From Buchnera aphidicola (Aphis glycines) (GTDB lineage: Bacteria > Pseudomonadota > Gammaproteobacteria > Enterobacterales > Enterobacteriaceae), in the NCBI RefSeq assembly GCF_001280225.1, contig NZ_CP009253.1:186001-250000 (forward strand): a DNA stretch of 64,000 bases, given 5' to 3'. Position numbers and translations under genes: made by a program. This document shows positions 1 to 64,000 of this stretch, in pieces; positions within the stretch are counted from its first letter, which is position 1; each line of letters starts with the position of its first letter. Below the pieces are notes generated by a model. It was not told the DNA's origin and did not search any database. It was given only the letters and a program-made list of their open reading frames with translations.

Positions 1-750
1 TATCATAACATGCCTAAAACTTCATTTTTATATGCTATTCCTTATATTTTTTATCAGAAATATCACATAAGACGTTATGGTGCTCATGGAATTAGTCATG
101 ATTATGTTGCTCATGAAACATCAGTTATATTAAAAAAAAGTTTTACTTCACTTAACATTATAACATGTCATTTAGGTAATGGCTGTTCTATTTCGGCAAT
201 TCGAAATGGAGTTTGTGTAGATACCTCTATGGGTTTGACGCCTTTAGAAGGTTTGGTGATGGGTACTCGAAGTGGTGATATAGATCCTTCTATTATTTTT
301 TTTATGTATCAAAAACTTGGTATAAGTATTGATAAAATTAATACAATACTAAATAAAGAATCTGGTTTATTAGGAATAAGTAAAAAAAGTAGTGATTTTC
401 GTTATCTTGAAAAAAATTATTCTACTGATAAGTCAGTAAAGCTTTCTATAGATATTTTTTGCCATCGATTATCTAAATATATTGCTTCTTATATTTGTTT
501 AATGGATAACCGTTTAGATGCAGTTGTCTTTACTGGTGGTATTGGAGAAAATGTATCATTAATTAGACAAATTACTTTATCAAAATTATATTTAATGGGT
601 TTAAAAATCGATATAAAAAAAAATTTTTTAATTAAAAATGGAAAAAGTGGTTTAATTAATACAAGTAATTCTATCCCTGTTTTAGTTATTCCTACAGATG
701 AAGAGTTATTAATAGCAAAAAAAACAATGAAAATAATTAGTTCAATATAA
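1..750 (+). CDS. ackA: Acetate kinase, 5' end outside window
   Basis: AckA makes acetyl phosphate from acetate and ATP (reversible) in the cytoplasm. The reading frame is open from base 1 and reads YHNMPKTSFLYAIP, which is internal to the family, so the gene starts upstream. About 250 C-terminal residues of a protein of roughly 400 are visible. Family signatures seen include RRYGAHGISHDYV, the nucleotide-binding HLGNGCSI and GTRSGDIDP, and FTGGIGEN near the end. It stops 39 bp before pta on the same strand, so the two are probably co-transcribed as in E. coli. The frame is intact in the visible part. An in-frame ATG at position 10 is internal and is not the start. Confidence 0.96.
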   Translation, partial: YHNMPKTSFLYAIPYIFYQKYHIRRYGAHGISHDYVAHETSVILKKSFTSLNIITCHLGNGCSISAIRNGVCVDTSMGLTPLEGLVMGTRSGDIDPSIIFFMYQKLGISIDKINTILNKESGLLGISKKSSDFRYLEKNYSTDKSVKLSIDIFCHRLSKYIASYICLMDNRLDAVVFTGGIGENVSLIRQITLSKLYLMGLKIDIKKNFLIKNGKSGLINTSNSIPVLVIPTDEELLIAKKTMKIISSI

Positions 751-789
751 TTATTGTAATTTTAACATCTCAAAATAATAAGAAATATT

Positions 790-2919
790 ATGCTACGTAT
801 TGTAATGTTAGTACCTTTAAGTGAACATATTAGTTTAACAACTATGACTTTAAGTGTAATTAATCTGATTAGAAAAAAAACAAAAAATAATTTTTTTAGA
901 TCTTTTTTTTACTTTTCTCTCACAGATCACTCGATAAATAAAACTAATTTTATTAAGAAGTATTTTTCAGACAACATAATTACATTAAAAAATATAGATT
1001 TTTCAAATCAATATTTGAACTCTAATCAATATCATATACTCGTTAATCAAGTTATTGATCAATGTTATAAAAAAAAAGATATTAATGGATTTATTTTAAT
1101 TCAAGGTATCAATAGAAAACAAAATCCTGACGCCGATAAGATAAATTATGAAGTTTCTCAAAATGTTAACGCTGAAGTAATATTTTTAGAGAATTTAAAA
1201 AATTGCTCTCTGGAATGTATTGATCAAAAAAAGAATAAAATAACGACATTTTTAAAATTTAATCAATATAGATACATTTTGGGTATGATTATTAACAATA
1301 TCAATTCTCCTTTTATAAAAAAACAATATAATTTTATAGAAAAGCTAAATATTATATATAATTCAAAAAAAAATAAAGTTTCTTGTGATATTAAAAATGA
1401 TACCTTTTTCAAAGATAATTTTTTTTCTGTATTAGTTTCTATTCCTTGGAATAACAACTTATTAAAACCATCTATAATAGACATTTGTAATTTTTTAGAT
1501 GCGAAAATTATTAGTGTAAAAAATAAAACAAATTCTATTGTAAAAAAAATAATAATATTTGATGAAAATTATGCCAAAATAAGAGTAAAAGATTATAAAA
1601 ATGCTTTATTTTTTATTGGTTTAAGTCGTTTAGAAAAATTTATTCAAGATGTATTGTTGAAATTAAAAATCAACAAAATTAGTGGTCTTATTTTAACAGG
1701 TGTATCTAAACTTACGAAAAATGTTTTATATTTAACAAATATTTTAAAAGATATTAATATTCCTATTTTTTTTGTTAGTACAAATACAATAATCACACTT
1801 TCTAAACTACAAAAATTTAATTTTAATATTAATTTTTATAATACAGCATATATCGATAAAATATTGCACTATACTTTTAGTTACCTAAAAAATATCAACT
1901 TAAATGTTTGTTCATATAATTTAGTCAACAGTTATAAAAAATATTCACCTAAAGAATTTTGTTATCATTTAAAAATGTTAGCTAAAAAAAATGTCAAAAG
2001 AATTATACTTCCTGAATCATACGAACCTCGAATATTAAAAGCCGCTTTAATCTCTAATAATTTAGGAATCGCAGAGTGTGTATTATTAGGGAAAGAAAAA
2101 AAAATTTTTAAAATAGCTAATGATAACGGAATTTATTTAAGTAAAAATATTCAAATAATAGATCCTGATATGATACGACAAAACTATGTTTCAAGATTAT
2201 TAGAGTTAAGAAAGAATAAAGGTATAACTGAATTTTCTGCAATAAATCAATTAAAAGATAATGTTGTTTTAGCTACATTATTATTAGAATGCGACAAAGT
2301 AGATGGATTAGTTTCAGGATCTATAAATACTACGGCTAACACTATACGTCCAGCGTTACAAATCATTAAAACTAATCCTATTTATTCTTTAGTCTCTTCG
2401 ATATTTTTTATGTTATTCCCTGAAGAAGTACGTATTTATGGTGATTGTGCAATTAATATAAACCCAACAGCAGAAGAATTAGCAGAAATTGCAATTCAAT
2501 CTGCTAATTCAGCTAAAAACTTTGGTATAGATCCACGTGTAGCAATGTTGTCCTATTCTAGTGGGTATTCTGGACATGGCGAACAAGTAGAAAAAGTTAG
2601 AAATGCAACTTCTATTGTTAAATTAAAACAACCTCATTTCATTATTGACGGACCTATTCAATATGATGCAGCTATTTCAAAAAAAGTCGCTCAATTAAAA
2701 ATTCCAAACTCATCGATTCTAGGATCTGCAAATGTTTTTATATTTCCAGATTTAAATTCTGGTAATATCACTTATAAAGCAGTACAGCGCTCCTCAGGAT
2801 TAATTTGTATTGGACCTATGTTGCAAGGATTAAGAAAACCAGTAAATGATTTATCAAGAGGTGCATTAATTGAAGATATTGTTTATACTATTGCTTTAAC
2901 GGCAATTCAATCATCATAA
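790..2919 (+). CDS. pta: Phosphate acetyltransferase
   Basis: Pta interconverts acetyl-CoA and acetyl phosphate; with AckA it links pyruvate dehydrogenase output to acetate and ATP. The protein has 709 residues, close to the 714 of E. coli, so it is the long form with an N-terminal P-loop-like/DRTGG half and a C-terminal catalytic half. The C-terminal third is best conserved (KRIILPESYEPRILKA, CDKVDGLVSGSINTTANT, PNLNSGN-like FPDLNSGNITYKAVQRSSG). The N-terminal half is rich in Lys and Asn and looks weakly constrained. It ends only 11 bp from the convergent yfaE stop with no obvious terminator hairpin between them. Confidence 0.96.
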   Translation: MLRIVMLVPLSEHISLTTMTLSVINLIRKKTKNNFFRSFFYFSLTDHSINKTNFIKKYFSDNIITLKNIDFSNQYLNSNQYHILVNQVIDQCYKKKDINGFILIQGINRKQNPDADKINYEVSQNVNAEVIFLENLKNCSLECIDQKKNKITTFLKFNQYRYILGMIINNINSPFIKKQYNFIEKLNIIYNSKKNKVSCDIKNDTFFKDNFFSVLVSIPWNNNLLKPSIIDICNFLDAKIISVKNKTNSIVKKIIIFDENYAKIRVKDYKNALFFIGLSRLEKFIQDVLLKLKINKISGLILTGVSKLTKNVLYLTNILKDINIPIFFVSTNTIITLSKLQKFNFNINFYNTAYIDKILHYTFSYLKNINLNVCSYNLVNSYKKYSPKEFCYHLKMLAKKNVKRIILPESYEPRILKAALISNNLGIAECVLLGKEKKIFKIANDNGIYLSKNIQIIDPDMIRQNYVSRLLELRKNKGITEFSAINQLKDNVVLATLLLECDKVDGLVSGSINTTANTIRPALQIIKTNPIYSLVSSIFFMLFPEEVRIYGDCAININPTAEELAEIAIQSANSAKNFGIDPRVAMLSYSSGYSGHGEQVEKVRNATSIVKLKQPHFIIDGPIQYDAAISKKVAQLKIPNSSILGSANVFIFPDLNSGNITYKAVQRSSGLICIGPMLQGLRKPVNDLSRGALIEDIVYTIALTAIQSS

Positions 2920-2930
2920 TTTTATTTTAA

Positions 2931-3191
2931 TTATATTTTAATTATAATATCTCCGTTCGGTTGACAACAACACGGAAAAATTTCATTTGTTTTAAATAAA
3001 GCAGCTATAGGCTGTTTTATAGAGTAAATAATTTTTCCTTTTATTATTTCTACACGACATGTTCCGCAATATCCAGATTTACATTGATATGCTATATTTA
3101 TATTATTTTGTTGTAGAATAGATAATAGAGAAGTATTTTTTTTATAAAAAATAATTTTTTTATTTAATATTTCAATAGTAGAATAATACAT
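2931..3191 (-). CDS. yfaE: [2Fe-2S] ferredoxin maintaining ribonucleotide reductase
   Basis: This small plant-type ferredoxin is thought to deliver electrons or iron for assembly and repair of the NrdB diiron-tyrosyl cofactor. The cluster-binding pattern is visible as CKSGYCGTC followed by a Cys-rich FPCCCQPNG near the C terminus. I choose the ATG at 3191, which begins MYYSTIEIL and gives 86 residues; E. coli YfaE has about 84. The frame is open further upstream to an ATG at 3239, but that would overlap nrdB by 47 bases and add a stretch with no family similarity. The start lies one base after the nrdB stop, so the two are translationally close in one operon. Confidence 0.9.
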   Translation of the reverse strand: MYYSTIEILNKKIIFYKKNTSLLSILQQNNINIAYQCKSGYCGTCRVEIIKGKIIYSIKQPIAALFKTNEIFPCCCQPNGDIIIKI

Positions 3192-3192
3192 T

Positions 3193-4323
3193 TTATAATT
3201 TAAATTTTTTAAATTCTTGATTAGATATTTGAGAATCAATTTGACCTACTAAATAAGAGCTAATTTCGGTTTCTTGAGGAGCATTTTGTATATAATCTGA
3301 GTTTAACCAGGAGTCAATCCAAGGAATAGGATTTGATTTTTTTGCAAATGGCATTTTTAAACCTATTGCATCCATTCGAATATTGGTAATATATTCTATA
3401 TACTGGCAAAGTATATCTTTGTTTAAACCCAACATTGAACCGTCTTGAAATAAATATTCTGCCCATTTTTTTTCTTGTTCTGAAGCTGATATAAAAATTT
3501 GAGTTGCCATATCTGTGCATTCTTTAGCAATATTTTTCATATTTTCGTTATTATTTTTGTTACGTAATAAGTATAAAATATGTTGAGTTCCTGTTAAATG
3601 TAATGCTTCATCTCTTGCAATCAATCTAATAATTTTTGCATTCCCCTCCATAATTTCTCTTTCTGCAAATGCAAATGAGCAAGCGAAACTCACATAAAAT
3701 CTAATAGCTTCTAAAACATTGACACTAATTAAACAAAGGTATAATTTTTTTTTTAATATATCTAAATTAATACAAATTTTTTTTTCGTTTACAGTATGAT
3801 TTCCTTCTCCTAATAAATGCCAATAACTTGTCATATTAATAAGATCGTCATAATAAGTAGAAATATCTTTTGCTCTTGCATTAATGTTTTTATTGGTTAT
3901 GATATCATCAAAAATAATTGATGGATTATTTATTATATTTCTAATTATATGAGTGTAAGAGCGAGAATGAATTGTTTCTGAAAACGACCATGTTTCAATC
4001 CATGTTTCTAATTCAGGAATAGATATAATAGGTAAAAAAGCAATATTCGGACTTCTCCCTTGGATTGAATCAAGTAATGTTTGATATTTTAAATTGCTAA
4101 TAAAAATATGTTTTTCATGTGAAAGAAGATTTTGAAAATCTATTCGATCTTGTGATAAATCTATTTCTTCTGGTCTCCAAAAAAATGAAAGTTGTTTTTC
4201 AATTAACTTTTCAAAAACATTATATTTTTGTTGATCATATCGAGCTATATTAACAGGTTGTCCAAAAAACATAGGTTCTATTAATTGATTGTTTTTTTGT
4301 TTTGAGAATGTTGTATAAGACAC
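3193..4323 (-). CDS. nrdB: Ribonucleoside-diphosphate reductase 1, beta subunit
   Basis: NrdB carries the diiron centre and stable tyrosyl radical that drive dNTP synthesis by class Ia ribonucleotide reductase. It has 376 residues, the same as E. coli. The radical tyrosine is Tyr123 in the motif [11 protein letters not shown], and the iron-ligand motif [13 protein letters not shown] is present. The C-terminal tail that docks on NrdA is retained. It sits between nrdA (42 bp upstream) and yfaE (1 bp downstream) on the same strand, a complete nrdA-nrdB-yfaE operon. Confidence 0.97.
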
Positions 4324-4365
4324 TTTTTTACGCCTAAAATAAGTTTGTATAATTTATATAATTAA

Positions 4366-6654
4366 TTATATAATACAAGAACCGCTTGAACAATCGTCTT
4401 CTTTATTTTTCATAGGTTGATATAATTTATAATTATCCTCAGCTCCATCTCTGGTATTTTGATAATATAAAGTTTTAATTCCTAATTTGTATGCTATAAG
4501 CAAGTCATATAATAGTTGTTTCATAGGTATTTTTTCATTTATAAAACGTTTTGGATCGTAATTAGTATTAACAGAAATAGATTGATCAACAAATTTTTGC
4601 ATAATAGCTGCTAATTCTAAATAACCAGTATTGTTTGGTATGTCCCAGAGTAATTCGTATTGACATTTTAATTTTTTATATTCTGGCACTACTTGCTTTA
4701 ACATTCCGTCTTTCGAGACCTTTATACTTACAAATCCTCTTGGAGGCTCAATACCATTGGTAGCATTAGAGATTTGAGAAGATGTTTCCGAGGGCATTAA
4801 AGCGGATAAAGTAGAATTTCTTAAACCATACTTTTTAATTTTTTTTCGTAGTAAATCCCAGTTTAAATGTAATGGTTCATTACATATGATATCTATATCT
4901 TTTTTATATGTGTCTATTGGTAACTTTCCTAAGTAATAATTGGTTTGATGAAATAATATGCACGGTCCTTTTTCTTTAGCTAGCTCACAAGAAGCTTGTA
5001 ATAAGTAATATTGTATTGCTTCAAAAGTTTTATGTGTTAAATTTTTTGCGCTACCATCGGAATAACGCACTTTATTTTTAGCTAAATAATATGCAAAATT
5101 AATTACACCGATACCTAAAGAACGTCGTGAAAGAGAAGAATTTTGTGCTGATATTATTGGATAATTTTGATATTCTAATATTTCATCTAATGCTCGTACA
5201 GATAAAACAGATAGCTCTTCCAGTTCTTTTAAATCTTTAATTGAGCCTAGATTTAAAGCTGATAATGTACACAGCGCTATTTCTCCATGTTTATCATGAA
5301 TATCATTTAATGGTTTTGTAGGAAGTGTAATTTCTAGGCATAAATTCGACTGTTTTATTGGAGCTAATTTAGGATTAAATGAACTATGTGAATTACAGTG
5401 ATCTACATTTTGTATATAAATACGCCCAGTAGACGTTCTCTCTTGCATAATTAAAGAAAATAAATCAATCGCTTTAATGTTTTTTTTTCTTATAGTTTGA
5501 TTTTGTTCATATTGAATATATATTGCTTGAAATTTTTTTTGATCAGAAAAAAAAGTTTCATATAATTCTGGTACATCAGAAGGGCTAAATAATGTAATAT
5601 TTTGCCCTAACAACATTCTTTGATACATGAATTTATTAATTTGTACAGCGTAATCGAGATGACGAACTCTATTTTCTTCAATACCTCGATTGTTTTTTAA
5701 AACTAATAAATTTTCAATTTCAAGATGCCATATTGGGTAAAATACTGTTGCTGCACCGCCTCTAACACCTCCTTGTGAACAAGATTTTACAGCACTTTGA
5801 AAATATTTATAAAAAGGAATACATCCTGTATGAAATGCTTCTCCATTTCTAATAGGACTTCCCAATGCTCTAATTTGACCAGCATTAATTCCAATACCTG
5901 CTCTTTGTGAAACATATTTTACAATACAACTTGTTGTTGCATTAATAGAATTTAAATTATCTGCACATTCAATTAACACACAAGAACTAAATTGGCGAGT
6001 AGGTGTTCTTACACCTGACATTATCGGTGTAGGTAATGAAATTTTAAAAGTAGAAATAGCATTATAAAAACGTTGAATATAGTTCATTCGAATATTTTTA
6101 GGATATTTAGAAAACAAACATGCAGATATTAAAATATATAAAAATTGTGCACTTTCATAAATTTTTCCAGTAATACGATTTTGTAATAAGTATTTTCCTT
6201 CTAATTGTTTGACAGCAGCGTAAGAAAAATTCATATCACGACGATGATCAATAAAAGAATTCATTGTTTCGTATTCTGCGCAAGAATAATCTATTAATAA
6301 TTTTTTATCGTATTTCCCTAAATTTACTAATTTTGTCACATGATTATATAGCATTGGCGGTTCAAATTGACCATAAGCTTTTTTTCTAAGATGAAAAATA
6401 GCAAGTCTTGCAGCCATATATTGATAGTCAGGTGTTTCTTGAGATATTAAATCTGCTGCTGCTTTAATGATGGTTTCATGTATATTAACAGTTGTTATAT
6501 TATTATAAAATTGGATACGTGAGCATAACTCCACTTGAGAAACAGATATATCTTCTAATCCCTTAGCAGCCCAATTTAAAACTTTATGAATTTTATCTAA
6601 ATTTATTTTTTCTTTTTTTCCATTGCGTTTAGTCACAAATAGACTATTTTTCAT
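4366..6654 (-). CDS. nrdA: Ribonucleoside-diphosphate reductase 1, alpha subunit
   Basis: NrdA is the catalytic and allosteric subunit that reduces ribonucleoside diphosphates. It has 762 residues (E. coli 761). The N-terminal ATP-cone is visible (KRNGKKEKINLDKIHKVL), followed by active-site segments with the redox cysteines (FSSCVLIE and ALCTLSALNLG) and the catalytic NLCLEITLP motif. The C-terminal tail ends CSSGSCII, preserving the CxxxxC pair that passes electrons from thioredoxin or glutaredoxin. First gene of the nrdA-nrdB-yfaE operon; about 120 bp separate it from the upstream gyrA stop. Confidence 0.97.
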   Translation of the reverse strand: MKNSLFVTKRNGKKEKINLDKIHKVLNWAAKGLEDISVSQVELCSRIQFYNNITTVNIHETIIKAAADLISQETPDYQYMAARLAIFHLRKKAYGQFEPPMLYNHVTKLVNLGKYDKKLLIDYSCAEYETMNSFIDHRRDMNFSYAAVKQLEGKYLLQNRITGKIYESAQFLYILISACLFSKYPKNIRMNYIQRFYNAISTFKISLPTPIMSGVRTPTRQFSSCVLIECADNLNSINATTSCIVKYVSQRAGIGINAGQIRALGSPIRNGEAFHTGCIPFYKYFQSAVKSCSQGGVRGGAATVFYPIWHLEIENLLVLKNNRGIEENRVRHLDYAVQINKFMYQRMLLGQNITLFSPSDVPELYETFFSDQKKFQAIYIQYEQNQTIRKKNIKAIDLFSLIMQERTSTGRIYIQNVDHCNSHSSFNPKLAPIKQSNLCLEITLPTKPLNDIHDKHGEIALCTLSALNLGSIKDLKELEELSVLSVRALDEILEYQNYPIISAQNSSLSRRSLGIGVINFAYYLAKNKVRYSDGSAKNLTHKTFEAIQYYLLQASCELAKEKGPCILFHQTNYYLGKLPIDTYKKDIDIICNEPLHLNWDLLRKKIKKYGLRNSTLSALMPSETSSQISNATNGIEPPRGFVSIKVSKDGMLKQVVPEYKKLKCQYELLWDIPNNTGYLELAAIMQKFVDQSISVNTNYDPKRFINEKIPMKQLLYDLLIAYKLGIKTLYYQNTRDGAEDNYKLYQPMKNKEDDCSSGSCII

Positions 6655-6776
6655 ATTTACTTAACCTGTTCTTACAAATATAATTTTATATAAAAAGCTT
6701 TAAATTTTAACATAAAATATTACTTTTTTATAATTTTAATTATCAATATATTATATTGTACAAGTTATTATATAAA

Positions 6777-9287
6777 TTATATAATAGGTTCTACAATTCT
6801 TTGCAAAGCAACAACTTTTTCATTTTTTGATGTTCGTATTAAAATGACACCTTGTGTATTTCTTTTTAAAACTCCTATTTCTGAAACTCTAATTCTTACT
6901 AATGTTCCTGCATCAGTAATCATCATAATTTGATCGGTTTCCACTACTTGTATCGCTCCAATAATTTTTCCTTTTTTTTTCGTTATTTTTATTGAAATAA
7001 CACCTTGTGTTGCGCGTGATTTAATTGGAAAATCAGAAATTTTTGTACGTTTTCCATACCCATTATTAGTTGCTATTAAAATACTTTCTTTTTCACTGGG
7101 AATAATTAATGAAACTACTTTATCGCTTTTTAAAATTTTTATCCCCCTTACTCCGGAAGCTGTTCTTCCCATGGTTCTTACACTATTTTCTGAAAATTGA
7201 ACTACTTTTCCATTTTGGGTAAATAACATAACATTATTCTTACCGTTAGTGAGTGCAACTCCAATTAATTCATCATTAGCTCTTAAATTAATAGCTATAA
7301 TTCCAGCGGATCTAGGTTTTTGAAAATTTTTTAAAGCACTTTTTTTGACTACGCCTTGAGCTGTAGCCATGAAAATATTGAGGTTATCTTTATATTCATG
7401 AACAGGTAAAATAGCTGTAATTCTTTCTTTTTTAGTTAGTGGTAACAAATTGACTATAGGTCTACCTTTTGCATGTCTGCTAGATTCTGGTAAATGATAT
7501 ACTTTCATCCAATATAAAATACCTCTACTAGAAAAGCATAAGATAGTATCATGTGTATTTGCAATAACTAAGCTTTGTATAAAATCTTCTTCTTTAGTTT
7601 TGGCGGCTAATTTTCCTTTTCCCCCTCTTTTTTGTGCATTATAATCAGAAATAGGTTGATATTTAACATATCCTGAGTGAGATAATGTAACTACTACATC
7701 TTCCTGATTAATTAAATCTTCAATATTAATGTCAGTATGACGTTCAATGATTTCTGTTTTTCTTTTATCATAAAAATTATGTTGTATTAATAACAATTCC
7801 GATTTAATCACTGAAAGCATACGATTTGGGTTGTTTAATATTTCTTCGAGTTCTATAGTTTTTTTTATTAAGTTATTATATTCTAAAATAATTTTATCTT
7901 TTTCTAAATTAGTTAATCTTTGTAATTTTAAATCTAAGATTGATTGTACTTGTTTTTCACTAAAATAGTAATAATGCTTTGTTTGGTTTTTTTCTTGTAT
8001 TGGTATAGTTTTTTGGTTGTTATTTTCTATACTTTTATTTATCCATTTTTTTTCTATAATAAGTTTTTTAGCTTCTATTGAATTCTTAGAATTTTTTATT
8101 AAGTTGATAATTAGATGAATATTCGTTAAAGCAACATTTAATCCTTCAAGAATATGAATGCGTTTTAGTGTTTTTTTTAATTCAAAAATACTACGACGTG
8201 TCACAATTTCTTTTCTATGTAATATGAAATGTTTAATTATTTCTTTTAAAGATAAAGTTTTTGGTTGTCCTCGATACAATGCAACCATGTTTATTCCAAA
8301 GGATATTTGCAATTGAGTAAGAGCATATAATTGATTCAAAATTATTTCTGATAAAGTTTCTTTTTTAATTTCAATTACAATTCGCATTCCATCCTTATCA
8401 GATTCATCACGTAAAGCAGTGATACCATCAATTTTTTTATCTTTTACTAGTTCTGCTATTTTTTCTATTAAACGTGATTTATTAACTTGATAAGGAATTT
8501 CATAGAAAATAATGCTTTCTTTGTTATTTTTTGTGTTTCTTTCAATTTTATTACGTGCCCGAATATAAATTTTTCCTTTTCCAGTACGATATGCTTCTTC
8601 AATTCCTTTTTTTCCATTAATAATTCCGGCAGTTGGAAAATCTGGGCCCGGAATATGTTTTATTAATTCTTTTAAAGTAATATCTTTATTTTCTATATAT
8701 GCTAAACATCCATTAATTACTTCATATAAATTATGAGGAGGAATATTTGTTGCCATGCCTACAGCTATTCCGGATGATCCATTGATTAAAAGATTCGGTA
8801 TTTTAGATGGTAATATTTCAGGTATATATTCAGTGCCATCGTAATTAGGTATAAATTCAACAGTATTTTTTTCAAGATCTGATAATAACTCATGAGCAAT
8901 TTTAGACATACGAATTTCTGTATATCGCATTGCTGCTGCTGCATCTCCGTCTACTGATCCAAAATTTCCTTGACCATCTATTAACATATACCTTAATGAA
9001 AAATTTTGAGCCATTCGAACTATTGAATCATAAACCGCCGAGTCTCCATGCGGATGGTATTTTCCAATTACATCACCTACGATTCTAGCAGATTTTTTGT
9101 ATGATTTGTTCCAGTCATTATTTAATATATACATTGCAAAAAGTATTCTTCGATGTACTGGTTTTAAACCATCTCGAACATCAGGTAAAGCTCTTCCGAC
9201 TATAACAGACATTGCATAATCTAAATAAGAGCTTTTTAATTCTTCTTCAATATTAACTTGTATGATTTCTCGTGCAAGTTCTTTCAT
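6777..9287 (-). CDS. gyrA: DNA gyrase subunit A
   Basis: GyrA is the DNA-breaking and rejoining subunit of gyrase, which introduces negative supercoils. The catalytic tyrosine is Tyr122 in [10 protein letters not shown]. The quinolone-interacting Ser83 and Asp87 of GDSAVYDSI are the ancestral susceptible-type residues. The C-terminal beta-pinwheel contains the GyrA-box variant QKRGGKG needed for DNA wrapping. At 836 residues it lacks most of the acidic C-terminal tail of the 875-residue E. coli protein, a typical shortening in reduced genomes. The 253 bp upstream to the divergent DUF2076 gene is A+T-rich and must hold both promoters. Confidence 0.97.
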
Positions 9288-9540
9288 AGTAACTATTTTC
9301 TCTTTTAAATTTAATGAAATTAAGTAAAAATTATAACATAATTAAAATATTAGATGCATTGAAAGAAATAAATTCTAAATTTAAAATATTTTTATTTAAT
9401 TATAGATATGTTAAAAATATTTTTATATTGTTTATTTCAGATGAAAGTATTAAAATAATATCTTATTAAAATTATTTTATTGATATTTATCAATATTAAA
9501 AATAATGTTTTTTAAGTATAATTAAATATGAGATGTTTTT

Positions 9541-10275
9541 ATGAAAGATGCAGAAAAAAAATTAATAGAAAATTTATTTTGTCGTTTAAAAAAAACTGAA
9601 TTGAATTCTTTTGAAAGAGATACGGAAGCAAATAGTTTAATTCAAGATTTAGTAAAACAGCAACCATATTCTTCTTATTACATGACGCAAACAATTTTAA
9701 TTCAAGAAACGGCAATAAAAAAATTAAGCTTAAAAGTTGAAGAATTAAATAAAAAAATATCAAATTTAAACTCAAATACAACAAGCAAAAAATCAAGTTT
9801 TTTATCTAGTTTATTTAAAAAAGAACCAATTCCTTCAGACGTATCTAATAATGTTTGGAAAAGTAATCAAAATATTTCAGGATCCTATAATCCTTTACCA
9901 GTACCTCCTTCAAACGCAAGCAATAGTATAAGTCATAGTAGTAGTGGTTTTCTCAAAAATGCTTTACAAACAGCAACTGGTGTAGCAGGAGGAATGATTT
10001 TAGGTAATATGTTAATGAATATTTTTAACCATAGCAAACCTGAAGAAGAGGTATTCGATACCATTAATGAATATCCTATATCTAATATAGAAGAATATGG
10101 ATTTCATGGCGATAATGAATATAATTTAGCTGATTATAATAGCGATCAAAATCATATTGACATTTCTGAAAATGAATCTCATTTTAACGATGAGTATATT
10201 AATGAAACAAGTAATTTAGAAGAAAATAATAACGTAAATGATATAAGCGATATTAATGATGATAGTTTTATTTAA
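9541..10275 (+). CDS. DUF2076-type protein of unknown function
   Basis: The N-terminal 75 residues (AEKKLIENLFCRLKKTE, then DTEANSLIQDLVKQQPYSSYYMTQT) resemble the conserved domain of DUF2076 proteins, which have no firmly known function. That region ends in a predicted coiled coil (KKLSLKVEELNKKISNLN). It is followed by a Ser/Asn/Pro-rich linker, a Gly/Ala/Met-rich hydrophobic stretch near residues 140-164 (TGVAGGMILGNMLMNIF) that could associate with membrane, and a strongly acidic, Asn-rich tail of about 75 residues. No signal peptide is evident. It stands alone, divergent from gyrA and convergent with ahpC. The family assignment is from memory of the motif. Confidence 0.7.
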   Translation: MKDAEKKLIENLFCRLKKTELNSFERDTEANSLIQDLVKQQPYSSYYMTQTILIQETAIKKLSLKVEELNKKISNLNSNTTSKKSSFLSSLFKKEPIPSDVSNNVWKSNQNISGSYNPLPVPPSNASNSISHSSSGFLKNALQTATGVAGGMILGNMLMNIFNHSKPEEEVFDTINEYPISNIEEYGFHGDNEYNLADYNSDQNHIDISENESHFNDEYINETSNLEENNNVNDISDINDDSFI

Positions 10276-10324
10276 TTATTAAAATATTTTACATAGCAAT
10301 TATTTGATATTAAATTATTTAAAT

Positions 10325-10350
10325 AAAGCCAGCATATTTTTGCTGACTTT
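10325..10350 (-). terminator. Terminator hairpin between the DUF2076 gene and ahpC
   Basis: Two 10-base arms (10325-10334 and 10341-10350) surround a 6-base A/T loop. One pair is A-C when read as plus-strand RNA but U-G when read as minus-strand RNA, so the stem is complete only in the ahpC transcript. It lies just after the ahpC stop and 50 bp after the convergent gene, so it may serve both. Confidence 0.7.
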
Positions 10351-10367
10351 AAAATAAAAAATATTTT

Positions 10368-10964
10368 TTAAGAAAAATGTTTATTTAAATATGAAGAAAC
10401 TCCTTGTAGAGAAGCAGTAATTCCATCTTTTCCTGGTTCCCAATTTGCAGGGCATACTTCTCCATATTTATTATGAAATTCTATAGCATCTACCATTCGT
10501 ATTATTTCATTTATATTACGTCCAAATGGAAGATCATTAACAACTTGATGACGTATTATCCAGTTTTCATCAATTAAAAATGAAGCTCTTAATGCTATAT
10601 TAAATGTTGGATGTTCAATCCCATAAGATTGTTGAATTTCATGCTTGATATCAGATATCATTGGAAATTTAATTTTTCCAATTCCTCCATTTTTAGGAGC
10701 GGTGTTTTGCCATGCTTGATGAACAAAAACACTATCAATAGATACACCTACAACTTTTACGTTTCGTTTATGAAATTGTTCATAAGATTTATTAAATTCC
10801 ATAATCTCAGAGGGACATACAAAAGTAAAATCCATAGGCCAAAAAAACAATATTACTCGTTGACCATTAGAATATTTTTGAAAATCAAAAGTATTTGTAA
10901 TTTGACCATTACTTAAAATTGCTGGAGCTATAAAATTTGGTGCTTTTTTTGTGACTAAAACCAT
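10368..10964 (-). CDS. ahpC: 2-Cys peroxiredoxin (AhpC/TSA family)
   Basis: This thiol peroxidase reduces hydrogen peroxide and organic peroxides in the cytoplasm. The peroxidatic cysteine is Cys50 in DFTFVCPSE and the resolving cysteine is Cys171 in EVCPANW, which makes it a typical 2-Cys enzyme. Its length of 198 residues fits the Prx1/TSA subgroup, including a C-terminal tail ending SYLNKHFS. In Buchnera it has been annotated as tsa or ahpC. The start is preceded by an A/G-rich Shine-Dalgarno (AAAAGGAGAAAA on the coding strand). It is monocistronic. Confidence 0.93.
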   Translation of the reverse strand: MVLVTKKAPNFIAPAILSNGQITNTFDFQKYSNGQRVILFFWPMDFTFVCPSEIMEFNKSYEQFHKRNVKVVGVSIDSVFVHQAWQNTAPKNGGIGKIKFPMISDIKHEIQQSYGIEHPTFNIALRASFLIDENWIIRHQVVNDLPFGRNINEIIRMVDAIEFHNKYGEVCPANWEPGKDGITASLQGVSSYLNKHFS

Positions 10965-11051
10965 CTTTTTTCTCCTTTTATTTTCAAATATAATTAAATG
11001 TATATTTTTTTAAACAATATTTTATTTAATCAATCGATAAAAGAGTTGCTT

Positions 11052-11716
11052 ATGAATACTAGTTTAACTTGGAAAGATATTTTATCTCAAGAAAAAAAAA
11101 ATATTTTTTTAATATGATGCATTATATTAAAAAAGAACGTTTAAAAAAAATAATATATCCTTCTTCAAAAAACATGTTTAATGCTTTTTTATTAACGTCT
11201 TTCAATGAAATTAAAGTAGTTATTATTGGTCAGGATCCTTATTTTTCAAAAGATCAAGCTAATGGTTTAGCATTTTCAGTGTTTAAAAATAAAAATATAC
11301 CACCTTCTTTGAAAAATATATATAAAGAATTAAATAATGATTTTAGAAAAAAATATACATTTCATCATGGTTGTCTTGAAAATTGGGCAAAACAAGGAGT
11401 ATTTTTATTAAATACTATTTTAACGGTTGAATCAGGAAAACCAAAATCTCATAACAATATAGGATGGGAAATATTTACTGATAAAGTAATTTCTTATATT
11501 AGTCAATATAAAAAATCTATTGTTTTTTTGCTTTGGGGAAGTCACGCTCAGAAAAAATATAATTTAATTGATATTAATAAACACTATATATTGAAATCAT
11601 CTCATCCATCTCCATTATCAGCTCATCGAGGTTTTTTCGGATGCAAACATTTTTCTAAAACTAATAAAATATTAATTAAATGTAAAAAAAAAGAAATTAA
11701 TTGGTTTAATATCTAA
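11052..11716 (+). CDS. ung: Uracil-DNA glycosylase, frameshifted in poly(A)
   Basis: Ung removes uracil from DNA after cytosine deamination. The ATG at 11052 begins MNTSLTWKDILSQEKK, matching the family N terminus, but the frame then hits a stop at about 11110. The run of 10 A at 11092-11101 needs one more A to join this N terminus to the rest (YFFNMMHYIKKERLKK onward). After the shift all key motifs are intact: GQDPYFSKDQANGLAFSV, LLNTILTVE, and SSHPSPLSAHRGF. Joined length is about 221 residues. An alternative TTG at 11069 is in the downstream frame but would discard the conserved TW-x-D start. Function may persist by slippage at the A tract or be lost. Confidence 0.9.
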
Positions 11717-11727
11717 CTTAATATAAG

Positions 11728-11762
11728 AAAATAGAAAAAATTTAAAAAATTTTTTCTATTTT
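11728..11762. terminator. Bidirectional terminator between ung and grpE
   Basis: A perfect 16-bp inverted repeat (11728-11743 with 11747-11762) with a 3-base loop lies between the convergent ung and grpE genes. It is flanked by A-rich sequence on the left and T-rich sequence on the right, giving a U tract in either transcript. Confidence 0.8.
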
Positions 11763-11807
11763 TTGTGTTAAATATTATAATTATTTTTAATTAGAAATAT
11801 AAATATT

Positions 11808-12383
11808 TTAAATTTTAGAAATCGTTACTAATGCTTTTCGAATAACAACATTATTAAAGCTTAAGCCTATTCTTTTGATTGAAACGACATGATCGGGTTG
11901 TATTTCTGTTGAATTTTCGGTTAATATAACATTGTGAATTTTTGGATTAAAAACTTCATTTTCTTTACCCTCGGTTTTTACTCCAAATTTATATATTATT
12001 TGAAATAAAGACTCTAATATTAATTTTATGCCTTGTACTAATGGTTTTTTATCTAAATTTAATTTTTTAGATAAAGACAAAGTATCTTCTAAAGAATTAA
12101 TAATAGGAACTATTTTTTTAAAGAATTCTTCTTTTTTTGTATTTTTTATATTTTTTATTTTTATTTTAGCATCTTTTTCAATATTTTCTATATTAGCTAA
12201 GTGTCTTAATTGTATATCATGTATTTTTTTTTGATTATTAGATAGTTGTTCTTTTAATTTAATTAATTGGTTGATGTGGTTTTTTTTAATATCAGAATTA
12301 TTATTTATGTTTTTTTCAACGTCTTTTTTTACATCTTTTATTTCGATATTTTTATTTGTGCGTTGTTTTTCTTCAGTATCCAT
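11808..12383 (-). CDS. grpE: Nucleotide exchange factor GrpE
   Basis: GrpE releases ADP from DnaK and so resets the chaperone cycle. It has 191 residues (E. coli 197). The N terminus is very charged and flexible (many Lys, Asn, Asp), followed by a long coiled coil (about residues 40-100) and the beta domain with the conserved EVFNPKIHNVIL and SFNNVVIRKALVTI segments. It is divergent from nadK; the roughly 108 bp between them must carry both promoters. I could not identify a convincing heat-shock promoter for it. Confidence 0.94.
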   Translation of the reverse strand: MDTEEKQRTNKNIEIKDVKKDVEKNINNNSDIKKNHINQLIKLKEQLSNNQKKIHDIQLRHLANIENIEKDAKIKIKNIKNTKKEEFFKKIVPIINSLEDTLSLSKKLNLDKKPLVQGIKLILESLFQIIYKFGVKTEGKENEVFNPKIHNVILTENSTEIQPDHVVSIKRIGLSFNNVVIRKALVTISKI

Positions 12384-12491
12384 AATATCACCGTTTTAAA
12401 CACTACTGATTAGTTAAATATAGATTTATTGATATGTCTTTTAAGTTGATTCATATATGAATTATATATATTCATTAGGGATTTTAATATA

Positions 12492-13370
12492 ATGAAGCAA
12501 TATTTTAATTGTATCGGTATTGTTGGGCGCCCTCGTTATACTAATGCGTTGAAAACACATGAGATACTTTATAGATGGCTAATTAAAAGAGGTTATAAGG
12601 TTTTTATTGAATGTAATATTTCCAAAAAATTAAAGTTAAAAAATCCAAAAACTGCTACATTAATAGAAATTGGTCAACTTTGCGACTTAGCTATAGTAAT
12701 TGGTGGAGATGGAAACTTATTGTGCACTGCTCGAATTTTATCATATTTCAATATTAAAATCATTGGTATTAATCGAGGTAATTTAGGTTTTTTAACAGAT
12801 TTAAACCCTGATAATCGATTTAAAAAACTATCAGAAGTTTTATCTGGAAACTATTTTATAGAACATCGTTTTTTATTAGATGTAAAAATTTATAATAAAA
12901 AAAAGCTTTACAAATCTAGCATAGCTGTTAATGAGGTTGTTTTACATCCTAAACATGTAGCTCATATGATAGAATTTGAAGTTTATATTGATAAAAAGTT
13001 TGCTTTTTCACAACGTTCAGATGGATTAATTGTTTCAACTCCTACTGGTTCTACGGGTTATTCACTTTCTGCGGGAGGTCCAATTATAGTAACTTCTTTA
13101 GAGGCGATATTGTTAATACCTATGTTTCCTCATACTTTATCAGCTCGGCCGTTAGTTATTAGTAGTGACAGTATCATTTGTTTAAAATTTTCTAATTTAG
13201 AGAAAGGTTTAAAAATTAGTTGTGATAGCCAAATAGTTTTTCCTATTAATAAAAACGAATATATTTTGCTTCAAAAAAGTAATTATTTTTTAAGTTTTGT
13301 ACATCCTAAAAGTTATAACTATTTTGACACTTTAACTTCGAAACTAAATTGGTCTAAAAAATTTTTTTAA
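12492..13370 (+). CDS. nadK: NAD kinase
   Basis: NadK phosphorylates NAD to NADP and is the only route to NADP. It has 292 residues, the same as E. coli. The ATP/NAD-binding motif [11 protein letters not shown] is seen near residue 75, [11 protein letters not shown] follows, and the conserved [22 protein letters not shown] segment is complete. It is monocistronic, and 157 A+T-rich bp separate it from bamE. Confidence 0.96.
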
Positions 13371-13527
13371 GAATTATATAATATTTTTTTAATATATGAA
13401 ATATAAATATATATAATGTATAAATATAATTTAACAAAAAATTTTTAGTTATATTGTGTATGAAAACATTACTAAACAATTGGTAGTGTGAAATATTTGA
13501 TATAAAATATTAGGAAATAATTTATTA

Positions 13528-13854
13528 ATGAATATTCAGGTTTCTATAATTAAAATATTATCAATAATTTTTTTGTTGACTAGTTGTTCATTTTTAAGTA
13601 ATAAAAATTATAACTCTTATAATATAGATGAACTATACTTAAATTTGAGTGATTTTAAAAAAAATTATAAAGGCATGACGAGAGCGCAAATAATTTATAT
13701 TTTTGGCAATCCGATAATTTCTGATGCTTTTAATGATGTTTATCATTATATTTTTTGTAAAAGATTGAAAAACAATATATGTGAAAAAATTACATTAAAT
13801 ATTTTTTTTGAAGAAGATAAAGTTTGTTCTTTTAGTCTTGAAAAACTTAAATAA
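13528..13854 (+). CDS. bamE: Outer-membrane assembly lipoprotein BamE (SmpA)
   Basis: BamE is a small lipoprotein of the Bam complex that inserts beta-barrel proteins into the outer membrane. It has a hydrophobic signal segment (KILSIIFLLTS) and a lipobox ending at Cys20, so about 88 mature residues. The SmpA/OmlA core is seen in YKGMTRAQIIYIFGNPIISDAFN, matching the family GMTR...G.P pattern, and a hydrophobic strand KITLNIFFEEDKV near the end. Length of 108 compares with 113 in E. coli. Sequence outside the core is poorly conserved. It converges on ssrA, with 20 bp between them. Confidence 0.86.
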   Translation: MNIQVSIIKILSIIFLLTSCSFLSNKNYNSYNIDELYLNLSDFKKNYKGMTRAQIIYIFGNPIISDAFNDVYHYIFCKRLKNNICEKITLNIFFEEDKVCSFSLEKLK

Positions 13855-13874
13855 ATTTTAATATTTAAAAATTT

Positions 13875-14246
13875 TGGAGCTGGCGGGATTTGAACCCGCG
13901 TCCAAAATTTCTATAAACAAAGATACTACATGCTTAGTTTTTCTTAGTTTTTAGTTCTTTTCCTAATTTAGAAAAACACAATTTTAGGAGTATATCTTAA
14001 AAATATTTTTTCGTGTTATTATTAAGATTTATTTCACGTTTTCTCTTTAATCGATTAACCTTTAATAATTTCTCGTTATAAAAGAGATAATATTGAGAAT
14101 AAAGGGCATTAAAACAGTTTTTTAAGCTGCTAATGCGTAGTTTTGTTTATTATTTGCAGCTATTTTTTACGGCTTTTTACGAGGCAAACCGTTCCTCGGC
14201 ATGCACTTTATTTTTTTGATAATTTTGTCGAATCCAAAACAGCCCC
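13875..14246 (-). ncRNA. ssrA: Transfer-messenger RNA (tmRNA)
   Basis: tmRNA rescues stalled ribosomes by acting as both tRNA and mRNA. The 5' end GGGGCTGTTTTGGATTCGAC starts at 14246. The 3' end contains the T-arm with TTCAAATC and the acceptor strand AGCTCC, which pairs with GGGGCT. The tag frame is at 14157-14122 and reads ANNKQNYALAA followed by TAA, with the proteolysis signal YALAA typical of gammaproteobacteria. The genome reads A-AAA after AGCTCC, so the terminal CCA does not appear to be encoded and would have to be added. Length is about 372 nt before CCA addition. Confidence 0.95.
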
Positions 14247-14255
14247 ATATAAATG

Positions 14256-14284
14256 ATAATATAAACTATTAAAATAAATATTAA
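14256..14284 (-). promoter_or_regulatory. Putative sigma-70 promoter for ssrA
   Basis: On the minus strand a TTAATA (14284-14279) and a TATTAT (14261-14256) are separated by 17 bases, and the tmRNA 5' end lies 10 bases further on. Spacing fits a housekeeping promoter, but in sequence this A+T-rich such matches arise by chance. Confidence 0.4.
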
Positions 14285-14410
14285 TACAGTATCAAATATC
14301 TTAGTATTGCAAAAAAAAATAAAGTTGTCTATAAAATATTTTAGAAAATATTTAAACTTTAAAATTATTTAAATATTTTTAGATTCATAAACTTTAAAGT
14401 GGAGTAATGT

Positions 14411-14743
14411 ATGGATATAATTAAAAAAATAGAAAATCAAATTAAAAAAAATATTATTTTACTTTATATGAAAGGAACGCCAGATGCTCCTAGCTGTGGA
14501 TTCTCTGCTCAAGCTGTTCAAGCTTTGTCAGCATGTGGAGAAAAATTTGCATACGTAAACGTTTTGGAGAATGAAGATATTAGAAGGGAATTACCTAAGT
14601 ATGCAAATTGGCCTACATTTCCCCAGTTATGGGTAGATGGAGAGCTTATAGGAGGTTGTAGTATTATAATAGAAATGTTACAAAATGGAGAGTTAAATAA
14701 GATAATATCTACAACAATTAGTAAATATAAAAATAACGTTTAA
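14411..14743 (+). CDS. grxD: Monothiol glutaredoxin, CGFS type
   Basis: Grx4/GrxD is a monothiol glutaredoxin that binds and transfers [2Fe-2S] clusters, working with iron-sulfur assembly proteins. The active-site motif CGFS starts at Cys29 within GTPDAPSCGFSAQAV. The glutathione-binding WPTFPQLWVDGELIGG segment is intact. Its 110 residues fit the single-domain bacterial form (E. coli 115). A GGAG-type ribosome site (AGTGGAGTA) precedes the ATG by a few bases. It is a single gene ending in a hairpin shared with rnt. Confidence 0.95.
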   Translation: MDIIKKIENQIKKNIILLYMKGTPDAPSCGFSAQAVQALSACGEKFAYVNVLENEDIRRELPKYANWPTFPQLWVDGELIGGCSIIIEMLQNGELNKIISTTISKYKNNV

Positions 14744-14763
14744 TTTATAAAATTATTTTAAAA

Positions 14764-14809
14764 AAGATATGATATTTTAATAATAAATTTATTATTGATA
14801 TCATATCTT
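14764..14809. terminator. Bidirectional terminator between grxD and rnt
   Basis: A perfect 12-bp repeat (14764-14775 with 14798-14809) encloses a second, nested A/T inverted repeat (about 14779-14796). It is centred between the convergent grxD and rnt stops, with A-rich and T-rich flanks. Confidence 0.75.
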
Positions 14810-14837
14810 GTTACAATTTTTAAATATTATTGTGATG

Positions 14838-15488
14838 TTAAGAGGATTTTTTTTTTGTATTTATTGGCCATCCGCCTAGGTATTTCCAACGATTAACTAG
14901 TTCGCAAAAAAGATTTGCAGTTTGCAGCGTGTCGTAGAGAGCGGAATGAGCTTGATTATTATCAAATTTTAATCCAACGGCTTTACATGCTTTTGCTAAA
15001 ACTGTTTCTCCAACTACTAATGCACTTAGTGCTGCAGTATCAAATGTAACGAATGGATGAAAAGGATTGTTTTTAATTTGAACTCTTTGTATTGCAGACA
15101 TTAAAAAATTATGATCGAAGCTAGCATTGTGAGCAACTACAATACCTTTTTTACAGCCTTCTATTTTTATCCCCTTATTTACTGTGTCTAATATTGATTG
15201 AATAGCTAATTTTTCACTAATAGCACCGCGCAATGGATTAAATGGATCAATTTTATTAAATGCAATTGCATCGGAATTAATCATGGAGCCTTTAAAAGGT
15301 TTGATATGAAAGTGAAGTGTATTTTTTGTATGTAACCATCCTAATTTATCCATTTTTAATGTTATTAATGCAATTTCTAATAATGCATCAGTTTTTGAAT
15401 TGAAGCCAGCTGTTTCAATATCAATAACAACAGGATAAAAATTACGAAATCGATTACTTAATAAATTAAACTCTTGCGTTATAGACAT
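14838..15488 (-). CDS. rnt: Ribonuclease T
   Basis: RNase T is a DEDD-family 3'-5' exonuclease that trims tRNA CCA turnover ends and matures 5S and 23S rRNA. The first acidic motif is VIDIETAGF near residue 21, the second is in [14 protein letters not shown], and the third is near [13 protein letters not shown]. It has 216 residues (E. coli 215). Retention of RNase T fits the need for CCA-end processing in a genome where CCA ends may be added after transcription. Confidence 0.95.
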
Positions 15489-15686
15489 TTACATCTCATT
15501 TAAAAAACTGTTATTTTTATTGAATAAAATTAATTTTTCACTCTGGTGTATTTAAATACTATTTTATATATTTATTATGATTCTTGTTTATTATGCGATA
15601 ATTGTACTATAATTTAACACGAAATTTAAAATGAAATTTTTTAATTTAATTTTTGTTTAAACTATATTTTTTAATAGGAAAATAAA

Positions 15687-16298
15687 ATGACTTATGTTTT
15701 GCCTGCTATACCTTATTCATATGATGCTTTAGAGCCTTATTTTGATGAAAAAACAATGAAAATACATCACACGAAACATCATCAAAATTATATTAATAAC
15801 ACCAATGCTATTTTAGAAAATACAGCTTTCTCTTCTCTTTCAATTGAAGAACTGATGTCTATATTTAATGAAATCAGTTTAGAAAATAAAAATATATTAC
15901 GTAATAATGCTGGTGGACATATAAATCATTGTTTTTTCTGGGAATGTTTAAAAATTAATACTGTATTAAATAGAAATATCAAATCAGAATTAGAAAAAAA
16001 TTTCGGAACTTTTGAATCTTTCCAGAATCAATTTGAAGAAGTTGCTATGAAACATTTTGGTTCAGGTTGGGTTTGGTTAGTCAATCAAAATGGTCACTTA
16101 AATATAGTATCGACTTCTAATCAAGATAATCCGTTAATGGGAAAGCTTATATCTAATACTTACGGTGATCCTATTTTAGGTTTAGATATTTGGGAGCATG
16201 CATATTATTTAAAATATCAAAATAAAAAACTAGATTATATTAAAGCATTTTGGAATGTGGTGAATTGGAATCAAGTAGACAGTCGTTTACAAAAATAA
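15687..16298 (+). CDS. sodA: Superoxide dismutase [Mn]
   Basis: SodA disproportionates superoxide in the cytoplasm. The metal ligands are visible: His27 in [13 protein letters not shown], the second His in [11 protein letters not shown], and Asp and His in [16 protein letters not shown]. The Gln-containing SNQDNPLMG loop is typical of Mn enzymes rather than Fe enzymes. It has 203 residues (E. coli 206). A purine-rich AGGAAAATAAA precedes the start. It ends in a hairpin terminator before pth. Confidence 0.95.
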
Positions 16299-16347
16299 TA
16301 TTTTTATTAATTACGTTTTTAATAAATACAATATTTAAATTTATATC

Positions 16348-16382
16348 TTAAAACATATAATATTTGATATTATATGTTTTAA
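16348..16382 (+). terminator. Terminator hairpin after sodA
   Basis: An A/T inverted repeat with 16 paired positions (16348-16363 with 16367-16382) and a 3-base loop follows the sodA stop by 50 bp and ends 21 bp before the pth start. It probably separates sodA from pth-ychF. Confidence 0.65.
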
Positions 16383-16403
16383 TAAAATATTAAAGGATTA
16401 TTT

Positions 16404-16955
16404 TTGAGTATTATTAAAATGATTACAGGATTATCTAATCCTAAAAATACATATCACAATACACGTCACAACCTAGGCTCTTGGTATATTTATGCTTTAG
16501 CAAAAAATTTTAATATATTATTAAAAGAAGAAAAAAAATTTTTTGGTTTCATCACTTCTATTAGAATATATTCTAATAATATTCGTTTATTTATACCTAA
16601 TATTTTTATGAATATTAATGGTAACGCGATACATAAAGTAGCATCATTTTATAATATTAATTTAGATGAAATATTAGTCGCGCATGATGATTTAGATTTA
16701 GAGTGCGGAACAGCAAAAATAAAGTATAGTTATGGACATGGCGGCCATAACGGCTTAAGAAGTATTATTAATCATTTTAACAAAAAAATTAATTTTTATA
16801 GATTTAGAATTGGTATTAGTCGACCAAAAAACAAAAAAGAAATATCATCTTTTGTACTTTCAAATCCTACCACCGAAGAAACCAATTTAATTGATATATC
16901 TATTCAGTACGCTATAAGAGAAACACTGGTATTGTTAAACAAGATGTCTAATTAG
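16404..16955 (+). CDS. pth: Peptidyl-tRNA hydrolase (TTG start)
   Basis: Pth recycles peptidyl-tRNAs that drop off ribosomes. I take the TTG at 16404 as start: AAAGGA at 16392-16397 lies 6 bases upstream, and the resulting [13 protein letters not shown] aligns with the E. coli N terminus, whereas the first ATG (16419) would remove a conserved strand and be 21 bases from the ribosome site. The catalytic His is in NTRHNLGSW and the second motif is [10 protein letters not shown], with [11 protein letters not shown] following. It has 183 residues against 194 in E. coli, shorter at the C terminus. It is 54 bp before ychF, the same order as in E. coli. Confidence 0.94.
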
Positions 16956-17009
16956 ATAAAAATTTTTTATGATTTTAGAATAAAATTATTCATTGTAAGG
17001 TGTATAAGT

Positions 17010-18098
17010 ATGGGTTTTAAATGTGGTATTATAGGACTTCCAAATGTAGGTAAATCTACTTTGTTTAATGCCTTAACTAAAGGAAATTCCACTGTTGCAA
17101 ATTTTCCATTTTGCACTATTAAACCAAATATTGGAATAGTTTCAGTGCCTGATACTCGTATCGATGAGCTTTCTAAAATTGTTACCCCTAAAAAGACAGT
17201 ACATGCATATATAGAATTTGTAGATATTGCTGGTTTAGTTAAAGGCGCTTCTAAAGGTGAAGGTTTAGGAAATCAATTTTTAAGTAATATTCGAGATACT
17301 CAAGCTATTATACATGTTGTACGTTGTTTTCAAGATGCAAATATTAGTCATGTGTATAATGATGTTCAACCTAAAAATGATGTAGATATAATCAATTCTG
17401 AATTAATATTATCTGATTTTAATACTTGTGAAAAATCTATATTAAGATTGCAAAAAAATTTGAAATACAATATTAAAGAGCAAGAAAAAATATTGATTGT
17501 TTTAAAAAAATGTATGAATCATTTAAAAAATTTTTTAATGCTGAAAACTTTAAAGTTAAATAACGTAGAAAAAAATATAGTCAATGATTTTCGATTTTTA
17601 ACTTTAAAACCAACAATGTATATTGCAAATATTAATGAAGATAAAAAATCTTTAACTTTTTTAAATGAATTAAATAAAATAGCAGAACAAGATAATTCTT
17701 TGGTTATTCCCATTTCTTCTAAGTTAGAATTAGATTTAATTAATATGAATAAAACAGATCAAAAAGATTTTATGAAGGCTTTTGATATACCACATCTAGG
17801 TTTAAATAAAATTATTCAATGTGGTTATAAAATGCTTGATTTAATCACTTTTTTTACAGTTGGAGTCAAGGAAATTCATGCTTGGCCTATATCTAATGGT
17901 AGTACCAGTATTCAAGCTGCTCATAAAATTCATAGTGATTTTAGTAAAGGTTTTATTCGTGCTCAAATTATTCAGTATCTAGATTTTATTCAATATAAAA
18001 GCGAATCAAAAGTGAAAGAAGTAGGTAAATGCAGGATTGAAGGAAAAGATTATAAAATGAAAGATGGAGATATTGTAAACTTTTTATTTAATATTTAA
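17010..18098 (+). CDS. ychF: Redox-regulated ATPase YchF (Obg family)
   Basis: YchF is a ribosome-associated Obg-family P-loop protein that prefers ATP over GTP. The G1 motif is GLPNVGKST, the G3 region is DIAGLVKGASKGEGLGNQFL, and the C-terminal TGS-like domain is seen as FFTVGVKEIHAWPI through YKMKDGDIVNFLFNI. It has 362 residues (E. coli 363). It is likely transcribed with pth and ends before a G+C-richer hairpin. Confidence 0.96.
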   Translation: MGFKCGIIGLPNVGKSTLFNALTKGNSTVANFPFCTIKPNIGIVSVPDTRIDELSKIVTPKKTVHAYIEFVDIAGLVKGASKGEGLGNQFLSNIRDTQAIIHVVRCFQDANISHVYNDVQPKNDVDIINSELILSDFNTCEKSILRLQKNLKYNIKEQEKILIVLKKCMNHLKNFLMLKTLKLNNVEKNIVNDFRFLTLKPTMYIANINEDKKSLTFLNELNKIAEQDNSLVIPISSKLELDLINMNKTDQKDFMKAFDIPHLGLNKIIQCGYKMLDLITFFTVGVKEIHAWPISNGSTSIQAAHKIHSDFSKGFIRAQIIQYLDFIQYKSESKVKEVGKCRIEGKDYKMKDGDIVNFLFNI

Positions 18099-18151
18099 AA
18101 TAATTTAATTATTTTTAAAATTGATTATATTTTTAATTGATGCTTTTTTCG

Positions 18152-18177
18152 TTAGAGAGGAAGATTCTCCTCTCTAA
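18152..18177. terminator. Terminator hairpin between ychF and thrC
   Basis: A perfect 10-bp stem (18152-18161 with 18168-18177, arm TTAGAGAGGA) with a 6-base loop follows ychF and is followed by a T-rich stretch in the plus direction. The thrC stop is 5 bp away, so it may also end the thr operon, although the minus-direction U tract is weak. Confidence 0.75.
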
Positions 18178-18181
18178 TTCT

Positions 18182-19471
18182 TTATTTTTCTAATAAAAAT
18201 TTTTTTAGTGTATTAAAATCTGGATTTATATTATGAGATAATAATGGTAAATTAACTCTACATTTAATTTCATTTGGTAAAGCAATATTATTTTTTAAAA
18301 TTTTTTCAACAGTATCTTTAAATTTAGACGGATGAGCTGTCCCTAAAAATAAACCGTATTCATCTTTTTTTAGTTGATTGCTTAATAATCGATATGCAAT
18401 GGCAGCATGTGGTTCAGAAGTATATCCTAATTTGAAAAGTTCTTTGATTGCTTCTTTAGTGCTTTGATCTGAAACGCTTCCAAATCTTAAATTATTTAAA
18501 TTCCAATTATTTCTACGAAATAATTCTTCTATTCTAGGCCAATTATTTGGCTGACTGATATCCATAGCATTAGAAATTGTAGATATAGTTTTTTTAGGTT
18601 TCCATTGTTTACTTTTTAAAAACCTTGGAACAGTATCATTTTCATTAGTACATGCTATAAAAGATTTAATTGGCAAACCAAGAGATTTTGCTAACAATCC
18701 TGCTGTTAAATTTCCAAAATTTCCGCATGGAACAGCGATGACTAAATTTTTTCTTTGTGATTCTGAAATTAATGAAAAAGCTTCAAAATAATAACATATT
18801 TGTGCTAATAATCGACTTATATTAATAGAATTAGCAGAATTTAAACCTATTGATTCTTTTAATTTTTTGTCATCAAAAGCTGTTTTTACTAAATCTTGGC
18901 AATCGTCAAAGCTTCCATTAATCGATATAGTTATTATATTTTTACCTAATGTGCAAAATAGTTGTTCTTGTAATAGACTAATTTTTCCCTTTGGGTATAA
19001 AATAATTACTCGAATATTTTTCATTTTATAAAATGCGTGCGCAACTGCGGCACCAGTATCTCCTGATGTCGCAGTTAAAATAGTAAAAGATTCGTTTTCT
19101 TTTTTTAAAGAAAATATCATTTGAGCCATAAAACGAGCTCCAAAATCTTTAAATGCTAATGTTGGACCATGGAATAATTCGAAGCAACTTATGTTTTTTG
19201 TAATGTCAACTTTTAATGGTTTTTGAAATGAAAATGCTTTTTTTATATTTTTATATAATTTTTTTTTAGATATTTCATCACCAATGAATTTAGAAAGTAT
19301 TTCAGTGCTTCTTGTAGTAAAATCCATTTTTAGTATTTCTGATAATTCAAAAGGTGTAAAGTTTGGAATTTTTACTGGAAAAAATAATCCTTGCTGCTGT
19401 CCTAGACCAAGTTTTATAGCAGTTTCAAAACTAACTTGTTCGTTGTGATTTTTTAAATTATAAAGTTTCAT
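18182..19471 (-). CDS. thrC: Threonine synthase
   Basis: ThrC converts O-phosphohomoserine to threonine using pyridoxal phosphate, the last step of a pathway Buchnera runs for its host. The PLP-lysine is in GPTLAFKDFGARFMA and the phosphate-binding TATSGDTGAAVAHA motif is intact. It has 429 residues (E. coli 428). It is last of thrA-thrB-thrC, 3 bp after thrB. The frame is complete with no long A tract. Confidence 0.97.
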   Translation of the reverse strand: MKLYNLKNHNEQVSFETAIKLGLGQQQGLFFPVKIPNFTPFELSEILKMDFTTRSTEILSKFIGDEISKKKLYKNIKKAFSFQKPLKVDITKNISCFELFHGPTLAFKDFGARFMAQMIFSLKKENESFTILTATSGDTGAAVAHAFYKMKNIRVIILYPKGKISLLQEQLFCTLGKNIITISINGSFDDCQDLVKTAFDDKKLKESIGLNSANSINISRLLAQICYYFEAFSLISESQRKNLVIAVPCGNFGNLTAGLLAKSLGLPIKSFIACTNENDTVPRFLKSKQWKPKKTISTISNAMDISQPNNWPRIEELFRRNNWNLNNLRFGSVSDQSTKEAIKELFKLGYTSEPHAAIAYRLLSNQLKKDEYGLFLGTAHPSKFKDTVEKILKNNIALPNEIKCRVNLPLLSHNINPDFNTLKKFLLEK

Positions 19472-19474
19472 TTG

Positions 19475-20404
19475 TTATCCTATTTTTCGAACACCTTTTG
19501 TATCTATATAACAAATATAAACAAATCCCGTTTTATTTTGTAGGTAGTTTTGCTCAAGCCATAAAGATATTTTTTTAGCAATTTTAATATTATCTGAGAT
19601 AGCGAAAATAGTTGGACCTGAACCAGATATACCGCAACTAATAGCGCCTAGTTTTTTAACTTGTTTTTTATTTTCAAAAAAATTCGGTAGTAGTTTACTA
19701 CGATATGGTTCAGCGATGAAATCTTTCATAGATCTTGCTGCTAAATCAGATTGTTGAGTATATGATGCATGAATAAAACCAGCTAAATAACGGCTATTTT
19801 TAACACAAACGTCTTTTGTATATTTTTTCGGTAAAATTTTTCTTGCTTCTGCAGTGGATAATTTTATTCCTGGCCAAGCTACTATCCATAACCAATTTTT
19901 AAAATTTGGTATTGTTTGACTAATTATATGAGTATCCTCTAGGATTAGTTGAAGACCTCCAAAATAAGATGGTGCTACGTTATCATAATGAATACTTCCT
20001 GATATTTCTCCTTCTACTTCACCCATTAATAATAGTAATTCTTTTGAATTTAATGGACTATTAAAAATTTCATTAATTGCAACTAGAGTAGCAACAACAG
20101 AACAAGCACTAGATCCTAGTCCTGATCCAATTGGTAAATTTTTTTCTAGGAGTATAGAAACTGGAATATTTTTTTTTACTACATTACAAAATTTAGACCA
20201 ACATTTCCAAGCAATATTTTGTTTGTGATTTTCTGGTAATTGGTTAGAAAAAGCTCCTTTATTAAACAATTGAAATTTTTCTGATCTTTTTATTGTTATG
20301 CAATCACCTAATAAATCACCATTTATCGGTGTAATAGCTGCACCTAAAATATCAAATCCAACTCCAACATTACCAATAGAAGCTGGTGCGTAAATTTTAA
20401 TCAT
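19475..20404 (-). CDS. thrB: Homoserine kinase
   Basis: ThrB phosphorylates homoserine in threonine synthesis; it is a GHMP-family kinase. The ATP-binding motif [19 protein letters not shown] is clear. I choose the ATG at 20404, giving [18 protein letters not shown], which matches the family N terminus and 309 residues (E. coli 310); GGAG lies 8 bases upstream. A further in-frame ATG at 20419 would place that ribosome site inside the gene. It is 21 bp after the thrA stop. Confidence 0.95.
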
Positions 20405-20425
20405 TACTGTGCTCCACACTGACGT

Positions 20426-22870
20426 TTATAATATTGTACGTAGTAGGTCGGAAAATACTCCAGAAGCAGTAACATTGTTACCAGCACCATATCCTCTTAA
20501 TACAAGAGGAATCGGTTGATAATAATTTGTATAAAATGTCAGTGCATTTTCGCCATTTTTAACTTTATATAATGGATGATTACTATTTATTTCTTCAATT
20601 TTTACTGAACATTTCCCTCCTTGTTCTATCGTTCCAACAAAACGTAATACTTTTCCTAGGTTTTTTGCATTTTGTGCTTTTTCTTTAAAAGTAGAATCTA
20701 TTTCTTTTAGTTTATATAAAAATTCTTCAGTATTTTTATATTTTTTAAAATGATTAGGTAATATAGCTTGTATTTCGATGTCTTCTAGTTCTATTTTATA
20801 TCCAACTTCACGCGCTAAAATTAATAATTTTCTAGCAACATCGACACCTGATAAATCATCACATGGATTTGGTTCTGTAAAACCTAAATCTTTAGCTTGC
20901 TTAGTAGCATCTGATAATAAAATGTTTTCTTCTAATTTTCCAAATATAAAAGATAAAGACCCAGATAATATGCCTTTAAAACAAATTAAATTATCACCTG
21001 TATAAAATAAATTTTTTAATGTTTGTATGACAGGTAATCCTGCTCCAACGTTAGTTTCATATAAAAATTTTTTATTTTCTTTCAATGCGGTAGTTCTAAT
21101 TTCATTATAATATTTTAATGAACTAGTATTAGCTTTTTTATTAGATGTAACAACATGAAATCCTTGCAAAAGAAAGCTAGTATATTTTTTAGATAAAATT
21201 TCATCGGAAGTACAATCAACTATAACAGAATTTACAAAATAATTATTTTTTAATAATTTGCTTAATACCTCAAGATTAAATTTTTCTTTTGACTCTTTAA
21301 AATATTTTTTCCAATTTTTTAATTCAATTGAATCATTTAAAAATAATATTTTTTTAGAATTTGCAATAGCATGAATTTTAATTGTTATATTTTTATTTTC
21401 TAGAAAATGTTTTTGTTGTAATATCTGTTGAATTAATGCACTACCTACTCCACCGATTCCAATTAAAAAAACATTTATAATTTTGTTATTATGAAATAAT
21501 TTATCATGAATAATTTGCATACTTTGTAAAATATTCTTTTTTTTGATTACTATTGATATAGAATAGTTCGAAGATCTTTGTGCAATGCTAAGAATATTAA
21601 TTTTAGATTTTCCTAAAGACGAAAAAATTTTTGAGGTAATATTGTGTTGTTGAAAGATATTAAAACCAATGATAGATAATACAGACAAATTTTTAATTAC
21701 TTTGATATCACTAAATGATTTGTCTTTTGATTCTAATTTACATAATTGTTGTAGCAATAAAAGTCCTTTTTGTGTATCTTTTTCTAAAATACAAAAACTA
21801 AAATTGTTTTGTGATAATTGAGTAATTAGTATAATGTTAATATGTTTCTTTTTAAATAAACTTAATATCATTGAGATTAAATTGTGGTTTTGTTGTATCA
21901 ATTTATTAGGTATAACATACATTACAATGCCATCTAGATTAGTTATACCCTTAACAATATTTTCGCTATAATTGTGTTTTTTACAAATTAATGTACCTTG
22001 CGATCGAATATTAAAAGTATTTTTAATAATACATGGTATATTAAAATCTTTAAGTGGCTTAATAGTACGTGGATGTAATACTTTGGCTCCAAGATACGAT
22101 AATTCCATCGCTTCTTCATATGATATTGATTTTAATAAACAAGTATTAAATATTTTTTTCGGATCTGAAGTAAAAACACCGTCAACATCAGTCCATATTT
22201 CACATAACTGTGCATTTAAACAACAAGCTAATATTGCCGCAGAATAATCTGATCCATTTCGACCTAATATTACTAATTCGCCTTTTTCATTTCCTCCAAT
22301 AAAACCTGCCATTAAAATAATATGATTATTTTTTATATTTATTTTACTAATACGTGTTTTAGATTCATGTATATTTACTGTAGAATTTAAATAATTTCCT
22401 TGAGAGACGATATTTTCAATAGGATCTATAATAGTAACGAGATGAGATCGTGATGCTAATATATTTTTCATAATCCAAATTGAAAGTATTTCTCCACGAG
22501 ATATTATAATCGCTTGTATATGTTCAGGATAATTCTTGAATAAGGTAAAATTATTTATAATTTTTTTTAATTGATTAAATTCTTTTTTAACTATTTTTTT
22601 TGTTTCTTCGTATAAAAAACAAGATTGTATTTTTTTAATATTTTTTATAATGTTGATAAATATATTTTCTGCAAGTTCAATTTGTTCTAATGCTTGATTG
22701 ATGTTAATATCATTTTCTACAATATTCGCTAGATAGTTAGTTATTTTAGCTGGAGCAGACAGAACTATTGCGACTTGTTCATGATTTTTATTTTTTTCTA
22801 TAATGTTAGATACACATAAAAATTTTTCTGCATTAGCTAATGAAGTTCCACCGAATTTTAATAGTTTCAT
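20426..22870 (-). CDS. thrA: Bifunctional aspartokinase / homoserine dehydrogenase I
   Basis: ThrA catalyses the first and third steps from aspartate to threonine. The aspartokinase domain opens with [14 protein letters not shown] and includes [14 protein letters not shown]; two ACT-like regulatory segments lie around residues 310-455; the homoserine dehydrogenase domain begins near 465 with the NAD(P)-binding [17 protein letters not shown] and holds [13 protein letters not shown] and [16 protein letters not shown]. It has 814 residues (E. coli 820). First gene of thrABC. I see no threonine/isoleucine-rich leader peptide or attenuator upstream, so E. coli-style attenuation appears lost. Confidence 0.97.
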
Positions 22871-23464
22871 ATTTTATGAATCCTTAAATTTATTTCATAA
22901 AAAATTTATATTACTTATAATTAACTTTTTATTAAAATATATTACTCCTAAATTATATATGAGTTCATTTATAGAAAGTAGAATAGTGATTCTATTGAGA
23001 TAAGATTATAAATAGATATTAATATTCTCGTGTAATACCTTGAAAGGTAAAATTAATAAATGTTCAAATTAATTTAATTGTTTTGATTACGTAGTTTTAA
23101 TAAGAATTAGATTTGTAATTGAAATATATTTAAATGTTTTATTGTTAGTATAACTTATATGTTATTAATTTTATCATAAATTTAATTTATTTTTGTTAAA
23201 TAATATTTTTATTAAGGGTTTATATTGGTACTTTAAATGTTTTAATTTTCAAGGTATAGAATAATCATATGTCGTATCGAATTAGTATTAGAATAATTTT
23301 TATAACATAATGATTATTATTATTGCAATAGTTAAAAAATAAATATTTAATTTTTAATTTTGTACTGAAATATTCTATTATAAATACTTTTTTTTAAATA
23401 CAGATCAATTATATGATTTTTAGTATAATAAAATACAATTTAAATTAAAAACTTAGTTAATGTT
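22871..23464. other. 594-bp A+T-rich gap between divergent thrA and hpt
   Basis: No frame of useful length and no recognisable protein remnant is visible on either strand. It must contain the thrA and hpt promoters, but candidate -35/-10 pairs are too many to choose between. A small imperfect hairpin (about 22979-22994, arms TAGAAT/ATTCTA) is the only structure near thrA; it has no neighbouring leader peptide. It could be a fully eroded gene. Confidence 0.5.
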
Positions 23465-23998
23465 ATGAAACATACTATTAAAGTGATTTTTTCTGAAAAA
23501 GAATTAGGTGCTCGCGTACGTGAATTAGGAGAAGAAATTACTAAAAAATACAGAAATAGTAACAATAAAATGATATTAATTGCTTTATTGCGTGGTTCAT
23601 TTGTATTTGTGGCAGATTTATGCCGAAATATTCAAATTGAGCATGAAGTTGATTTTATGACTACTTCTAGTTATGGACGTGGAATTGTATCCAGTGGGGA
23701 TGTGAAAATTATAAAAGATTTAGATGAAGATATTTACAACAAAAATGTGTTAATTGTCGAAGATATTATTGATTCTGGTAAAACTTTAAGTAAAGTCTTA
23801 GGTATTTTAAAATTAAGAAATCCGAAATCTTTATCAATTTGCACGCTTTTAGATAAGCCTGAATGCCGTGAGGTAAATATTCATATTGATTTTGTAGGTT
23901 TTTCTATACCTGATGAATTTATGGTTGGATACGGAATAGATTATGCTCAATGTTATCGTTATTTACCATATATTGGCAAAGTTATATTTCAGAAATAA
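23465..23998 (+). CDS. hpt: Hypoxanthine phosphoribosyltransferase
   Basis: Hpt salvages hypoxanthine (and guanine weakly) to nucleotides using PRPP. The PRPP-binding motif is [14 protein letters not shown]. The flexible-loop region [16 protein letters not shown] and the C-terminal [16 protein letters not shown] are conserved. It has 177 residues (E. coli 178). It converges on panC with only 9 bp between stop codons and no hairpin, so the two transcripts must overlap at their 3' ends. Confidence 0.96.
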
Positions 23999-24007
23999 AA
24001 ACATTTT

Positions 24008-24865
24008 TTAATTAGGCAATATAAATTTTTTATTATCGATGAGACGAGTTTTACCTAACCATACAGATGCAAGAATTATGTTCTTTTTATTCTTTTTAGA
24101 AAAAACATCTAATGTTTGAGAATTGTATACATTAAATATGTCAATTAGAAATCCTTTTTTTATTAGAGACATTTTTGACAAATGAATTGTTTCATGTAAT
24201 TTTTTACCATGGTTTTTTACAACAATATTAATTGTTTTTTTTATAATTTTATATAAAAAAGATGCTTTCTGAAACTCTAAATTATTTAAGTATTTATTTC
24301 TCGAACTAAAAGCTAATCCGTTTTTTAAGCGAATTGTAGGTATACTAATTATCTTTATTGGATAGTTCAACTCTTTAACAAGAGTTTTTATAATCAATAA
24401 TTGTTGATAATCTTTTTCTCCAAAAAATGAAAAGTTTGGTTGTATTAAGTTAAATAGTTTTCCAATTATTGTTGTTACCCCTAAAAAATGTCCAGGTCGC
24501 GACTTTCCTTCAATGATTTTAGATAACTTAGGAACATCTATATATGTATGCATTTTTGTACTATTTGGATATATTTCAGATCTATCAGGTGCAAATAAAA
24601 TGTCTATTTTTTCTTTTTTCAATATTAAGCAATCTTCTAAAAAAGTTTGAGGATATTTTGTTAAATCTAATGCATTATCAAATTGCATGGGATTAACAAA
24701 AATACTTACAATAACAATATCCGAATGTTTTTTAGCTAGTAAAATTAATTTTATATGACCTTCATGTAAATTCCCCATAGTAGGTACTAATCCTATTTTT
24801 TTTTGTTCTTTTTTAAAAGATTGAATTCGTTTATATAAAGATTCTATTGTTTTTATTATTTGCAT
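24008..24865 (-). CDS. panC: Pantothenate synthetase
   Basis: PanC joins pantoate and beta-alanine with ATP to make pantothenate (vitamin B5). The HIGH-like motif is VPTMGNLHEGH near residue 28; the VNPMQFDNALDLTKYPQT and GEKDYQQLLIIKTLV segments follow, and the KMSLIKKGF region stands near the KMSKS position. It has 285 residues (E. coli 283). It follows panB by 31 bp. No panD is present here, so beta-alanine supply is not explained by this window. Confidence 0.96.
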   Translation of the reverse strand: MQIIKTIESLYKRIQSFKKEQKKIGLVPTMGNLHEGHIKLILLAKKHSDIVIVSIFVNPMQFDNALDLTKYPQTFLEDCLILKKEKIDILFAPDRSEIYPNSTKMHTYIDVPKLSKIIEGKSRPGHFLGVTTIIGKLFNLIQPNFSFFGEKDYQQLLIIKTLVKELNYPIKIISIPTIRLKNGLAFSSRNKYLNNLEFQKASFLYKIIKKTINIVVKNHGKKLHETIHLSKMSLIKKGFLIDIFNVYNSQTLDVFSKKNKKNIILASVWLGKTRLIDNKKFILPN

Positions 24866-24896
24866 GATCGTTCTATTCCGAAAATATTTAAACTTT

Positions 24897-25688
24897 TTAA
24901 AAACTATATTTTTTATTAGGGAAAATACCTTTTTGAACCGAATTAATATATGCTTTAATTGCGTTTTGAATACTACCGTTGTTTATAAGGAAATTTTTTG
25001 TGAATCTTAATTTTTTTCCTTCGGTAATTCCTAATAAATCTTGCATGACTAATATTTGTCCATCGGTATGATGACCGGCTCCTATTCCAACTACGGGGAT
25101 AGACAATTTTTCTGTGATTTTTTTTGATAATTGTGCAGGAATGCACTCTAATACTAGCATTTTAATTCCAGCATCTTCAAGTAACAAAGCTTCTTCCATA
25201 ATTTTTTTTTCATCTTTTTCAGTTTTTCCTTGAATTTTATACCCACTTAAAAAATCTATATGTTGCGGTGTAAGCCCTATATGTCCGCATACTAATATTG
25301 AATGGTTCGACAATTCTTTAATGATATGAATTAAATGTTTGCCGCCTTCTATTTTAACCATATTAGCACCAGATTGAATAATTTTAGAAGTATTTTTTAA
25401 TGCTTGATTAATTTCATAATAAGACATAAATGGTAAGTCAGATATTAAAAAAACATTTGGCGCACCTTTTCTGACTGCTCTTGTATGATATTCAATATTT
25501 TTAACTGTTACAGGTATTGTTGAATTATGACCTTGAATTGTCATGCCAAGAGAATCTCCGATAAGTATAACTGGGATTCCTGCATTTTCAAATAATCTAG
25601 CAAAGCTGAAGTCATAAGCTGTTATCGCGGCGAATTTATTTTTTTTCTTCTTCCAGTGTTGTAATGTAGAAATATTAATATATTCCAT
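24897..25688 (-). CDS. panB: 3-methyl-2-oxobutanoate hydroxymethyltransferase
   Basis: PanB makes ketopantoate from 2-oxoisovalerate, an intermediate of valine synthesis, so it links to the ilv pathway elsewhere in the window. Motifs seen are [37 protein letters not shown] and [20 protein letters not shown]. It has 263 residues (E. coli 264). First gene of panB-panC on the minus strand, following dksA after a terminator-like hairpin. Confidence 0.96.
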
Positions 25689-25735
25689 ATCAGACCTAAG
25701 TTTTAAAAAGTAAATGTAAATATAAACAAATTGAA

Positions 25736-25775
25736 AGGATACTCGAGATAATTTTATATATCAATCGAATATCCT
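25736..25775 (-). terminator. Terminator hairpin after dksA
   Basis: Arms 25736-25746 and 25765-25775 give 11 pairs around an 18-base A/T loop. One pair is C-A in plus-strand RNA but G-U in minus-strand RNA, so the stem suits the dksA transcript. It lies just beyond the dksA stop and is followed (minus direction) by a U-rich stretch before panB. Confidence 0.6.
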
Positions 25776-25785
25776 CATCTATATA

Positions 25786-26241
25786 CTAACCAGCCATTTG
25801 TTTTTCTCTAATTTCTGCCAATGTTTTGCAATCAATGCATAAACTTGCAGTTGGTCTGGCTTCTAGTCGACGTATTCCGATCTCAATTCCACAAGAATTA
25901 CAATAACCAAAATCATTATTTTTTATTTTTTTCAAAGTAATTTCAATTTTTTTAATTAATTTTCGACTTCTATCTCGGTTTCGCAATTCCAAACTAAATT
26001 CTTCTTCTTGAGCAGCCCTATCAATTGGATCTGGAAAATTAGTCGATTTATCTTGTATATAAAGTAAAGTGTGGTTAATTTCAAATTTTAATTGATTTTT
26101 CCATGTTTCAAGGATTTTTTTGAAATGCAACATTTGACTTTGATTCATATATTGTTCATCTGTTTTTTTTTGATAAGGTTTTAATCCAGCGATAGAAAGA
26201 ACATTCAAAGAAGATTTTTTTTTTTGTTTTTCTTTTTCCAT
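25786..26241 (-). CDS. dksA: RNA polymerase-binding transcription factor DksA
   Basis: DksA binds the RNA polymerase secondary channel and mediates the stringent response with ppGpp. The coiled-coil tip acidic motif appears in [14 protein letters not shown], and the four-cysteine zinc finger is [20 protein letters not shown] through LCIDC. It has 151 residues, the same as E. coli. The N terminus is Lys-rich ([20 protein letters not shown]). It is divergent from truA. Confidence 0.96.
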
Positions 26242-26508
26242 AGTTTTTTCCTATTAAAATTTTAATTGAAAATTTAAAAGATATTATTTTTTTTTAGTCA
26301 GTATGTATTATAAATAATTTATAAATATTTTATATGTAATATGTTTTATTTTTTTTGTAAATAATTTTTTTAATAAGTACAATATTTTTTTAGAAAGTAT
26401 TTAACACTAATTTTAACATAAACTTTAATTAAACGTTGTTTTATAAAATTATAGATTTATAAATGTACATTTAATTTAACTATTAATATACGACAAGGAT
26501 CATTTTAA

Positions 26509-27320
26509 ATGATGAAAAAAGAAGTAAAAAAAATTGCTTTAGGAATAGAATATGATGGAGCATATTACCATGGTTGGCAACGCCAAAAAAATTGCTCTTC
26601 TATTCAAGAAGAAATAGAGCTATGTTTATCTAAAATTGCAAATCATAAAGTGCATGTTATTTGCGCCGGTAGAACTGACACTGGAGTTCACAGCATAGGA
26701 CAGGTGATTCATTTTGAAACTATTTCTACGAGAAGCCAATATGCCTGGACAGTTGGGGTAAATACTTACTTATCTAAAAATATTTCAATACAATGGGCTA
26801 GAGAAGTTCCTATTTATTTTCATGCTTGTCGAAGTGCTATTAGACGTACTTATCGATATTTAATCTATAATTCTGTTTGTCGTTCTAGTATTGTATATAA
26901 AAAATCTAATCATGTTTATCAAAAATTAAATGTTTTAAAAATGCACTCTGAAGCACAGCATTTACTAGGTAATCATAATTTTTCTTCTTTTCGAGCATCA
27001 GGCTGTCAATCTTATTCACCTCAAAAAGAAATTACGAAAATTAATGTTTATTCTATTAACGATTTTGTCATTGTTGATATTACAGCAAATTCTTTTCTAT
27101 ATCATATGGTTCGTAATATTGTTGGTTCTTTAATACAAATTAACTTTATAAAAAAGGACAATGTAATGAAAAATTTATTAAAAAAAAAAATCGAAATTAT
27201 GCAGGTCCTACTGCTCCAGCTAAAGGTTTGTATTTATTATCTGTGGAGTATCCAGACTGTTTTAACTTACCAAAATTTAAAGATATTTTATTAAAATATA
27301 ATAATTATTTTTTCAAGTAA
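26509..27320 (+). CDS. truA: tRNA pseudouridine synthase A, frameshifted near 3' end
   Basis: TruA makes pseudouridine at tRNA positions 38-40. The catalytic Asp is in [18 protein letters not shown], and [14 protein letters not shown] [12 protein letters not shown] is intact. After LLKKK the frame shifts at a run of 10 A (27181-27190): one extra A would restore [22 protein letters not shown], the conserved C terminus, ending at TAA 27318-27320 and giving 270 residues, exactly the E. coli length. Without the shift the protein ends at 27294 with about 35 unrelated residues and lacks a conserved part of the core. Function may depend on slippage. Confidence 0.92.
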
Positions 27321-27329
27321 AATATACTT

Positions 27330-29500
27330 GAAAATTTATATTAATTTTTCAACAAAATATATTTTTTAATCTAAGATATTTGAATTAATCAAATTTTATC
27401 ATATGTGGATAAAAAATTATTAAAAAATTTTTATTCTAACGTTGATTGTAATAATTTTTTATGTTGTTCTATACATGAAATCAGCTATGCAATAAATATC
27501 AAGTATAGCAGTGTCCTAATTCAATGTATATTTGAATAATCGATTTAGAACTAAACAATTTATTTTTTCAAAAAAAATTTGAATATTTTTAAAAATTACA
27601 ATGTATAAAAAATTTAATAAAATTACGATACTTGAAAATATCGTCTAAAAAATAAAATATAGAATTTATACGTCCTATTTTAATTTTCCAAATACTAACG
27701 AAAAAGTAATTTATGTCAGATTAGTTTTTAACAAAAATTTTTTATGAAAAATTAAAAACATTGAAAATTATTGTAATTTTAATTTTTTTTCGATTAAAAC
27801 ATAAATTAATTAGTATATTAAAATTTTTTAAAAAGAGAAAACGCATTTTTACCTGATCTAAATATCTTGTTATTTTAATTAAAATATTATTAGGAAGAGA
27901 AGATAAAAAATTTTATAACTATGATAGTATTAATATATCATTTATGACGCCAGCGTTATTAGTTAATATTGTAGTAGAACAAATACAAGGAAGTAGAACA
28001 TTTTCCTAACAGTTAATTAAAAATCTTTTTCTAAAAAATACTTGTTCGATATTAAAAAAGTCAATGAAATACAATGGTGTTGATTTTTAATGGATTTTAT
28101 AAGTAAAATTGCATTTTACAATTATATTCAAATAAAGTTTATTTATGACAAGATGGTAATCAGAAGATGTAAAGCGTCTCCCTGGCTGGTTGTGTTTATT
28201 TGACTGATTAATTAATAAATTAAACTTAGATCAACGTACTTTACTAGTTAGTATAGTTAGAGGTTCTTCTTTATATCATTTTTTAAGATATTGAGAATTA
28301 GCTCGAGATAGAAGAAATTTAGTTTTTTGACTTCTTCATTAAAGTTGAATTAAAAAACTTACTTATAACTGTATAAAAAACATTTAAAGATTTATATAAA
28401 AAGCATTTATTATTTCAGAATATGCAAATTTTCCAAAACTTGTTCGAATGGAATGCAAATAACAATTAAAAAATTAAGATAAAAACTGGGAAGGTTTAAA
28501 AATATTTACTACTTTAGACTTTTTATCTTACAATACTGTTAAAAAGTTGTTACAGTAAGTGCGCTTGAATTAAAAAAATTAAAAGATTTAGAAATTGAAA
28601 TGATTTTAGTATATAAATTTAGCGGTGATATCAATGCTCTAGTTTAGTAGTTCTCATTCAACGTCATATATTTATAATTGGGTTTTACAAGCTCATCGTT
28701 CAATTCGTTATTTATCTAAATCTGTTATTTGCTTATAAGTTTTATCTAATCCTAAAAATATCATTTTAAACATTGGGTATATAATGATCCTTTTTCAATC
28801 AAACTAGAAAATGGTATATATAGGATTTCTCAAAATAATAATTATCAATTTAATAAAAACGAGTAATTTTTTTAGAGGGATGAACTCATTCTATCAATAC
28901 ACTCATAGTTAATTGAAGTATCGATATAAGTTTAAGTTCATTAATAAAAAATTGGATTCATTTTTGTGTTTATGGGAAATATTTAAATTGTTTTCCTTCG
29001 ATTTCACTGGATTCGATTAATTTAATACCTATTGAAATTATGCGAATTTTTTAATTAATTCTGAATAAAGGATGTAATGCATTCATATCTTCAGTAAAAT
29101 TTATTATTTCTGATAATAGAAAGATATTATATCAAATTTTATTGCAATTTAAAAAAATAGCTTTTTCTGAATCGGAATATATAACAGTATATGATACGTA
29201 CAAAGTTACCATTTTTAGAGTAGCTAAATTTTTAGGCCAGTTATTTTCAAATTCATCTTTAACTAGAAACACTAGTACTACAAATAATTTAGTAAATATT
29301 TAACTTATAGGTATAGGTTGAGAGCATGTTGTATTTATTTGGATAAGTCGAGATAGTAATAAGTCGGATAAATTATATAGATTTTATAGAGTAATGCAAG
29401 TTTACTAAAAATATCTTGAATATCTATGTCTGATTCTATTAATATTAAATCCTTCGAAAAATATCTGTATATTTTGATATAAATAATAATAAAAAATTAT
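27330..29500 (+). pseudogene. mrcB: Decayed mrcB (penicillin-binding protein 1b)
   Basis: This 2.45-kb gap between truA and secA has no open frame, yet translated pieces match PBP1b in order. From 27896: REDKKFYNYDSINISF, then VVEQIQGSRTFS-stop-QLIKNLFL (transglycosylase, like ATEDRHFYEHD and STLTQQLVKNLF). From 28218: KLNLDQRTLLVSIVRGSSLY and ELARDRRNLVF. Near 28620: FSGDINALV. Near 28670-28770: YNWVLQAHRSIRYLSKS. Near 29000: SISLDSINLIPIEIMRIF. From 29262: TRNTSTTNNLVN and ISRDSNKSDKLY (like KTGTTNNNVDTW). Many stops and frame changes separate them, and the transpeptidase Ser of SxxK reads Tyr (28709-28711). Bounds are approximate; the N-terminal part is unrecognisable. Confidence 0.88.
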
Positions 29501-29771
29501 TTTAAAAAAATAGTAAGTATACAGAATCAATAACGATATAATTCGTAAATATTAAAATTTATACAATAAAATATGTTCAATAGTACTAAGAACATAGTCA
29601 GTATAAAAATTCTTTGTTTTAAGTGGAAATTTTTATATACATTTAATTTTGATTTTTTTAATTAATAAATATCAAGTTTGATAGATGTTTCAAAATACAT
29701 GAATGTATTTATTATAAATTATATAAAAAATTATTAAATTACAATAAAAAATATAATTTGAGAGTTGTAAT

Positions 29772-32390
29772 ATGTTAATGAAATTTTTAAAGAAAATGTT
29801 TGGAAGTTATAATGACCGTATTTTAAACAAATATAATAAAATTGTTTCTAAAATTAATTACTTAGAAAAAACTTTCGAAAAATTTTCTGATATTCAGCTT
29901 CAAGACAATACAAAATTATTTCAATTACGATTAAAAAAAGGAGAATCTTTAAATGATTTGTTAGTAGAATCTTTTGCTACTGTTCGAGAAGCAAGTAAAC
30001 GTGTTTTTAATATGCGTCATTTTGATGTTCAAATTCTCGGTGGAATAGTTTTAAATAAACAGTGTGTTGCGGAAATGCGTACAGGAGAAGGAAAGACTTT
30101 AACATCAACTCTTCCAGCTTATTTAAATGCTTTATCGAAGCAAGGTGTTCATATAGTTACGATGAATGATTATTTAGCGAAGCGAGATGCTAAAAAAAAC
30201 ACTTCATTATTTGAATTTCTTGGGCTATCAGTAGGATTAAATTTACCTGATATGTCTTTCCCCCAAAAAAAACATGCTTATTCTTGTGATATTACTTATG
30301 GTACAAATAATGAATATGGGTTTGATTATTTACGAGATAATATGGTTTTCTCTAATGAAGAAAGAGTTCAACGTCAATTAAATTATGCATTAATAGATGA
30401 AGTAGATTCTATTTTAATAGATGAAGCTAGAACGCCTTTAATTATTTCAGGTCCTTCAGAAGATAGTTCGTTTTTATATCAAGAAATTAATACAATAGTG
30501 CCATTATTAAGTGCGCAAAAAAAAGAAGATTCTGAGGATTTTCAAGGACAAGGTCACTTTACAGTAGATGAAAAAGAAAAACAAATTTATTTAACTGAGA
30601 GAGGGTTAATTAAACTTGAAAAGTTATTAATTCATAAGAAATTAATGAACAGTAATGAATCATTATATTCTTCTAATAATATTATATTAATGCATCATGT
30701 TATATCAGCTTTGCGTGCTCATACATTATTTGTTAGAGATGTAGATTATCTTGTAAAAAATAACAGTGTAATAATCGTAGATGAGCATACAGGAAGAACT
30801 ATGCCAGGAAGAAGATGGTCAGATGGATTGCATCAAGCAATAGAAGCTAAAGAAAAAGTTAGTATAAAAAATGAAAACCAAACTTTAGCATCTATTACAT
30901 TTCAAAATTATTTTCGTTTATACAAAAAAATCTCAGGCATGACAGGAACAGCAGAAACCGAAGCATTTGAATTTAAATCTATTTATAATTTAGATACAAT
31001 TGTTATACCAACTAATAAACCGATGATTAGGAAAGATATGCCTGATTTAGTTTATATGACTGAAAAAGAAAAAATGCACGCTATTTTAAAAGATATTCAG
31101 AGTTGTGTTAAAAATAATCAACCTGTTTTGGTTGGAACAGTATCTATTGAAAAATCGGAATTTATCTCAAAACAATTAAAAGATTTAAAAATTAAACATA
31201 ATGTATTAAATGCAAAATTTCACGAAAAAGAAGCTGAAATTATAGCGCAAGCGGGAAAATCTCAGTCAGTTACCATTGCTACTAATATGGCTGGGAGGGG
31301 TACTGATATAGTTTTAGGTGGTAGTATAGATTTACAATTGAATAAACAAGTGTCTTTTCAAGAGATCGAAAAAATACAAAAAAAATGGAAAAAAGAACAT
31401 GATTTAGTTGTGTTATCTGGTGGTTTGCATATTATTGGTACCGAACGTCATGAATCACGTCGTATTGATAACCAATTAAGAGGACGCTCAGGTCGTCAAG
31501 GAGATAGTGGCTCTTCTCGTTTTTATTTATCTATGGAAGACTCGTTAATGAGAATTTTTATATCTGAAAAAATTATTAATATGATGCGTAAATTAGGGTT
31601 GTCTGAAAATGAAGCTATTGAACATCCTTGGGTTACTAAAGCAATTGAAAACGCCCAAAAAAAAGTAGAAAATAGAAATTTTGATGTTAGAAAACAATTA
31701 TTAGAATATGATGATGTGTACAATGAACAACGTCGTGTAATTTACGCTCAACGTAATAAATTAATTAATTCAGAAAATGTAAAAAAAATCATTGATGACA
31801 TCTTAATAGATGTATTAAATTCTACTATAAAAAAATATATTAACAAAAAAATTAAGAAAAATAATTGGAAAATTTTAGATTTAGAAAATAAATTAAATAT
31901 TGAATTTAATATACATGTATCTATTTTAGATTGGATGAAAAAATCTTCTAATTTCACTGTAGATAATATTATAGAGAAAATTGTTAATATTGCGAAAAAA
32001 AATTATAAAAATAAAGAATCTTTAATAGGTGATTCTAATATTAGAATTATAGAAAAAACTATTATGTTACAAACATTAGATGATCTTTGGAAAGATCATT
32101 TATCAGCCATGAATTATTTAAGACAAGGAATTCATCTTCGCGGTTATGCACAAAAAGATCCCAAACAAGAATATAAAAGAGAATCTTTTAATATGTTTGC
32201 TAGCATGTTAGAATTACTTAAGTATGAAGTGATATCTTTTCTTAGTAAATTAGATATATCTTATGTGAAAAAATATTTTAATTTTAAAAAAAATTTATCT
32301 AAATCATTAGATGATGTTAAAATTGGAAGAAATACATTGTGTTTTTGCGGTTCTAATAAAAAATATAAATATTGTCATGGTGTTATATAA
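29772..32390 (+). CDS. secA: Protein translocase ATPase SecA
   Basis: SecA drives protein export through SecYEG. Walker A is in [20 protein letters not shown], the DEAD-like box is [21 protein letters not shown], and the second helicase domain shows [14 protein letters not shown] and [23 protein letters not shown]. The C-terminal zinc motif [15 protein letters not shown] for SecB binding is retained. It has 872 residues (E. coli 901), with shortened internal and C-terminal linker segments. Two in-frame ATGs (29772 and 29778) are both possible. Confidence 0.97.
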
Positions 32391-32449
32391 TTGTATAATG
32401 CAATATATTATTTGAATTTATATTCAATTTTATGACTTAAACACAGTTG

Positions 32450-32800
32450 AAATTGGAATAATTTTCAAAAAAAAATTTTATATTATCAAATCTAATCACA
32501 TTAAATATAAGACAAAAATTTGGGAATGTCTCGCTGGGAAAACAAAAAACAATGCAAATATTATATGTAGATGAAAACGTAAAATATTAGAAGAGTTCAG
32601 CATAATAATATTAAAATTTCACTTTTTTCATATTAAGATGTTTCTTTTAAAAAATTAAATTATATTTTTTATAATTCAAAAATGGGAAGGTAGAGCATTT
32701 AACCAAGAATGTTATAATTATATTTAGATTGATTTTAAAAAACTAAAATTTAACATGTTTATAAGTGCTAATTTTATCGAAATTAAAAATTAAAAACATT
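32450..32800 (+). pseudogene. mutT: Decayed mutT (8-oxo-dGTP diphosphatase)
   Basis: The 429 bp between secA and coaE has no usable frame, but fragments resemble MutT in its conserved position after secA. From about 32450: VEIGIIFKKKFYIIKSNH (like VGIIRNENNEIFITRR). From about 32680: KWEGRAFNQE, then IDFKKLKFNMFISANFIEI (like RWEGEPWGKEG and LNADDFPPANEPVI). The region that should hold the Nudix box (GX5EX7REUXEE) has stops and no match. The assignment rests on weak matches plus synteny. Confidence 0.72.
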
Positions 32801-32819
32801 AAGTAAATATTGACATTAA

Positions 32820-33482
32820 CTAGTATAATTTAGTTAGATAATTTTTTTTGAAAATTGATTTTTTATAATTCTTGCGTTTATATTTATTAAATAAATATGT
32901 ATAAAAATAGTTTAAATAATGAACATATATATCCAGCATTCTCATATTTTTGTTGTTATTTAAAATAATATCATCTGCAATCAAAATTCTTTTCTTTCTA
33001 TCAGTTTGTTGGTAAATTATTTTTTGCGCTTGATATAAACTAATTTCATCTCTTATCATTATACGTTTTATTTGAGTTTTTACAGGTGTATCAACTACAA
33101 GAATTCGATCTGCTATTTTATCGAGTTTTTTTTCAATTAGCAATGGTACAACCCATAAACACCAAATTGAATTTGATGATCGTATTTGTTTTTTACTTTC
33201 TTTATAAATTTCTGGAATTAACATATTTTCTAACCATAATTTATTTTGTTTATCATTGAAAATATATTTTCTAAGTAATTTTCGATTTATTGATTGATTT
33301 GAATTTAATATGTTATTTCCAAATTTTTTTTTAATAGAGTGAAATATTTTTATGTTTTTTTCTATTATTTTTTTTCCGATAATGTCGGTATCAATAATGT
33401 TTATACCTATTTTTTTAAAACTATTAGAAATAGTAGTTTTTCCGCTACCAATACCTCCAGTAAGTGCTACAATATAAGTCAT
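32820..33482 (-). CDS. coaE: Dephospho-CoA kinase
   Basis: CoaE phosphorylates dephospho-CoA, the final step of coenzyme A synthesis. The P-loop is ALTGGIGSGKTTISN at the N terminus; the DIIGKKI region and the lid-like VVDTPVKTQIKRIMIRD follow, with DDIILNNN matching the family end. It has 220 residues against 206 in E. coli because of an extra Lys/Tyr-rich C-terminal tail that looks unconserved and runs to the edge of the mutT relic. It is divergent from guaC. Confidence 0.94.
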   Translation of the reverse strand: MTYIVALTGGIGSGKTTISNSFKKIGINIIDTDIIGKKIIEKNIKIFHSIKKKFGNNILNSNQSINRKLLRKYIFNDKQNKLWLENMLIPEIYKESKKQIRSSNSIWCLWVVPLLIEKKLDKIADRILVVDTPVKTQIKRIMIRDEISLYQAQKIIYQQTDRKKRILIADDIILNNNKNMRMLDIYVHYLNYFYTYLFNKYKRKNYKKSIFKKNYLTKLY

Positions 33483-33624
33483 AATTATTTTTTATTTAAA
33501 TGTTCTTGAGCATATGAAATATTCGTTATTTTAATTAAAATATATAATATTTCAATCATAATATTCAATATTTTAAAAATATTATTTTATATGTTTTATG
33601 TATGGATTGTAGGAAACTAATTAA

Positions 33625-34674
33625 ATGCGCATAGAAGAAGACATTAAACTAGGTTTTAAAGATGTTTTAATTAGACCTAAGCGGTCTATTTTAAAAAGTC
33701 GTTCTGAAGTTAATCTTATCCGATCTTTTACTTTTAAGTATTCGTGTCATCAATGGTCTGGTATTCCAATCATTGCTGCAAATATGGATACAATTGGAAC
33801 ATTTGAAATGGCTTTGTCTTTATCAAGTTTTAATATTTTAACTGCGATACATAAATATTATTCTTTTGATGAATGGAAAGTGTTTATTAACAAATCGACA
33901 GAGAAAACATTGGAACATGTTATTGTATCAATCGGAACATCTGATTTAGATTTTTTAAAAATTCAAAAAATTTTATCATTATCTTCTAAATTAAAATATA
34001 TTTGTATTGATGTTGCTAATGGTTATTCCGAATGTTTTGTTTCTTTTTTAAAAAAAGTAAGAGATTCATATCCTAATGCAATTATTTGCGCTGGAAATGT
34101 GGTTACTGGCGAAATGGTTGAAGAATTAATTTTATCTGGAGCTGATATAGTTAAAGTTGGTATTGGACCAGGCTCAGTTTGTACTACAAGAGTTAAAACA
34201 GGTGTAGGTTATCCTCAACTTTCGGCTATTATAGAGTGTGCAGATGCTGCGCATGGACTAAATGGTCAAATTATTAGTGATGGTGGATGTATTGTTTCTG
34301 GTGATATTGCAAAAGCTTTTGGGGGCGGATCAGATTTTGTAATGTTGGGGGGTATGTTATCAGGGCATTATGAGTGTTCAGGAAAAATTATTAAAGAACA
34401 TTCAAAAAAATTCATGTTATTTTATGGTATGAGTTCTTCTTCAGCAATGCAACGTTATTCAGGTCAGATCAAAGGCTATCGTGCCTCAGAAGGTAAAATA
34501 GTGAAAATACCATTTCGGGGTAACGTCGATATAACCATGCAAGATATTTTAGGAGGTCTTCGATCCGCGTGTACTTATGTAGGTGCGCAAAAGTTAAAAG
34601 AGTTAACTAAAAGGACTACTTTTATAAGAGTGAATGAGCAAGAAAACCGTGTTTTTAATGATTTTACATATTGA
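33625..34674 (+). CDS. guaC: GMP reductase
   Basis: GuaC converts GMP to IMP with NADPH, allowing purine interconversion. The catalytic Cys loop is [22 protein letters not shown], with [31 protein letters not shown] and [17 protein letters not shown] following. It has 349 residues (E. coli 347). It is monocistronic and ends in an A/T-rich hairpin terminator. Confidence 0.96.
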
Positions 34675-34708
34675 CATCTGTACGTCGTTTAAAGCATTTA
34701 AAGATAAT

Positions 34709-34753
34709 AAAATCAATAAAATTAATTATTTTGTAGTTGATTTTATTGATTTT
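34709..34753 (+). terminator. Terminator hairpin after guaC
   Basis: A perfect 14-bp stem (34709-34722 with 34740-34753, arm AAAATCAATAAAAT) has a 17-base loop and continues into a run of T. It follows the guaC stop by 35 bp and separates guaC from aceE. Confidence 0.75.
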
Positions 34754-34891
34754 TTTTATAAATTAATAATTTATGATTCATAAAAAATTTTTTTAAAAAT
34801 ATTTCATTATATCTGAAAGTAATAATTTATTTAATATTTCAAATTTAATTTAAATTTTATTATTTAAAATAATATATAAGGAACTTATACC

Positions 34892-37555
34892 ATGTCAGAA
34901 AATTTATATGATGACGTGGATCCAATTGAAACTAACGATTGGGTGCAATCAATTGAATCTGTTATTCAAAAAGAAGGTATTAGAAGAGCCCGTTTTTTAA
35001 TTGAAAAAATTTTAGAACAGTCTCAAATAAATAAATTAGATTTTTTTAAATGTTTTTTTACTAGTAATTATATTAACACTATAAATAAGCAAGATGAAAT
35101 TGAATATCCCGGGGATTTGATTCTGGAAAAAAAAATTCGTTCTGCTATTCGATGGAACGCTATTATGATGGTGCTACGCGCATCAAAAAAAAATTTAGAA
35201 TTAGGTGGTCATTTATCTTCTTTTCAATCATCTGCTACTATATATGAAGTTTGTTTCAATCATTTCTTTCGCGCTAAAAATAATTATGACGGAGGTGATT
35301 TAGTGTATTTCCAAGGTCATATTTCTCCCGGAATTTATGCGCGATCATTTTTAGAAGGACGTTTATCTGTAAAACAAATTGATAATTTCAGGCAAGAAGT
35401 TGATGGCAATGGATTATCTTCTTATCCTCATCCTAAATTAATGCCTAATTTTTGGCAATTTCCTACCGTTTCGATGGGTCTTGGTCCGTTATGTGCTATT
35501 TATCAAGCTAAATTTTTAAAATATCTTCATAATCGAGGTTTAAAAAATACTTCACAACAAACAGTTTATGCTTTTTTAGGTGATGGTGAAATGGATGAGC
35601 CAGAATCTAAAGGAGCTATATCTATTGCGGTTCGTGAAAAATTAGACAATTTAATTTTTATAATAAATTGCAATTTGCAAAGATTAGATGGACCAGTGAT
35701 AGGAAACGGTAAAATTGTAAATGAATTAGAAAGTTTTTTTTATGGAGCGGGATGGAAAGTAATTAAGGTAATTTGGGGTGGAAAATGGGATGTTTTATTA
35801 ACAAAAGATAAAACTGGAAAGTTAATTCAATTAATGAACGAAACAATAGATGGTGATTATCAAACATTTAAATCTAAAGATGGCGCCTATGTTAGAAAAC
35901 ATTTTTTTGGAAAGTATAAAGAAACATTAGAATTAGTTAAAAATATGACAGATGAAGAGATATGGAATTTGAATCGAGGAGGTCATGATCCTAAAAAAAT
36001 ATTTAATGCAATAGTCAAGGCGAAAGAAACAAAAGGAAAACCTACAGTTATTTTAGCGCATACTATAAAAGGTTATGGTATGGGTATAATTGCTGAAGGT
36101 AAAAATATTGCACATCAAATAAAGAAAATAAATATAAATGGAATTATACATATTAGAAATCGCTTTCATATTCCTATATCTGATAAAGAAGTAGAAAAAT
36201 TACCTTATATAATTTTTAAAAAAAATTCTAAAGAATATTCCTATATGCAGAATCAAAGAAAAAAATTAGGTGGTTATCTTCCTTTTCGGTTATCTAAATT
36301 CACTAAAGAATTAAATCTTCCAGATTTAATAGAATTTCAATCATTATTAGAAGAACAAAATAAACATATTTCTACTACAATAGCTTTTATTCGACTCTTG
36401 AATTTAATTTTAAAAAATGATTCTATTAAACATTTAATTGTACCTATTATTGCTGATGAAGCACGCACATTTGGAATGGAAGGTCTATTTAGAAAAATTG
36501 GAATTTATAGTCCTAATGGACAGAAATATACTCCTCAAGATCGTGAACAAGTAGCATATTATAAAGAAGAAAGACAAGGGCAAATATTACAAGAGGGAAT
36601 TAATGAATTAGGAGCTTCTGCATCCTGGCTTGCCGCCGCTACTTCTTATAGTACTAATGATTTTCCTATGATTCCTTTTTATATTTATTATTCAATATTC
36701 GGTTTTCAACGCATTGGTGATCTTTTTTGGGCTGCAGGTGATCAACAAGCAAGAGGTTTTCTAATTGGAGCTACATCTGGAAGAACAACTTTAAATGGTG
36801 AAGGTTTACAACATGAAGATGGTCATAGTCATATACAATCTTTAACAATACCGAATTGTATTTCTTATGATCCTGCTTTTGCTTATGAAGTTGCAGTTAT
36901 TATACAAGATGGATTACGGAGAATGTATGGACCTCTTCAAGAAAATATATATTATTATATTACCACAATAAATGAAAATTATTATATGCCAGCCATGCCT
37001 AAAGGAGTAGAGAAAGGAATTTGCAAAGGCATTTATAAATTAAAAACATTATATGCTACACAATTAAAAATACAATTAATGGGTTCTGGAGCTATTTTAC
37101 GTTGTATATGTGAAGCTGCTGAAATTTTATCTCATGATTATTCTATCACTGTTGATATTTATAGTGTGACGTCTTTTACCGAATTAGCTAGAGATGGAGA
37201 AGAATGTTTAAGATGGAATATGCTGCATCCAAAAAAAGAAAAGAAAATTGCTTATATAAAAAAGATTATGAATTCTTCTCCTGTTGTTGCAGCTACTGAT
37301 TATATGAAATTATTTGCAGAGCAAATACGTAATTATATTCCTTCAAAAGAGTATTATGTTTTAGGAACAGATGGTTTCGGTCGATCAGATAGCCGTCAAA
37401 AACTACGTAATCACTTTGAAGTCAGCGCTCATTATATAGTATTAGCTGCTTTAAGTTTATTGGTTAAATCAAATCAGATAGATCAACAGCTTGTAGAAGA
37501 TGCAATTATTAAATTTAATATCAATGCAGATAAAATTAATCCACGTTTAGCTTAA
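34892..37555 (+). CDS. aceE: Pyruvate dehydrogenase E1 component
   Basis: AceE decarboxylates pyruvate with thiamine diphosphate and acetylates the lipoyl group of AceF. It has 887 residues, the same as E. coli. The ThDP-binding motif is FLGDGEMDEPESKGAI through NCNLQRLDGPV; other conserved segments are FQGHISPGIYARSFLEGRL, IADEARTFGMEGLFRKIGIY and EDGHSHIQSLTIPNC. First gene of aceE-aceF-lpdA, 13 bp before aceF. No pdhR is present here, so repression by PdhR is presumably absent. Confidence 0.97.
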   Translation: MSENLYDDVDPIETNDWVQSIESVIQKEGIRRARFLIEKILEQSQINKLDFFKCFFTSNYINTINKQDEIEYPGDLILEKKIRSAIRWNAIMMVLRASKKNLELGGHLSSFQSSATIYEVCFNHFFRAKNNYDGGDLVYFQGHISPGIYARSFLEGRLSVKQIDNFRQEVDGNGLSSYPHPKLMPNFWQFPTVSMGLGPLCAIYQAKFLKYLHNRGLKNTSQQTVYAFLGDGEMDEPESKGAISIAVREKLDNLIFIINCNLQRLDGPVIGNGKIVNELESFFYGAGWKVIKVIWGGKWDVLLTKDKTGKLIQLMNETIDGDYQTFKSKDGAYVRKHFFGKYKETLELVKNMTDEEIWNLNRGGHDPKKIFNAIVKAKETKGKPTVILAHTIKGYGMGIIAEGKNIAHQIKKININGIIHIRNRFHIPISDKEVEKLPYIIFKKNSKEYSYMQNQRKKLGGYLPFRLSKFTKELNLPDLIEFQSLLEEQNKHISTTIAFIRLLNLILKNDSIKHLIVPIIADEARTFGMEGLFRKIGIYSPNGQKYTPQDREQVAYYKEERQGQILQEGINELGASASWLAAATSYSTNDFPMIPFYIYYSIFGFQRIGDLFWAAGDQQARGFLIGATSGRTTLNGEGLQHEDGHSHIQSLTIPNCISYDPAFAYEVAVIIQDGLRRMYGPLQENIYYYITTINENYYMPAMPKGVEKGICKGIYKLKTLYATQLKIQLMGSGAILRCICEAAEILSHDYSITVDIYSVTSFTELARDGEECLRWNMLHPKKEKKIAYIKKIMNSSPVVAATDYMKLFAEQIRNYIPSKEYYVLGTDGFGRSDSRQKLRNHFEVSAHYIVLAALSLLVKSNQIDQQLVEDAIIKFNINADKINPRLA

Positions 37556-37568
37556 GAGGTGAGATAAA

Positions 37569-38726
37569 GTGCATATTGAAGTTAAAATGCCTGATGTTGG
37601 TTTAGATCCAGTAGAAGTAATAGAAATCTTAGTTAAATTAGATGAACAGATACAAATAGAGCAAGGATTAATTACTGTTGAAGGTGATAAATCTTCTATA
37701 GAAATACCTTCTCCAATATCTGGAGTAGTGAAAAAAATAAATGTAAAAGTTGGAGATCAGGTTTCTACTGATTCAGTAATAATGATTTTTATGACACATC
37801 AAAAAAATTCTCATAGTCAAGAACAAGCAAGTGTCGATGTTAGTGAAATTAAAAAATCAACTATTAAAAAAAATGTAATACATGCAACACCTTCTGTAAG
37901 AAGATTAGCACGTGAATTAAATATTAATTTAAGTGATGTTTTAGGTTCAGGCAGAAAAAATAGAATTTTAAAAGACGATCTGAAATTATATACAAAAAAT
38001 ATTTCTCATAATAAATCTAAATTAAAAGTAGAACAACTTGAAATAAATTATTTACAAAAGAATATTGGAAATAATTTATCTAATAATTGGATAAATATAC
38101 CTCATGTTACTCAATTTGATGAGGTAAATATTACCGCATTAGAAGAATTTCGTCAAAATTATAATAACGAAGAATGCAAAAAAAATATTAATTATAAAAA
38201 TGTTACTATATTAATTTTTGTTATGAAAGCAGTGGCACATGCATTATTACGATTTCCAATTTTTAATAGTTCCTTATCTGTAGATAAAAAAACAATTATT
38301 TTTAAAAAATACATTAATATTGGCATCGTTGTAGATGTTAAAAATGGATTGCTTATTCCAGTGTTAAAAAATGTTGATAAAAAAAGTATTATTCATTTAT
38401 CATCTGAATTAACATTACTTTCGGATAAAGCTCGTCAAAATAAATTAGATCGATTAGATATGAAAGATAGTTGTTTCACAATTTCAAATTTAGGAAGTAT
38501 CGGAGGTTATTGGTTTACACCTATTATTAATTTTCCTGAAGTTGCAATTCTTGGAGTTTCAAGAGCAATAATTAAACCACTTTGGAATGGTAAAAGCTTT
38601 ATTCCATCTTTAACTTTACCTTTATCTCTATCTTATGATCATCGTATTATTAATGGAGCAGAAGCAGCTCATTTTATTTGTTTTTTGAAAAAATTATTAT
38701 CCGATATACGATATTTAATTATGTAA
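37569..38726 (+). CDS. aceF: Pyruvate dehydrogenase E2 (dihydrolipoyl acetyltransferase), short form
   Basis: AceF forms the core of pyruvate dehydrogenase and transfers acetyl to CoA. The start is GTG at 37569, with GAGGTGA at 37556-37562 placed 6 bases upstream. It has 385 residues against 630 in E. coli because only one lipoyl domain is present (lipoyl Lys41 in EGDKSSIEI) instead of three. A peripheral-subunit-binding domain follows (ATPSVRRLARELNINLSDVLGSG, about residues 105-130), then the catalytic domain. The catalytic motif reads DHRIING where the family has DHRxxDG, an Asp-to-Asn change. The Ala/Pro linkers of E. coli are replaced by Lys/Asn/Ser-rich sequence. Confidence 0.96.
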   Translation: MHIEVKMPDVGLDPVEVIEILVKLDEQIQIEQGLITVEGDKSSIEIPSPISGVVKKINVKVGDQVSTDSVIMIFMTHQKNSHSQEQASVDVSEIKKSTIKKNVIHATPSVRRLARELNINLSDVLGSGRKNRILKDDLKLYTKNISHNKSKLKVEQLEINYLQKNIGNNLSNNWINIPHVTQFDEVNITALEEFRQNYNNEECKKNINYKNVTILIFVMKAVAHALLRFPIFNSSLSVDKKTIIFKKYINIGIVVDVKNGLLIPVLKNVDKKSIIHLSSELTLLSDKARQNKLDRLDMKDSCFTISNLGSIGGYWFTPIINFPEVAILGVSRAIIKPLWNGKSFIPSLTLPLSLSYDHRIINGAEAAHFICFLKKLLSDIRYLIM

Positions 38727-38779
38727 TTATATATACATGAAGTATATTTTTATCAAATTCATTATCACAAGAGGTTTAT

Positions 38780-40204
38780 ATGCATCAAAAAATTCAAACA
38801 GAAGTAGTAGTAATCGGATCAGGACCTGCTGGATACTCTGCAGCTTTTAGATGTTCTGATTTGGGTTTAGATACAGTTTTGATAGAACGTCATGAAAAAT
38901 TAGGTGGTGTTTGTTTAAACGTGGGATGTATTCCTTCAAAATCTCTTTTACATATAGCTAAAATTATTCAAGGTGCAAAAGATTTATCTAGATCAGGAGT
39001 TTTTTTTAATAAACCTTCTATTGATATTAATAAAATCCAAGATTGGAAGACAAATATCATTAATACACTTACAACTAGTTTGTATAATATAAGTAAAAAA
39101 AGAAATATAAGATTCATTCAAGGTTTGGCTCATTTTGACAATGATCATAATATTATTGTAGAAAACAATGAGAATCAATTTGATATTTCTTTTAAACATT
39201 CTATCATTGCTACTGGTTCACACCCAATTAAAATACCTTCGTTACCAATGCAAGATCATAGAATCTGGAATTCTACAGATGCTTTATCATTGAAAAATAT
39301 TCCAGATCGTTTTTTGATTATAGGAGGAGGAATTATTGGCTTAGAAATGGCTACAATATATAGTGCATTAGGATCAAATGTAGACATTGTAGATCGTTTT
39401 GATACTTTCTTACCTTCAGTTGATAAAGATATTTCTGAAGTATATATCAAATCGATTCATAAGAGATTTAATTTATTTTTAAATACTCATATTACAAACG
39501 TCGAACCTAAAGAAAATGGTTTAATTACTTCTATGTTAATAAACAATATAAGTCGTGATATTCGATATGATAATATCCTAGTGGCCATAGGACGAAATCC
39601 TAATATTAAAAATTTAGCATTAAACAAAATTGGTGTAAAATTAAATGATTCTGGATTTATTGAAGTAAATAACCAATTAAAAACTAATATATCTAGCGTT
39701 TATGCTATTGGTGATGTTATAGGTTTTCCGATGTTAGCTCACAAAGCTATTCATCAGTCGCATATTGTTGCTGAAGTTATTGCTGGTAAAAATCATTATT
39801 ATGAACCTAAAGTTATACCATCTGTAGCCTATACTGATCCTGAAATTGCATGGGTTGGTTTAAATGAAAAAGATGCCATAAAATCTGAAATAGATTATGA
39901 AGCTTCTATTTTTCCTTGGAATTTTTCTGGAAGAGCAAATGCTTCGAATTGTACGACAGGTGTGACAAAGTTAATTTTTAATAAAACAAATAAACAACTC
40001 ATTGGAGGTGCTATAATAGGTGAAAATGCTGGCGAGTTAATTAATGAAATTACATTAGCAATTGAGATGGGATGTGATGCAGCAGATCTTTCCCTTACTA
40101 TTCATGCTCATCCGACTTTAAGTGAATCAATTTGTTTAGCATCAGAAATGTTTCAAGGTACAATAACAGATTTATTAAATTTCAAAAAAAATACTTTTAT
40201 ATAA
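38780..40204 (+). CDS. lpdA: Dihydrolipoyl dehydrogenase (E3)
   Basis: LpdA reoxidises dihydrolipoamide for pyruvate and 2-oxoglutarate dehydrogenases. The FAD site is VVVIGSGPAGYSAAFRC, the redox disulfide is GGVCLNVGCIPSKSL, the NAD site is LIIGGGIIGLEMATIYSALG, and the catalytic His-Glu pair is in HAHPTLSES. It has 474 residues, the same as E. coli. The gene ends 2 bp before the long inverted repeat shared with speD. Confidence 0.97.
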   Translation: MHQKIQTEVVVIGSGPAGYSAAFRCSDLGLDTVLIERHEKLGGVCLNVGCIPSKSLLHIAKIIQGAKDLSRSGVFFNKPSIDINKIQDWKTNIINTLTTSLYNISKKRNIRFIQGLAHFDNDHNIIVENNENQFDISFKHSIIATGSHPIKIPSLPMQDHRIWNSTDALSLKNIPDRFLIIGGGIIGLEMATIYSALGSNVDIVDRFDTFLPSVDKDISEVYIKSIHKRFNLFLNTHITNVEPKENGLITSMLINNISRDIRYDNILVAIGRNPNIKNLALNKIGVKLNDSGFIEVNNQLKTNISSVYAIGDVIGFPMLAHKAIHQSHIVAEVIAGKNHYYEPKVIPSVAYTDPEIAWVGLNEKDAIKSEIDYEASIFPWNFSGRANASNCTTGVTKLIFNKTNKQLIGGAIIGENAGELINEITLAIEMGCDAADLSLTIHAHPTLSESICLASEMFQGTITDLLNFKKNTFI

Positions 40205-40206
40205 TA

Positions 40207-40291
40207 TTTAATATAATTCTTTTAGAACAAGAAAAGATTATAGAAATCACATTTCTATAATCTTTTCTTGTTCTAAAAGAATTATATTAAA
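40207..40291. terminator. Very long perfect inverted repeat between lpdA and speD
   Basis: Bases 40207-40247 are the exact reverse complement of 40251-40291: a 41-bp perfect stem around a 3-base loop (CAC). It begins 2 bp after the lpdA stop and lies 36 bp before the convergent speD stop. By position it is a bidirectional intrinsic terminator, but it is far longer than needed and far longer than others in this window. Confidence 0.85.
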
Positions 40292-40327
40292 CATTAATTT
40301 TTTAGGGGTATATAAATGATATGAATT

Positions 40328-41134
40328 TTATATTAACCCTGTTACTGGAATATTTCTTCCGTAGTATATTTCTCTCATTTCCTTCCATAACAAATTTGCA
40401 ATATATGAATACTCTTTTTTAGATAAATCTTGAATACTAGTATTAAATAAATAATTTTGTAAATGAAATTCTCTTAATAACATTCGAGTATGAAAAATAT
40501 TTTCTTGATATACATTTACATCAACCATTTCATACATAGATTTAATATGATTAGACATGAAATTTTGAATAGAATTGATTTTATGATCAATAAAATGTTT
40601 GACTCCATCGATATCTCTAGTAAATCCTCTAACACGATATTCAATTGTTACTATATCTGATTCTAATTGATTGATAAGATAATTTAATGCATTCAGTGGA
40701 GATATGATACCACAAGTTGAAACTTCAATATCCGCTCGGAAAGTACAAATTCCACTTTGAGGATGACTTTCTGGATATGTATGAACACAAATATGACTTT
40801 TGTCTAAATGAGCTAAAACAGAAGATGAAATAATATTATTATTTTTTTTTGCAACATTGACTGTATCTAAATTTATCGGTTCCTCACATACTAATATAGT
40901 TACACTAGCGCCTTGTGGATCATAATCTTGATGAAATATATTTAGTACATTAGCACCAATAATTGAACATGTTTTTTTTAATATTTTTGTCAATCGGATA
41001 GCATTATATTGTTCATCAATATATGCAATATAGCTATTTCTTGAATTATTAGTATTTGCATAACAAATATCATAGATACAAAAACTTAGGCTTTTTGTTA
41101 AATTATTAAAGCCATATAATTTTAGTTTTTGCAA
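40328..41134 (-). CDS. speD: S-adenosylmethionine decarboxylase proenzyme
   Basis: SpeD makes decarboxylated S-adenosylmethionine, the aminopropyl donor for spermidine. It is a pyruvoyl enzyme that self-cleaves before a Ser; the site is visible as [15 protein letters not shown]. The [15 protein letters not shown] segment is typical of the E. coli-type enzyme. It has 268 residues (E. coli 264). It follows speE by 27 bp in a speE-speD operon on the minus strand. Confidence 0.95.
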
Positions 41135-41161
41135 TTTAATTACTCTCCTATGAAAGTATTT

Positions 41162-42022
41162 CTAACTTTCATCTAATGTATTGATTATATATTGAGGTAA
41201 AACAAAACTGCTTATATGTATATTAGGATTGTAATAATTAAAAATTAATTTTGTTTTTTTTACACGAAATTTTAATATTTCAAGGTCCATTGAACGTAGT
41301 TCTGTGTTGTCGGATCCCCATGCAAAAATCATTACTCCCCCATAATAACTAGGAATTGCTGCTTGATAAAAATAAACATCGTAAAAACATTTTTTTAAAT
41401 TTTTATAAGTTGAGATAATTTCATTTTTTTGAAAAAAAGGAATACCGTTTTGTGATACAAAAATTCCATTATTTTTAAGAATTTTTTTACAATATAAATA
41501 GAACTCTGGAATAAACAAGTTTTTTCCAGATCCAATTGGGTCAGTTGAATCGGATATAATTACATCAAACTTATTATTAGTTTTTTTTACGAAAGACAGT
41601 CCATCATCAATAATTAGTTTCAAACGAGGGTCTTCGTACGCATTATTACTGTGTTTTGGAAAATATTTTTTACATAAATTAATAATGTTAATGTCAATTT
41701 CTACCATAGTGATGTTTTTAATGTTTTTATGCTTGCATATTTCTCTTAATATACCTCCATCACCTCCTCCTATTATTAATATGTCTTTTATATTTCCATG
41801 AGAAAATATAGGAACATGACTTAACATTTCATGATATATAAATTCATCTTTTTCTGTTGTTTGGACAATATCATCTATAGTCATTATGTTGCCCATGACT
41901 GCATTATTAAATATTTTAATATCATGGTATTTGTTTTTTTTTTGATATAAAATTGTATCAATTAAAAAATATTGCCCAAGATGACGATGAAGTTTTTCAT
42001 GCCATATTTTTTTATTAATCAT
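41162..42022 (-). CDS. speE: Spermidine synthase
   Basis: SpeE transfers the aminopropyl group to putrescine to form spermidine. The motifs QTTEKDEFIYHEMLSHVP, LIIGGGDGGILREICKH and VIISDSTDPIGSG are intact. I choose the ATG at 42022 (MINKKIWHEKLHRHLGQYFL), which fits the family N terminus and gives 286 residues (E. coli 288); AAAGG lies about 10 bases upstream. An in-frame ATG at 42043 would add seven residues and has no ribosome site. Putrescine synthesis genes are not in this window. Confidence 0.94.
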   Translation of the reverse strand: MINKKIWHEKLHRHLGQYFLIDTILYQKKNKYHDIKIFNNAVMGNIMTIDDIVQTTEKDEFIYHEMLSHVPIFSHGNIKDILIIGGGDGGILREICKHKNIKNITMVEIDINIINLCKKYFPKHSNNAYEDPRLKLIIDDGLSFVKKTNNKFDVIISDSTDPIGSGKNLFIPEFYLYCKKILKNNGIFVSQNGIPFFQKNEIISTYKNLKKCFYDVYFYQAAIPSYYGGVMIFAWGSDNTELRSMDLEILKFRVKKTKLIFNYYNPNIHISSFVLPQYIINTLDES

Positions 42023-42211
42023 GGTATTTTTACCTTTAAACATATTAATAAGAAATTTTTTAGTAATTGATTTTAAGTGTATTGAAATAATAGAATTTAT
42101 TTTTAGATTTTTAAAAGAAGGATAATGATTTTTTAAATATTTGCATAATTAATATTTAAAAATATTTTAATTTAGTAAAGATTATCAAAAATATTAAAAT
42201 AATGCTATTAT

Positions 42212-42928
42212 TTATTCAACAGATTTATATAATTGTATATTTTTTAATATTAATTGCACTAAATTAAAAGATCGCAATGATGCAAGAGATATATTTTGTT
42301 TAAAATTTACTGTAGCTTTTGTATCAGATAAGTCAGATATTGATTTTATAACAATTAATGGAATGTTAAATTGATAACATACTTGAGCTATTGCTGTAGA
42401 TTCCATTTCCACTGCGATGGCATGAGAAAATTGAGATTTCAATTTCTCAATGGAATCTTTTCCTCTGATAAATGAATCTCCAGTAATCATTAGTCCTGTA
42501 AAAAATTGTATTTCATATTTTTTAGCAGTCTCTATAAGTATTTGATATAAATATTTGTTTATTTTAAAGTCTTTTGGATATTGAGGTATTTGACCTCGAG
42601 AATATCCAAAGCTTATTAAATTTACATCATAATAACATAATTTTTTAGGAATAATAATATCTCCTATTTTTATGTTAGGATCTAAACTACCCGCTGAACC
42701 ACTGTTAATAATAATGTTGATTTGAAACGTGTTTATAAGTATCGTTGCTGCAATACTAGCTGAAACTTTGCCAATACCTGATTTTATTAAAAAAATATTA
42801 TTTTTTTTAAATTTTCCTATGTAAATTTTAAATTGTCCAATTTGTTTTATTTCTTGATGATGTATAATCCTTTTAAATATTTTTATTTCTTTATTTATAG
42901 CGCCAATAATTCCAATATTTATATTCAT
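42212..42928 (-). CDS. mtn: 5'-methylthioadenosine/S-adenosylhomocysteine nucleosidase
   Basis: Mtn (Pfs) cleaves methylthioadenosine, the by-product of SpeE, and S-adenosylhomocysteine, so it is functionally tied to the adjacent speED genes. Conserved segments are IGIIGAINKEIKI, INSGSAGSLDPNIKIGDIII, GDSFI and AVEMESTAIAQVCYQFNIP, with ISDLSD near the end. It has 238 residues (E. coli 232). It follows erpA by 24 bp on the same strand. Confidence 0.95.
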   Translation of the reverse strand: MNINIGIIGAINKEIKIFKRIIHHQEIKQIGQFKIYIGKFKKNNIFLIKSGIGKVSASIAATILINTFQINIIINSGSAGSLDPNIKIGDIIIPKKLCYYDVNLISFGYSRGQIPQYPKDFKINKYLYQILIETAKKYEIQFFTGLMITGDSFIRGKDSIEKLKSQFSHAIAVEMESTAIAQVCYQFNIPLIVIKSISDLSDTKATVNFKQNISLASLRSFNLVQLILKNIQLYKSVE

Positions 42929-42952
42929 GTTTATTAATTTTTATTATTTTTT

Positions 42953-43297
42953 TTAGATATTAAATGATGCTCCGCATCCACATGTGTTTTTCGCATTTGG
43001 ATTATATACTATAAATTTTGATCCTTCTAAATTTTCTATATAATCTATTTTTCCACCATCTAAATACTGAAGGCTAATAGGATCTATAATCAAATAAACA
43101 TCTTCTTTTTGAATTACTATGTCATCTTTATTTATTTTTTCTTCAAAAATAAATTGATATGTAAAACCACTGCATCCACCACCAAGAATGTATATTCTTA
43201 GTTTTAAATTTTTATTTTTTTTTATCAAAGTAAAATTTTTAATTTTTTTAACAGCATTGTTTGTTAATTGAATATGATGATTAATAATACTTTTCAC
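42953..43297 (-). CDS. erpA: Iron-sulfur cluster insertion protein ErpA
   Basis: ErpA is an A-type carrier that delivers iron-sulfur clusters to target proteins. The three cluster cysteines are seen in [12 protein letters not shown] and TCGCGASF. It has 114 residues, the same as E. coli. It lies downstream of the ftsZ terminator, the position of yadR in E. coli after large deletions of intervening genes. Confidence 0.95.
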
Positions 43298-43414
43298 TGT
43301 AAATATATTCTCAAAATATTTAGACTTTGTTTAAAATAAAATACTATTTTTTATCATAAAACAAATGATTTAAAAAGAAGTTAAAAACATTAATTATAAA
43401 AAATATATTTTATT

Positions 43415-43450
43415 CCTTGCGCCGATAGGATATTTTTTTATTGGCGCAGG
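43415..43450 (-). terminator. G+C-rich terminator hairpin after ftsZ
   Basis: Arms 43415-43426 and 43440-43450 form 11 pairs with one bulged base; the core GCGCC/GGCGC is the most G+C-rich stretch in any spacer here. In the minus direction it is followed by A/U-rich sequence with a U tract. It closes the dcw cluster before erpA. Confidence 0.75.
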
Positions 43451-43527
43451 TTAATTATATAATAAAAAATATAAAAAGTAACATAATTAAGTTATATTTT
43501 TTAATGAAATTTTTTATCATTAAATAA

Positions 43528-44682
43528 TTAATCAGATCTTTTTCTAAGAAATGCAGGAATATCTAAATATTCTGGTTCTTTACGTTTGACATGTTCTGTT
43601 TCTTTGATTTCATTTTTTACATGCTTTTTATCTAATGTAGAAGATGAATTATTTAAATATTGATAACGATAATCCATTAATGTTTCTTTAGAAGATTTTT
43701 TTTTAATTTGATTAATATCTGAGTATTTTTCCATTCCAATTCCAGTTGCTACTACTGTCACGCGAAGTGTATCATTCATATCAGGATCTAAAGATGTGCC
43801 TATTACAACTGTTGCATTATCTGAAGCAAAAGATCTAATGGTGTTTCCTACAGTTTCAAATTCATCTAATTTTAAATCAAAACCAGCAGTAATATTAACT
43901 AAAACACCTCTAGCTCCCGATAAATCTATATCTTCTAACAAAGGGCTAGATATTGCTATTTCTGCAGCTTCCTCAGCACGATTTTCTCCTGAGGATATTC
44001 CTGTTCCCATCATTGCATATCCCATTTCTACCATAACAGTTCGAACGTCAGCGAAATCTACATTCATAAGACCAGGTCGTGTAATAAGCTCAGCAATACC
44101 TTGTACAGCACCTTTTAATACATTGTTTGCAGCGCCAAAAGCATCTAACAAAGAAATACCCCGACTGAGTACTTTTAGTAACTTATCGTTTGGTATTGTG
44201 ATTAAAGAGTCAACATATTTAGATAATTCAATAACTCCTTGATCAGCTACAATCATTCTTTTTTTACCTTCAAAATTAAAAGGTTTTGTTACCACAGCGA
44301 CAGTTAAAATACCTAATTCTTTTGCAATCTCTGCTACTACTGGTGCAGCTCCAGTTCCAGTCCCACCTCCCATTCCGGCAGCTATAAAAACCATATCAGA
44401 ACCATCTAGTGCTGATTTTAATAATTCTTTGTCTTCTTCTGCTGAATTTCGTCCAATTTCCGGATTTGCTCCAGCTCCGAGTCCTTTAGTAATATTATTT
44501 CCTATTTGAATAGTTTGTCCTACTTCTATTTTTCTTAAAGCTTGGGCATCAGTGTTAACGGCAAAAAATTCTACACCTTCAATACGCTCTCTAACCATAT
44601 ATTCAACTGCATTTCCACCGCCTCCACCTACACCAACTACTTTAATTATTGCATTATTACTTAATTCTACAGGTTCAAACAT
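43528..44682 (-). CDS. ftsZ: Cell division protein FtsZ
   Basis: FtsZ is the tubulin-like GTPase that forms the division ring. The nucleotide-binding start is [16 protein letters not shown], the tubulin signature is [20 protein letters not shown], and the C-terminal peptide [11 protein letters not shown] that binds FtsA and ZipA is kept. It has 384 residues (E. coli 383). It is last of the dcw cluster, 49 bp after ftsA; lpxC, which follows in E. coli, is absent. Confidence 0.97.
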
Positions 44683-44731
44683 AATTTAATTCCATTGTCT
44701 ATCTTGAATTTTAGAGATGTGTAAAATTGAT

Positions 44732-45988
44732 TTAAAATTCTTTTTTAAACCAATTATTAATGTGCTTAAACCATTTTTCAATAAAAGAACTTTCTTTTTT
44801 TATATTTTGAGATTGTAAGTAAAATTCTTTTCCATAGTGTAATAGGCCCACTACTGTTGAATAATGTGGTTTATTTATATTTTCAGTTAACCCTGAAATG
44901 TTTGCAGGTTTAGCAATGCGAATTTTGTTTTTAAAAATTTTTTCTGCACATTTGCTGATTAATGAAATAGTTGAAGCGCCTCCCGTCAATACTATACCAC
45001 TTGATAATTGATTTTTTCTTCCTTCTTTATACAGCTTCTTTTGAACATAAATAATTCTGTTATTAATTAAAGTTAATAGTTCATTATATCTTGATTCAAT
45101 TACTTCCGATACAGTACCGAATTGTATGTTTTGAAATAAATTTTGATGCTCTTCAGATAATTCAATGTTATTTAATGATTCTATGTTTGTTTTTAATGCG
45201 GATTCATAATTAATTTTTATAATTTCTGAATCGGAATAAGAAGTATTGAATGCATATGAAATATCTTTAGTAACAATATTTCCTGCATATGGAATCACTT
45301 GGCTATCTTGTATAAATCCATCGATATATGTAGTAAAATCTATTGTTCCTCCTCCTATATCAATCATACATACACCTAATTTACGTTCTTCCTTACTTAA
45401 TACAGATTTGCTAGATGCTAAGCCTGCAAAAATTACTTGATCAACTTTTATATTGCATGTTTCTACTGCTTTAATAATATTTTTAGCTATGTTTTGATGA
45501 CATGTAATTAGATGAACTCTTACTTGCATTCTTATTCCTGATAAACCTATTGGATTTTTTATTCCAGATTGTTGGTCAATTGAATATTCTTGCGGAATAA
45601 CATGTAATATATGATGTTCATTGAGAATTTTAACTGATTTAGCGGTGTGTATTACGTTTTCTATATCTTCTTTGGTAACTTCATCTTCAGAAATAGGGAC
45701 TATTCCAATTTCATTTTGACAATTAATATATTTACTAGATAAAGATAGATAGACGGAAGTGATATTGCAATTAGCCATAGTTTCAGCTTGGTAAATAGAC
45801 TTCTGTATACACGAAACAACTGAATCTAAATTATTAATTCTTCCTTGCTCTATTCCTTTTGATTTACATATCCCAATTCCAACTATTTTTATTTTACTAT
45901 CTATTGAAATTTCGCCTACTAAAGTTACTACTTTAGTAGTTCCTACTTCTAGTCCTACTACCAATTTTTTATTTGTTGATATAATCAT
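44732..45988 (-). CDS. ftsA: Cell division protein FtsA
   Basis: FtsA is an actin-like ATPase that tethers FtsZ to the membrane. ATPase motifs are VVGLEVGTTKVVTLVGE at the N terminus and CMIDIGGGTIDFTTY near residue 205, with ILTGGAS later. The C-terminal amphipathic end (SFIEKWFKHINNWFKKEF) fits a membrane-binding helix. It has 418 residues (E. coli 420). The 339-bp spacer upstream is where ftsQ would be expected. Confidence 0.96.
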   Translation of the reverse strand: MIISTNKKLVVGLEVGTTKVVTLVGEISIDSKIKIVGIGICKSKGIEQGRINNLDSVVSCIQKSIYQAETMANCNITSVYLSLSSKYINCQNEIGIVPISEDEVTKEDIENVIHTAKSVKILNEHHILHVIPQEYSIDQQSGIKNPIGLSGIRMQVRVHLITCHQNIAKNIIKAVETCNIKVDQVIFAGLASSKSVLSKEERKLGVCMIDIGGGTIDFTTYIDGFIQDSQVIPYAGNIVTKDISYAFNTSYSDSEIIKINYESALKTNIESLNNIELSEEHQNLFQNIQFGTVSEVIESRYNELLTLINNRIIYVQKKLYKEGRKNQLSSGIVLTGGASTISLISKCAEKIFKNKIRIAKPANISGLTENINKPHYSTVVGLLHYGKEFYLQSQNIKKESSFIEKWFKHINNWFKKEF

Positions 45989-46327
45989 TCTTTCTTGGCC
46001 TACACTATATTTTTTAAATTATTAATTTTTTATTGTAAATTAGAATTTCTAATATTTTATATTATAGTTATTTGACATCAACAATGTTTTTAAAATTGTT
46101 TATTTAGACAGAAATAAGTTTTAAAAATCTAATTTTTTAAAAATTTTTTTATCATATTCATTGTAAAAAAGTAAATTTTTAAATGTATAAATGTCATCGA
46201 AACAACATTCTTAATTGATTATACTTTATAAGTAATAAAATATTGATTTAAAAAAATTTTTTATATATATTTTATAATACTGTAATATCTTCAATATATT
46301 TGAAAATTATAATATTAATAATTTTTT
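45989..46327. other. Spacer between ddlB and ftsA, site of the missing ftsQ
   Basis: In the E. coli dcw cluster ftsQ lies between ddlB and ftsA. Here 339 bp of A+T-rich sequence has no frame of useful length and no piece that I can match to FtsQ, which needs about 830 bp. It probably contains a promoter for ftsA-ftsZ, but I cannot select one with confidence. Confidence 0.6.
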
Positions 46328-47260
46328 TTAACTAGTTGAAAAAATAGTTTTCTTTAGAATTTGTAAAACTAGTTCATCAAACGATACACCTATAGCATTT
46401 GCAGATATTGGAAGTAAACTACGATTTGTCATTCCAGGAATAGTATTTATCTCTAATAACCAAAATTTGTTCTCATTGTCTAATATTACGTCGATTCTAC
46501 CATATCCATTACATCCTAATATGTTCCAAGCTTGTTTTGCTATTTTTTTTAATTTTTTTTCTTGGTTTAAATTTAACCCACTTGGACATAAATATTTAGT
46601 AGAAGATAGTTCATATTTTGAAGTGTAGTCATAAAAATTATTTTTTGTAAGAATATGAATAGAAGGTAGTATTTTTTCACCAAGAATTGAAACTGTATAT
46701 TCTTTTCCTTGTATAAATTTTTCTACTAAAATATTATTACTATAATTCAATGCTATTTTAATTGCATTTTTTAATTGATCTTTTAAAGAAACTAATGTAA
46801 TACCTATACTTGAACCTTGATCATTTGGTTTGACCAAAACTGGATATTCTAATTTGAAAAATTTTTTTATTAAAAAGGTATCTAAATTTTTTAGAATGTC
46901 TTTTTTGTGAATATAAACATCTGGCAAGACAGGAAGACCAACAGATTTCCATAATAGTTTAGTTTTTTTCTTATCTAAAGCAATAGAAGATGCCATAATA
47001 CCACTACCAGTGTAAGGAATATTTAAATATTCTAAAACCCCTTGAATACTACCGTCTTCTCCTCCTTTTCCGTGCAGTGCTATATATGCAATATCGAACT
47101 GCTGTTTTTTTAGTTGCATAATAGGAAAATCACGTGTATCAAATGGATATGCATTAATACCAGATCGAATTAAACTCTTTAGAATTGCATATCCTGATGC
47201 TATTGATATTTTTCTTTCTGAAGAGTTACCACCTAATAATACTGCTACTTTTTTTTTCAT
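46328..47260 (-). CDS. ddlB: D-alanine--D-alanine ligase
   Basis: Ddl makes D-Ala-D-Ala for peptidoglycan. It is an ATP-grasp enzyme: VAVLLGGNSSERKIS and ALHGKGGEDGSIQG at the N terminus, VKPNDQGSSIG in the ATP-binding region, and WLLEINTIPGMTNRSLLPISA at the end. It has 310 residues (E. coli DdlB 306). It is 11 bp downstream of murC. The frame is complete. Confidence 0.96.
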   Translation of the reverse strand: MKKKVAVLLGGNSSERKISIASGYAILKSLIRSGINAYPFDTRDFPIMQLKKQQFDIAYIALHGKGGEDGSIQGVLEYLNIPYTGSGIMASSIALDKKKTKLLWKSVGLPVLPDVYIHKKDILKNLDTFLIKKFFKLEYPVLVKPNDQGSSIGITLVSLKDQLKNAIKIALNYSNNILVEKFIQGKEYTVSILGEKILPSIHILTKNNFYDYTSKYELSSTKYLCPSGLNLNQEKKLKKIAKQAWNILGCNGYGRIDVILDNENKFWLLEINTIPGMTNRSLLPISANAIGVSFDELVLQILKKTIFSTS

Positions 47261-47271
47261 ATTATCACTTT

Positions 47272-48705
47272 TTATTTTTTGATGAAAATTTTATTAGCTA
47301 CTTTTTCTATATCTCCAGCGCCTTGTATTAAAATAATATCATTTCCGTTTAAATAAGGGGCAATTAAATTTAATATTATTTTATGATTTTTAATTAAAAT
47401 TACATTCATATTTTTTATTTTTTTTATATCTTTTAAAAGTGTTTTACTATCTGCTCCAGAAATAATATTTTCATTAGCAGAATAAACATCTAACATGAAT
47501 AATATATCTACTTGTGACAAAACATTAACAAAGTCATCATATAAGTTATATGTTCTTGTATATCGATGAGGTTGAAATATCATTATTAAATTTTTTTTAG
47601 GCCAACTAGTTCTTATTGTTTTAATATTTTGAGATATTTCGGTAGGATGATGACCATAGTCGTCTATTAACATAATATTTTTTTTGAAAACGTTACTTTT
47701 TTTTATTGATATTTTTCCAAGATATTCAAATCTTCTATAAGTACCTTGAAAATTTTTTAATGATTTCAAAATTTTTTGATCAGATATTTGTTTATATGTT
47801 GCAATAGCTATTGCGGCTGTTGCATTTAAAGCGTTATGTTTTCCAGGAATTTTTAAAGTAACTGATAAATTGAATTGTTTTTTCCGAACCAAAGTAAAAT
47901 ATGAAATGAAATTAGTTTGTTTATAGCAAGAAATACAAAATTCAGAATTTTTATTAAATCCATATGTAATTATTTTACATTTTATTTTTGGAATTATTTC
48001 TTGTATAGCAGTATTATCTATACATAATATCACAGTACTATCTAATGGAATTGTGCTGATAAACTTTAAAAATGATTTTTTTAACAAATTAAAATCGTTA
48101 TTGTAATAGTTCATATGTTCAGGTTCGATATTCGTTACAATGATAATTTTGGGGGTTAAATAAAGAAATGAACTATCACTTTCGTCTGCTTCTACGATAA
48201 GATAATCGGAATTTCCTAATTTAGAATAAGAATTAATTGACCTAATTAAACCACCATTAATAACAGTAGGGTCTAATTTATTTTCATTAAATATGTCAAA
48301 AATCATTGAAGTAGTCGTTGTTTTTCCATGTGTTCCAGAAATAGCTATTCCAAATTTATCCTGCATTAGCATTTTTAGCATTTCTGCTCTTAATAATATG
48401 GGAATTTTTTTTTTTTTTGCTTCTATAATTTCTGGATTAGTCAATGGAATTGCACTAGATATGACAATCAAGTCAATATTTTTAATATGTTTTTTAGCAT
48501 GATGAAAATAAATAATTGCACCTAATTTTTTTAATTTTTCTGTAATTTCGTTTTTTACAAGATCTGAACCGCTAATTTTATATCCTAATTGTAATAAAAT
48601 CAAAGCGATTCCATTCATTCCAGAACCTCCGATTCCTATGAAATGAATTTTATTAAACTTTTTGTTTTTTAAAAAGTTAGTTTCTTTTATACGTATAATA
48701 TTCAT
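47272..48705 (-). CDS. murC: UDP-N-acetylmuramate--L-alanine ligase
   Basis: MurC adds L-Ala to UDP-MurNAc. The N-terminal Rossmann motif is [14 protein letters not shown]; the P-loop is [15 protein letters not shown]; the EADESDSSF and [13 protein letters not shown] segments are intact. It has 477 residues (E. coli 491). It carries the longest A tract I found in a coding region, 14 A on the coding strand (48405-48418), encoding KKKK within [11 protein letters not shown], yet remains in frame. Confidence 0.96.
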
Positions 48706-48729
48706 TTTATATATTTAATTGTTAACAAT

Positions 48730-49791
48730 TTATCTTTGAGAAACATTTTGAATTATTTTAAAAATTTTTTTTGTAGCATTTCTCACTCCGAAAGAAAATG
48801 CTTTCTCTGCCATTATAAGTAATTTTTTTCTATTTAAAGAATTTAATATTTGTAATATTACATTTATATTAAGTTCAGATTGATTAATAATTTTTGCAGC
48901 ACCATTTTTTTCTAAATCTTTTGCATTAAATAGTTGTTGTTGATCTTTGTGCGGATATGGTATCAATACCGATCCAAGTCCAACAGTAGTTATTTCACTG
49001 ATAGTTAGCGCGCCAGAACGAGATATAATAAGATCAGCCCATTTATATGCTTCAGCTATATTTTCAATAAAAGCGTTAACTATATGTTGATGTGATCTAT
49101 ATTTTTGATATTGTTTTATAGTTTTTTCAAACTCATTTTGACCTGTTTGATGCCAAATAATAACTTTTGATTTTAAAAAAAATGATACTTTGGGTACAAT
49201 ATTGTTAAAAATAGATGCACCTTGACTGCCTCCAACAACTAATATTCGTAGAGGACCAGATCTGTTTTTAAAACGATACATAGGTGGTGGAATTTTTATA
49301 ATATCTTCACGTATTGGGTTTCCTACTACTTCAGCATTTGGTAAAGATCCTGGAAAAGCTTGCATATTTTTTGTTGATATTTTAGATAATAATCGATTTG
49401 TAATACCTGCAATTTTATTTTGTTCATGCAAAATAAAAGGAATATGCGAAGTCCAAGCTGCTAATCCACCAGGACCGGATACATACCCACCCATGCCTAA
49501 TACAATATTGGGTGAATAATTATTGATAATTTTCTTTATTTTCAAATAAGATTTAAATATGTGCATTGGAGAAGAGATTAAAGTTTTTAAATTAGCATGT
49601 CTTAATCCATTTATATGAATAAAATGAATTTTGATGTTATATTTCGGAACAATATCTGCTTCTATTTTATTTTTTGTTCCTATCCATTTTATATGCCATC
49701 CGTGTGCAATTAAACATTTTGCTATAGTAATAGCTGGAAATACATGTCCACCACTTCCGCCTGCGATAATTATGATTTTTTTAGAATTCAT
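48730..49791 (-). CDS. murG: UDP-GlcNAc:lipid I GlcNAc transferase
   Basis: MurG converts lipid I to lipid II at the inner face of the membrane. The glycine-rich donor/acceptor motif IIIAGGSGGHVFPAITIA and VVGGSQGASIFN are intact, as is RSGALTISEITTVGLGSVLIPYPH in the UDP-GlcNAc site. It has 353 residues (E. coli 355). It starts immediately after the ftsW stop. Confidence 0.96.
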   Translation of the reverse strand: MNSKKIIIIAGGSGGHVFPAITIAKCLIAHGWHIKWIGTKNKIEADIVPKYNIKIHFIHINGLRHANLKTLISSPMHIFKSYLKIKKIINNYSPNIVLGMGGYVSGPGGLAAWTSHIPFILHEQNKIAGITNRLLSKISTKNMQAFPGSLPNAEVVGNPIREDIIKIPPPMYRFKNRSGPLRILVVGGSQGASIFNNIVPKVSFFLKSKVIIWHQTGQNEFEKTIKQYQKYRSHQHIVNAFIENIAEAYKWADLIISRSGALTISEITTVGLGSVLIPYPHKDQQQLFNAKDLEKNGAAKIINQSELNINVILQILNSLNRKKLLIMAEKAFSFGVRNATKKIFKIIQNVSQR

Positions 49792-50944
49792 TCAATCTTC
49801 CTTAGGTAACGCTTGATTTTCACTTAATCTTAGTTCAAAATCAATTCTTAATAAAATACAAATAGCAATTAAATTCACAATTAAGCTGGAACCTCCATAG
49901 CTGATTAATGGTAAGGTTAGTCCTTTAGTTGGTAATATTCCAGTCACAGCGCCAATGTTAATTAATGTTTGAAAACTAAACCATAACCCAATAGAGCAAG
50001 CTAAAAAACCTGAAAAAATTGCTTTTTTCTTTAAAGATTTTTGTCCAATATACAGAGCTCGAAAAGCAATAATAAAAATACCTAATAATATTGAAAAGCA
50101 ACCTATATAACCCAATTCTTCTCCTATAATAGAAAATATGAAATCACTGTGGGCTTCTGGTAAATAATTTAATTTTTGTATCGAATTTCCTAAACCTTGC
50201 CCGAAAAAATGACCCCTTCCTAAAGCGATTAATGATTGTGTTAATTGATATCCATTACCAAAAGGATCCTGCCAAGGATTCCAGAATGATAATATTCTAT
50301 TAATACGATATGGTTTTGTGAATATTAAAAATATTATTATTACTGCAACTATAAAAATAATTAAAAAAAATTGTTTTATTTTTGCTCCAGAAAGAAATAA
50401 AATTGATAAAGTAGTAAGAAATAAAACAACTACAGTTCCTAAGTCAGGTTCTGCTAGTAAAAGAACTGATTGCATAGCAACAATACTCATGGGTTTAAAA
50501 AAACCCCAAAAATTTTTGTTGACTTCTTTAATTTTTCTCGAAAGATAATTAGAAATATAAAGAAAAGAAGAAATTTTACATATTTCAGAAGGCTGTATAT
50601 GCAATATACCTATACTGATCCATCTATATGATCCATGCACTGATTTTCCCAATAATAGTACGAAAATGAGTGATAGAGTTGACAATATTAGTATAAAGTT
50701 ACTATATTTTCTCCAAAAAACAACAGGTATTCTCAAAACAAAAAAAGATAATAAAAATATTAAAATAAAATAAAATACTTCTCTTTTCGCGAAAAAAAAT
50801 GGGTCTTGATATAAATTCTGTCCTATCGGTATGGATGTGGATATGACCATTATTAATCCAGTAATACATAAAGATAAAGTGAGCCATACTAGTAATCTAT
50901 CATATAATACAATGTTTTTTTTTTTATTTTTTTTTTAGAAACAT
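49792..50944 (-). CDS. ftsW: Lipid II polymerase FtsW, frameshifted at its start
   Basis: FtsW is the SEDS-family glycosyltransferase of the septum, with about ten membrane segments. A start ATG at 50944 overlaps the murD stop (TAATG) but meets a TAA after six codons because of two A tracts (10 and 11 A; plus-strand T runs 50927-50936 and 50915-50925). Removing one A gives MFLKKNKKKNIVLYDRLL, in frame with the rest, for 383 residues. Otherwise translation would need the internal ATG at 50850, losing about 30 residues of cytoplasmic tail and first membrane helix. Downstream motifs (LIALGRGHFFGQGLGNS, LPEAHSDFIFSIIGEELG) are intact. Confidence 0.93.
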
Positions 50945-52263
50945 TAATTTATTTCCTTTAATAATTTTATAAAAAGATTACCTCTTTCTTCAAAATTTTT
51001 AAATTGATCTTTACTACTACAACCAGGAGATAAAAGTATTACATCATCTTGTTTGGCTTGTTTCGAAATTAAAGTAATGGCATCTTTTAAATTTTTAACA
51101 TAAATAGATTTTTTTTGACATATTTGAGCTATATTCATACCGTCTTTACCAAAACAATAGATTTTAATTTTTAATTGTTCTAAATAATTTTTTAGAATGT
51201 TAAAATCAGCAGATTTTTTATCTCCTCCTAATAGCAACCATATTGTTCCTGGAGTTTTAATGTTTTTTAAAGCTATTTTAGTACTACTAACATTAGTAGA
51301 TTTTGAATCATTAATCCAAGATATGTTATTATTTTTATGTACTATTTGGAAGCGATGTGGTAAATTTTTAAAAAATTTAAGTACATTTTTAACTATATTC
51401 CGAGGAAAATGCATAGCATCTGAAATTGCTAATGCAACTAAAGCGTTTTCATAGTTTTGATATCCATATAGTAAAGTTTGTGATGTATCAATTATTTTTT
51501 CTTTTTTATGACATAAAAAATTATTTCCTTTTATATTTTCAATATAATAATTACTATTACTTGTTCCAAATGTAATATACTTTTTTTGTTTGTTTTTAAA
51601 GAAACAATTTTTTTCTTTTAAATTTACTAAGCATATTTCTGCATTTTTATAAATAGATAATTTAATTTTTTTATACTGTTTGAATCCTTTTGGATATCTA
51701 TCTAAATGATCTTCGTTAATATTCAGTACTACAGCTATTTTTGATTTTAAACTAAATATATTTTCAAGTTGAAAACTAGATAACTCTAGTATATATAAGT
51801 CAGCTTTTTTTGATAATACATTTAACGCTGGAAGTCCAATATTACCTATTAAATAAACTTTATATCCTGATTTTTTTGCAATTTCTTTCACCATTGTTGC
51901 TACAGTACTTTTTCCATTAGTACCAGTAATAGAAATGATTGGAGATTTCACTTCTCTAACAAATAGTTCAATATCACTGATTATTTCAATACCTAGCATA
52001 CGAGCTTCTGTTAAAATAGGTTTAAACGAAGAAATTCCAGGACTTATGATAATTAAATCTGATTCTAAAATCCATTTTTTTTCTAAACCTCCTAATTTAT
52101 ATTTAATATTTTTAGGAATTTTTTCTAAATACTCAGGTTTTTTAGATTCATCAATTATTTTTGGAATTGCTCCTTTTTTGAGAAAAAAATTAATACAAGA
52201 TATACCAGTCAATCCTATACCTAAAATTAATATTTTTTTTTCTGAATACTTATATGGCATCAT
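50944..52263 (-). CDS. murD: UDP-MurNAc-L-alanine--D-glutamate ligase
   Basis: MurD adds D-Glu to UDP-MurNAc-L-Ala. The N-terminal domain shows ILILGIGLTGISCINFF; the P-loop is ISITGTNGKSTVATMV; ELSSFQLE and WINDSKSTNVSST follow. It has 439 residues (E. coli 438). The 5' end overlaps mraY by 11-14 bases depending on which of two adjacent ATGs is used. Its stop overlaps the ftsW start as TAATG, so translation is coupled. Confidence 0.96.
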   Translation of the reverse strand: MMPYKYSEKKILILGIGLTGISCINFFLKKGAIPKIIDESKKPEYLEKIPKNIKYKLGGLEKKWILESDLIIISPGISSFKPILTEARMLGIEIISDIELFVREVKSPIISITGTNGKSTVATMVKEIAKKSGYKVYLIGNIGLPALNVLSKKADLYILELSSFQLENIFSLKSKIAVVLNINEDHLDRYPKGFKQYKKIKLSIYKNAEICLVNLKEKNCFFKNKQKKYITFGTSNSNYYIENIKGNNFLCHKKEKIIDTSQTLLYGYQNYENALVALAISDAMHFPRNIVKNVLKFFKNLPHRFQIVHKNNNISWINDSKSTNVSSTKIALKNIKTPGTIWLLLGGDKKSADFNILKNYLEQLKIKIYCFGKDGMNIAQICQKKSIYVKNLKDAITLISKQAKQDDVILLSPGCSSKDQFKNFEERGNLFIKLLKEIN

Positions 52264-53326
52264 GTATCCTTAAAGATATAATTCCTATTAGTAACAATAT
52301 GAAAGATACTATCCAAAATCTAATAGTAATCAAATTTTCTGACAATCCTTTTATTTCGTAATGATGATGAAGTGGGGCCATCTTAAACATTCTTTTTTTT
52401 TTAAATTTAAAGTAGGCAATTTGTAATATTACAGATATAGTTTCAACAACAAAAATTCCACCCATTATTAACAATAATAATTCTTGATGTAATAATATAG
52501 ATATGATTCCTAAAGCACCACCTAACGATAAAGATCCAACATCACCCATGAATATTTTAGCAGGATAAGCATTAAACCATAAAAAACCTAATCCAGAACC
52601 AACTATGGATGCACATAAAACACTTAATTCATTTGCTTGTTTTAAATGAAAAATATTTATATCATTGCGTAAACAATTTTCAGAACTAAGAAAAGCAATT
52701 AAACCTAATCCAGATGAGATAAAAATTACTGGCATTATTGCTAATCCATCTAATCCATCTGTTAAATTCACACTATTACTTGTGCCTACAATAACAAAAT
52801 AAGATAAAAAGATATAAAAATAATTAATTTTTACTATTATTTTCTTATAAAACGGAATTATTAACTCAAGATCAATTTTATTTGCTTGATTGAGATGCAT
52901 AATATAAATAATAAATATAGCAATAATAGATAATCCAAAAAATTTATATAATACTTTTAATCCATGTGAGTTGTTAAATTTAATTTTTTTATAATCATCT
53001 AAAAATCCAATCACACCATATCCTAAGATAATAAAAATAACATACCAAATATATACATTGTATAAATCACAATAAAGAAGAACAGATAAACATATTGATA
53101 TAATAATTAATATTCCTCCCATAGTAGGAGTTGTATTTTTCTTTAAATGTCCGATAGGTCCATTAGTTCTTATTATTTGAAAATTTTGTAATTTTTTAAA
53201 ACAAGATATTATATACGGACCAATAAATAAATTTATAAAAAATGATGTAATCAAACTAAAAATTATTCGGTAAGAAATAAAATTAAATATTTTAAAATTT
53301 AAACATTTATTAATTAAAAATATCAT
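52250..53326 (-). CDS. mraY: Phospho-N-acetylmuramoyl-pentapeptide transferase
   Basis: MraY forms lipid I in the inner membrane from UDP-MurNAc-pentapeptide and undecaprenyl phosphate. It has about ten hydrophobic segments and the conserved cytoplasmic motifs KKNTTPTMGGILI, GFLDDYKKI, NLTDGLDGLA, FMGDVGSLSLGGALG and the histidine-rich APLHHHYE. It has 358 residues (E. coli 360). The 5' end overlaps murF by 17 bases. Confidence 0.96.
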   Translation of the reverse strand: MIFLINKCLNFKIFNFISYRIIFSLITSFFINLFIGPYIISCFKKLQNFQIIRTNGPIGHLKKNTTPTMGGILIIISICLSVLLYCDLYNVYIWYVIFIILGYGVIGFLDDYKKIKFNNSHGLKVLYKFFGLSIIAIFIIYIMHLNQANKIDLELIIPFYKKIIVKINYFYIFLSYFVIVGTSNSVNLTDGLDGLAIMPVIFISSGLGLIAFLSSENCLRNDINIFHLKQANELSVLCASIVGSGLGFLWFNAYPAKIFMGDVGSLSLGGALGIISILLHQELLLLIMGGIFVVETISVILQIAYFKFKKKRMFKMAPLHHHYEIKGLSENLITIRFWIVSFILLLIGIISLRIHDAI

Positions 53327-54691
53327 TTTTTTTATACTCTTTTATTAAATATTCTACAATTGTTTCCATTTTCATATTGCGTGATCCTTTAATTAGAATT
53401 GTAGTGATTTTTTTTCGTGAAATTTTTTCTTTTAATTCTTTCTTTAATAGATGTTTATGTTTTTCTGGAAAATGTTTTCCATTTTTACATATTTTAAAAA
53501 TTTCACGACTATGCTTTCCAAAACTAAAAATATGATCAATATCTGATAAATTAGCAATATTTCCTATGATTTTATGATATAAAATGCTTTTTTCACCTAA
53601 TTCAGCCATATCTCCTACAACTAGTATTTTATAACCTGGCATTTTTTCTAAAATTTTAATTGCTACAATCATAGAAGCAACATTCGAGTTGTATGCATCA
53701 TTAATTAAAGTTTTATTTTCACTCAATTTTATAGATTCTAATCTTCCTGGTATAATCGGAGCTTCTAATAATCCAATTTTAATTTGCTGTAATGGTACAT
53801 TAACTGAAAATGCAAGAGCGCTAGCAGCTAGAGCATTAGATATATTTTGATATCCTATATATGGTAATGTAATGTTTATTTTACCAGCTGGTGTATGCAT
53901 GATAAAACATGTTTGATGTGAATAAATCTTAATATTAGTAACAAAAAAATTACTTTCTTTTTTTTTTCGATAGAAAAATAAAATATTTTTCTATTTTTAA
54001 TTTTTTTTTTCCATTTCGAAAGATGATGGCTGTCTAAATTAATAATTACTATGCTATTATTTTTTAAATAGGAGAATATTTCCGATTTTTCTTTTGATAT
54101 ACCTAGTAATGATTTAAAACCTGCTAAATGCGAATGATAAATATTATTTATTAGTGCTATGTTTGGTTGGGAAATTTTTGAAATGTAACGAATTTCACCA
54201 GGATTATTCGTTCCTAATTCAATTAACCCATATTTATCTGTTGCTTTTAATTTTAATAAAGTAATAGGTACTCCTATGTGATTATTTTCATTGTTTGTTG
54301 TATATATTATATGATGTGTTTTTTGAAGTATAGAAGCTGCCATTTCTTTTACGGAAGTTTTTCCGCAAGATCCAGTAATAGCTAATATTTTCGGTTGAAT
54401 TATATTTCGAAGTAAACTAGCAATCTTTCCTAACGCAATAGTAGTATCTTCAACTATAATATAAGAAATAAAAGATATAATTTTTTTAGTAGTAACGATT
54501 GCACAACATCCTTTCGCCAAAGCTTCTTCGATAAACATATGTCCATCAAATTTATTACCTTTTAATGCAATAAATAATGTATTTGGTAGTATTTTTTTGC
54601 TGTTTATACTGATATGATCTATTGTAATATTTTTTCCATATAGCACACCGTTTGTGATACTAGCAATTTTTTTTAACGACATAGAAATCAT
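53310..54691 (-). CDS. murF: UDP-MurNAc-tripeptide--D-Ala-D-Ala ligase, frameshifted
   Basis: MurF attaches D-Ala-D-Ala to make UDP-MurNAc-pentapeptide. The N-terminal part reads through AITGSCGKTSVKEMAASIL and TNNENNHIGVPITLL to IFYFSIEKKK, where a run of 10 A (plus-strand T 53958-53967) needs one more A to continue as SNFFVTNIKIYSHQTCFIMH into the C-terminal half (NDAYNSNVASMIVAIKIL, LVVGDMAELG). The joined protein is 460 residues (E. coli 452). Both halves are well conserved, so the break is recent or is bypassed by slippage. The start is one base after the murE stop. Confidence 0.94.
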
Positions 54692-54692
54692 G

Positions 54693-56179
54693 TTATTTTT
54701 CCAGTAAATTTAAAATTGTTTCTTGGTCTGAATGGTCAATACGGTGATTACCAATTATTTGATAATTTTCGTGCCCTTTACCAGAAATAAAAATTATATC
54801 ATTAATATTTGATTGAACAAAAACATAAGAAATCGCTTTTTTTCGATTGGGGATAATTATTATTTTTTCTTTTTTTATACAGCCAGCGATAATTTCGTTA
54901 ATAATTATGTTTTGATCTTCATTTCTAGGGTTATCATTAGTAATTATTACTTTATCTGCTATTTTTTCTGCAATTTTACCCATTAAAGGTCGTTTTTTTT
55001 TATCTCTCTCCCCTCCACATCCGAATATACACCATATTTTCTTCTGAGAATATTGCGATTTAATAGAGCTAAGTGCTTGCTTTAAAGCATCAGGAGTATG
55101 AGCATAATCTATAATGCAAATTGGTTTTCTAGAAAAATGAAGTTTTTGCATGCGCCCGTATATTGGTTTAAGTTGAATTGATGTTTTAATTAGATCGGAT
55201 AATTTATAATTCATTTCTAACATACATGCAAGTGCTAATAATAAATTTTCTATATTAAATTTTCCTATTAAACAAGTAGATATCGTACCCGTTCCCCAGC
55301 TAGATTCAAATTGTATATCAGTTTTTCTACTATCAATTTTAATATTAGTTGCATTTATCCATTTTTTAGCATATTTTTTTTGCTTAGAATTTTTAATTGT
55401 TACTGCTACTGTATATTTATTAGGAAAGTTTTTTAACCAGTTTTGTGCATATCTATCATTAGCATTTAATATTATTTTTTTTACTTTGTGATCAGTGAAA
55501 AGAGACAGTTTAGCTAATGCGTACTTTTTCATATTTCCATGATAATCTAAATGATCTTGTGTTAAATTAGTAAATATTGCAATATGAAACGCAATACTTT
55601 TCACGCGGTTCTGCACTAAACCATGCGAAGAAACTTCTATAGTCACTAATTTTACTTGATTTAATACTGAATATAAAAATGATTGTATATCGATAGCCGA
55701 TGAAGTTGTGTTTTTTGTGGGTTTTAAGAAGTTATGAAAACCGTTTCCAAGAGTGCCCATTGTTGCAGTTTTGTTACCTAGTAATTCATTCCACTGATTG
55801 ATTAGTTGTGCTACTGTAGTTTTTCCGTTGGTTCCAGTAATTCCAACTACTTTTAATTGACTGCTTGGTTTACAATAAAATCTTTCAGCTAACATTGAAA
55901 GATTTTTAGCAAGTTCAAAAAAAGATATGACAGGAATATTGTTAATATAATTTATTATCCCATGTTGTTTTTTTTTTTAGTTTCAGATAATACTGCTGTT
56001 ATTTTTTTAGAAATTGCATCAGAAATAAAATCATTTCCGTCTTTTTTCTCGCCTTGTACAGCTATAAACATATCTTGAGATGTTAATTTTCTACTATCTA
56101 AAACTAAATTTTTAATATTTTTTTTCGGAAGATTTTTAACCCAAGGTGATAAAAAATATTTTAAGTTTTTTTCTTTCAT
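54693..56179 (-). CDS. murE: UDP-MurNAc-tripeptide synthetase (DAP-adding), frameshifted
   Basis: MurE adds meso-diaminopimelate to the stem peptide. The N-terminal 71 residues (to VLSETKKK) come from the ATG at 56179; then a run of 11 A (plus-strand T 55968-55978) lacks one A, giving a stop a few codons later. With one more A the protein continues QHGIINYINNIPVISFF into the main part, which has the P-loop GITGTNGKTTVAQL and the DAP-specific DNPRNED motif. Joined length is 495 residues, exactly the E. coli length. The downstream frame alone would miss the uridine-binding N terminus. Confidence 0.95.
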
Positions 56180-56202
56180 TACATTGTATTTAAATTTATT
56201 TT

Positions 56203-57912
56203 TTATAAGTTATCTGGTGTAATATTCGTTTGTTTTAATACTGATATCATGATATTTTTGAAAATTGGAGCAGCAACTGCATTTCCATAATATTTATTTC
56301 CTTTAGGATTATCAATGACAATAATGAGAGCAAATTTCGGATGATTAGTTGGAGCAACACCAGCAGTATAAGCAATATATTTTTTAATATAATATCCATG
56401 AATACCAACTTTTTTTGCTGTACCTGTTTTCATAGAAATATGATACTTTTTTATATCTTTTTGATCAATATTTTCATTTGTTTCTATGGTTTTTTCCATC
56501 ATTTCCAGTACTTCTTTTACATATTTTTCAGGAAAAACTCTTTTTTCATATAATGGATGATTAATCTTAACAATAGATAGTGGTTTATCAATCCCGTAAC
56601 TTCCTATCGTTGTATATAATTTAGCTAATTGTAGTGGTGTAACCATTAATCCATATCCAAAAGAAAATGTTGCTTTATCTAGATTTGATAAGTTTTTCTT
56701 TTTAGGTAAAAATCCTTGGCTTTCTCCAATCAATCCTAAATTAGTTTTCCGACCTAATCCAAATTGTAAATATGCATTAATTAAATTTTGGCTTTTTATA
56801 GAAAGTGCAATTTTTGATACACCAACATTACTAGATTTTTGTAATATTCCAGTAATGTCTAATTTTTCATGATATGATACATCTTTAATTTGATGTTTTT
56901 GAACAAAAAAAGGTTTAGTGTTAATTACTGAATTGCGTTTAATAACACCTTCTTTTAAGCCTTCCATAATAACTATAGGCTTCACTGTAGAACCTGGTTC
57001 AAAAATATCTGCAATCGCTCGATTTCTAAAATTTTTTGACATCGTATATTGTTTTTCATTTGGATTATATGCAGGGCTGGTTGCCATTGATAATATTTCT
57101 CCAGTTTCAATCTTAACTAATACAGCAATTCCAAAATCTGCGTTGCTTTTGTTGACACCTTCACATAACTTTTGGTAAGTAATAGTTTGTATTTCTTTAT
57201 CAATGCTTAATATTAAATTTTTAGAATTAAATTTTTGAATTAAAGGTTCATTTTCAATAACATGACCTTGGTTATCTTTTCTTATTTTTCTTTTTCCTGG
57301 TTTGCCTATCAAGTAACTATCAAAACTTTTTTCAACACCTTCTATTCCTTCATCATCTATATTATTAAATCCAATTAGTTGTGCAGCAATTTTCCCAGAA
57401 GGATAATAACGTTTTCCTTCTTCTGTTAAATATATACCAGGTAATTTTAGTTCTTTAATATATTCACCAATTTCAGGAGTAATTTGACGTGCTAAATAAA
57501 TAAATTTTAAATTTTTGTTAAAATTTGCATGAAAAACAATTTTTTTTAATGGAATAGATAGAATATCAGACAATGCTTGCCATCTTATATCATTTTCAAT
57601 ATCTATATCTTGATGAATCATACTAGGGTCTATGAAAACTGCATTTACTGGAACAGTAACAGCTAATGGATAACTAAGTCTATCATTGATAATACCTCTG
57701 GTATTTATTACAGGTTGTATTCTCAATGTTCTACGGTCTCCTTCATATGAAAGTTTTTTTGAATTAATCACTTGAATAAACATTGTACGTGATGTTAAGA
57801 TAATCAAAAATGATAAAACAATGATACATAACGCTATAAAACGCCAATTTATGTAATTTTTTTTTCTTGTTTTTTTTTGCTTAAATAATTTTGTATTTTT
57901 TTTAATTTGCAT
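56203..57912 (-). CDS. ftsI: Penicillin-binding protein 3 (septal transpeptidase)
   Basis: FtsI crosslinks septal peptidoglycan together with FtsW. It has one N-terminal membrane helix ([17 protein letters not shown]), a pedestal domain, and the transpeptidase with active-site [15 protein letters not shown] (SxxK), KSSNVG (SxN) and MKTGTAKK (KTG). It has 569 residues against 588 in E. coli. The frame is complete. With mrcB decayed, it is the only transpeptidase visible here. Confidence 0.96.
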
Positions 57913-58005
57913 TTTATAATTATTTTTTTTCCAAAATTTTTAAAAAATTTAGTGTATTATATATTTTATTAAAATATTTTTTATTTTAAAATAATTAAAT
58001 ATTTT

Positions 58006-58254
58006 TTAATTAATTACAGGTATAGATAGAGTATTTTTTTCAATAATTAAATTTCTCCATTCATCATTTTTTTTTTTTCTCTCTATACGTAATTTTTCTT
58101 CTTCAGCAATTAACATTCTAGTTTTATAAACTACTATTACAATAGAATTAGCGGATAATATTATTGCAAACAAAAGAATTAAGTGTATTTTCCCATGTAA
58201 AAGCAAGTCATTTTTGATAATTATCGGTAAATCGTAATGTTGTTTTTTATTCAT
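58006..58254 (-). CDS. ftsL: Cell division protein FtsL, C-terminally short
   Basis: FtsL is a bitopic divisome protein that links FtsB/FtsQ to FtsWI. A short cytoplasmic part precedes one membrane helix ([21 protein letters not shown], about residues 22-42), then a coiled coil ([20 protein letters not shown]) that matches the E. coli heptads well. It ends at 82 residues, about 28 short of the E. coli alignment, so the C-terminal periplasmic part is missing. It overlaps rsmH by 8 bases. 93 bp separate it from ftsI. Confidence 0.88.
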
Positions 58255-59191
58255 ATTTTTTTAATTCTGCTGTACGTAATATAGAACTGCGAGATTTAGG
58301 ATTTTTTTGAATTTCTTCATAAGTTGGTAATATTCTATGTATAATTTTTAATTTACAAATTTTTAGTTTATCTATTTCTTTTTCTGTTATAGGCATACCA
58401 TATGGAACTGATGCTTTTACGCTATGTTTCACCATGAATTTTTTAATTATTCTATCCTCTAACGAATGAAAACTAATCACTGTAATACGTCCACCTGGTT
58501 TTAATATTTTTAACGAATCTTCTAATGCATTACTAATTGCTTTTAACTCTTGATTAATATAAATTCTAATTGCTTGAAAAGTACGTCTGGCTGGATGTTT
58601 AAAAGCATTTTTTTTTGGTATTGCTTTGTTGATAATATTTACTAATTCTAAAGTTTCTGTTATTTTTTTTGTTCTATTATAGTCTTTAATTGCATATGCA
58701 ATTTTTTTCGCAAAGCGTTCTTCTCCAAATTTTTTTAAAACAAAAATAATTTTTTTAGTGCTCGCTTGAACAATCCAATCTGATGCTTTGATTCCACAAG
58801 TTTGATTCATTCGCATATCTAGAGGTCCATTTTTTTTAAATGAAAATCCTCTTTTATAATCCTCTATTTGAGATGAAGATATTCCTAAATCAAATAATAT
58901 TCCATCTACTTTGTTAATAATTTTTTCAGATTTAGCATAATTTAAAATTCTTGAAAAACTATCATGTTTTATATAAAATCGTTTATCTTGAATTTTTCGT
59001 CCTATTAATACAGAGTTTACGTCTTGATCAATAGCATATAATTTTCCATTTTTTCCTAGCTTTTTTAAAATTGCTGTAGAATGTCCACCCATTCCAAATG
59101 TACTATCAATATAAATGCCGTTTTTTTGTATTTTTAATGAGTCAATTAATTCTTTTTTCATTACAGGAATATGTTTTGTATTTTGATTCAT
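58247..59191 (-). CDS. rsmH: 16S rRNA m4C1402 methyltransferase
   Basis: RsmH (MraW) methylates N4 of C1402 in 16S rRNA. The SAM-binding motif [48 protein letters not shown] and [19 protein letters not shown] are intact. It has 314 residues (E. coli 313). It is the first gene of the dcw cluster here; mraZ, which precedes it in E. coli, is absent. Confidence 0.96.
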
Positions 59192-59222
59192 AGTGGAATT
59201 TTATAAGATTTAAATGAAATAG

Positions 59223-59258
59223 AAACATGATCATTGTAAAATATCAATGACCATGTTT
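59223..59258 (-). terminator. Terminator hairpin between ilvH and rsmH
   Basis: Arms 59223-59236 and 59245-59258 give 14 pairs around an 8-base loop. One pair is A-C in plus-strand RNA but G-U in minus-strand RNA, so it is a full stem only for the ilvIH transcript. U-rich sequence follows in the minus direction. Confidence 0.7.
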
Positions 59259-59297
59259 GATGAATAATAAAATTTTGATAAATGCGTTCTGTTTCAA

Positions 59298-59771
59298 TTA
59301 CCCTCGAGAAATACCTACTATTCCCGATCGAGTCATTTCAATAACTTCAGATATATTTCTAATGATTTTAAGAAAAGAATCTAATTTTTTTGTTGTTCCT
59401 GAGAGTTGTAGTACATATGTGGTTGACGTCATATCCACAATTTGACCTCTAAAAATCTCAGTAATATGTTTGATATCATTTTTACAATTATTTGTTTGTA
59501 CTTTTATTAGCATAATTTCACGTTCTATATGAGATGTTTGCTCAATTTTTATAACTCTTAAAACGTCAATTAATTTGTGTAGTTGTTTTTCAATTTGTTC
59601 AATAGATTTTTCGTTGCCCATTGTTTGTATAGTCATTTTTGACAAAGAAGAATCTTCTGTCGGAGCTACTGTAACTGTTTCTATATTGTAGCCTCTTTGT
59701 GCAAATAAACCTATAACACGCGACAATGCACCTGATTCATTTTCTAAGAGAATAGATAAAATTCTTCGCAT
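59298..59771 (-). CDS. ilvH: Acetolactate synthase III, regulatory subunit
   Basis: IlvH binds valine through its ACT domain and activates IlvI. The ACT domain begins at residue 1 ([35 protein letters not shown]), followed by the C-terminal domain ([20 protein letters not shown] segment). It has 157 residues (E. coli 163). It is 7 bp after the ilvI stop. The glycine and asparagine region associated with valine binding ([12 protein letters not shown]) looks ancestral, so feedback control may remain. Confidence 0.95.
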
Positions 59772-59778
59772 ATTTTTA

Positions 59779-61494
59779 TTAGAAAACCTCTTTTTTCCTT
59801 AACCACATTTCATTCATACCTCCTCCTTGAACTTGCATAGGATAAACGTGTTCAGTAGTGTCTATTTGGATATCTAAAAAAACTAAATTTCCTTCAGATA
59901 ATTTTTTTAATGCCAATATTAATTGTTTTTCTAAATTTTCTAATTTCTCTATACGTAATCCAATATGCCCATATGATTCCACTAATTTTACAAAATCTGG
60001 AAGCGAGTCCATATATGAATGAGAGTGTCTTCCAGAATAGATCATGTCTTGCCACTGTTTCACCATGCCTAAAGCGGAATTATTTAAATTTAATATTAAA
60101 ATAGACAAATCGTATTGTTTTGCAGTTGATAATTCTTGAATGTTCATTTGAATGCTACCATCACCTGTAACACAAATTACAGTGGCTTTAGGTATCGCTA
60201 ATTTTACTCCTAAGGCTGCAGGTAATCCAAATCCCATAGTTCCTAACCCGCCGGAATTAATCCAACGTCTAGGTTTGTTAAATCTATAATACAACGCTGT
60301 AAACATTTGATGTTGACCAACATCGGAAGTAATAAAACATTTTCCTTTAGTCAGTTTAAAGATAGTTTCAATAACATGTTGAGGTTTTATGTGCGTATGG
60401 TTTATGTTGTATTCTAAGCTTTTTGTTTGTTTCCATTCTTCGATAGTATTCCACCATTTTTCCAAAGAGTGAATTTTTTTTTCTTTCTCTAGTAACTTGA
60501 TTAATTCTTTTAAAACATATTTTGCATCACCTACTATTGGTATATCTGCTAGGACAGTTTTAGAAATAGATGTCGGATCAATGTCAATATGTAAAATAGT
60601 AGCATTTGGACAGTATTTTTTTAGGTTGTTTGTTGTTCGATCATCAAATCGTACTCCTATTGCAAAAATAACATCCGAATGATGCATAGCCATATTTGCT
60701 TCGTAGGTTCCATGCATACCTAACATAGAAATACTTTGAGGGTGACTACCTGGGAAACCTCCTAATCCCATTAAAGACGTGGTAACAGGACAGTGAGTTT
60801 TTTCTGCAAATTGTATCAACTCATTACTACTATTAGAACTAATAACTCCACCACCTGCATAAATCACAGGCTTTTTTGCTTTTAATAGTATGCTTAATGC
60901 TTTTTTTATTTGTTTTTGATGGCCCTTAGTAGTTGGTTGATACGACCGTATATACACGTTTTTAGGCCATATAAATTCTGACTTACTTTTGTTTCTTAAA
61001 ACATCTTTAGGTAAATCAATAACTACCGGACCAGGACGTCCTGTAGATGCTATCCAAAAAGCTTTTTTAAAAATATTAGGTATGTCTTCAGTTTTTTTAA
61101 CTAAAAAACTATGTTTTACTATCGGTCGAGAAATTCCAATCATATCGCATTCTTGAAATGCATCATATCCAATCAAAGATGATGCTACCTGACCTGAAAT
61201 AACGACCATTGGAATTGAATCCATATAAGCTGTAGCAATTCCAGTAATCGCATTAGTAGCACCTGGCCCAGAAGTGACCAAAACTACACCTATTTTTCCA
61301 GTAGATCTAGCATATCCATCAGCCATATGAGTTGCTGCTTGTTCATGCCTTACTAAGATATGTTCAATTCCACCAATAGTTTTTAGAGCATCATAAATAT
61401 CTAGTACTGCACCACCAGGATAACCAAATATATGTTGTATTCCCTGATTAATTAATGATCTAATAACCATTTCGGCTCCTGATAATATTTCCAT
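59779..61494 (-). CDS. ilvI: Acetolactate synthase III, catalytic subunit
   Basis: IlvI makes acetolactate or acetohydroxybutyrate for valine, leucine and isoleucine, which Buchnera supplies to its host. The ThDP glutamate is in [13 protein letters not shown] and [19 protein letters not shown]; the ThDP-binding motif is [17 protein letters not shown] with NLNN. It has 571 residues (E. coli 574). The ribosome site is unusually strong for this window: GGAGGGG 4 bases before the ATG. First gene of ilvIH. Confidence 0.97.
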
Positions 61495-61710
61495 TTTCCC
61501 CTCCAGGATGCTATTTTATTAGGGTTATTCCTAGTTTTTATTTGTAATTTATCCTGATAGTTTATCTAGATAAAGTAAGAATAATATAATTTAAAAAAAT
61601 AATTAATTTTGATTAATATTTTATTATTGCAAATATATTAAATATTATCAATCAATTGAAATCAATTAAAATAATTATATATTTTATTAAAATTATATTT
61701 TTTAAGGTAC

Positions 61711-62745
61711 TTATTTTAAAAATAAAAATTTTTTAAATTGAGGCGAAATCCATGTGACAAAAATATCTTTCTTTTTGGTGATTAAACAAACAGCTAAATT
61801 TTCAGTGATAGATAATTTTTTAGCCTTTTTAACACCCAATAAGAGCAACCCAGTATCCCAACTATCTGCTTCTAACGCATGAGAAGATATTACACTTACA
61901 GATACTAAATTATTTTTTATAGGTATACCACTTTCAGGATCAATAATATGTGAAATGTTTTTTTCATGGATCATATAATAATTGAGATAAGTTCCAGATG
62001 TGCTAATAGATTTATTTTTTAGGTAAATAAGTAATTGAATGAGTTGTTTTTTATCAGTAGGTTTTTGAATTGCAATAATTTTTGGCTTTCTTTCGTTATT
62101 CATTTCGACTAAAACTGTGCCTCCTATTGAAATTGTATAATTTTTAATTCCTGTTTGTTTCAGAATGCATGATAAATGATCTACAGCAAATCCTTCACCT
62201 AGTGTAGAAAGATTTATTTTTATATCTATATTTTTTTTTAAATATGTGCCATGTGAATTATTAACAATTTGCAAATGCTCAATTCCTGAAAGATTTATGT
62301 TTTGTTTTATTATCTTCATTGAAGGATAATTATGAGGTTTTTTTTCAGTTCCAAATCCCCATATATTTATTAAATTACCAATAGTTATATCTAGTTTTCC
62401 GTCGGTTTTTTGGTGAATATTTAACGCTGTTAAAATAATTTTTAAAAATTTTTTATTAATTTTTAATAATGTATTTGTTTTTAATTGATTAAATTTATAA
62501 ACTAAAGATTTTTTTTTCCAAGGAGATAGGTCTTGTTCATCTAAATCTAAATTTTTTTGTATTAATTTTTTTAGATTTTTTATGTTTTTTATTTTCATAT
62601 TGGGAATTTTTACTTGCCAGTAGGTTCCCATTGTTTTTCCTTTTAATTCTATTGTTTTTTTTATCATGTCACTTTTATTTGGATATATTATATAAAAAAA
62701 CATTAGCAAACATAAAAAAATATTGATCATCTTATTAAACATCAT
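61711..62745 (-). CDS. apbE: FAD:protein FMN transferase
   Basis: ApbE attaches FMN covalently to threonines of proteins such as NqrC and RnfG in the periplasm. An N-terminal hydrophobic segment (MINIFLCLLMFFYIIYP) serves as signal or anchor, but I see no clear lipobox, unlike the lipoprotein form of E. coli. Conserved motifs are GKTMGTYWQVKIP, NLSTLGEGFAVD, ISIGGTVLVEMN and HIIDPESGIPI. It has 344 residues (E. coli 351). Likely clients (Rnf or Nqr subunits) are not in this window. 216 bp of A+T-rich spacer precedes ilvI on the low side. Confidence 0.93.
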   Translation of the reverse strand: MMFNKMINIFLCLLMFFYIIYPNKSDMIKKTIELKGKTMGTYWQVKIPNMKIKNIKNLKKLIQKNLDLDEQDLSPWKKKSLVYKFNQLKTNTLLKINKKFLKIILTALNIHQKTDGKLDITIGNLINIWGFGTEKKPHNYPSMKIIKQNINLSGIEHLQIVNNSHGTYLKKNIDIKINLSTLGEGFAVDHLSCILKQTGIKNYTISIGGTVLVEMNNERKPKIIAIQKPTDKKQLIQLLIYLKNKSISTSGTYLNYYMIHEKNISHIIDPESGIPIKNNLVSVSVISSHALEADSWDTGLLLLGVKKAKKLSITENLAVCLITKKKDIFVTWISPQFKKFLFLK

Positions 62746-62848
62746 AAATGAAAAACCATTATTTTAAATTTAAAAAATATTTTGTATGAAAATTTTTTAT
62801 GTATATTTATTTATATTAACTAGTAATAAGTATTTGTAAAATTATAAT

Positions 62849-62876
62849 CTTGAATTATTTTTTGGTATTTTCATTT
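62849..62876 (+). promoter_or_regulatory. Possible heat-shock (sigma-32) promoter for htrA
   Basis: CTTGAA at 62849-62854 matches the sigma-32 -35 element; 14 bases later TTTCATTT (62869-62876) is a degenerate match to CCCCATNT. It lies in the 256-bp spacer between divergent apbE and htrA. It would make sense if the extracytoplasmic sigma factor that drives htrA in E. coli is absent. The match may be due to chance. Confidence 0.35.
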
Positions 62877-63001
62877 TCTAAGAGCGATGGAGTTAATCAA
62901 TCATGAAGTGTATACTGAAATTTAATTTTAATTAAAAATTTTGGGTTTTGCTCGTTTTTTTATCTATTTAAGATTAGACTGTATTTTATGAGAAAGAAAT
63001 A

Positions 63002-64000
63002 ATGAAAAGAATAAATATAGTATTATATTGGACAGTATTTATTTTCAATCTATTGTTAATCTCAGGAATGTCTTGGGGAAATAAAAATTTTACCTCTAAT
63101 AATATTTCTTCTACGCCTACTATTCCTAGTTTAGCTCCTATGTTAGAAAAAGTTATGCCTTCAGTAATTAGCATTAATATTGAAGGAAGCACTGTCATTC
63201 ATAGTGCTCGTTTACCTCACCAATTTCAACCGTTTTTTGATGATAACTCTCCTTTTTGTCAAAAAAATTCACCTTTCCATAATTCTCCTTTTTGTCATTC
63301 TAATTCGAATTCCAACAGTACTCACGAAAAATTTCGCGCACTAGGATCAGGTGTTATTATTGACGCTGAGAAAGGATATGCTGTAACTAATAATCACGTT
63401 GTAGAAAACGCTAATACAATACAAGCTCAATTAAGTGATGGGCGTCGTTATGAAGCTTATGTCATTGGGAAAGATGCAAGATCTGATATTGCTTTAATAC
63501 AATTAAAGAATGCGAAAAATTTAAGTGCAATTAAAATTGCCGATTCTGATACCCTTAGAGTCGGTGATTATACTGTAGCTATTGGCAATCCTTATGGCCT
63601 TGGTGAGACTGTTACGTCTGGTATTATTTCTGCTTTAGGCAGAAGCGGGTTAAACATTGAGCATTACGAAAATTTTATTCAAACCGATGCAGCTATTAAT
63701 AGAGGTAATTCAGGTGGAGCTTTGGTTAACTTAAATGGTGAGTTAATAGGAATCAATACTGCAATATTAGCTCCAGATGGAGGTAATATAGGTATTGGTT
63801 TTGCAATTCCTGGAAATATGGTTAAAAACCTTACAGCTCAAATGGTTCAATTTGGACAAGTGAGACGCGGTGAGTTAGGTATAATAGGCATGGAATTAAC
63901 TTCTGATTTGGCAAAAATCATGAAAATTAATACTCATAAAGGTGCTTTTGTTAGTCAAGTACTACCCGATTCTTCTGCATTGCAAGCAGGTATTAAAGCT
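63002..64000 (+). CDS. htrA: Periplasmic serine protease DegP/HtrA, 3' end outside window
   Basis: DegP is a periplasmic protease and chaperone for misfolded envelope proteins. 333 codons are visible and the frame is open to the window end. A signal peptide (about residues 1-25, ending near SGMSWG) precedes the trypsin-like domain with catalytic His132 (TNNHVV), Asp162 (RSDIAL) and Ser237 (GNSGGALVN). The loop with two cysteines (SPFCQ...SPFCH) resembles the DegP LA loop. The first PDZ domain starts near RRGELGIIGMEL. The ATG at 63002 follows GAGAAAGAAATA. Confidence 0.96.
   Translation, partial: MKRINIVLYWTVFIFNLLLISGMSWGNKNFTSNNISSTPTIPSLAPMLEKVMPSVISINIEGSTVIHSARLPHQFQPFFDDNSPFCQKNSPFHNSPFCHSNSNSNSTHEKFRALGSGVIIDAEKGYAVTNNHVVENANTIQAQLSDGRRYEAYVIGKDARSDIALIQLKNAKNLSAIKIADSDTLRVGDYTVAIGNPYGLGETVTSGIISALGRSGLNIEHYENFIQTDAAINRGNSGGALVNLNGELIGINTAILAPDGGNIGIGFAIPGNMVKNLTAQMVQFGQVRRGELGIIGMELTSDLAKIMKINTHKGAFVSQVLPDSSALQAGIKA

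Follow-up and report, generated by a model that had tools for sequence, protein, structure and literature searches.

How can genes stay conserved from end to end when their reading frame is broken along the way? The question is raised by a 64-kb stretch of the genome of Buchnera aphidicola from Aphis glycines (the window), in which a first-pass annotation had listed ung, truA, ftsW, murE and murF as each carrying a one-base shift within a tract of 10 or 11 A, four of them needing an extra A and ftsW one fewer. Reading all three frames around the runs, together with Pfam matches to the separate gene pieces (UDG, PseudoU_synth_1, FTSW_RODA_SPOVE and the Mur_ligase domains), bore out both the breaks and their phases. 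ung, truA, murE and murF have a single frame change apiece, always at an A10–A11 run that lacks one A for the conserved frame downstream; in ftsW the phase is the reverse, one base long or, equivalently, two short. We conclude, with a probability of roughly three in four, that the out-of-frame alleles are real, lie at highly mutable A-runs and belong to genes still in use, and that rescue by poly(A) slippage is the best account of them.

murF (53310–54691, minus strand), which encodes the D-Ala-D-Ala-adding Mur ligase, leaves its frame after about 240 residues at an A10 run (53958–53967, minus), and a second A10 run upstream (54001–54010, minus) is in frame, providing an internal control. murE (54693–56179, minus), for the diaminopimelate-adding Mur ligase, leaves its frame after about 67 residues at an A11 run (55968–55978, minus). 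The tRNA pseudouridine synthase gene truA (26509–27314, plus) goes out of frame about 46 residues from its end at an A11 run occupying 27180–27190 (plus), not 27181–27190 as originally given; the tract positions for the other four genes were correct.

For ung and ftsW the shifts lie close to the start and the case is weaker than had been presented. ung (11052–11716, plus; uracil-DNA glycosylase, UDG E=4.9e-21) leaves its frame about 14 residues past the ATG at an A10 run (11092–11101, plus), at a cost of only those N-terminal residues. In ftsW (49792–50944, minus), two runs one base apart, A11 at 50915–50925 and A10 at 50927–50936 (both minus), leave the ATG in a different frame from the conserved body; the downstream piece spans profile positions 18–353 of 356 and therefore only the start is affected. 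Translation of these two genes might instead begin downstream or at another codon, leaving no frameshift to correct, and we regard this as a serious contender, if a somewhat improbable one. A TTG in the downstream frame of ung would give a protein of 215 aa, an ATG at 50850 in ftsW would give one of 352 aa covering that same profile span, and 13 of the 14 Aphidini genomes have an out-of-frame ftsW start. However, the residues ahead of the ung run are conserved, the peptide being 100% identical in two relatives (G016 and G031) and the seven codons comparable in the dN/dS analysis being unchanged (one genome, G004, had no upstream ung match), and in ftsW the ATG and the murD stop codon overlap (TAATG), as expected of a coupled start. 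If poly(A) slippage does operate in ung and ftsW, an alternative start codon could still do part of the work.

Runs of at least ten number 14 in the window, all of them A on the coding strand, and six, within the five genes, are out of frame, as against none of 491 shorter runs (A-runs of 6–9 and T-runs of 6–8) in those genes (p = 5e-9 by Fisher's test, counting the two ftsW runs once; the shifted six were added manually on the basis of the frame readings and alignment, and mrcB was left out). The earlier statement that no such frameshift occurs outside these tracts also held, in that frameshift-aware alignment of 55 gene clusters, each found in three or more of six genomes, revealed no further tract-type shift in the window. 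The murF shift is itself invisible in this alignment, because all six compared genomes are broken there, and is visible in the wider genome alignment. The genes at 3196–4393 and 58250–59254 gave N-terminal events in the alignment, which we attribute to noisy alignment close to the start, and the ORF at 32431–32810, poorly conserved, contains stops and one shift. Two further candidates from an all-pairs frameshift scan were a case close to a start at 16389 and an antisense ORF at 54698; the gene at 16419–16952 showed no shift by frameshift-aware alignment.

Near confinement to long A-runs extends across the genus. We took a census of runs on the coding strand of 14 genes in up to 35 genomes, requiring at least 20 residues on each side of a shift. 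Shifts were found at 1 of 3,168 A6–A8 runs, 2 of 214 A9 runs, 23 of 106 A10 runs, 24 of 46 A11 runs and 8 of 30 runs of A12 or longer, and for T-runs at 1 of 123 T8, 0 of 88 T9 and 1 of 8 T10. T-runs are not immune, murD of one genome (G008) being broken at a T8.

The direction of the A-run shifts is also uneven, with 54 short and 4 long, although these are non-independent, 28 of the 54 being the murF run. Counted per tract site, 10 sites are mostly short and none mostly long (sign test p = 0.002, on a set excluding ung, truA and the ftsW start). This excess supports slippage because insertion of a single A during transcription can repair a shift in that direction; it could also come from DNA replication that favours deletions in long runs. 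The ung run goes against the general one-short rule, its long alleles outnumbering the short (14 vs 6): the phases in up to 35 genomes are 14 in frame, 14–15 long and 6 short, a turnover so fast that they carry no tree signal. The ftsW phase in the window is not repairable by insertion of a single A.

Conservation on both sides of a break might mean no more than recency, the five genes being young pseudogenes on the way out whose proteins are no longer made. Buchnera steadily loses genes, mrcB of the same pathway is already dead, and the relevant parts of PMC3164680 class such cases as inactivations while allowing for slippage. We nevertheless think this quite unlikely, from dN/dS and from the contrast with mrcB. 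Past the run, dN/dS against the nearest relative (G016, the putative A. gossypii Buchnera) is 0.25 for murF, whose copies are out of frame in both genomes, 0.21 for murE, 0.125 for ung, 0.12 for ftsW and 0.115 for truA; the median across 49 gene stretches is 0.145, and the dead mrcB reaches 0.89. These values indicate purifying selection past the shift, weakly for murE and for the 38-codon tail of truA (0.40 against G031); being pairwise, they average the time before and after a shift, and so say little about murE, broken here only, since its break. mrcB (PBP1B; 27394–29641, plus) shows what real decay looks like, with 15 shifts scattered along it and no fewer than 6 stops. It has the relaxed constraint and scattered disabling changes of an ordinary pseudogene, and the five genes do not. 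The whole pathway might nonetheless be starting to decay in this lineage, given the death of mrcB and the finding of no SEDS-family gene other than ftsW.

The murF run speaks against simple decay. In 28 of 35 genomes, this one included, the homologous run lacks one A, and parsimony on the genus tree (35 genomes) places the one-short state at the root, although mutation at the run may be too rapid for this method. Even so, dN/dS past the run is 0.20–0.33; it is slightly higher than before the run (0.14–0.22) in 4/4 comparisons, as loss of function would have it, with all four relatives out of frame too. Among the out-of-frame murF copies, 28 of 29 are without another internal frame break (counting breaks flanked by 20 or more aligned residues on each side); the murF of G019 has a second one. 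A more speculative and rather doubtful extension is that in murF, and perhaps in other stem-peptide ligases, one A short is the normal, selectively kept state across Buchnera, with slippage setting the protein dose, the murF run being held short while the comparable ung run drifts through three phases.

Correction might alternatively take place on the ribosome, by programmed −1 frameshifting of the kind known from dnaX, in which it slips one base backwards on the A-run. The direction fits one-short alleles, and the zero-frame murF sequence GAA AAA AAA AAG includes A AAA AAG, a slippery heptamer of −1 frameshifting. However, at murF, the one run searched for stimulators, we found none: a Shine-Dalgarno-like 4-mer lies within 18 nt upstream in 0 of 35 genomes, the downstream folding energy is no better than that of shuffled sequence (mean z +0.47), and there is no consensus fold past the run (consensus energy −0.18). 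Moreover, the RNA itself is heterogeneous in the cases described in PMC5009743. Thus we consider programmed frameshifting very unlikely, while an unaided ribosomal contribution at the runs is possible.

The least probable explanation overall is homopolymer error in sequencing or assembly, with the true DNA in frame, which had been put forward as the main alternative: such errors tend to occur in long A-runs and an undercalling platform would give one-short reads, but the sharing of shifts among genomes rules it out as a general account, murE exempt. The same phase recurs in separate assemblies for murF, for truA (one short in 5 of 36 genomes, this one and four other, putative, Aphis symbiont genomes, with the same A11) and for ftsW, whose phase, found in G000, G016 and G031, recurs in the two nearest relatives; the ung state recurs in other genomes as well. 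In addition, a platform prone to undercalling should leave its mark on any gene with long runs, yet none of the 35 genomes has a break in murG, ftsA or ftsZ, and the pertinent sections of PMC3164680 describe murF homopolymer frameshifts in several Buchnera, including two new genomes (454 and Illumina). For murE alone an error may still account for the break, because the shift at its run is private to this genome among the 35 and the sole 100% match in a MurE protein search is the window's own contig; that search found no second A. glycines assembly.

Under poly(A) slippage, the A-runs of at least ten in coding sequence would change length as DNA replication slips, and RNA polymerase would slip at the same runs to give a mixed mRNA pool. 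From a one-short allele, messages with one added A would regain the frame and yield a working amount of full-length protein, and we propose that such alleles are long tolerated because of it. Tamas et al. (PNAS, 2008) reportedly showed that transcriptional slippage at poly(A) tracts rescues frameshifted genes of Buchnera and Blochmannia, murF being, it is said, the immunostained example. The present genes resemble that type in having a single frame change at a coding-strand A-run of about ten or more, conservation on both sides, purifying selection, and in including cell-wall genes, murF among them; they differ in coming from the A. glycines symbiont, in adding ung, truA and the ftsW start, and in being known from sequence alone.

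Rescue of this kind in Buchnera and Blochmannia is described in passages of PMC5009743 and PMC3164680, and we extend this work on other Buchnera in suggesting mixed mRNA and rescue in the present genome. PMC5009743 gives 12–50% corrected transcripts, in its account of frameshifted cell-wall genes of aphid symbionts and of an ant-symbiont gene. The portion of PMC5574713 concerned with transcription errors in pea-aphid Buchnera places 151 of 157 insertions in homopolymers and detects no frame-restoring case. The account in PMC3164680 (2011) counts, in six genomes representing four Aphidinae hosts, 8–18 homopolymeric frameshifts each, with slippage in the R. padi symbiont, and resembles ours in that murF is hit repeatedly and murE and mraY are hit in the S. 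graminum symbiont. Unlike our parsimony result, which roots the one-short state, it infers, in the part that treats murF, four independent inactivations. The A. glycines set is thus a probable further case of the published slippage in Buchnera cell-wall genes.

The same breaks run through related symbionts. Among 14 Aphidini genomes, requiring at least 16 residues on each side of a break, murF is broken in 14, murC in 9 and murE in 6 (one genome, G025, had no murE or murF match and was left out of the cluster analyses). In the window murC (47272–48705, minus) is in frame through an A14 run at 48405–48418, and 10 of 35 genomes are out of frame at the homologous run; a first comparison of murC used rows G000, G013, G015, G016, G031 and G033, the others being paralogue noise, and was redone by frameshift-aware alignment. 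In a 642,929-bp genome, putatively the Buchnera of R. maidis, murC, murE and murF are all there in conserved form, a single A10 putting each of them out of frame, and these breaks look new. They are the genes, in the same tribe, that PMC9116674 (2022) calls lost, although it found that the R. maidis symbiont labels for peptidoglycan; new adaptations and a link to host gene loss are proposed there, a view that PMC10591338 repeats in the corresponding passage. Those accounts, as far as these passages go, assume absence and compensating ligase activities, whereas we find the genes present, conserved and broken at A-runs of at least ten.

Slippage would be a simpler answer to the R. maidis cell wall than gene loss with new adaptations, and it could explain how related symbionts build a wall with genes reported as lost. 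When studies of symbiont gene content leave frameshifted genes out, the resulting gaps can be mistaken for lost functions. We therefore suggest that, in AT-rich symbionts, a conserved gene that is one base short in an A-run of at least ten should not be scored as absent.

All five genes that the first-pass annotation had listed as broken (ung, truA, ftsW, murE and murF) do change frame, as seen when the runs were listed and their surroundings read in three frames. Relative to the conserved downstream frame, ung, truA, murF and murE are each one A short and ftsW has the opposite phase, the directions originally described; the run positions were generally right as well, except that the truA run is an A11 at 27180-27190. 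The window holds 14 runs of at least 10 bases; all lie within genes and read as A on the coding strand. Of these, six, spread over the five genes, are shifted; of 491 A- or T-runs of lesser length in this gene set, none is (shifted runs entered this tally by hand). Coding-strand T-runs longer than 8 are absent from the conserved genes of the window. The further observation, that no such shift was seen outside these tracts, held under frameshift-aware alignment of 55 gene clusters, which revealed no other break of the kind and some start-proximal alignment noise in two genes. A short region at 32431-32810, 60% identical to a 133-aa ORF of the Buchnera genome G016, contains stops and one shift and may be non-coding or a remnant.

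The window lies at 186001-250000 on the largest contig of its genome (G000; 638,851 bp in three contigs of 628,164, 7,639 and 3,048 bp). We compared this genome with other genomes of the genus, whose host names are inferred: for the Aphis group A. gossypii (G016), A. nasturtii (G031), A. craccivora (G033), A. helianthi (G015), A. nerii (G013) and A. aurantii (G022), and for a further set A. pisum Tokyo (G029), A. kondoi (G002), U. ambrosiae (G017), S. graminum (G001) and R. maidis (G008). The labels Aphidini and Macrosiphini are likewise inferred, from the two major clades of a tree built on eight concatenated proteins of 35 genomes, in which G000, G016 and G031 form a fully supported clade. 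Sequencing error can be dismissed as the account of the frame changes, with murE the one exception, since out-of-frame states of murF, truA and ftsW recur across the genus. Of 35 genomes, 6 keep the murF run in frame; of the 29 that do not, 28 have it one short and 1 has it one long. For truA, an identical A11, one short, occurs in G000, G013, G015, G022 and G033; the gene is broken at a different run in G007 and G027 and in frame in the remaining 29 of the 36 genomes compared. Among 14 Aphidini genomes, 13 have the SD-preceded ATG of ftsW in a different frame from the body of the gene, 10 of them short and 3 long; the long phase is common to G000, G016 and G031. The ung run is in frame in 14 of 35 genomes, long in 15 and short in 6. 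The murE shift, however, is private to G000 among 35 genomes, and error is therefore still possible there, although another five of the 14 Aphidini genomes carry murE breaks at other A-runs.

Public protein records point the same way for murF: 43 of 62 MurF predictions stop no more than 41 residues from where the Lys-run motif starts, a count from protein records alone in which some may be cut by contig ends. Five predictions from divergent symbionts (P0164, P0165, P0167, P0171 and P0172) end right behind the same Lys run; two of the five carry the names of Meitanaphis and Hormaphis, hosts that do not belong to the Aphidinae, hinting that the site is broken far beyond that subfamily. P0125, a MurF from a 4.5-kb contig with 79% identity to the window's, is in frame through it.

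A coding-strand census, covering 14 genes and as many as 35 genomes, related shifts to run length. Shifts numbered 1 in 3,168 A6-A8 runs, 2 in 214 at A9, 23 in 106 at A10, 24 in 46 at A11 and 8 in 30 longer runs; T-runs gave 1 in 123 at T8, 0 in 88 at T9 and 1 in 8 at T10, and one further shift had no run nearby. Of the A-run shifts, 54 were one short against 4 one long, the murF run providing 28 of the 54; counted by tract site, short shifts prevailed at 10 and long shifts at none (p = 0.002). Insertions are described as dominant among transcription errors in Buchnera homopolymers (PMC5574713), and thus the surviving direction is the one repairable by slippage: RNA polymerase adding an A could restore the frame of a one-short allele, which would be why this direction survives. 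Neither the ung phases across 35 genomes nor the ftsW phase in the window fits this direction, and part of the short excess could come from a DNA-level deletion bias.

The shifted genes remain under selection. Beyond the run, dN/dS against G016 was 0.25 for murF (out of frame in both genomes), 0.115 for truA, 0.21 for murE and 0.125 for ung, with 0.12 for the ftsW body, compared with a median of 0.145 for 49 gene stretches, among them those of broken genes, and 0.89 for the dead mrcB. Weighing against this reading, in each of four comparisons murF was slightly less constrained past the run than ahead of it (0.20-0.33 vs 0.14-0.22), and the short truA tail gave 0.40 against G031. Between G008 and G010, which have all three shifts in common, values beyond the runs were 0.20 for murC, 0.15 for murE and 0.22 for murF.

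Slippage rescue in Buchnera cell-wall genes was reportedly shown by Tamas et al. in 2008. It is described in PMC5009743 and PMC3164680, and this kind of case is thus previously published; the latter records frameshifts in murF, murE and mraY of the S. graminum symbiont. Our scan recovered these three in G001, a useful check, and added murC. Counting against the mechanism, the pea-aphid Buchnera results in PMC5574713 include no detected frame-restoring transcription error.

Three of the genes, murC, murE and murF, have been reported as lost. The study that did so saw peptidoglycan labelling in the R. maidis symbiont and put forward compensating adaptations (PMC9116674). This view is repeated in the text of PMC10591338, whose table gives murF in 29% of 38 class A Buchnera genomes, but murC and murE in 97%; the word 'slippage' is absent from the main text of both. 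A genome of this symbiont (642,929 bp) was polished using PacBio and Illumina reads (PMC6451198). In G008, matched to PMC9116674 by inferred host and not necessarily the assembly behind that paper, murC, murE and murF each have one internal shift, at an A10. Its murD (L130) is one base short near residue 52, at a T8 adjoining an A7; in the mur genes examined it is the only internal shift at a T-run, and it lies beyond what A-run slippage covers (G005 ftsW has one at a T10). Across 14 Aphidini and 21 Macrosiphini genomes, respectively, broken copies numbered 14 and 15 for murF, 9 and 4 for murC, 6 and 2 for murE, 0 and 7 for ddlB, 2 and 0 for murD, and 1 and 0 for both mraY and ftsI, with none in either tribe for murG, ftsA and ftsZ. 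The seven ddlB shifts, that of G029 (L204) included, lie at an A10-A11 run (6 short, 1 long). Judged mostly from titles and abstract openings, with subscription literature thinly covered, we found no work joining A-run frameshifts or slippage with reported mur loss.

Parsimony places the short state of murF at the root, with 7 changes over 35 genomes, not lower than the shuffled mean of 6.7. For ung, whose run (11092-11101 in the window) spans A10-A14 across the 35 aligned genomes, the 14 changes are near the shuffled mean of 15.1; a run of this kind can therefore lose all phylogenetic signal, and the ung run could be used as a clock for changes in run length. Should the murF run mutate equally fast, 28 short against 6 in frame would be unexpected under neutrality; if it mutates slowly, an old frameshift would have been inherited in common. 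Either way the murF state argues for rescue, and one-short murF is perhaps an old, possibly kept state, the data allowing either fast or slow mutation.

True decay looks different in mrcB (27394-29641), a heavily decayed pseudogene with 15 scattered shifts by frameshift-aware alignment, identified as PBP1B from the UB2H, Transgly and Transpeptidase domains (Pfam) of the open G033 copy; ORFs of 768-771 aa stand at its place in G013, G015 and G033, Pfam-verified in G033 only. In six-frame profile searches of the whole G000 genome (E <= 0.001), the FtsW/RodA (SEDS) family had one gene, ftsW, the transpeptidase family one, ftsI, and the transglycosylase profile matched dead mrcB alone. If peptidoglycan is made in this symbiont, these matches suggest that its makers are probably FtsW and FtsI, and the ftsW start, whose ATG overlaps the murD stop as TAATG (50942-50946), therefore deserves attention. 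The peptidoglycan pathway may be starting to fail in this symbiont.
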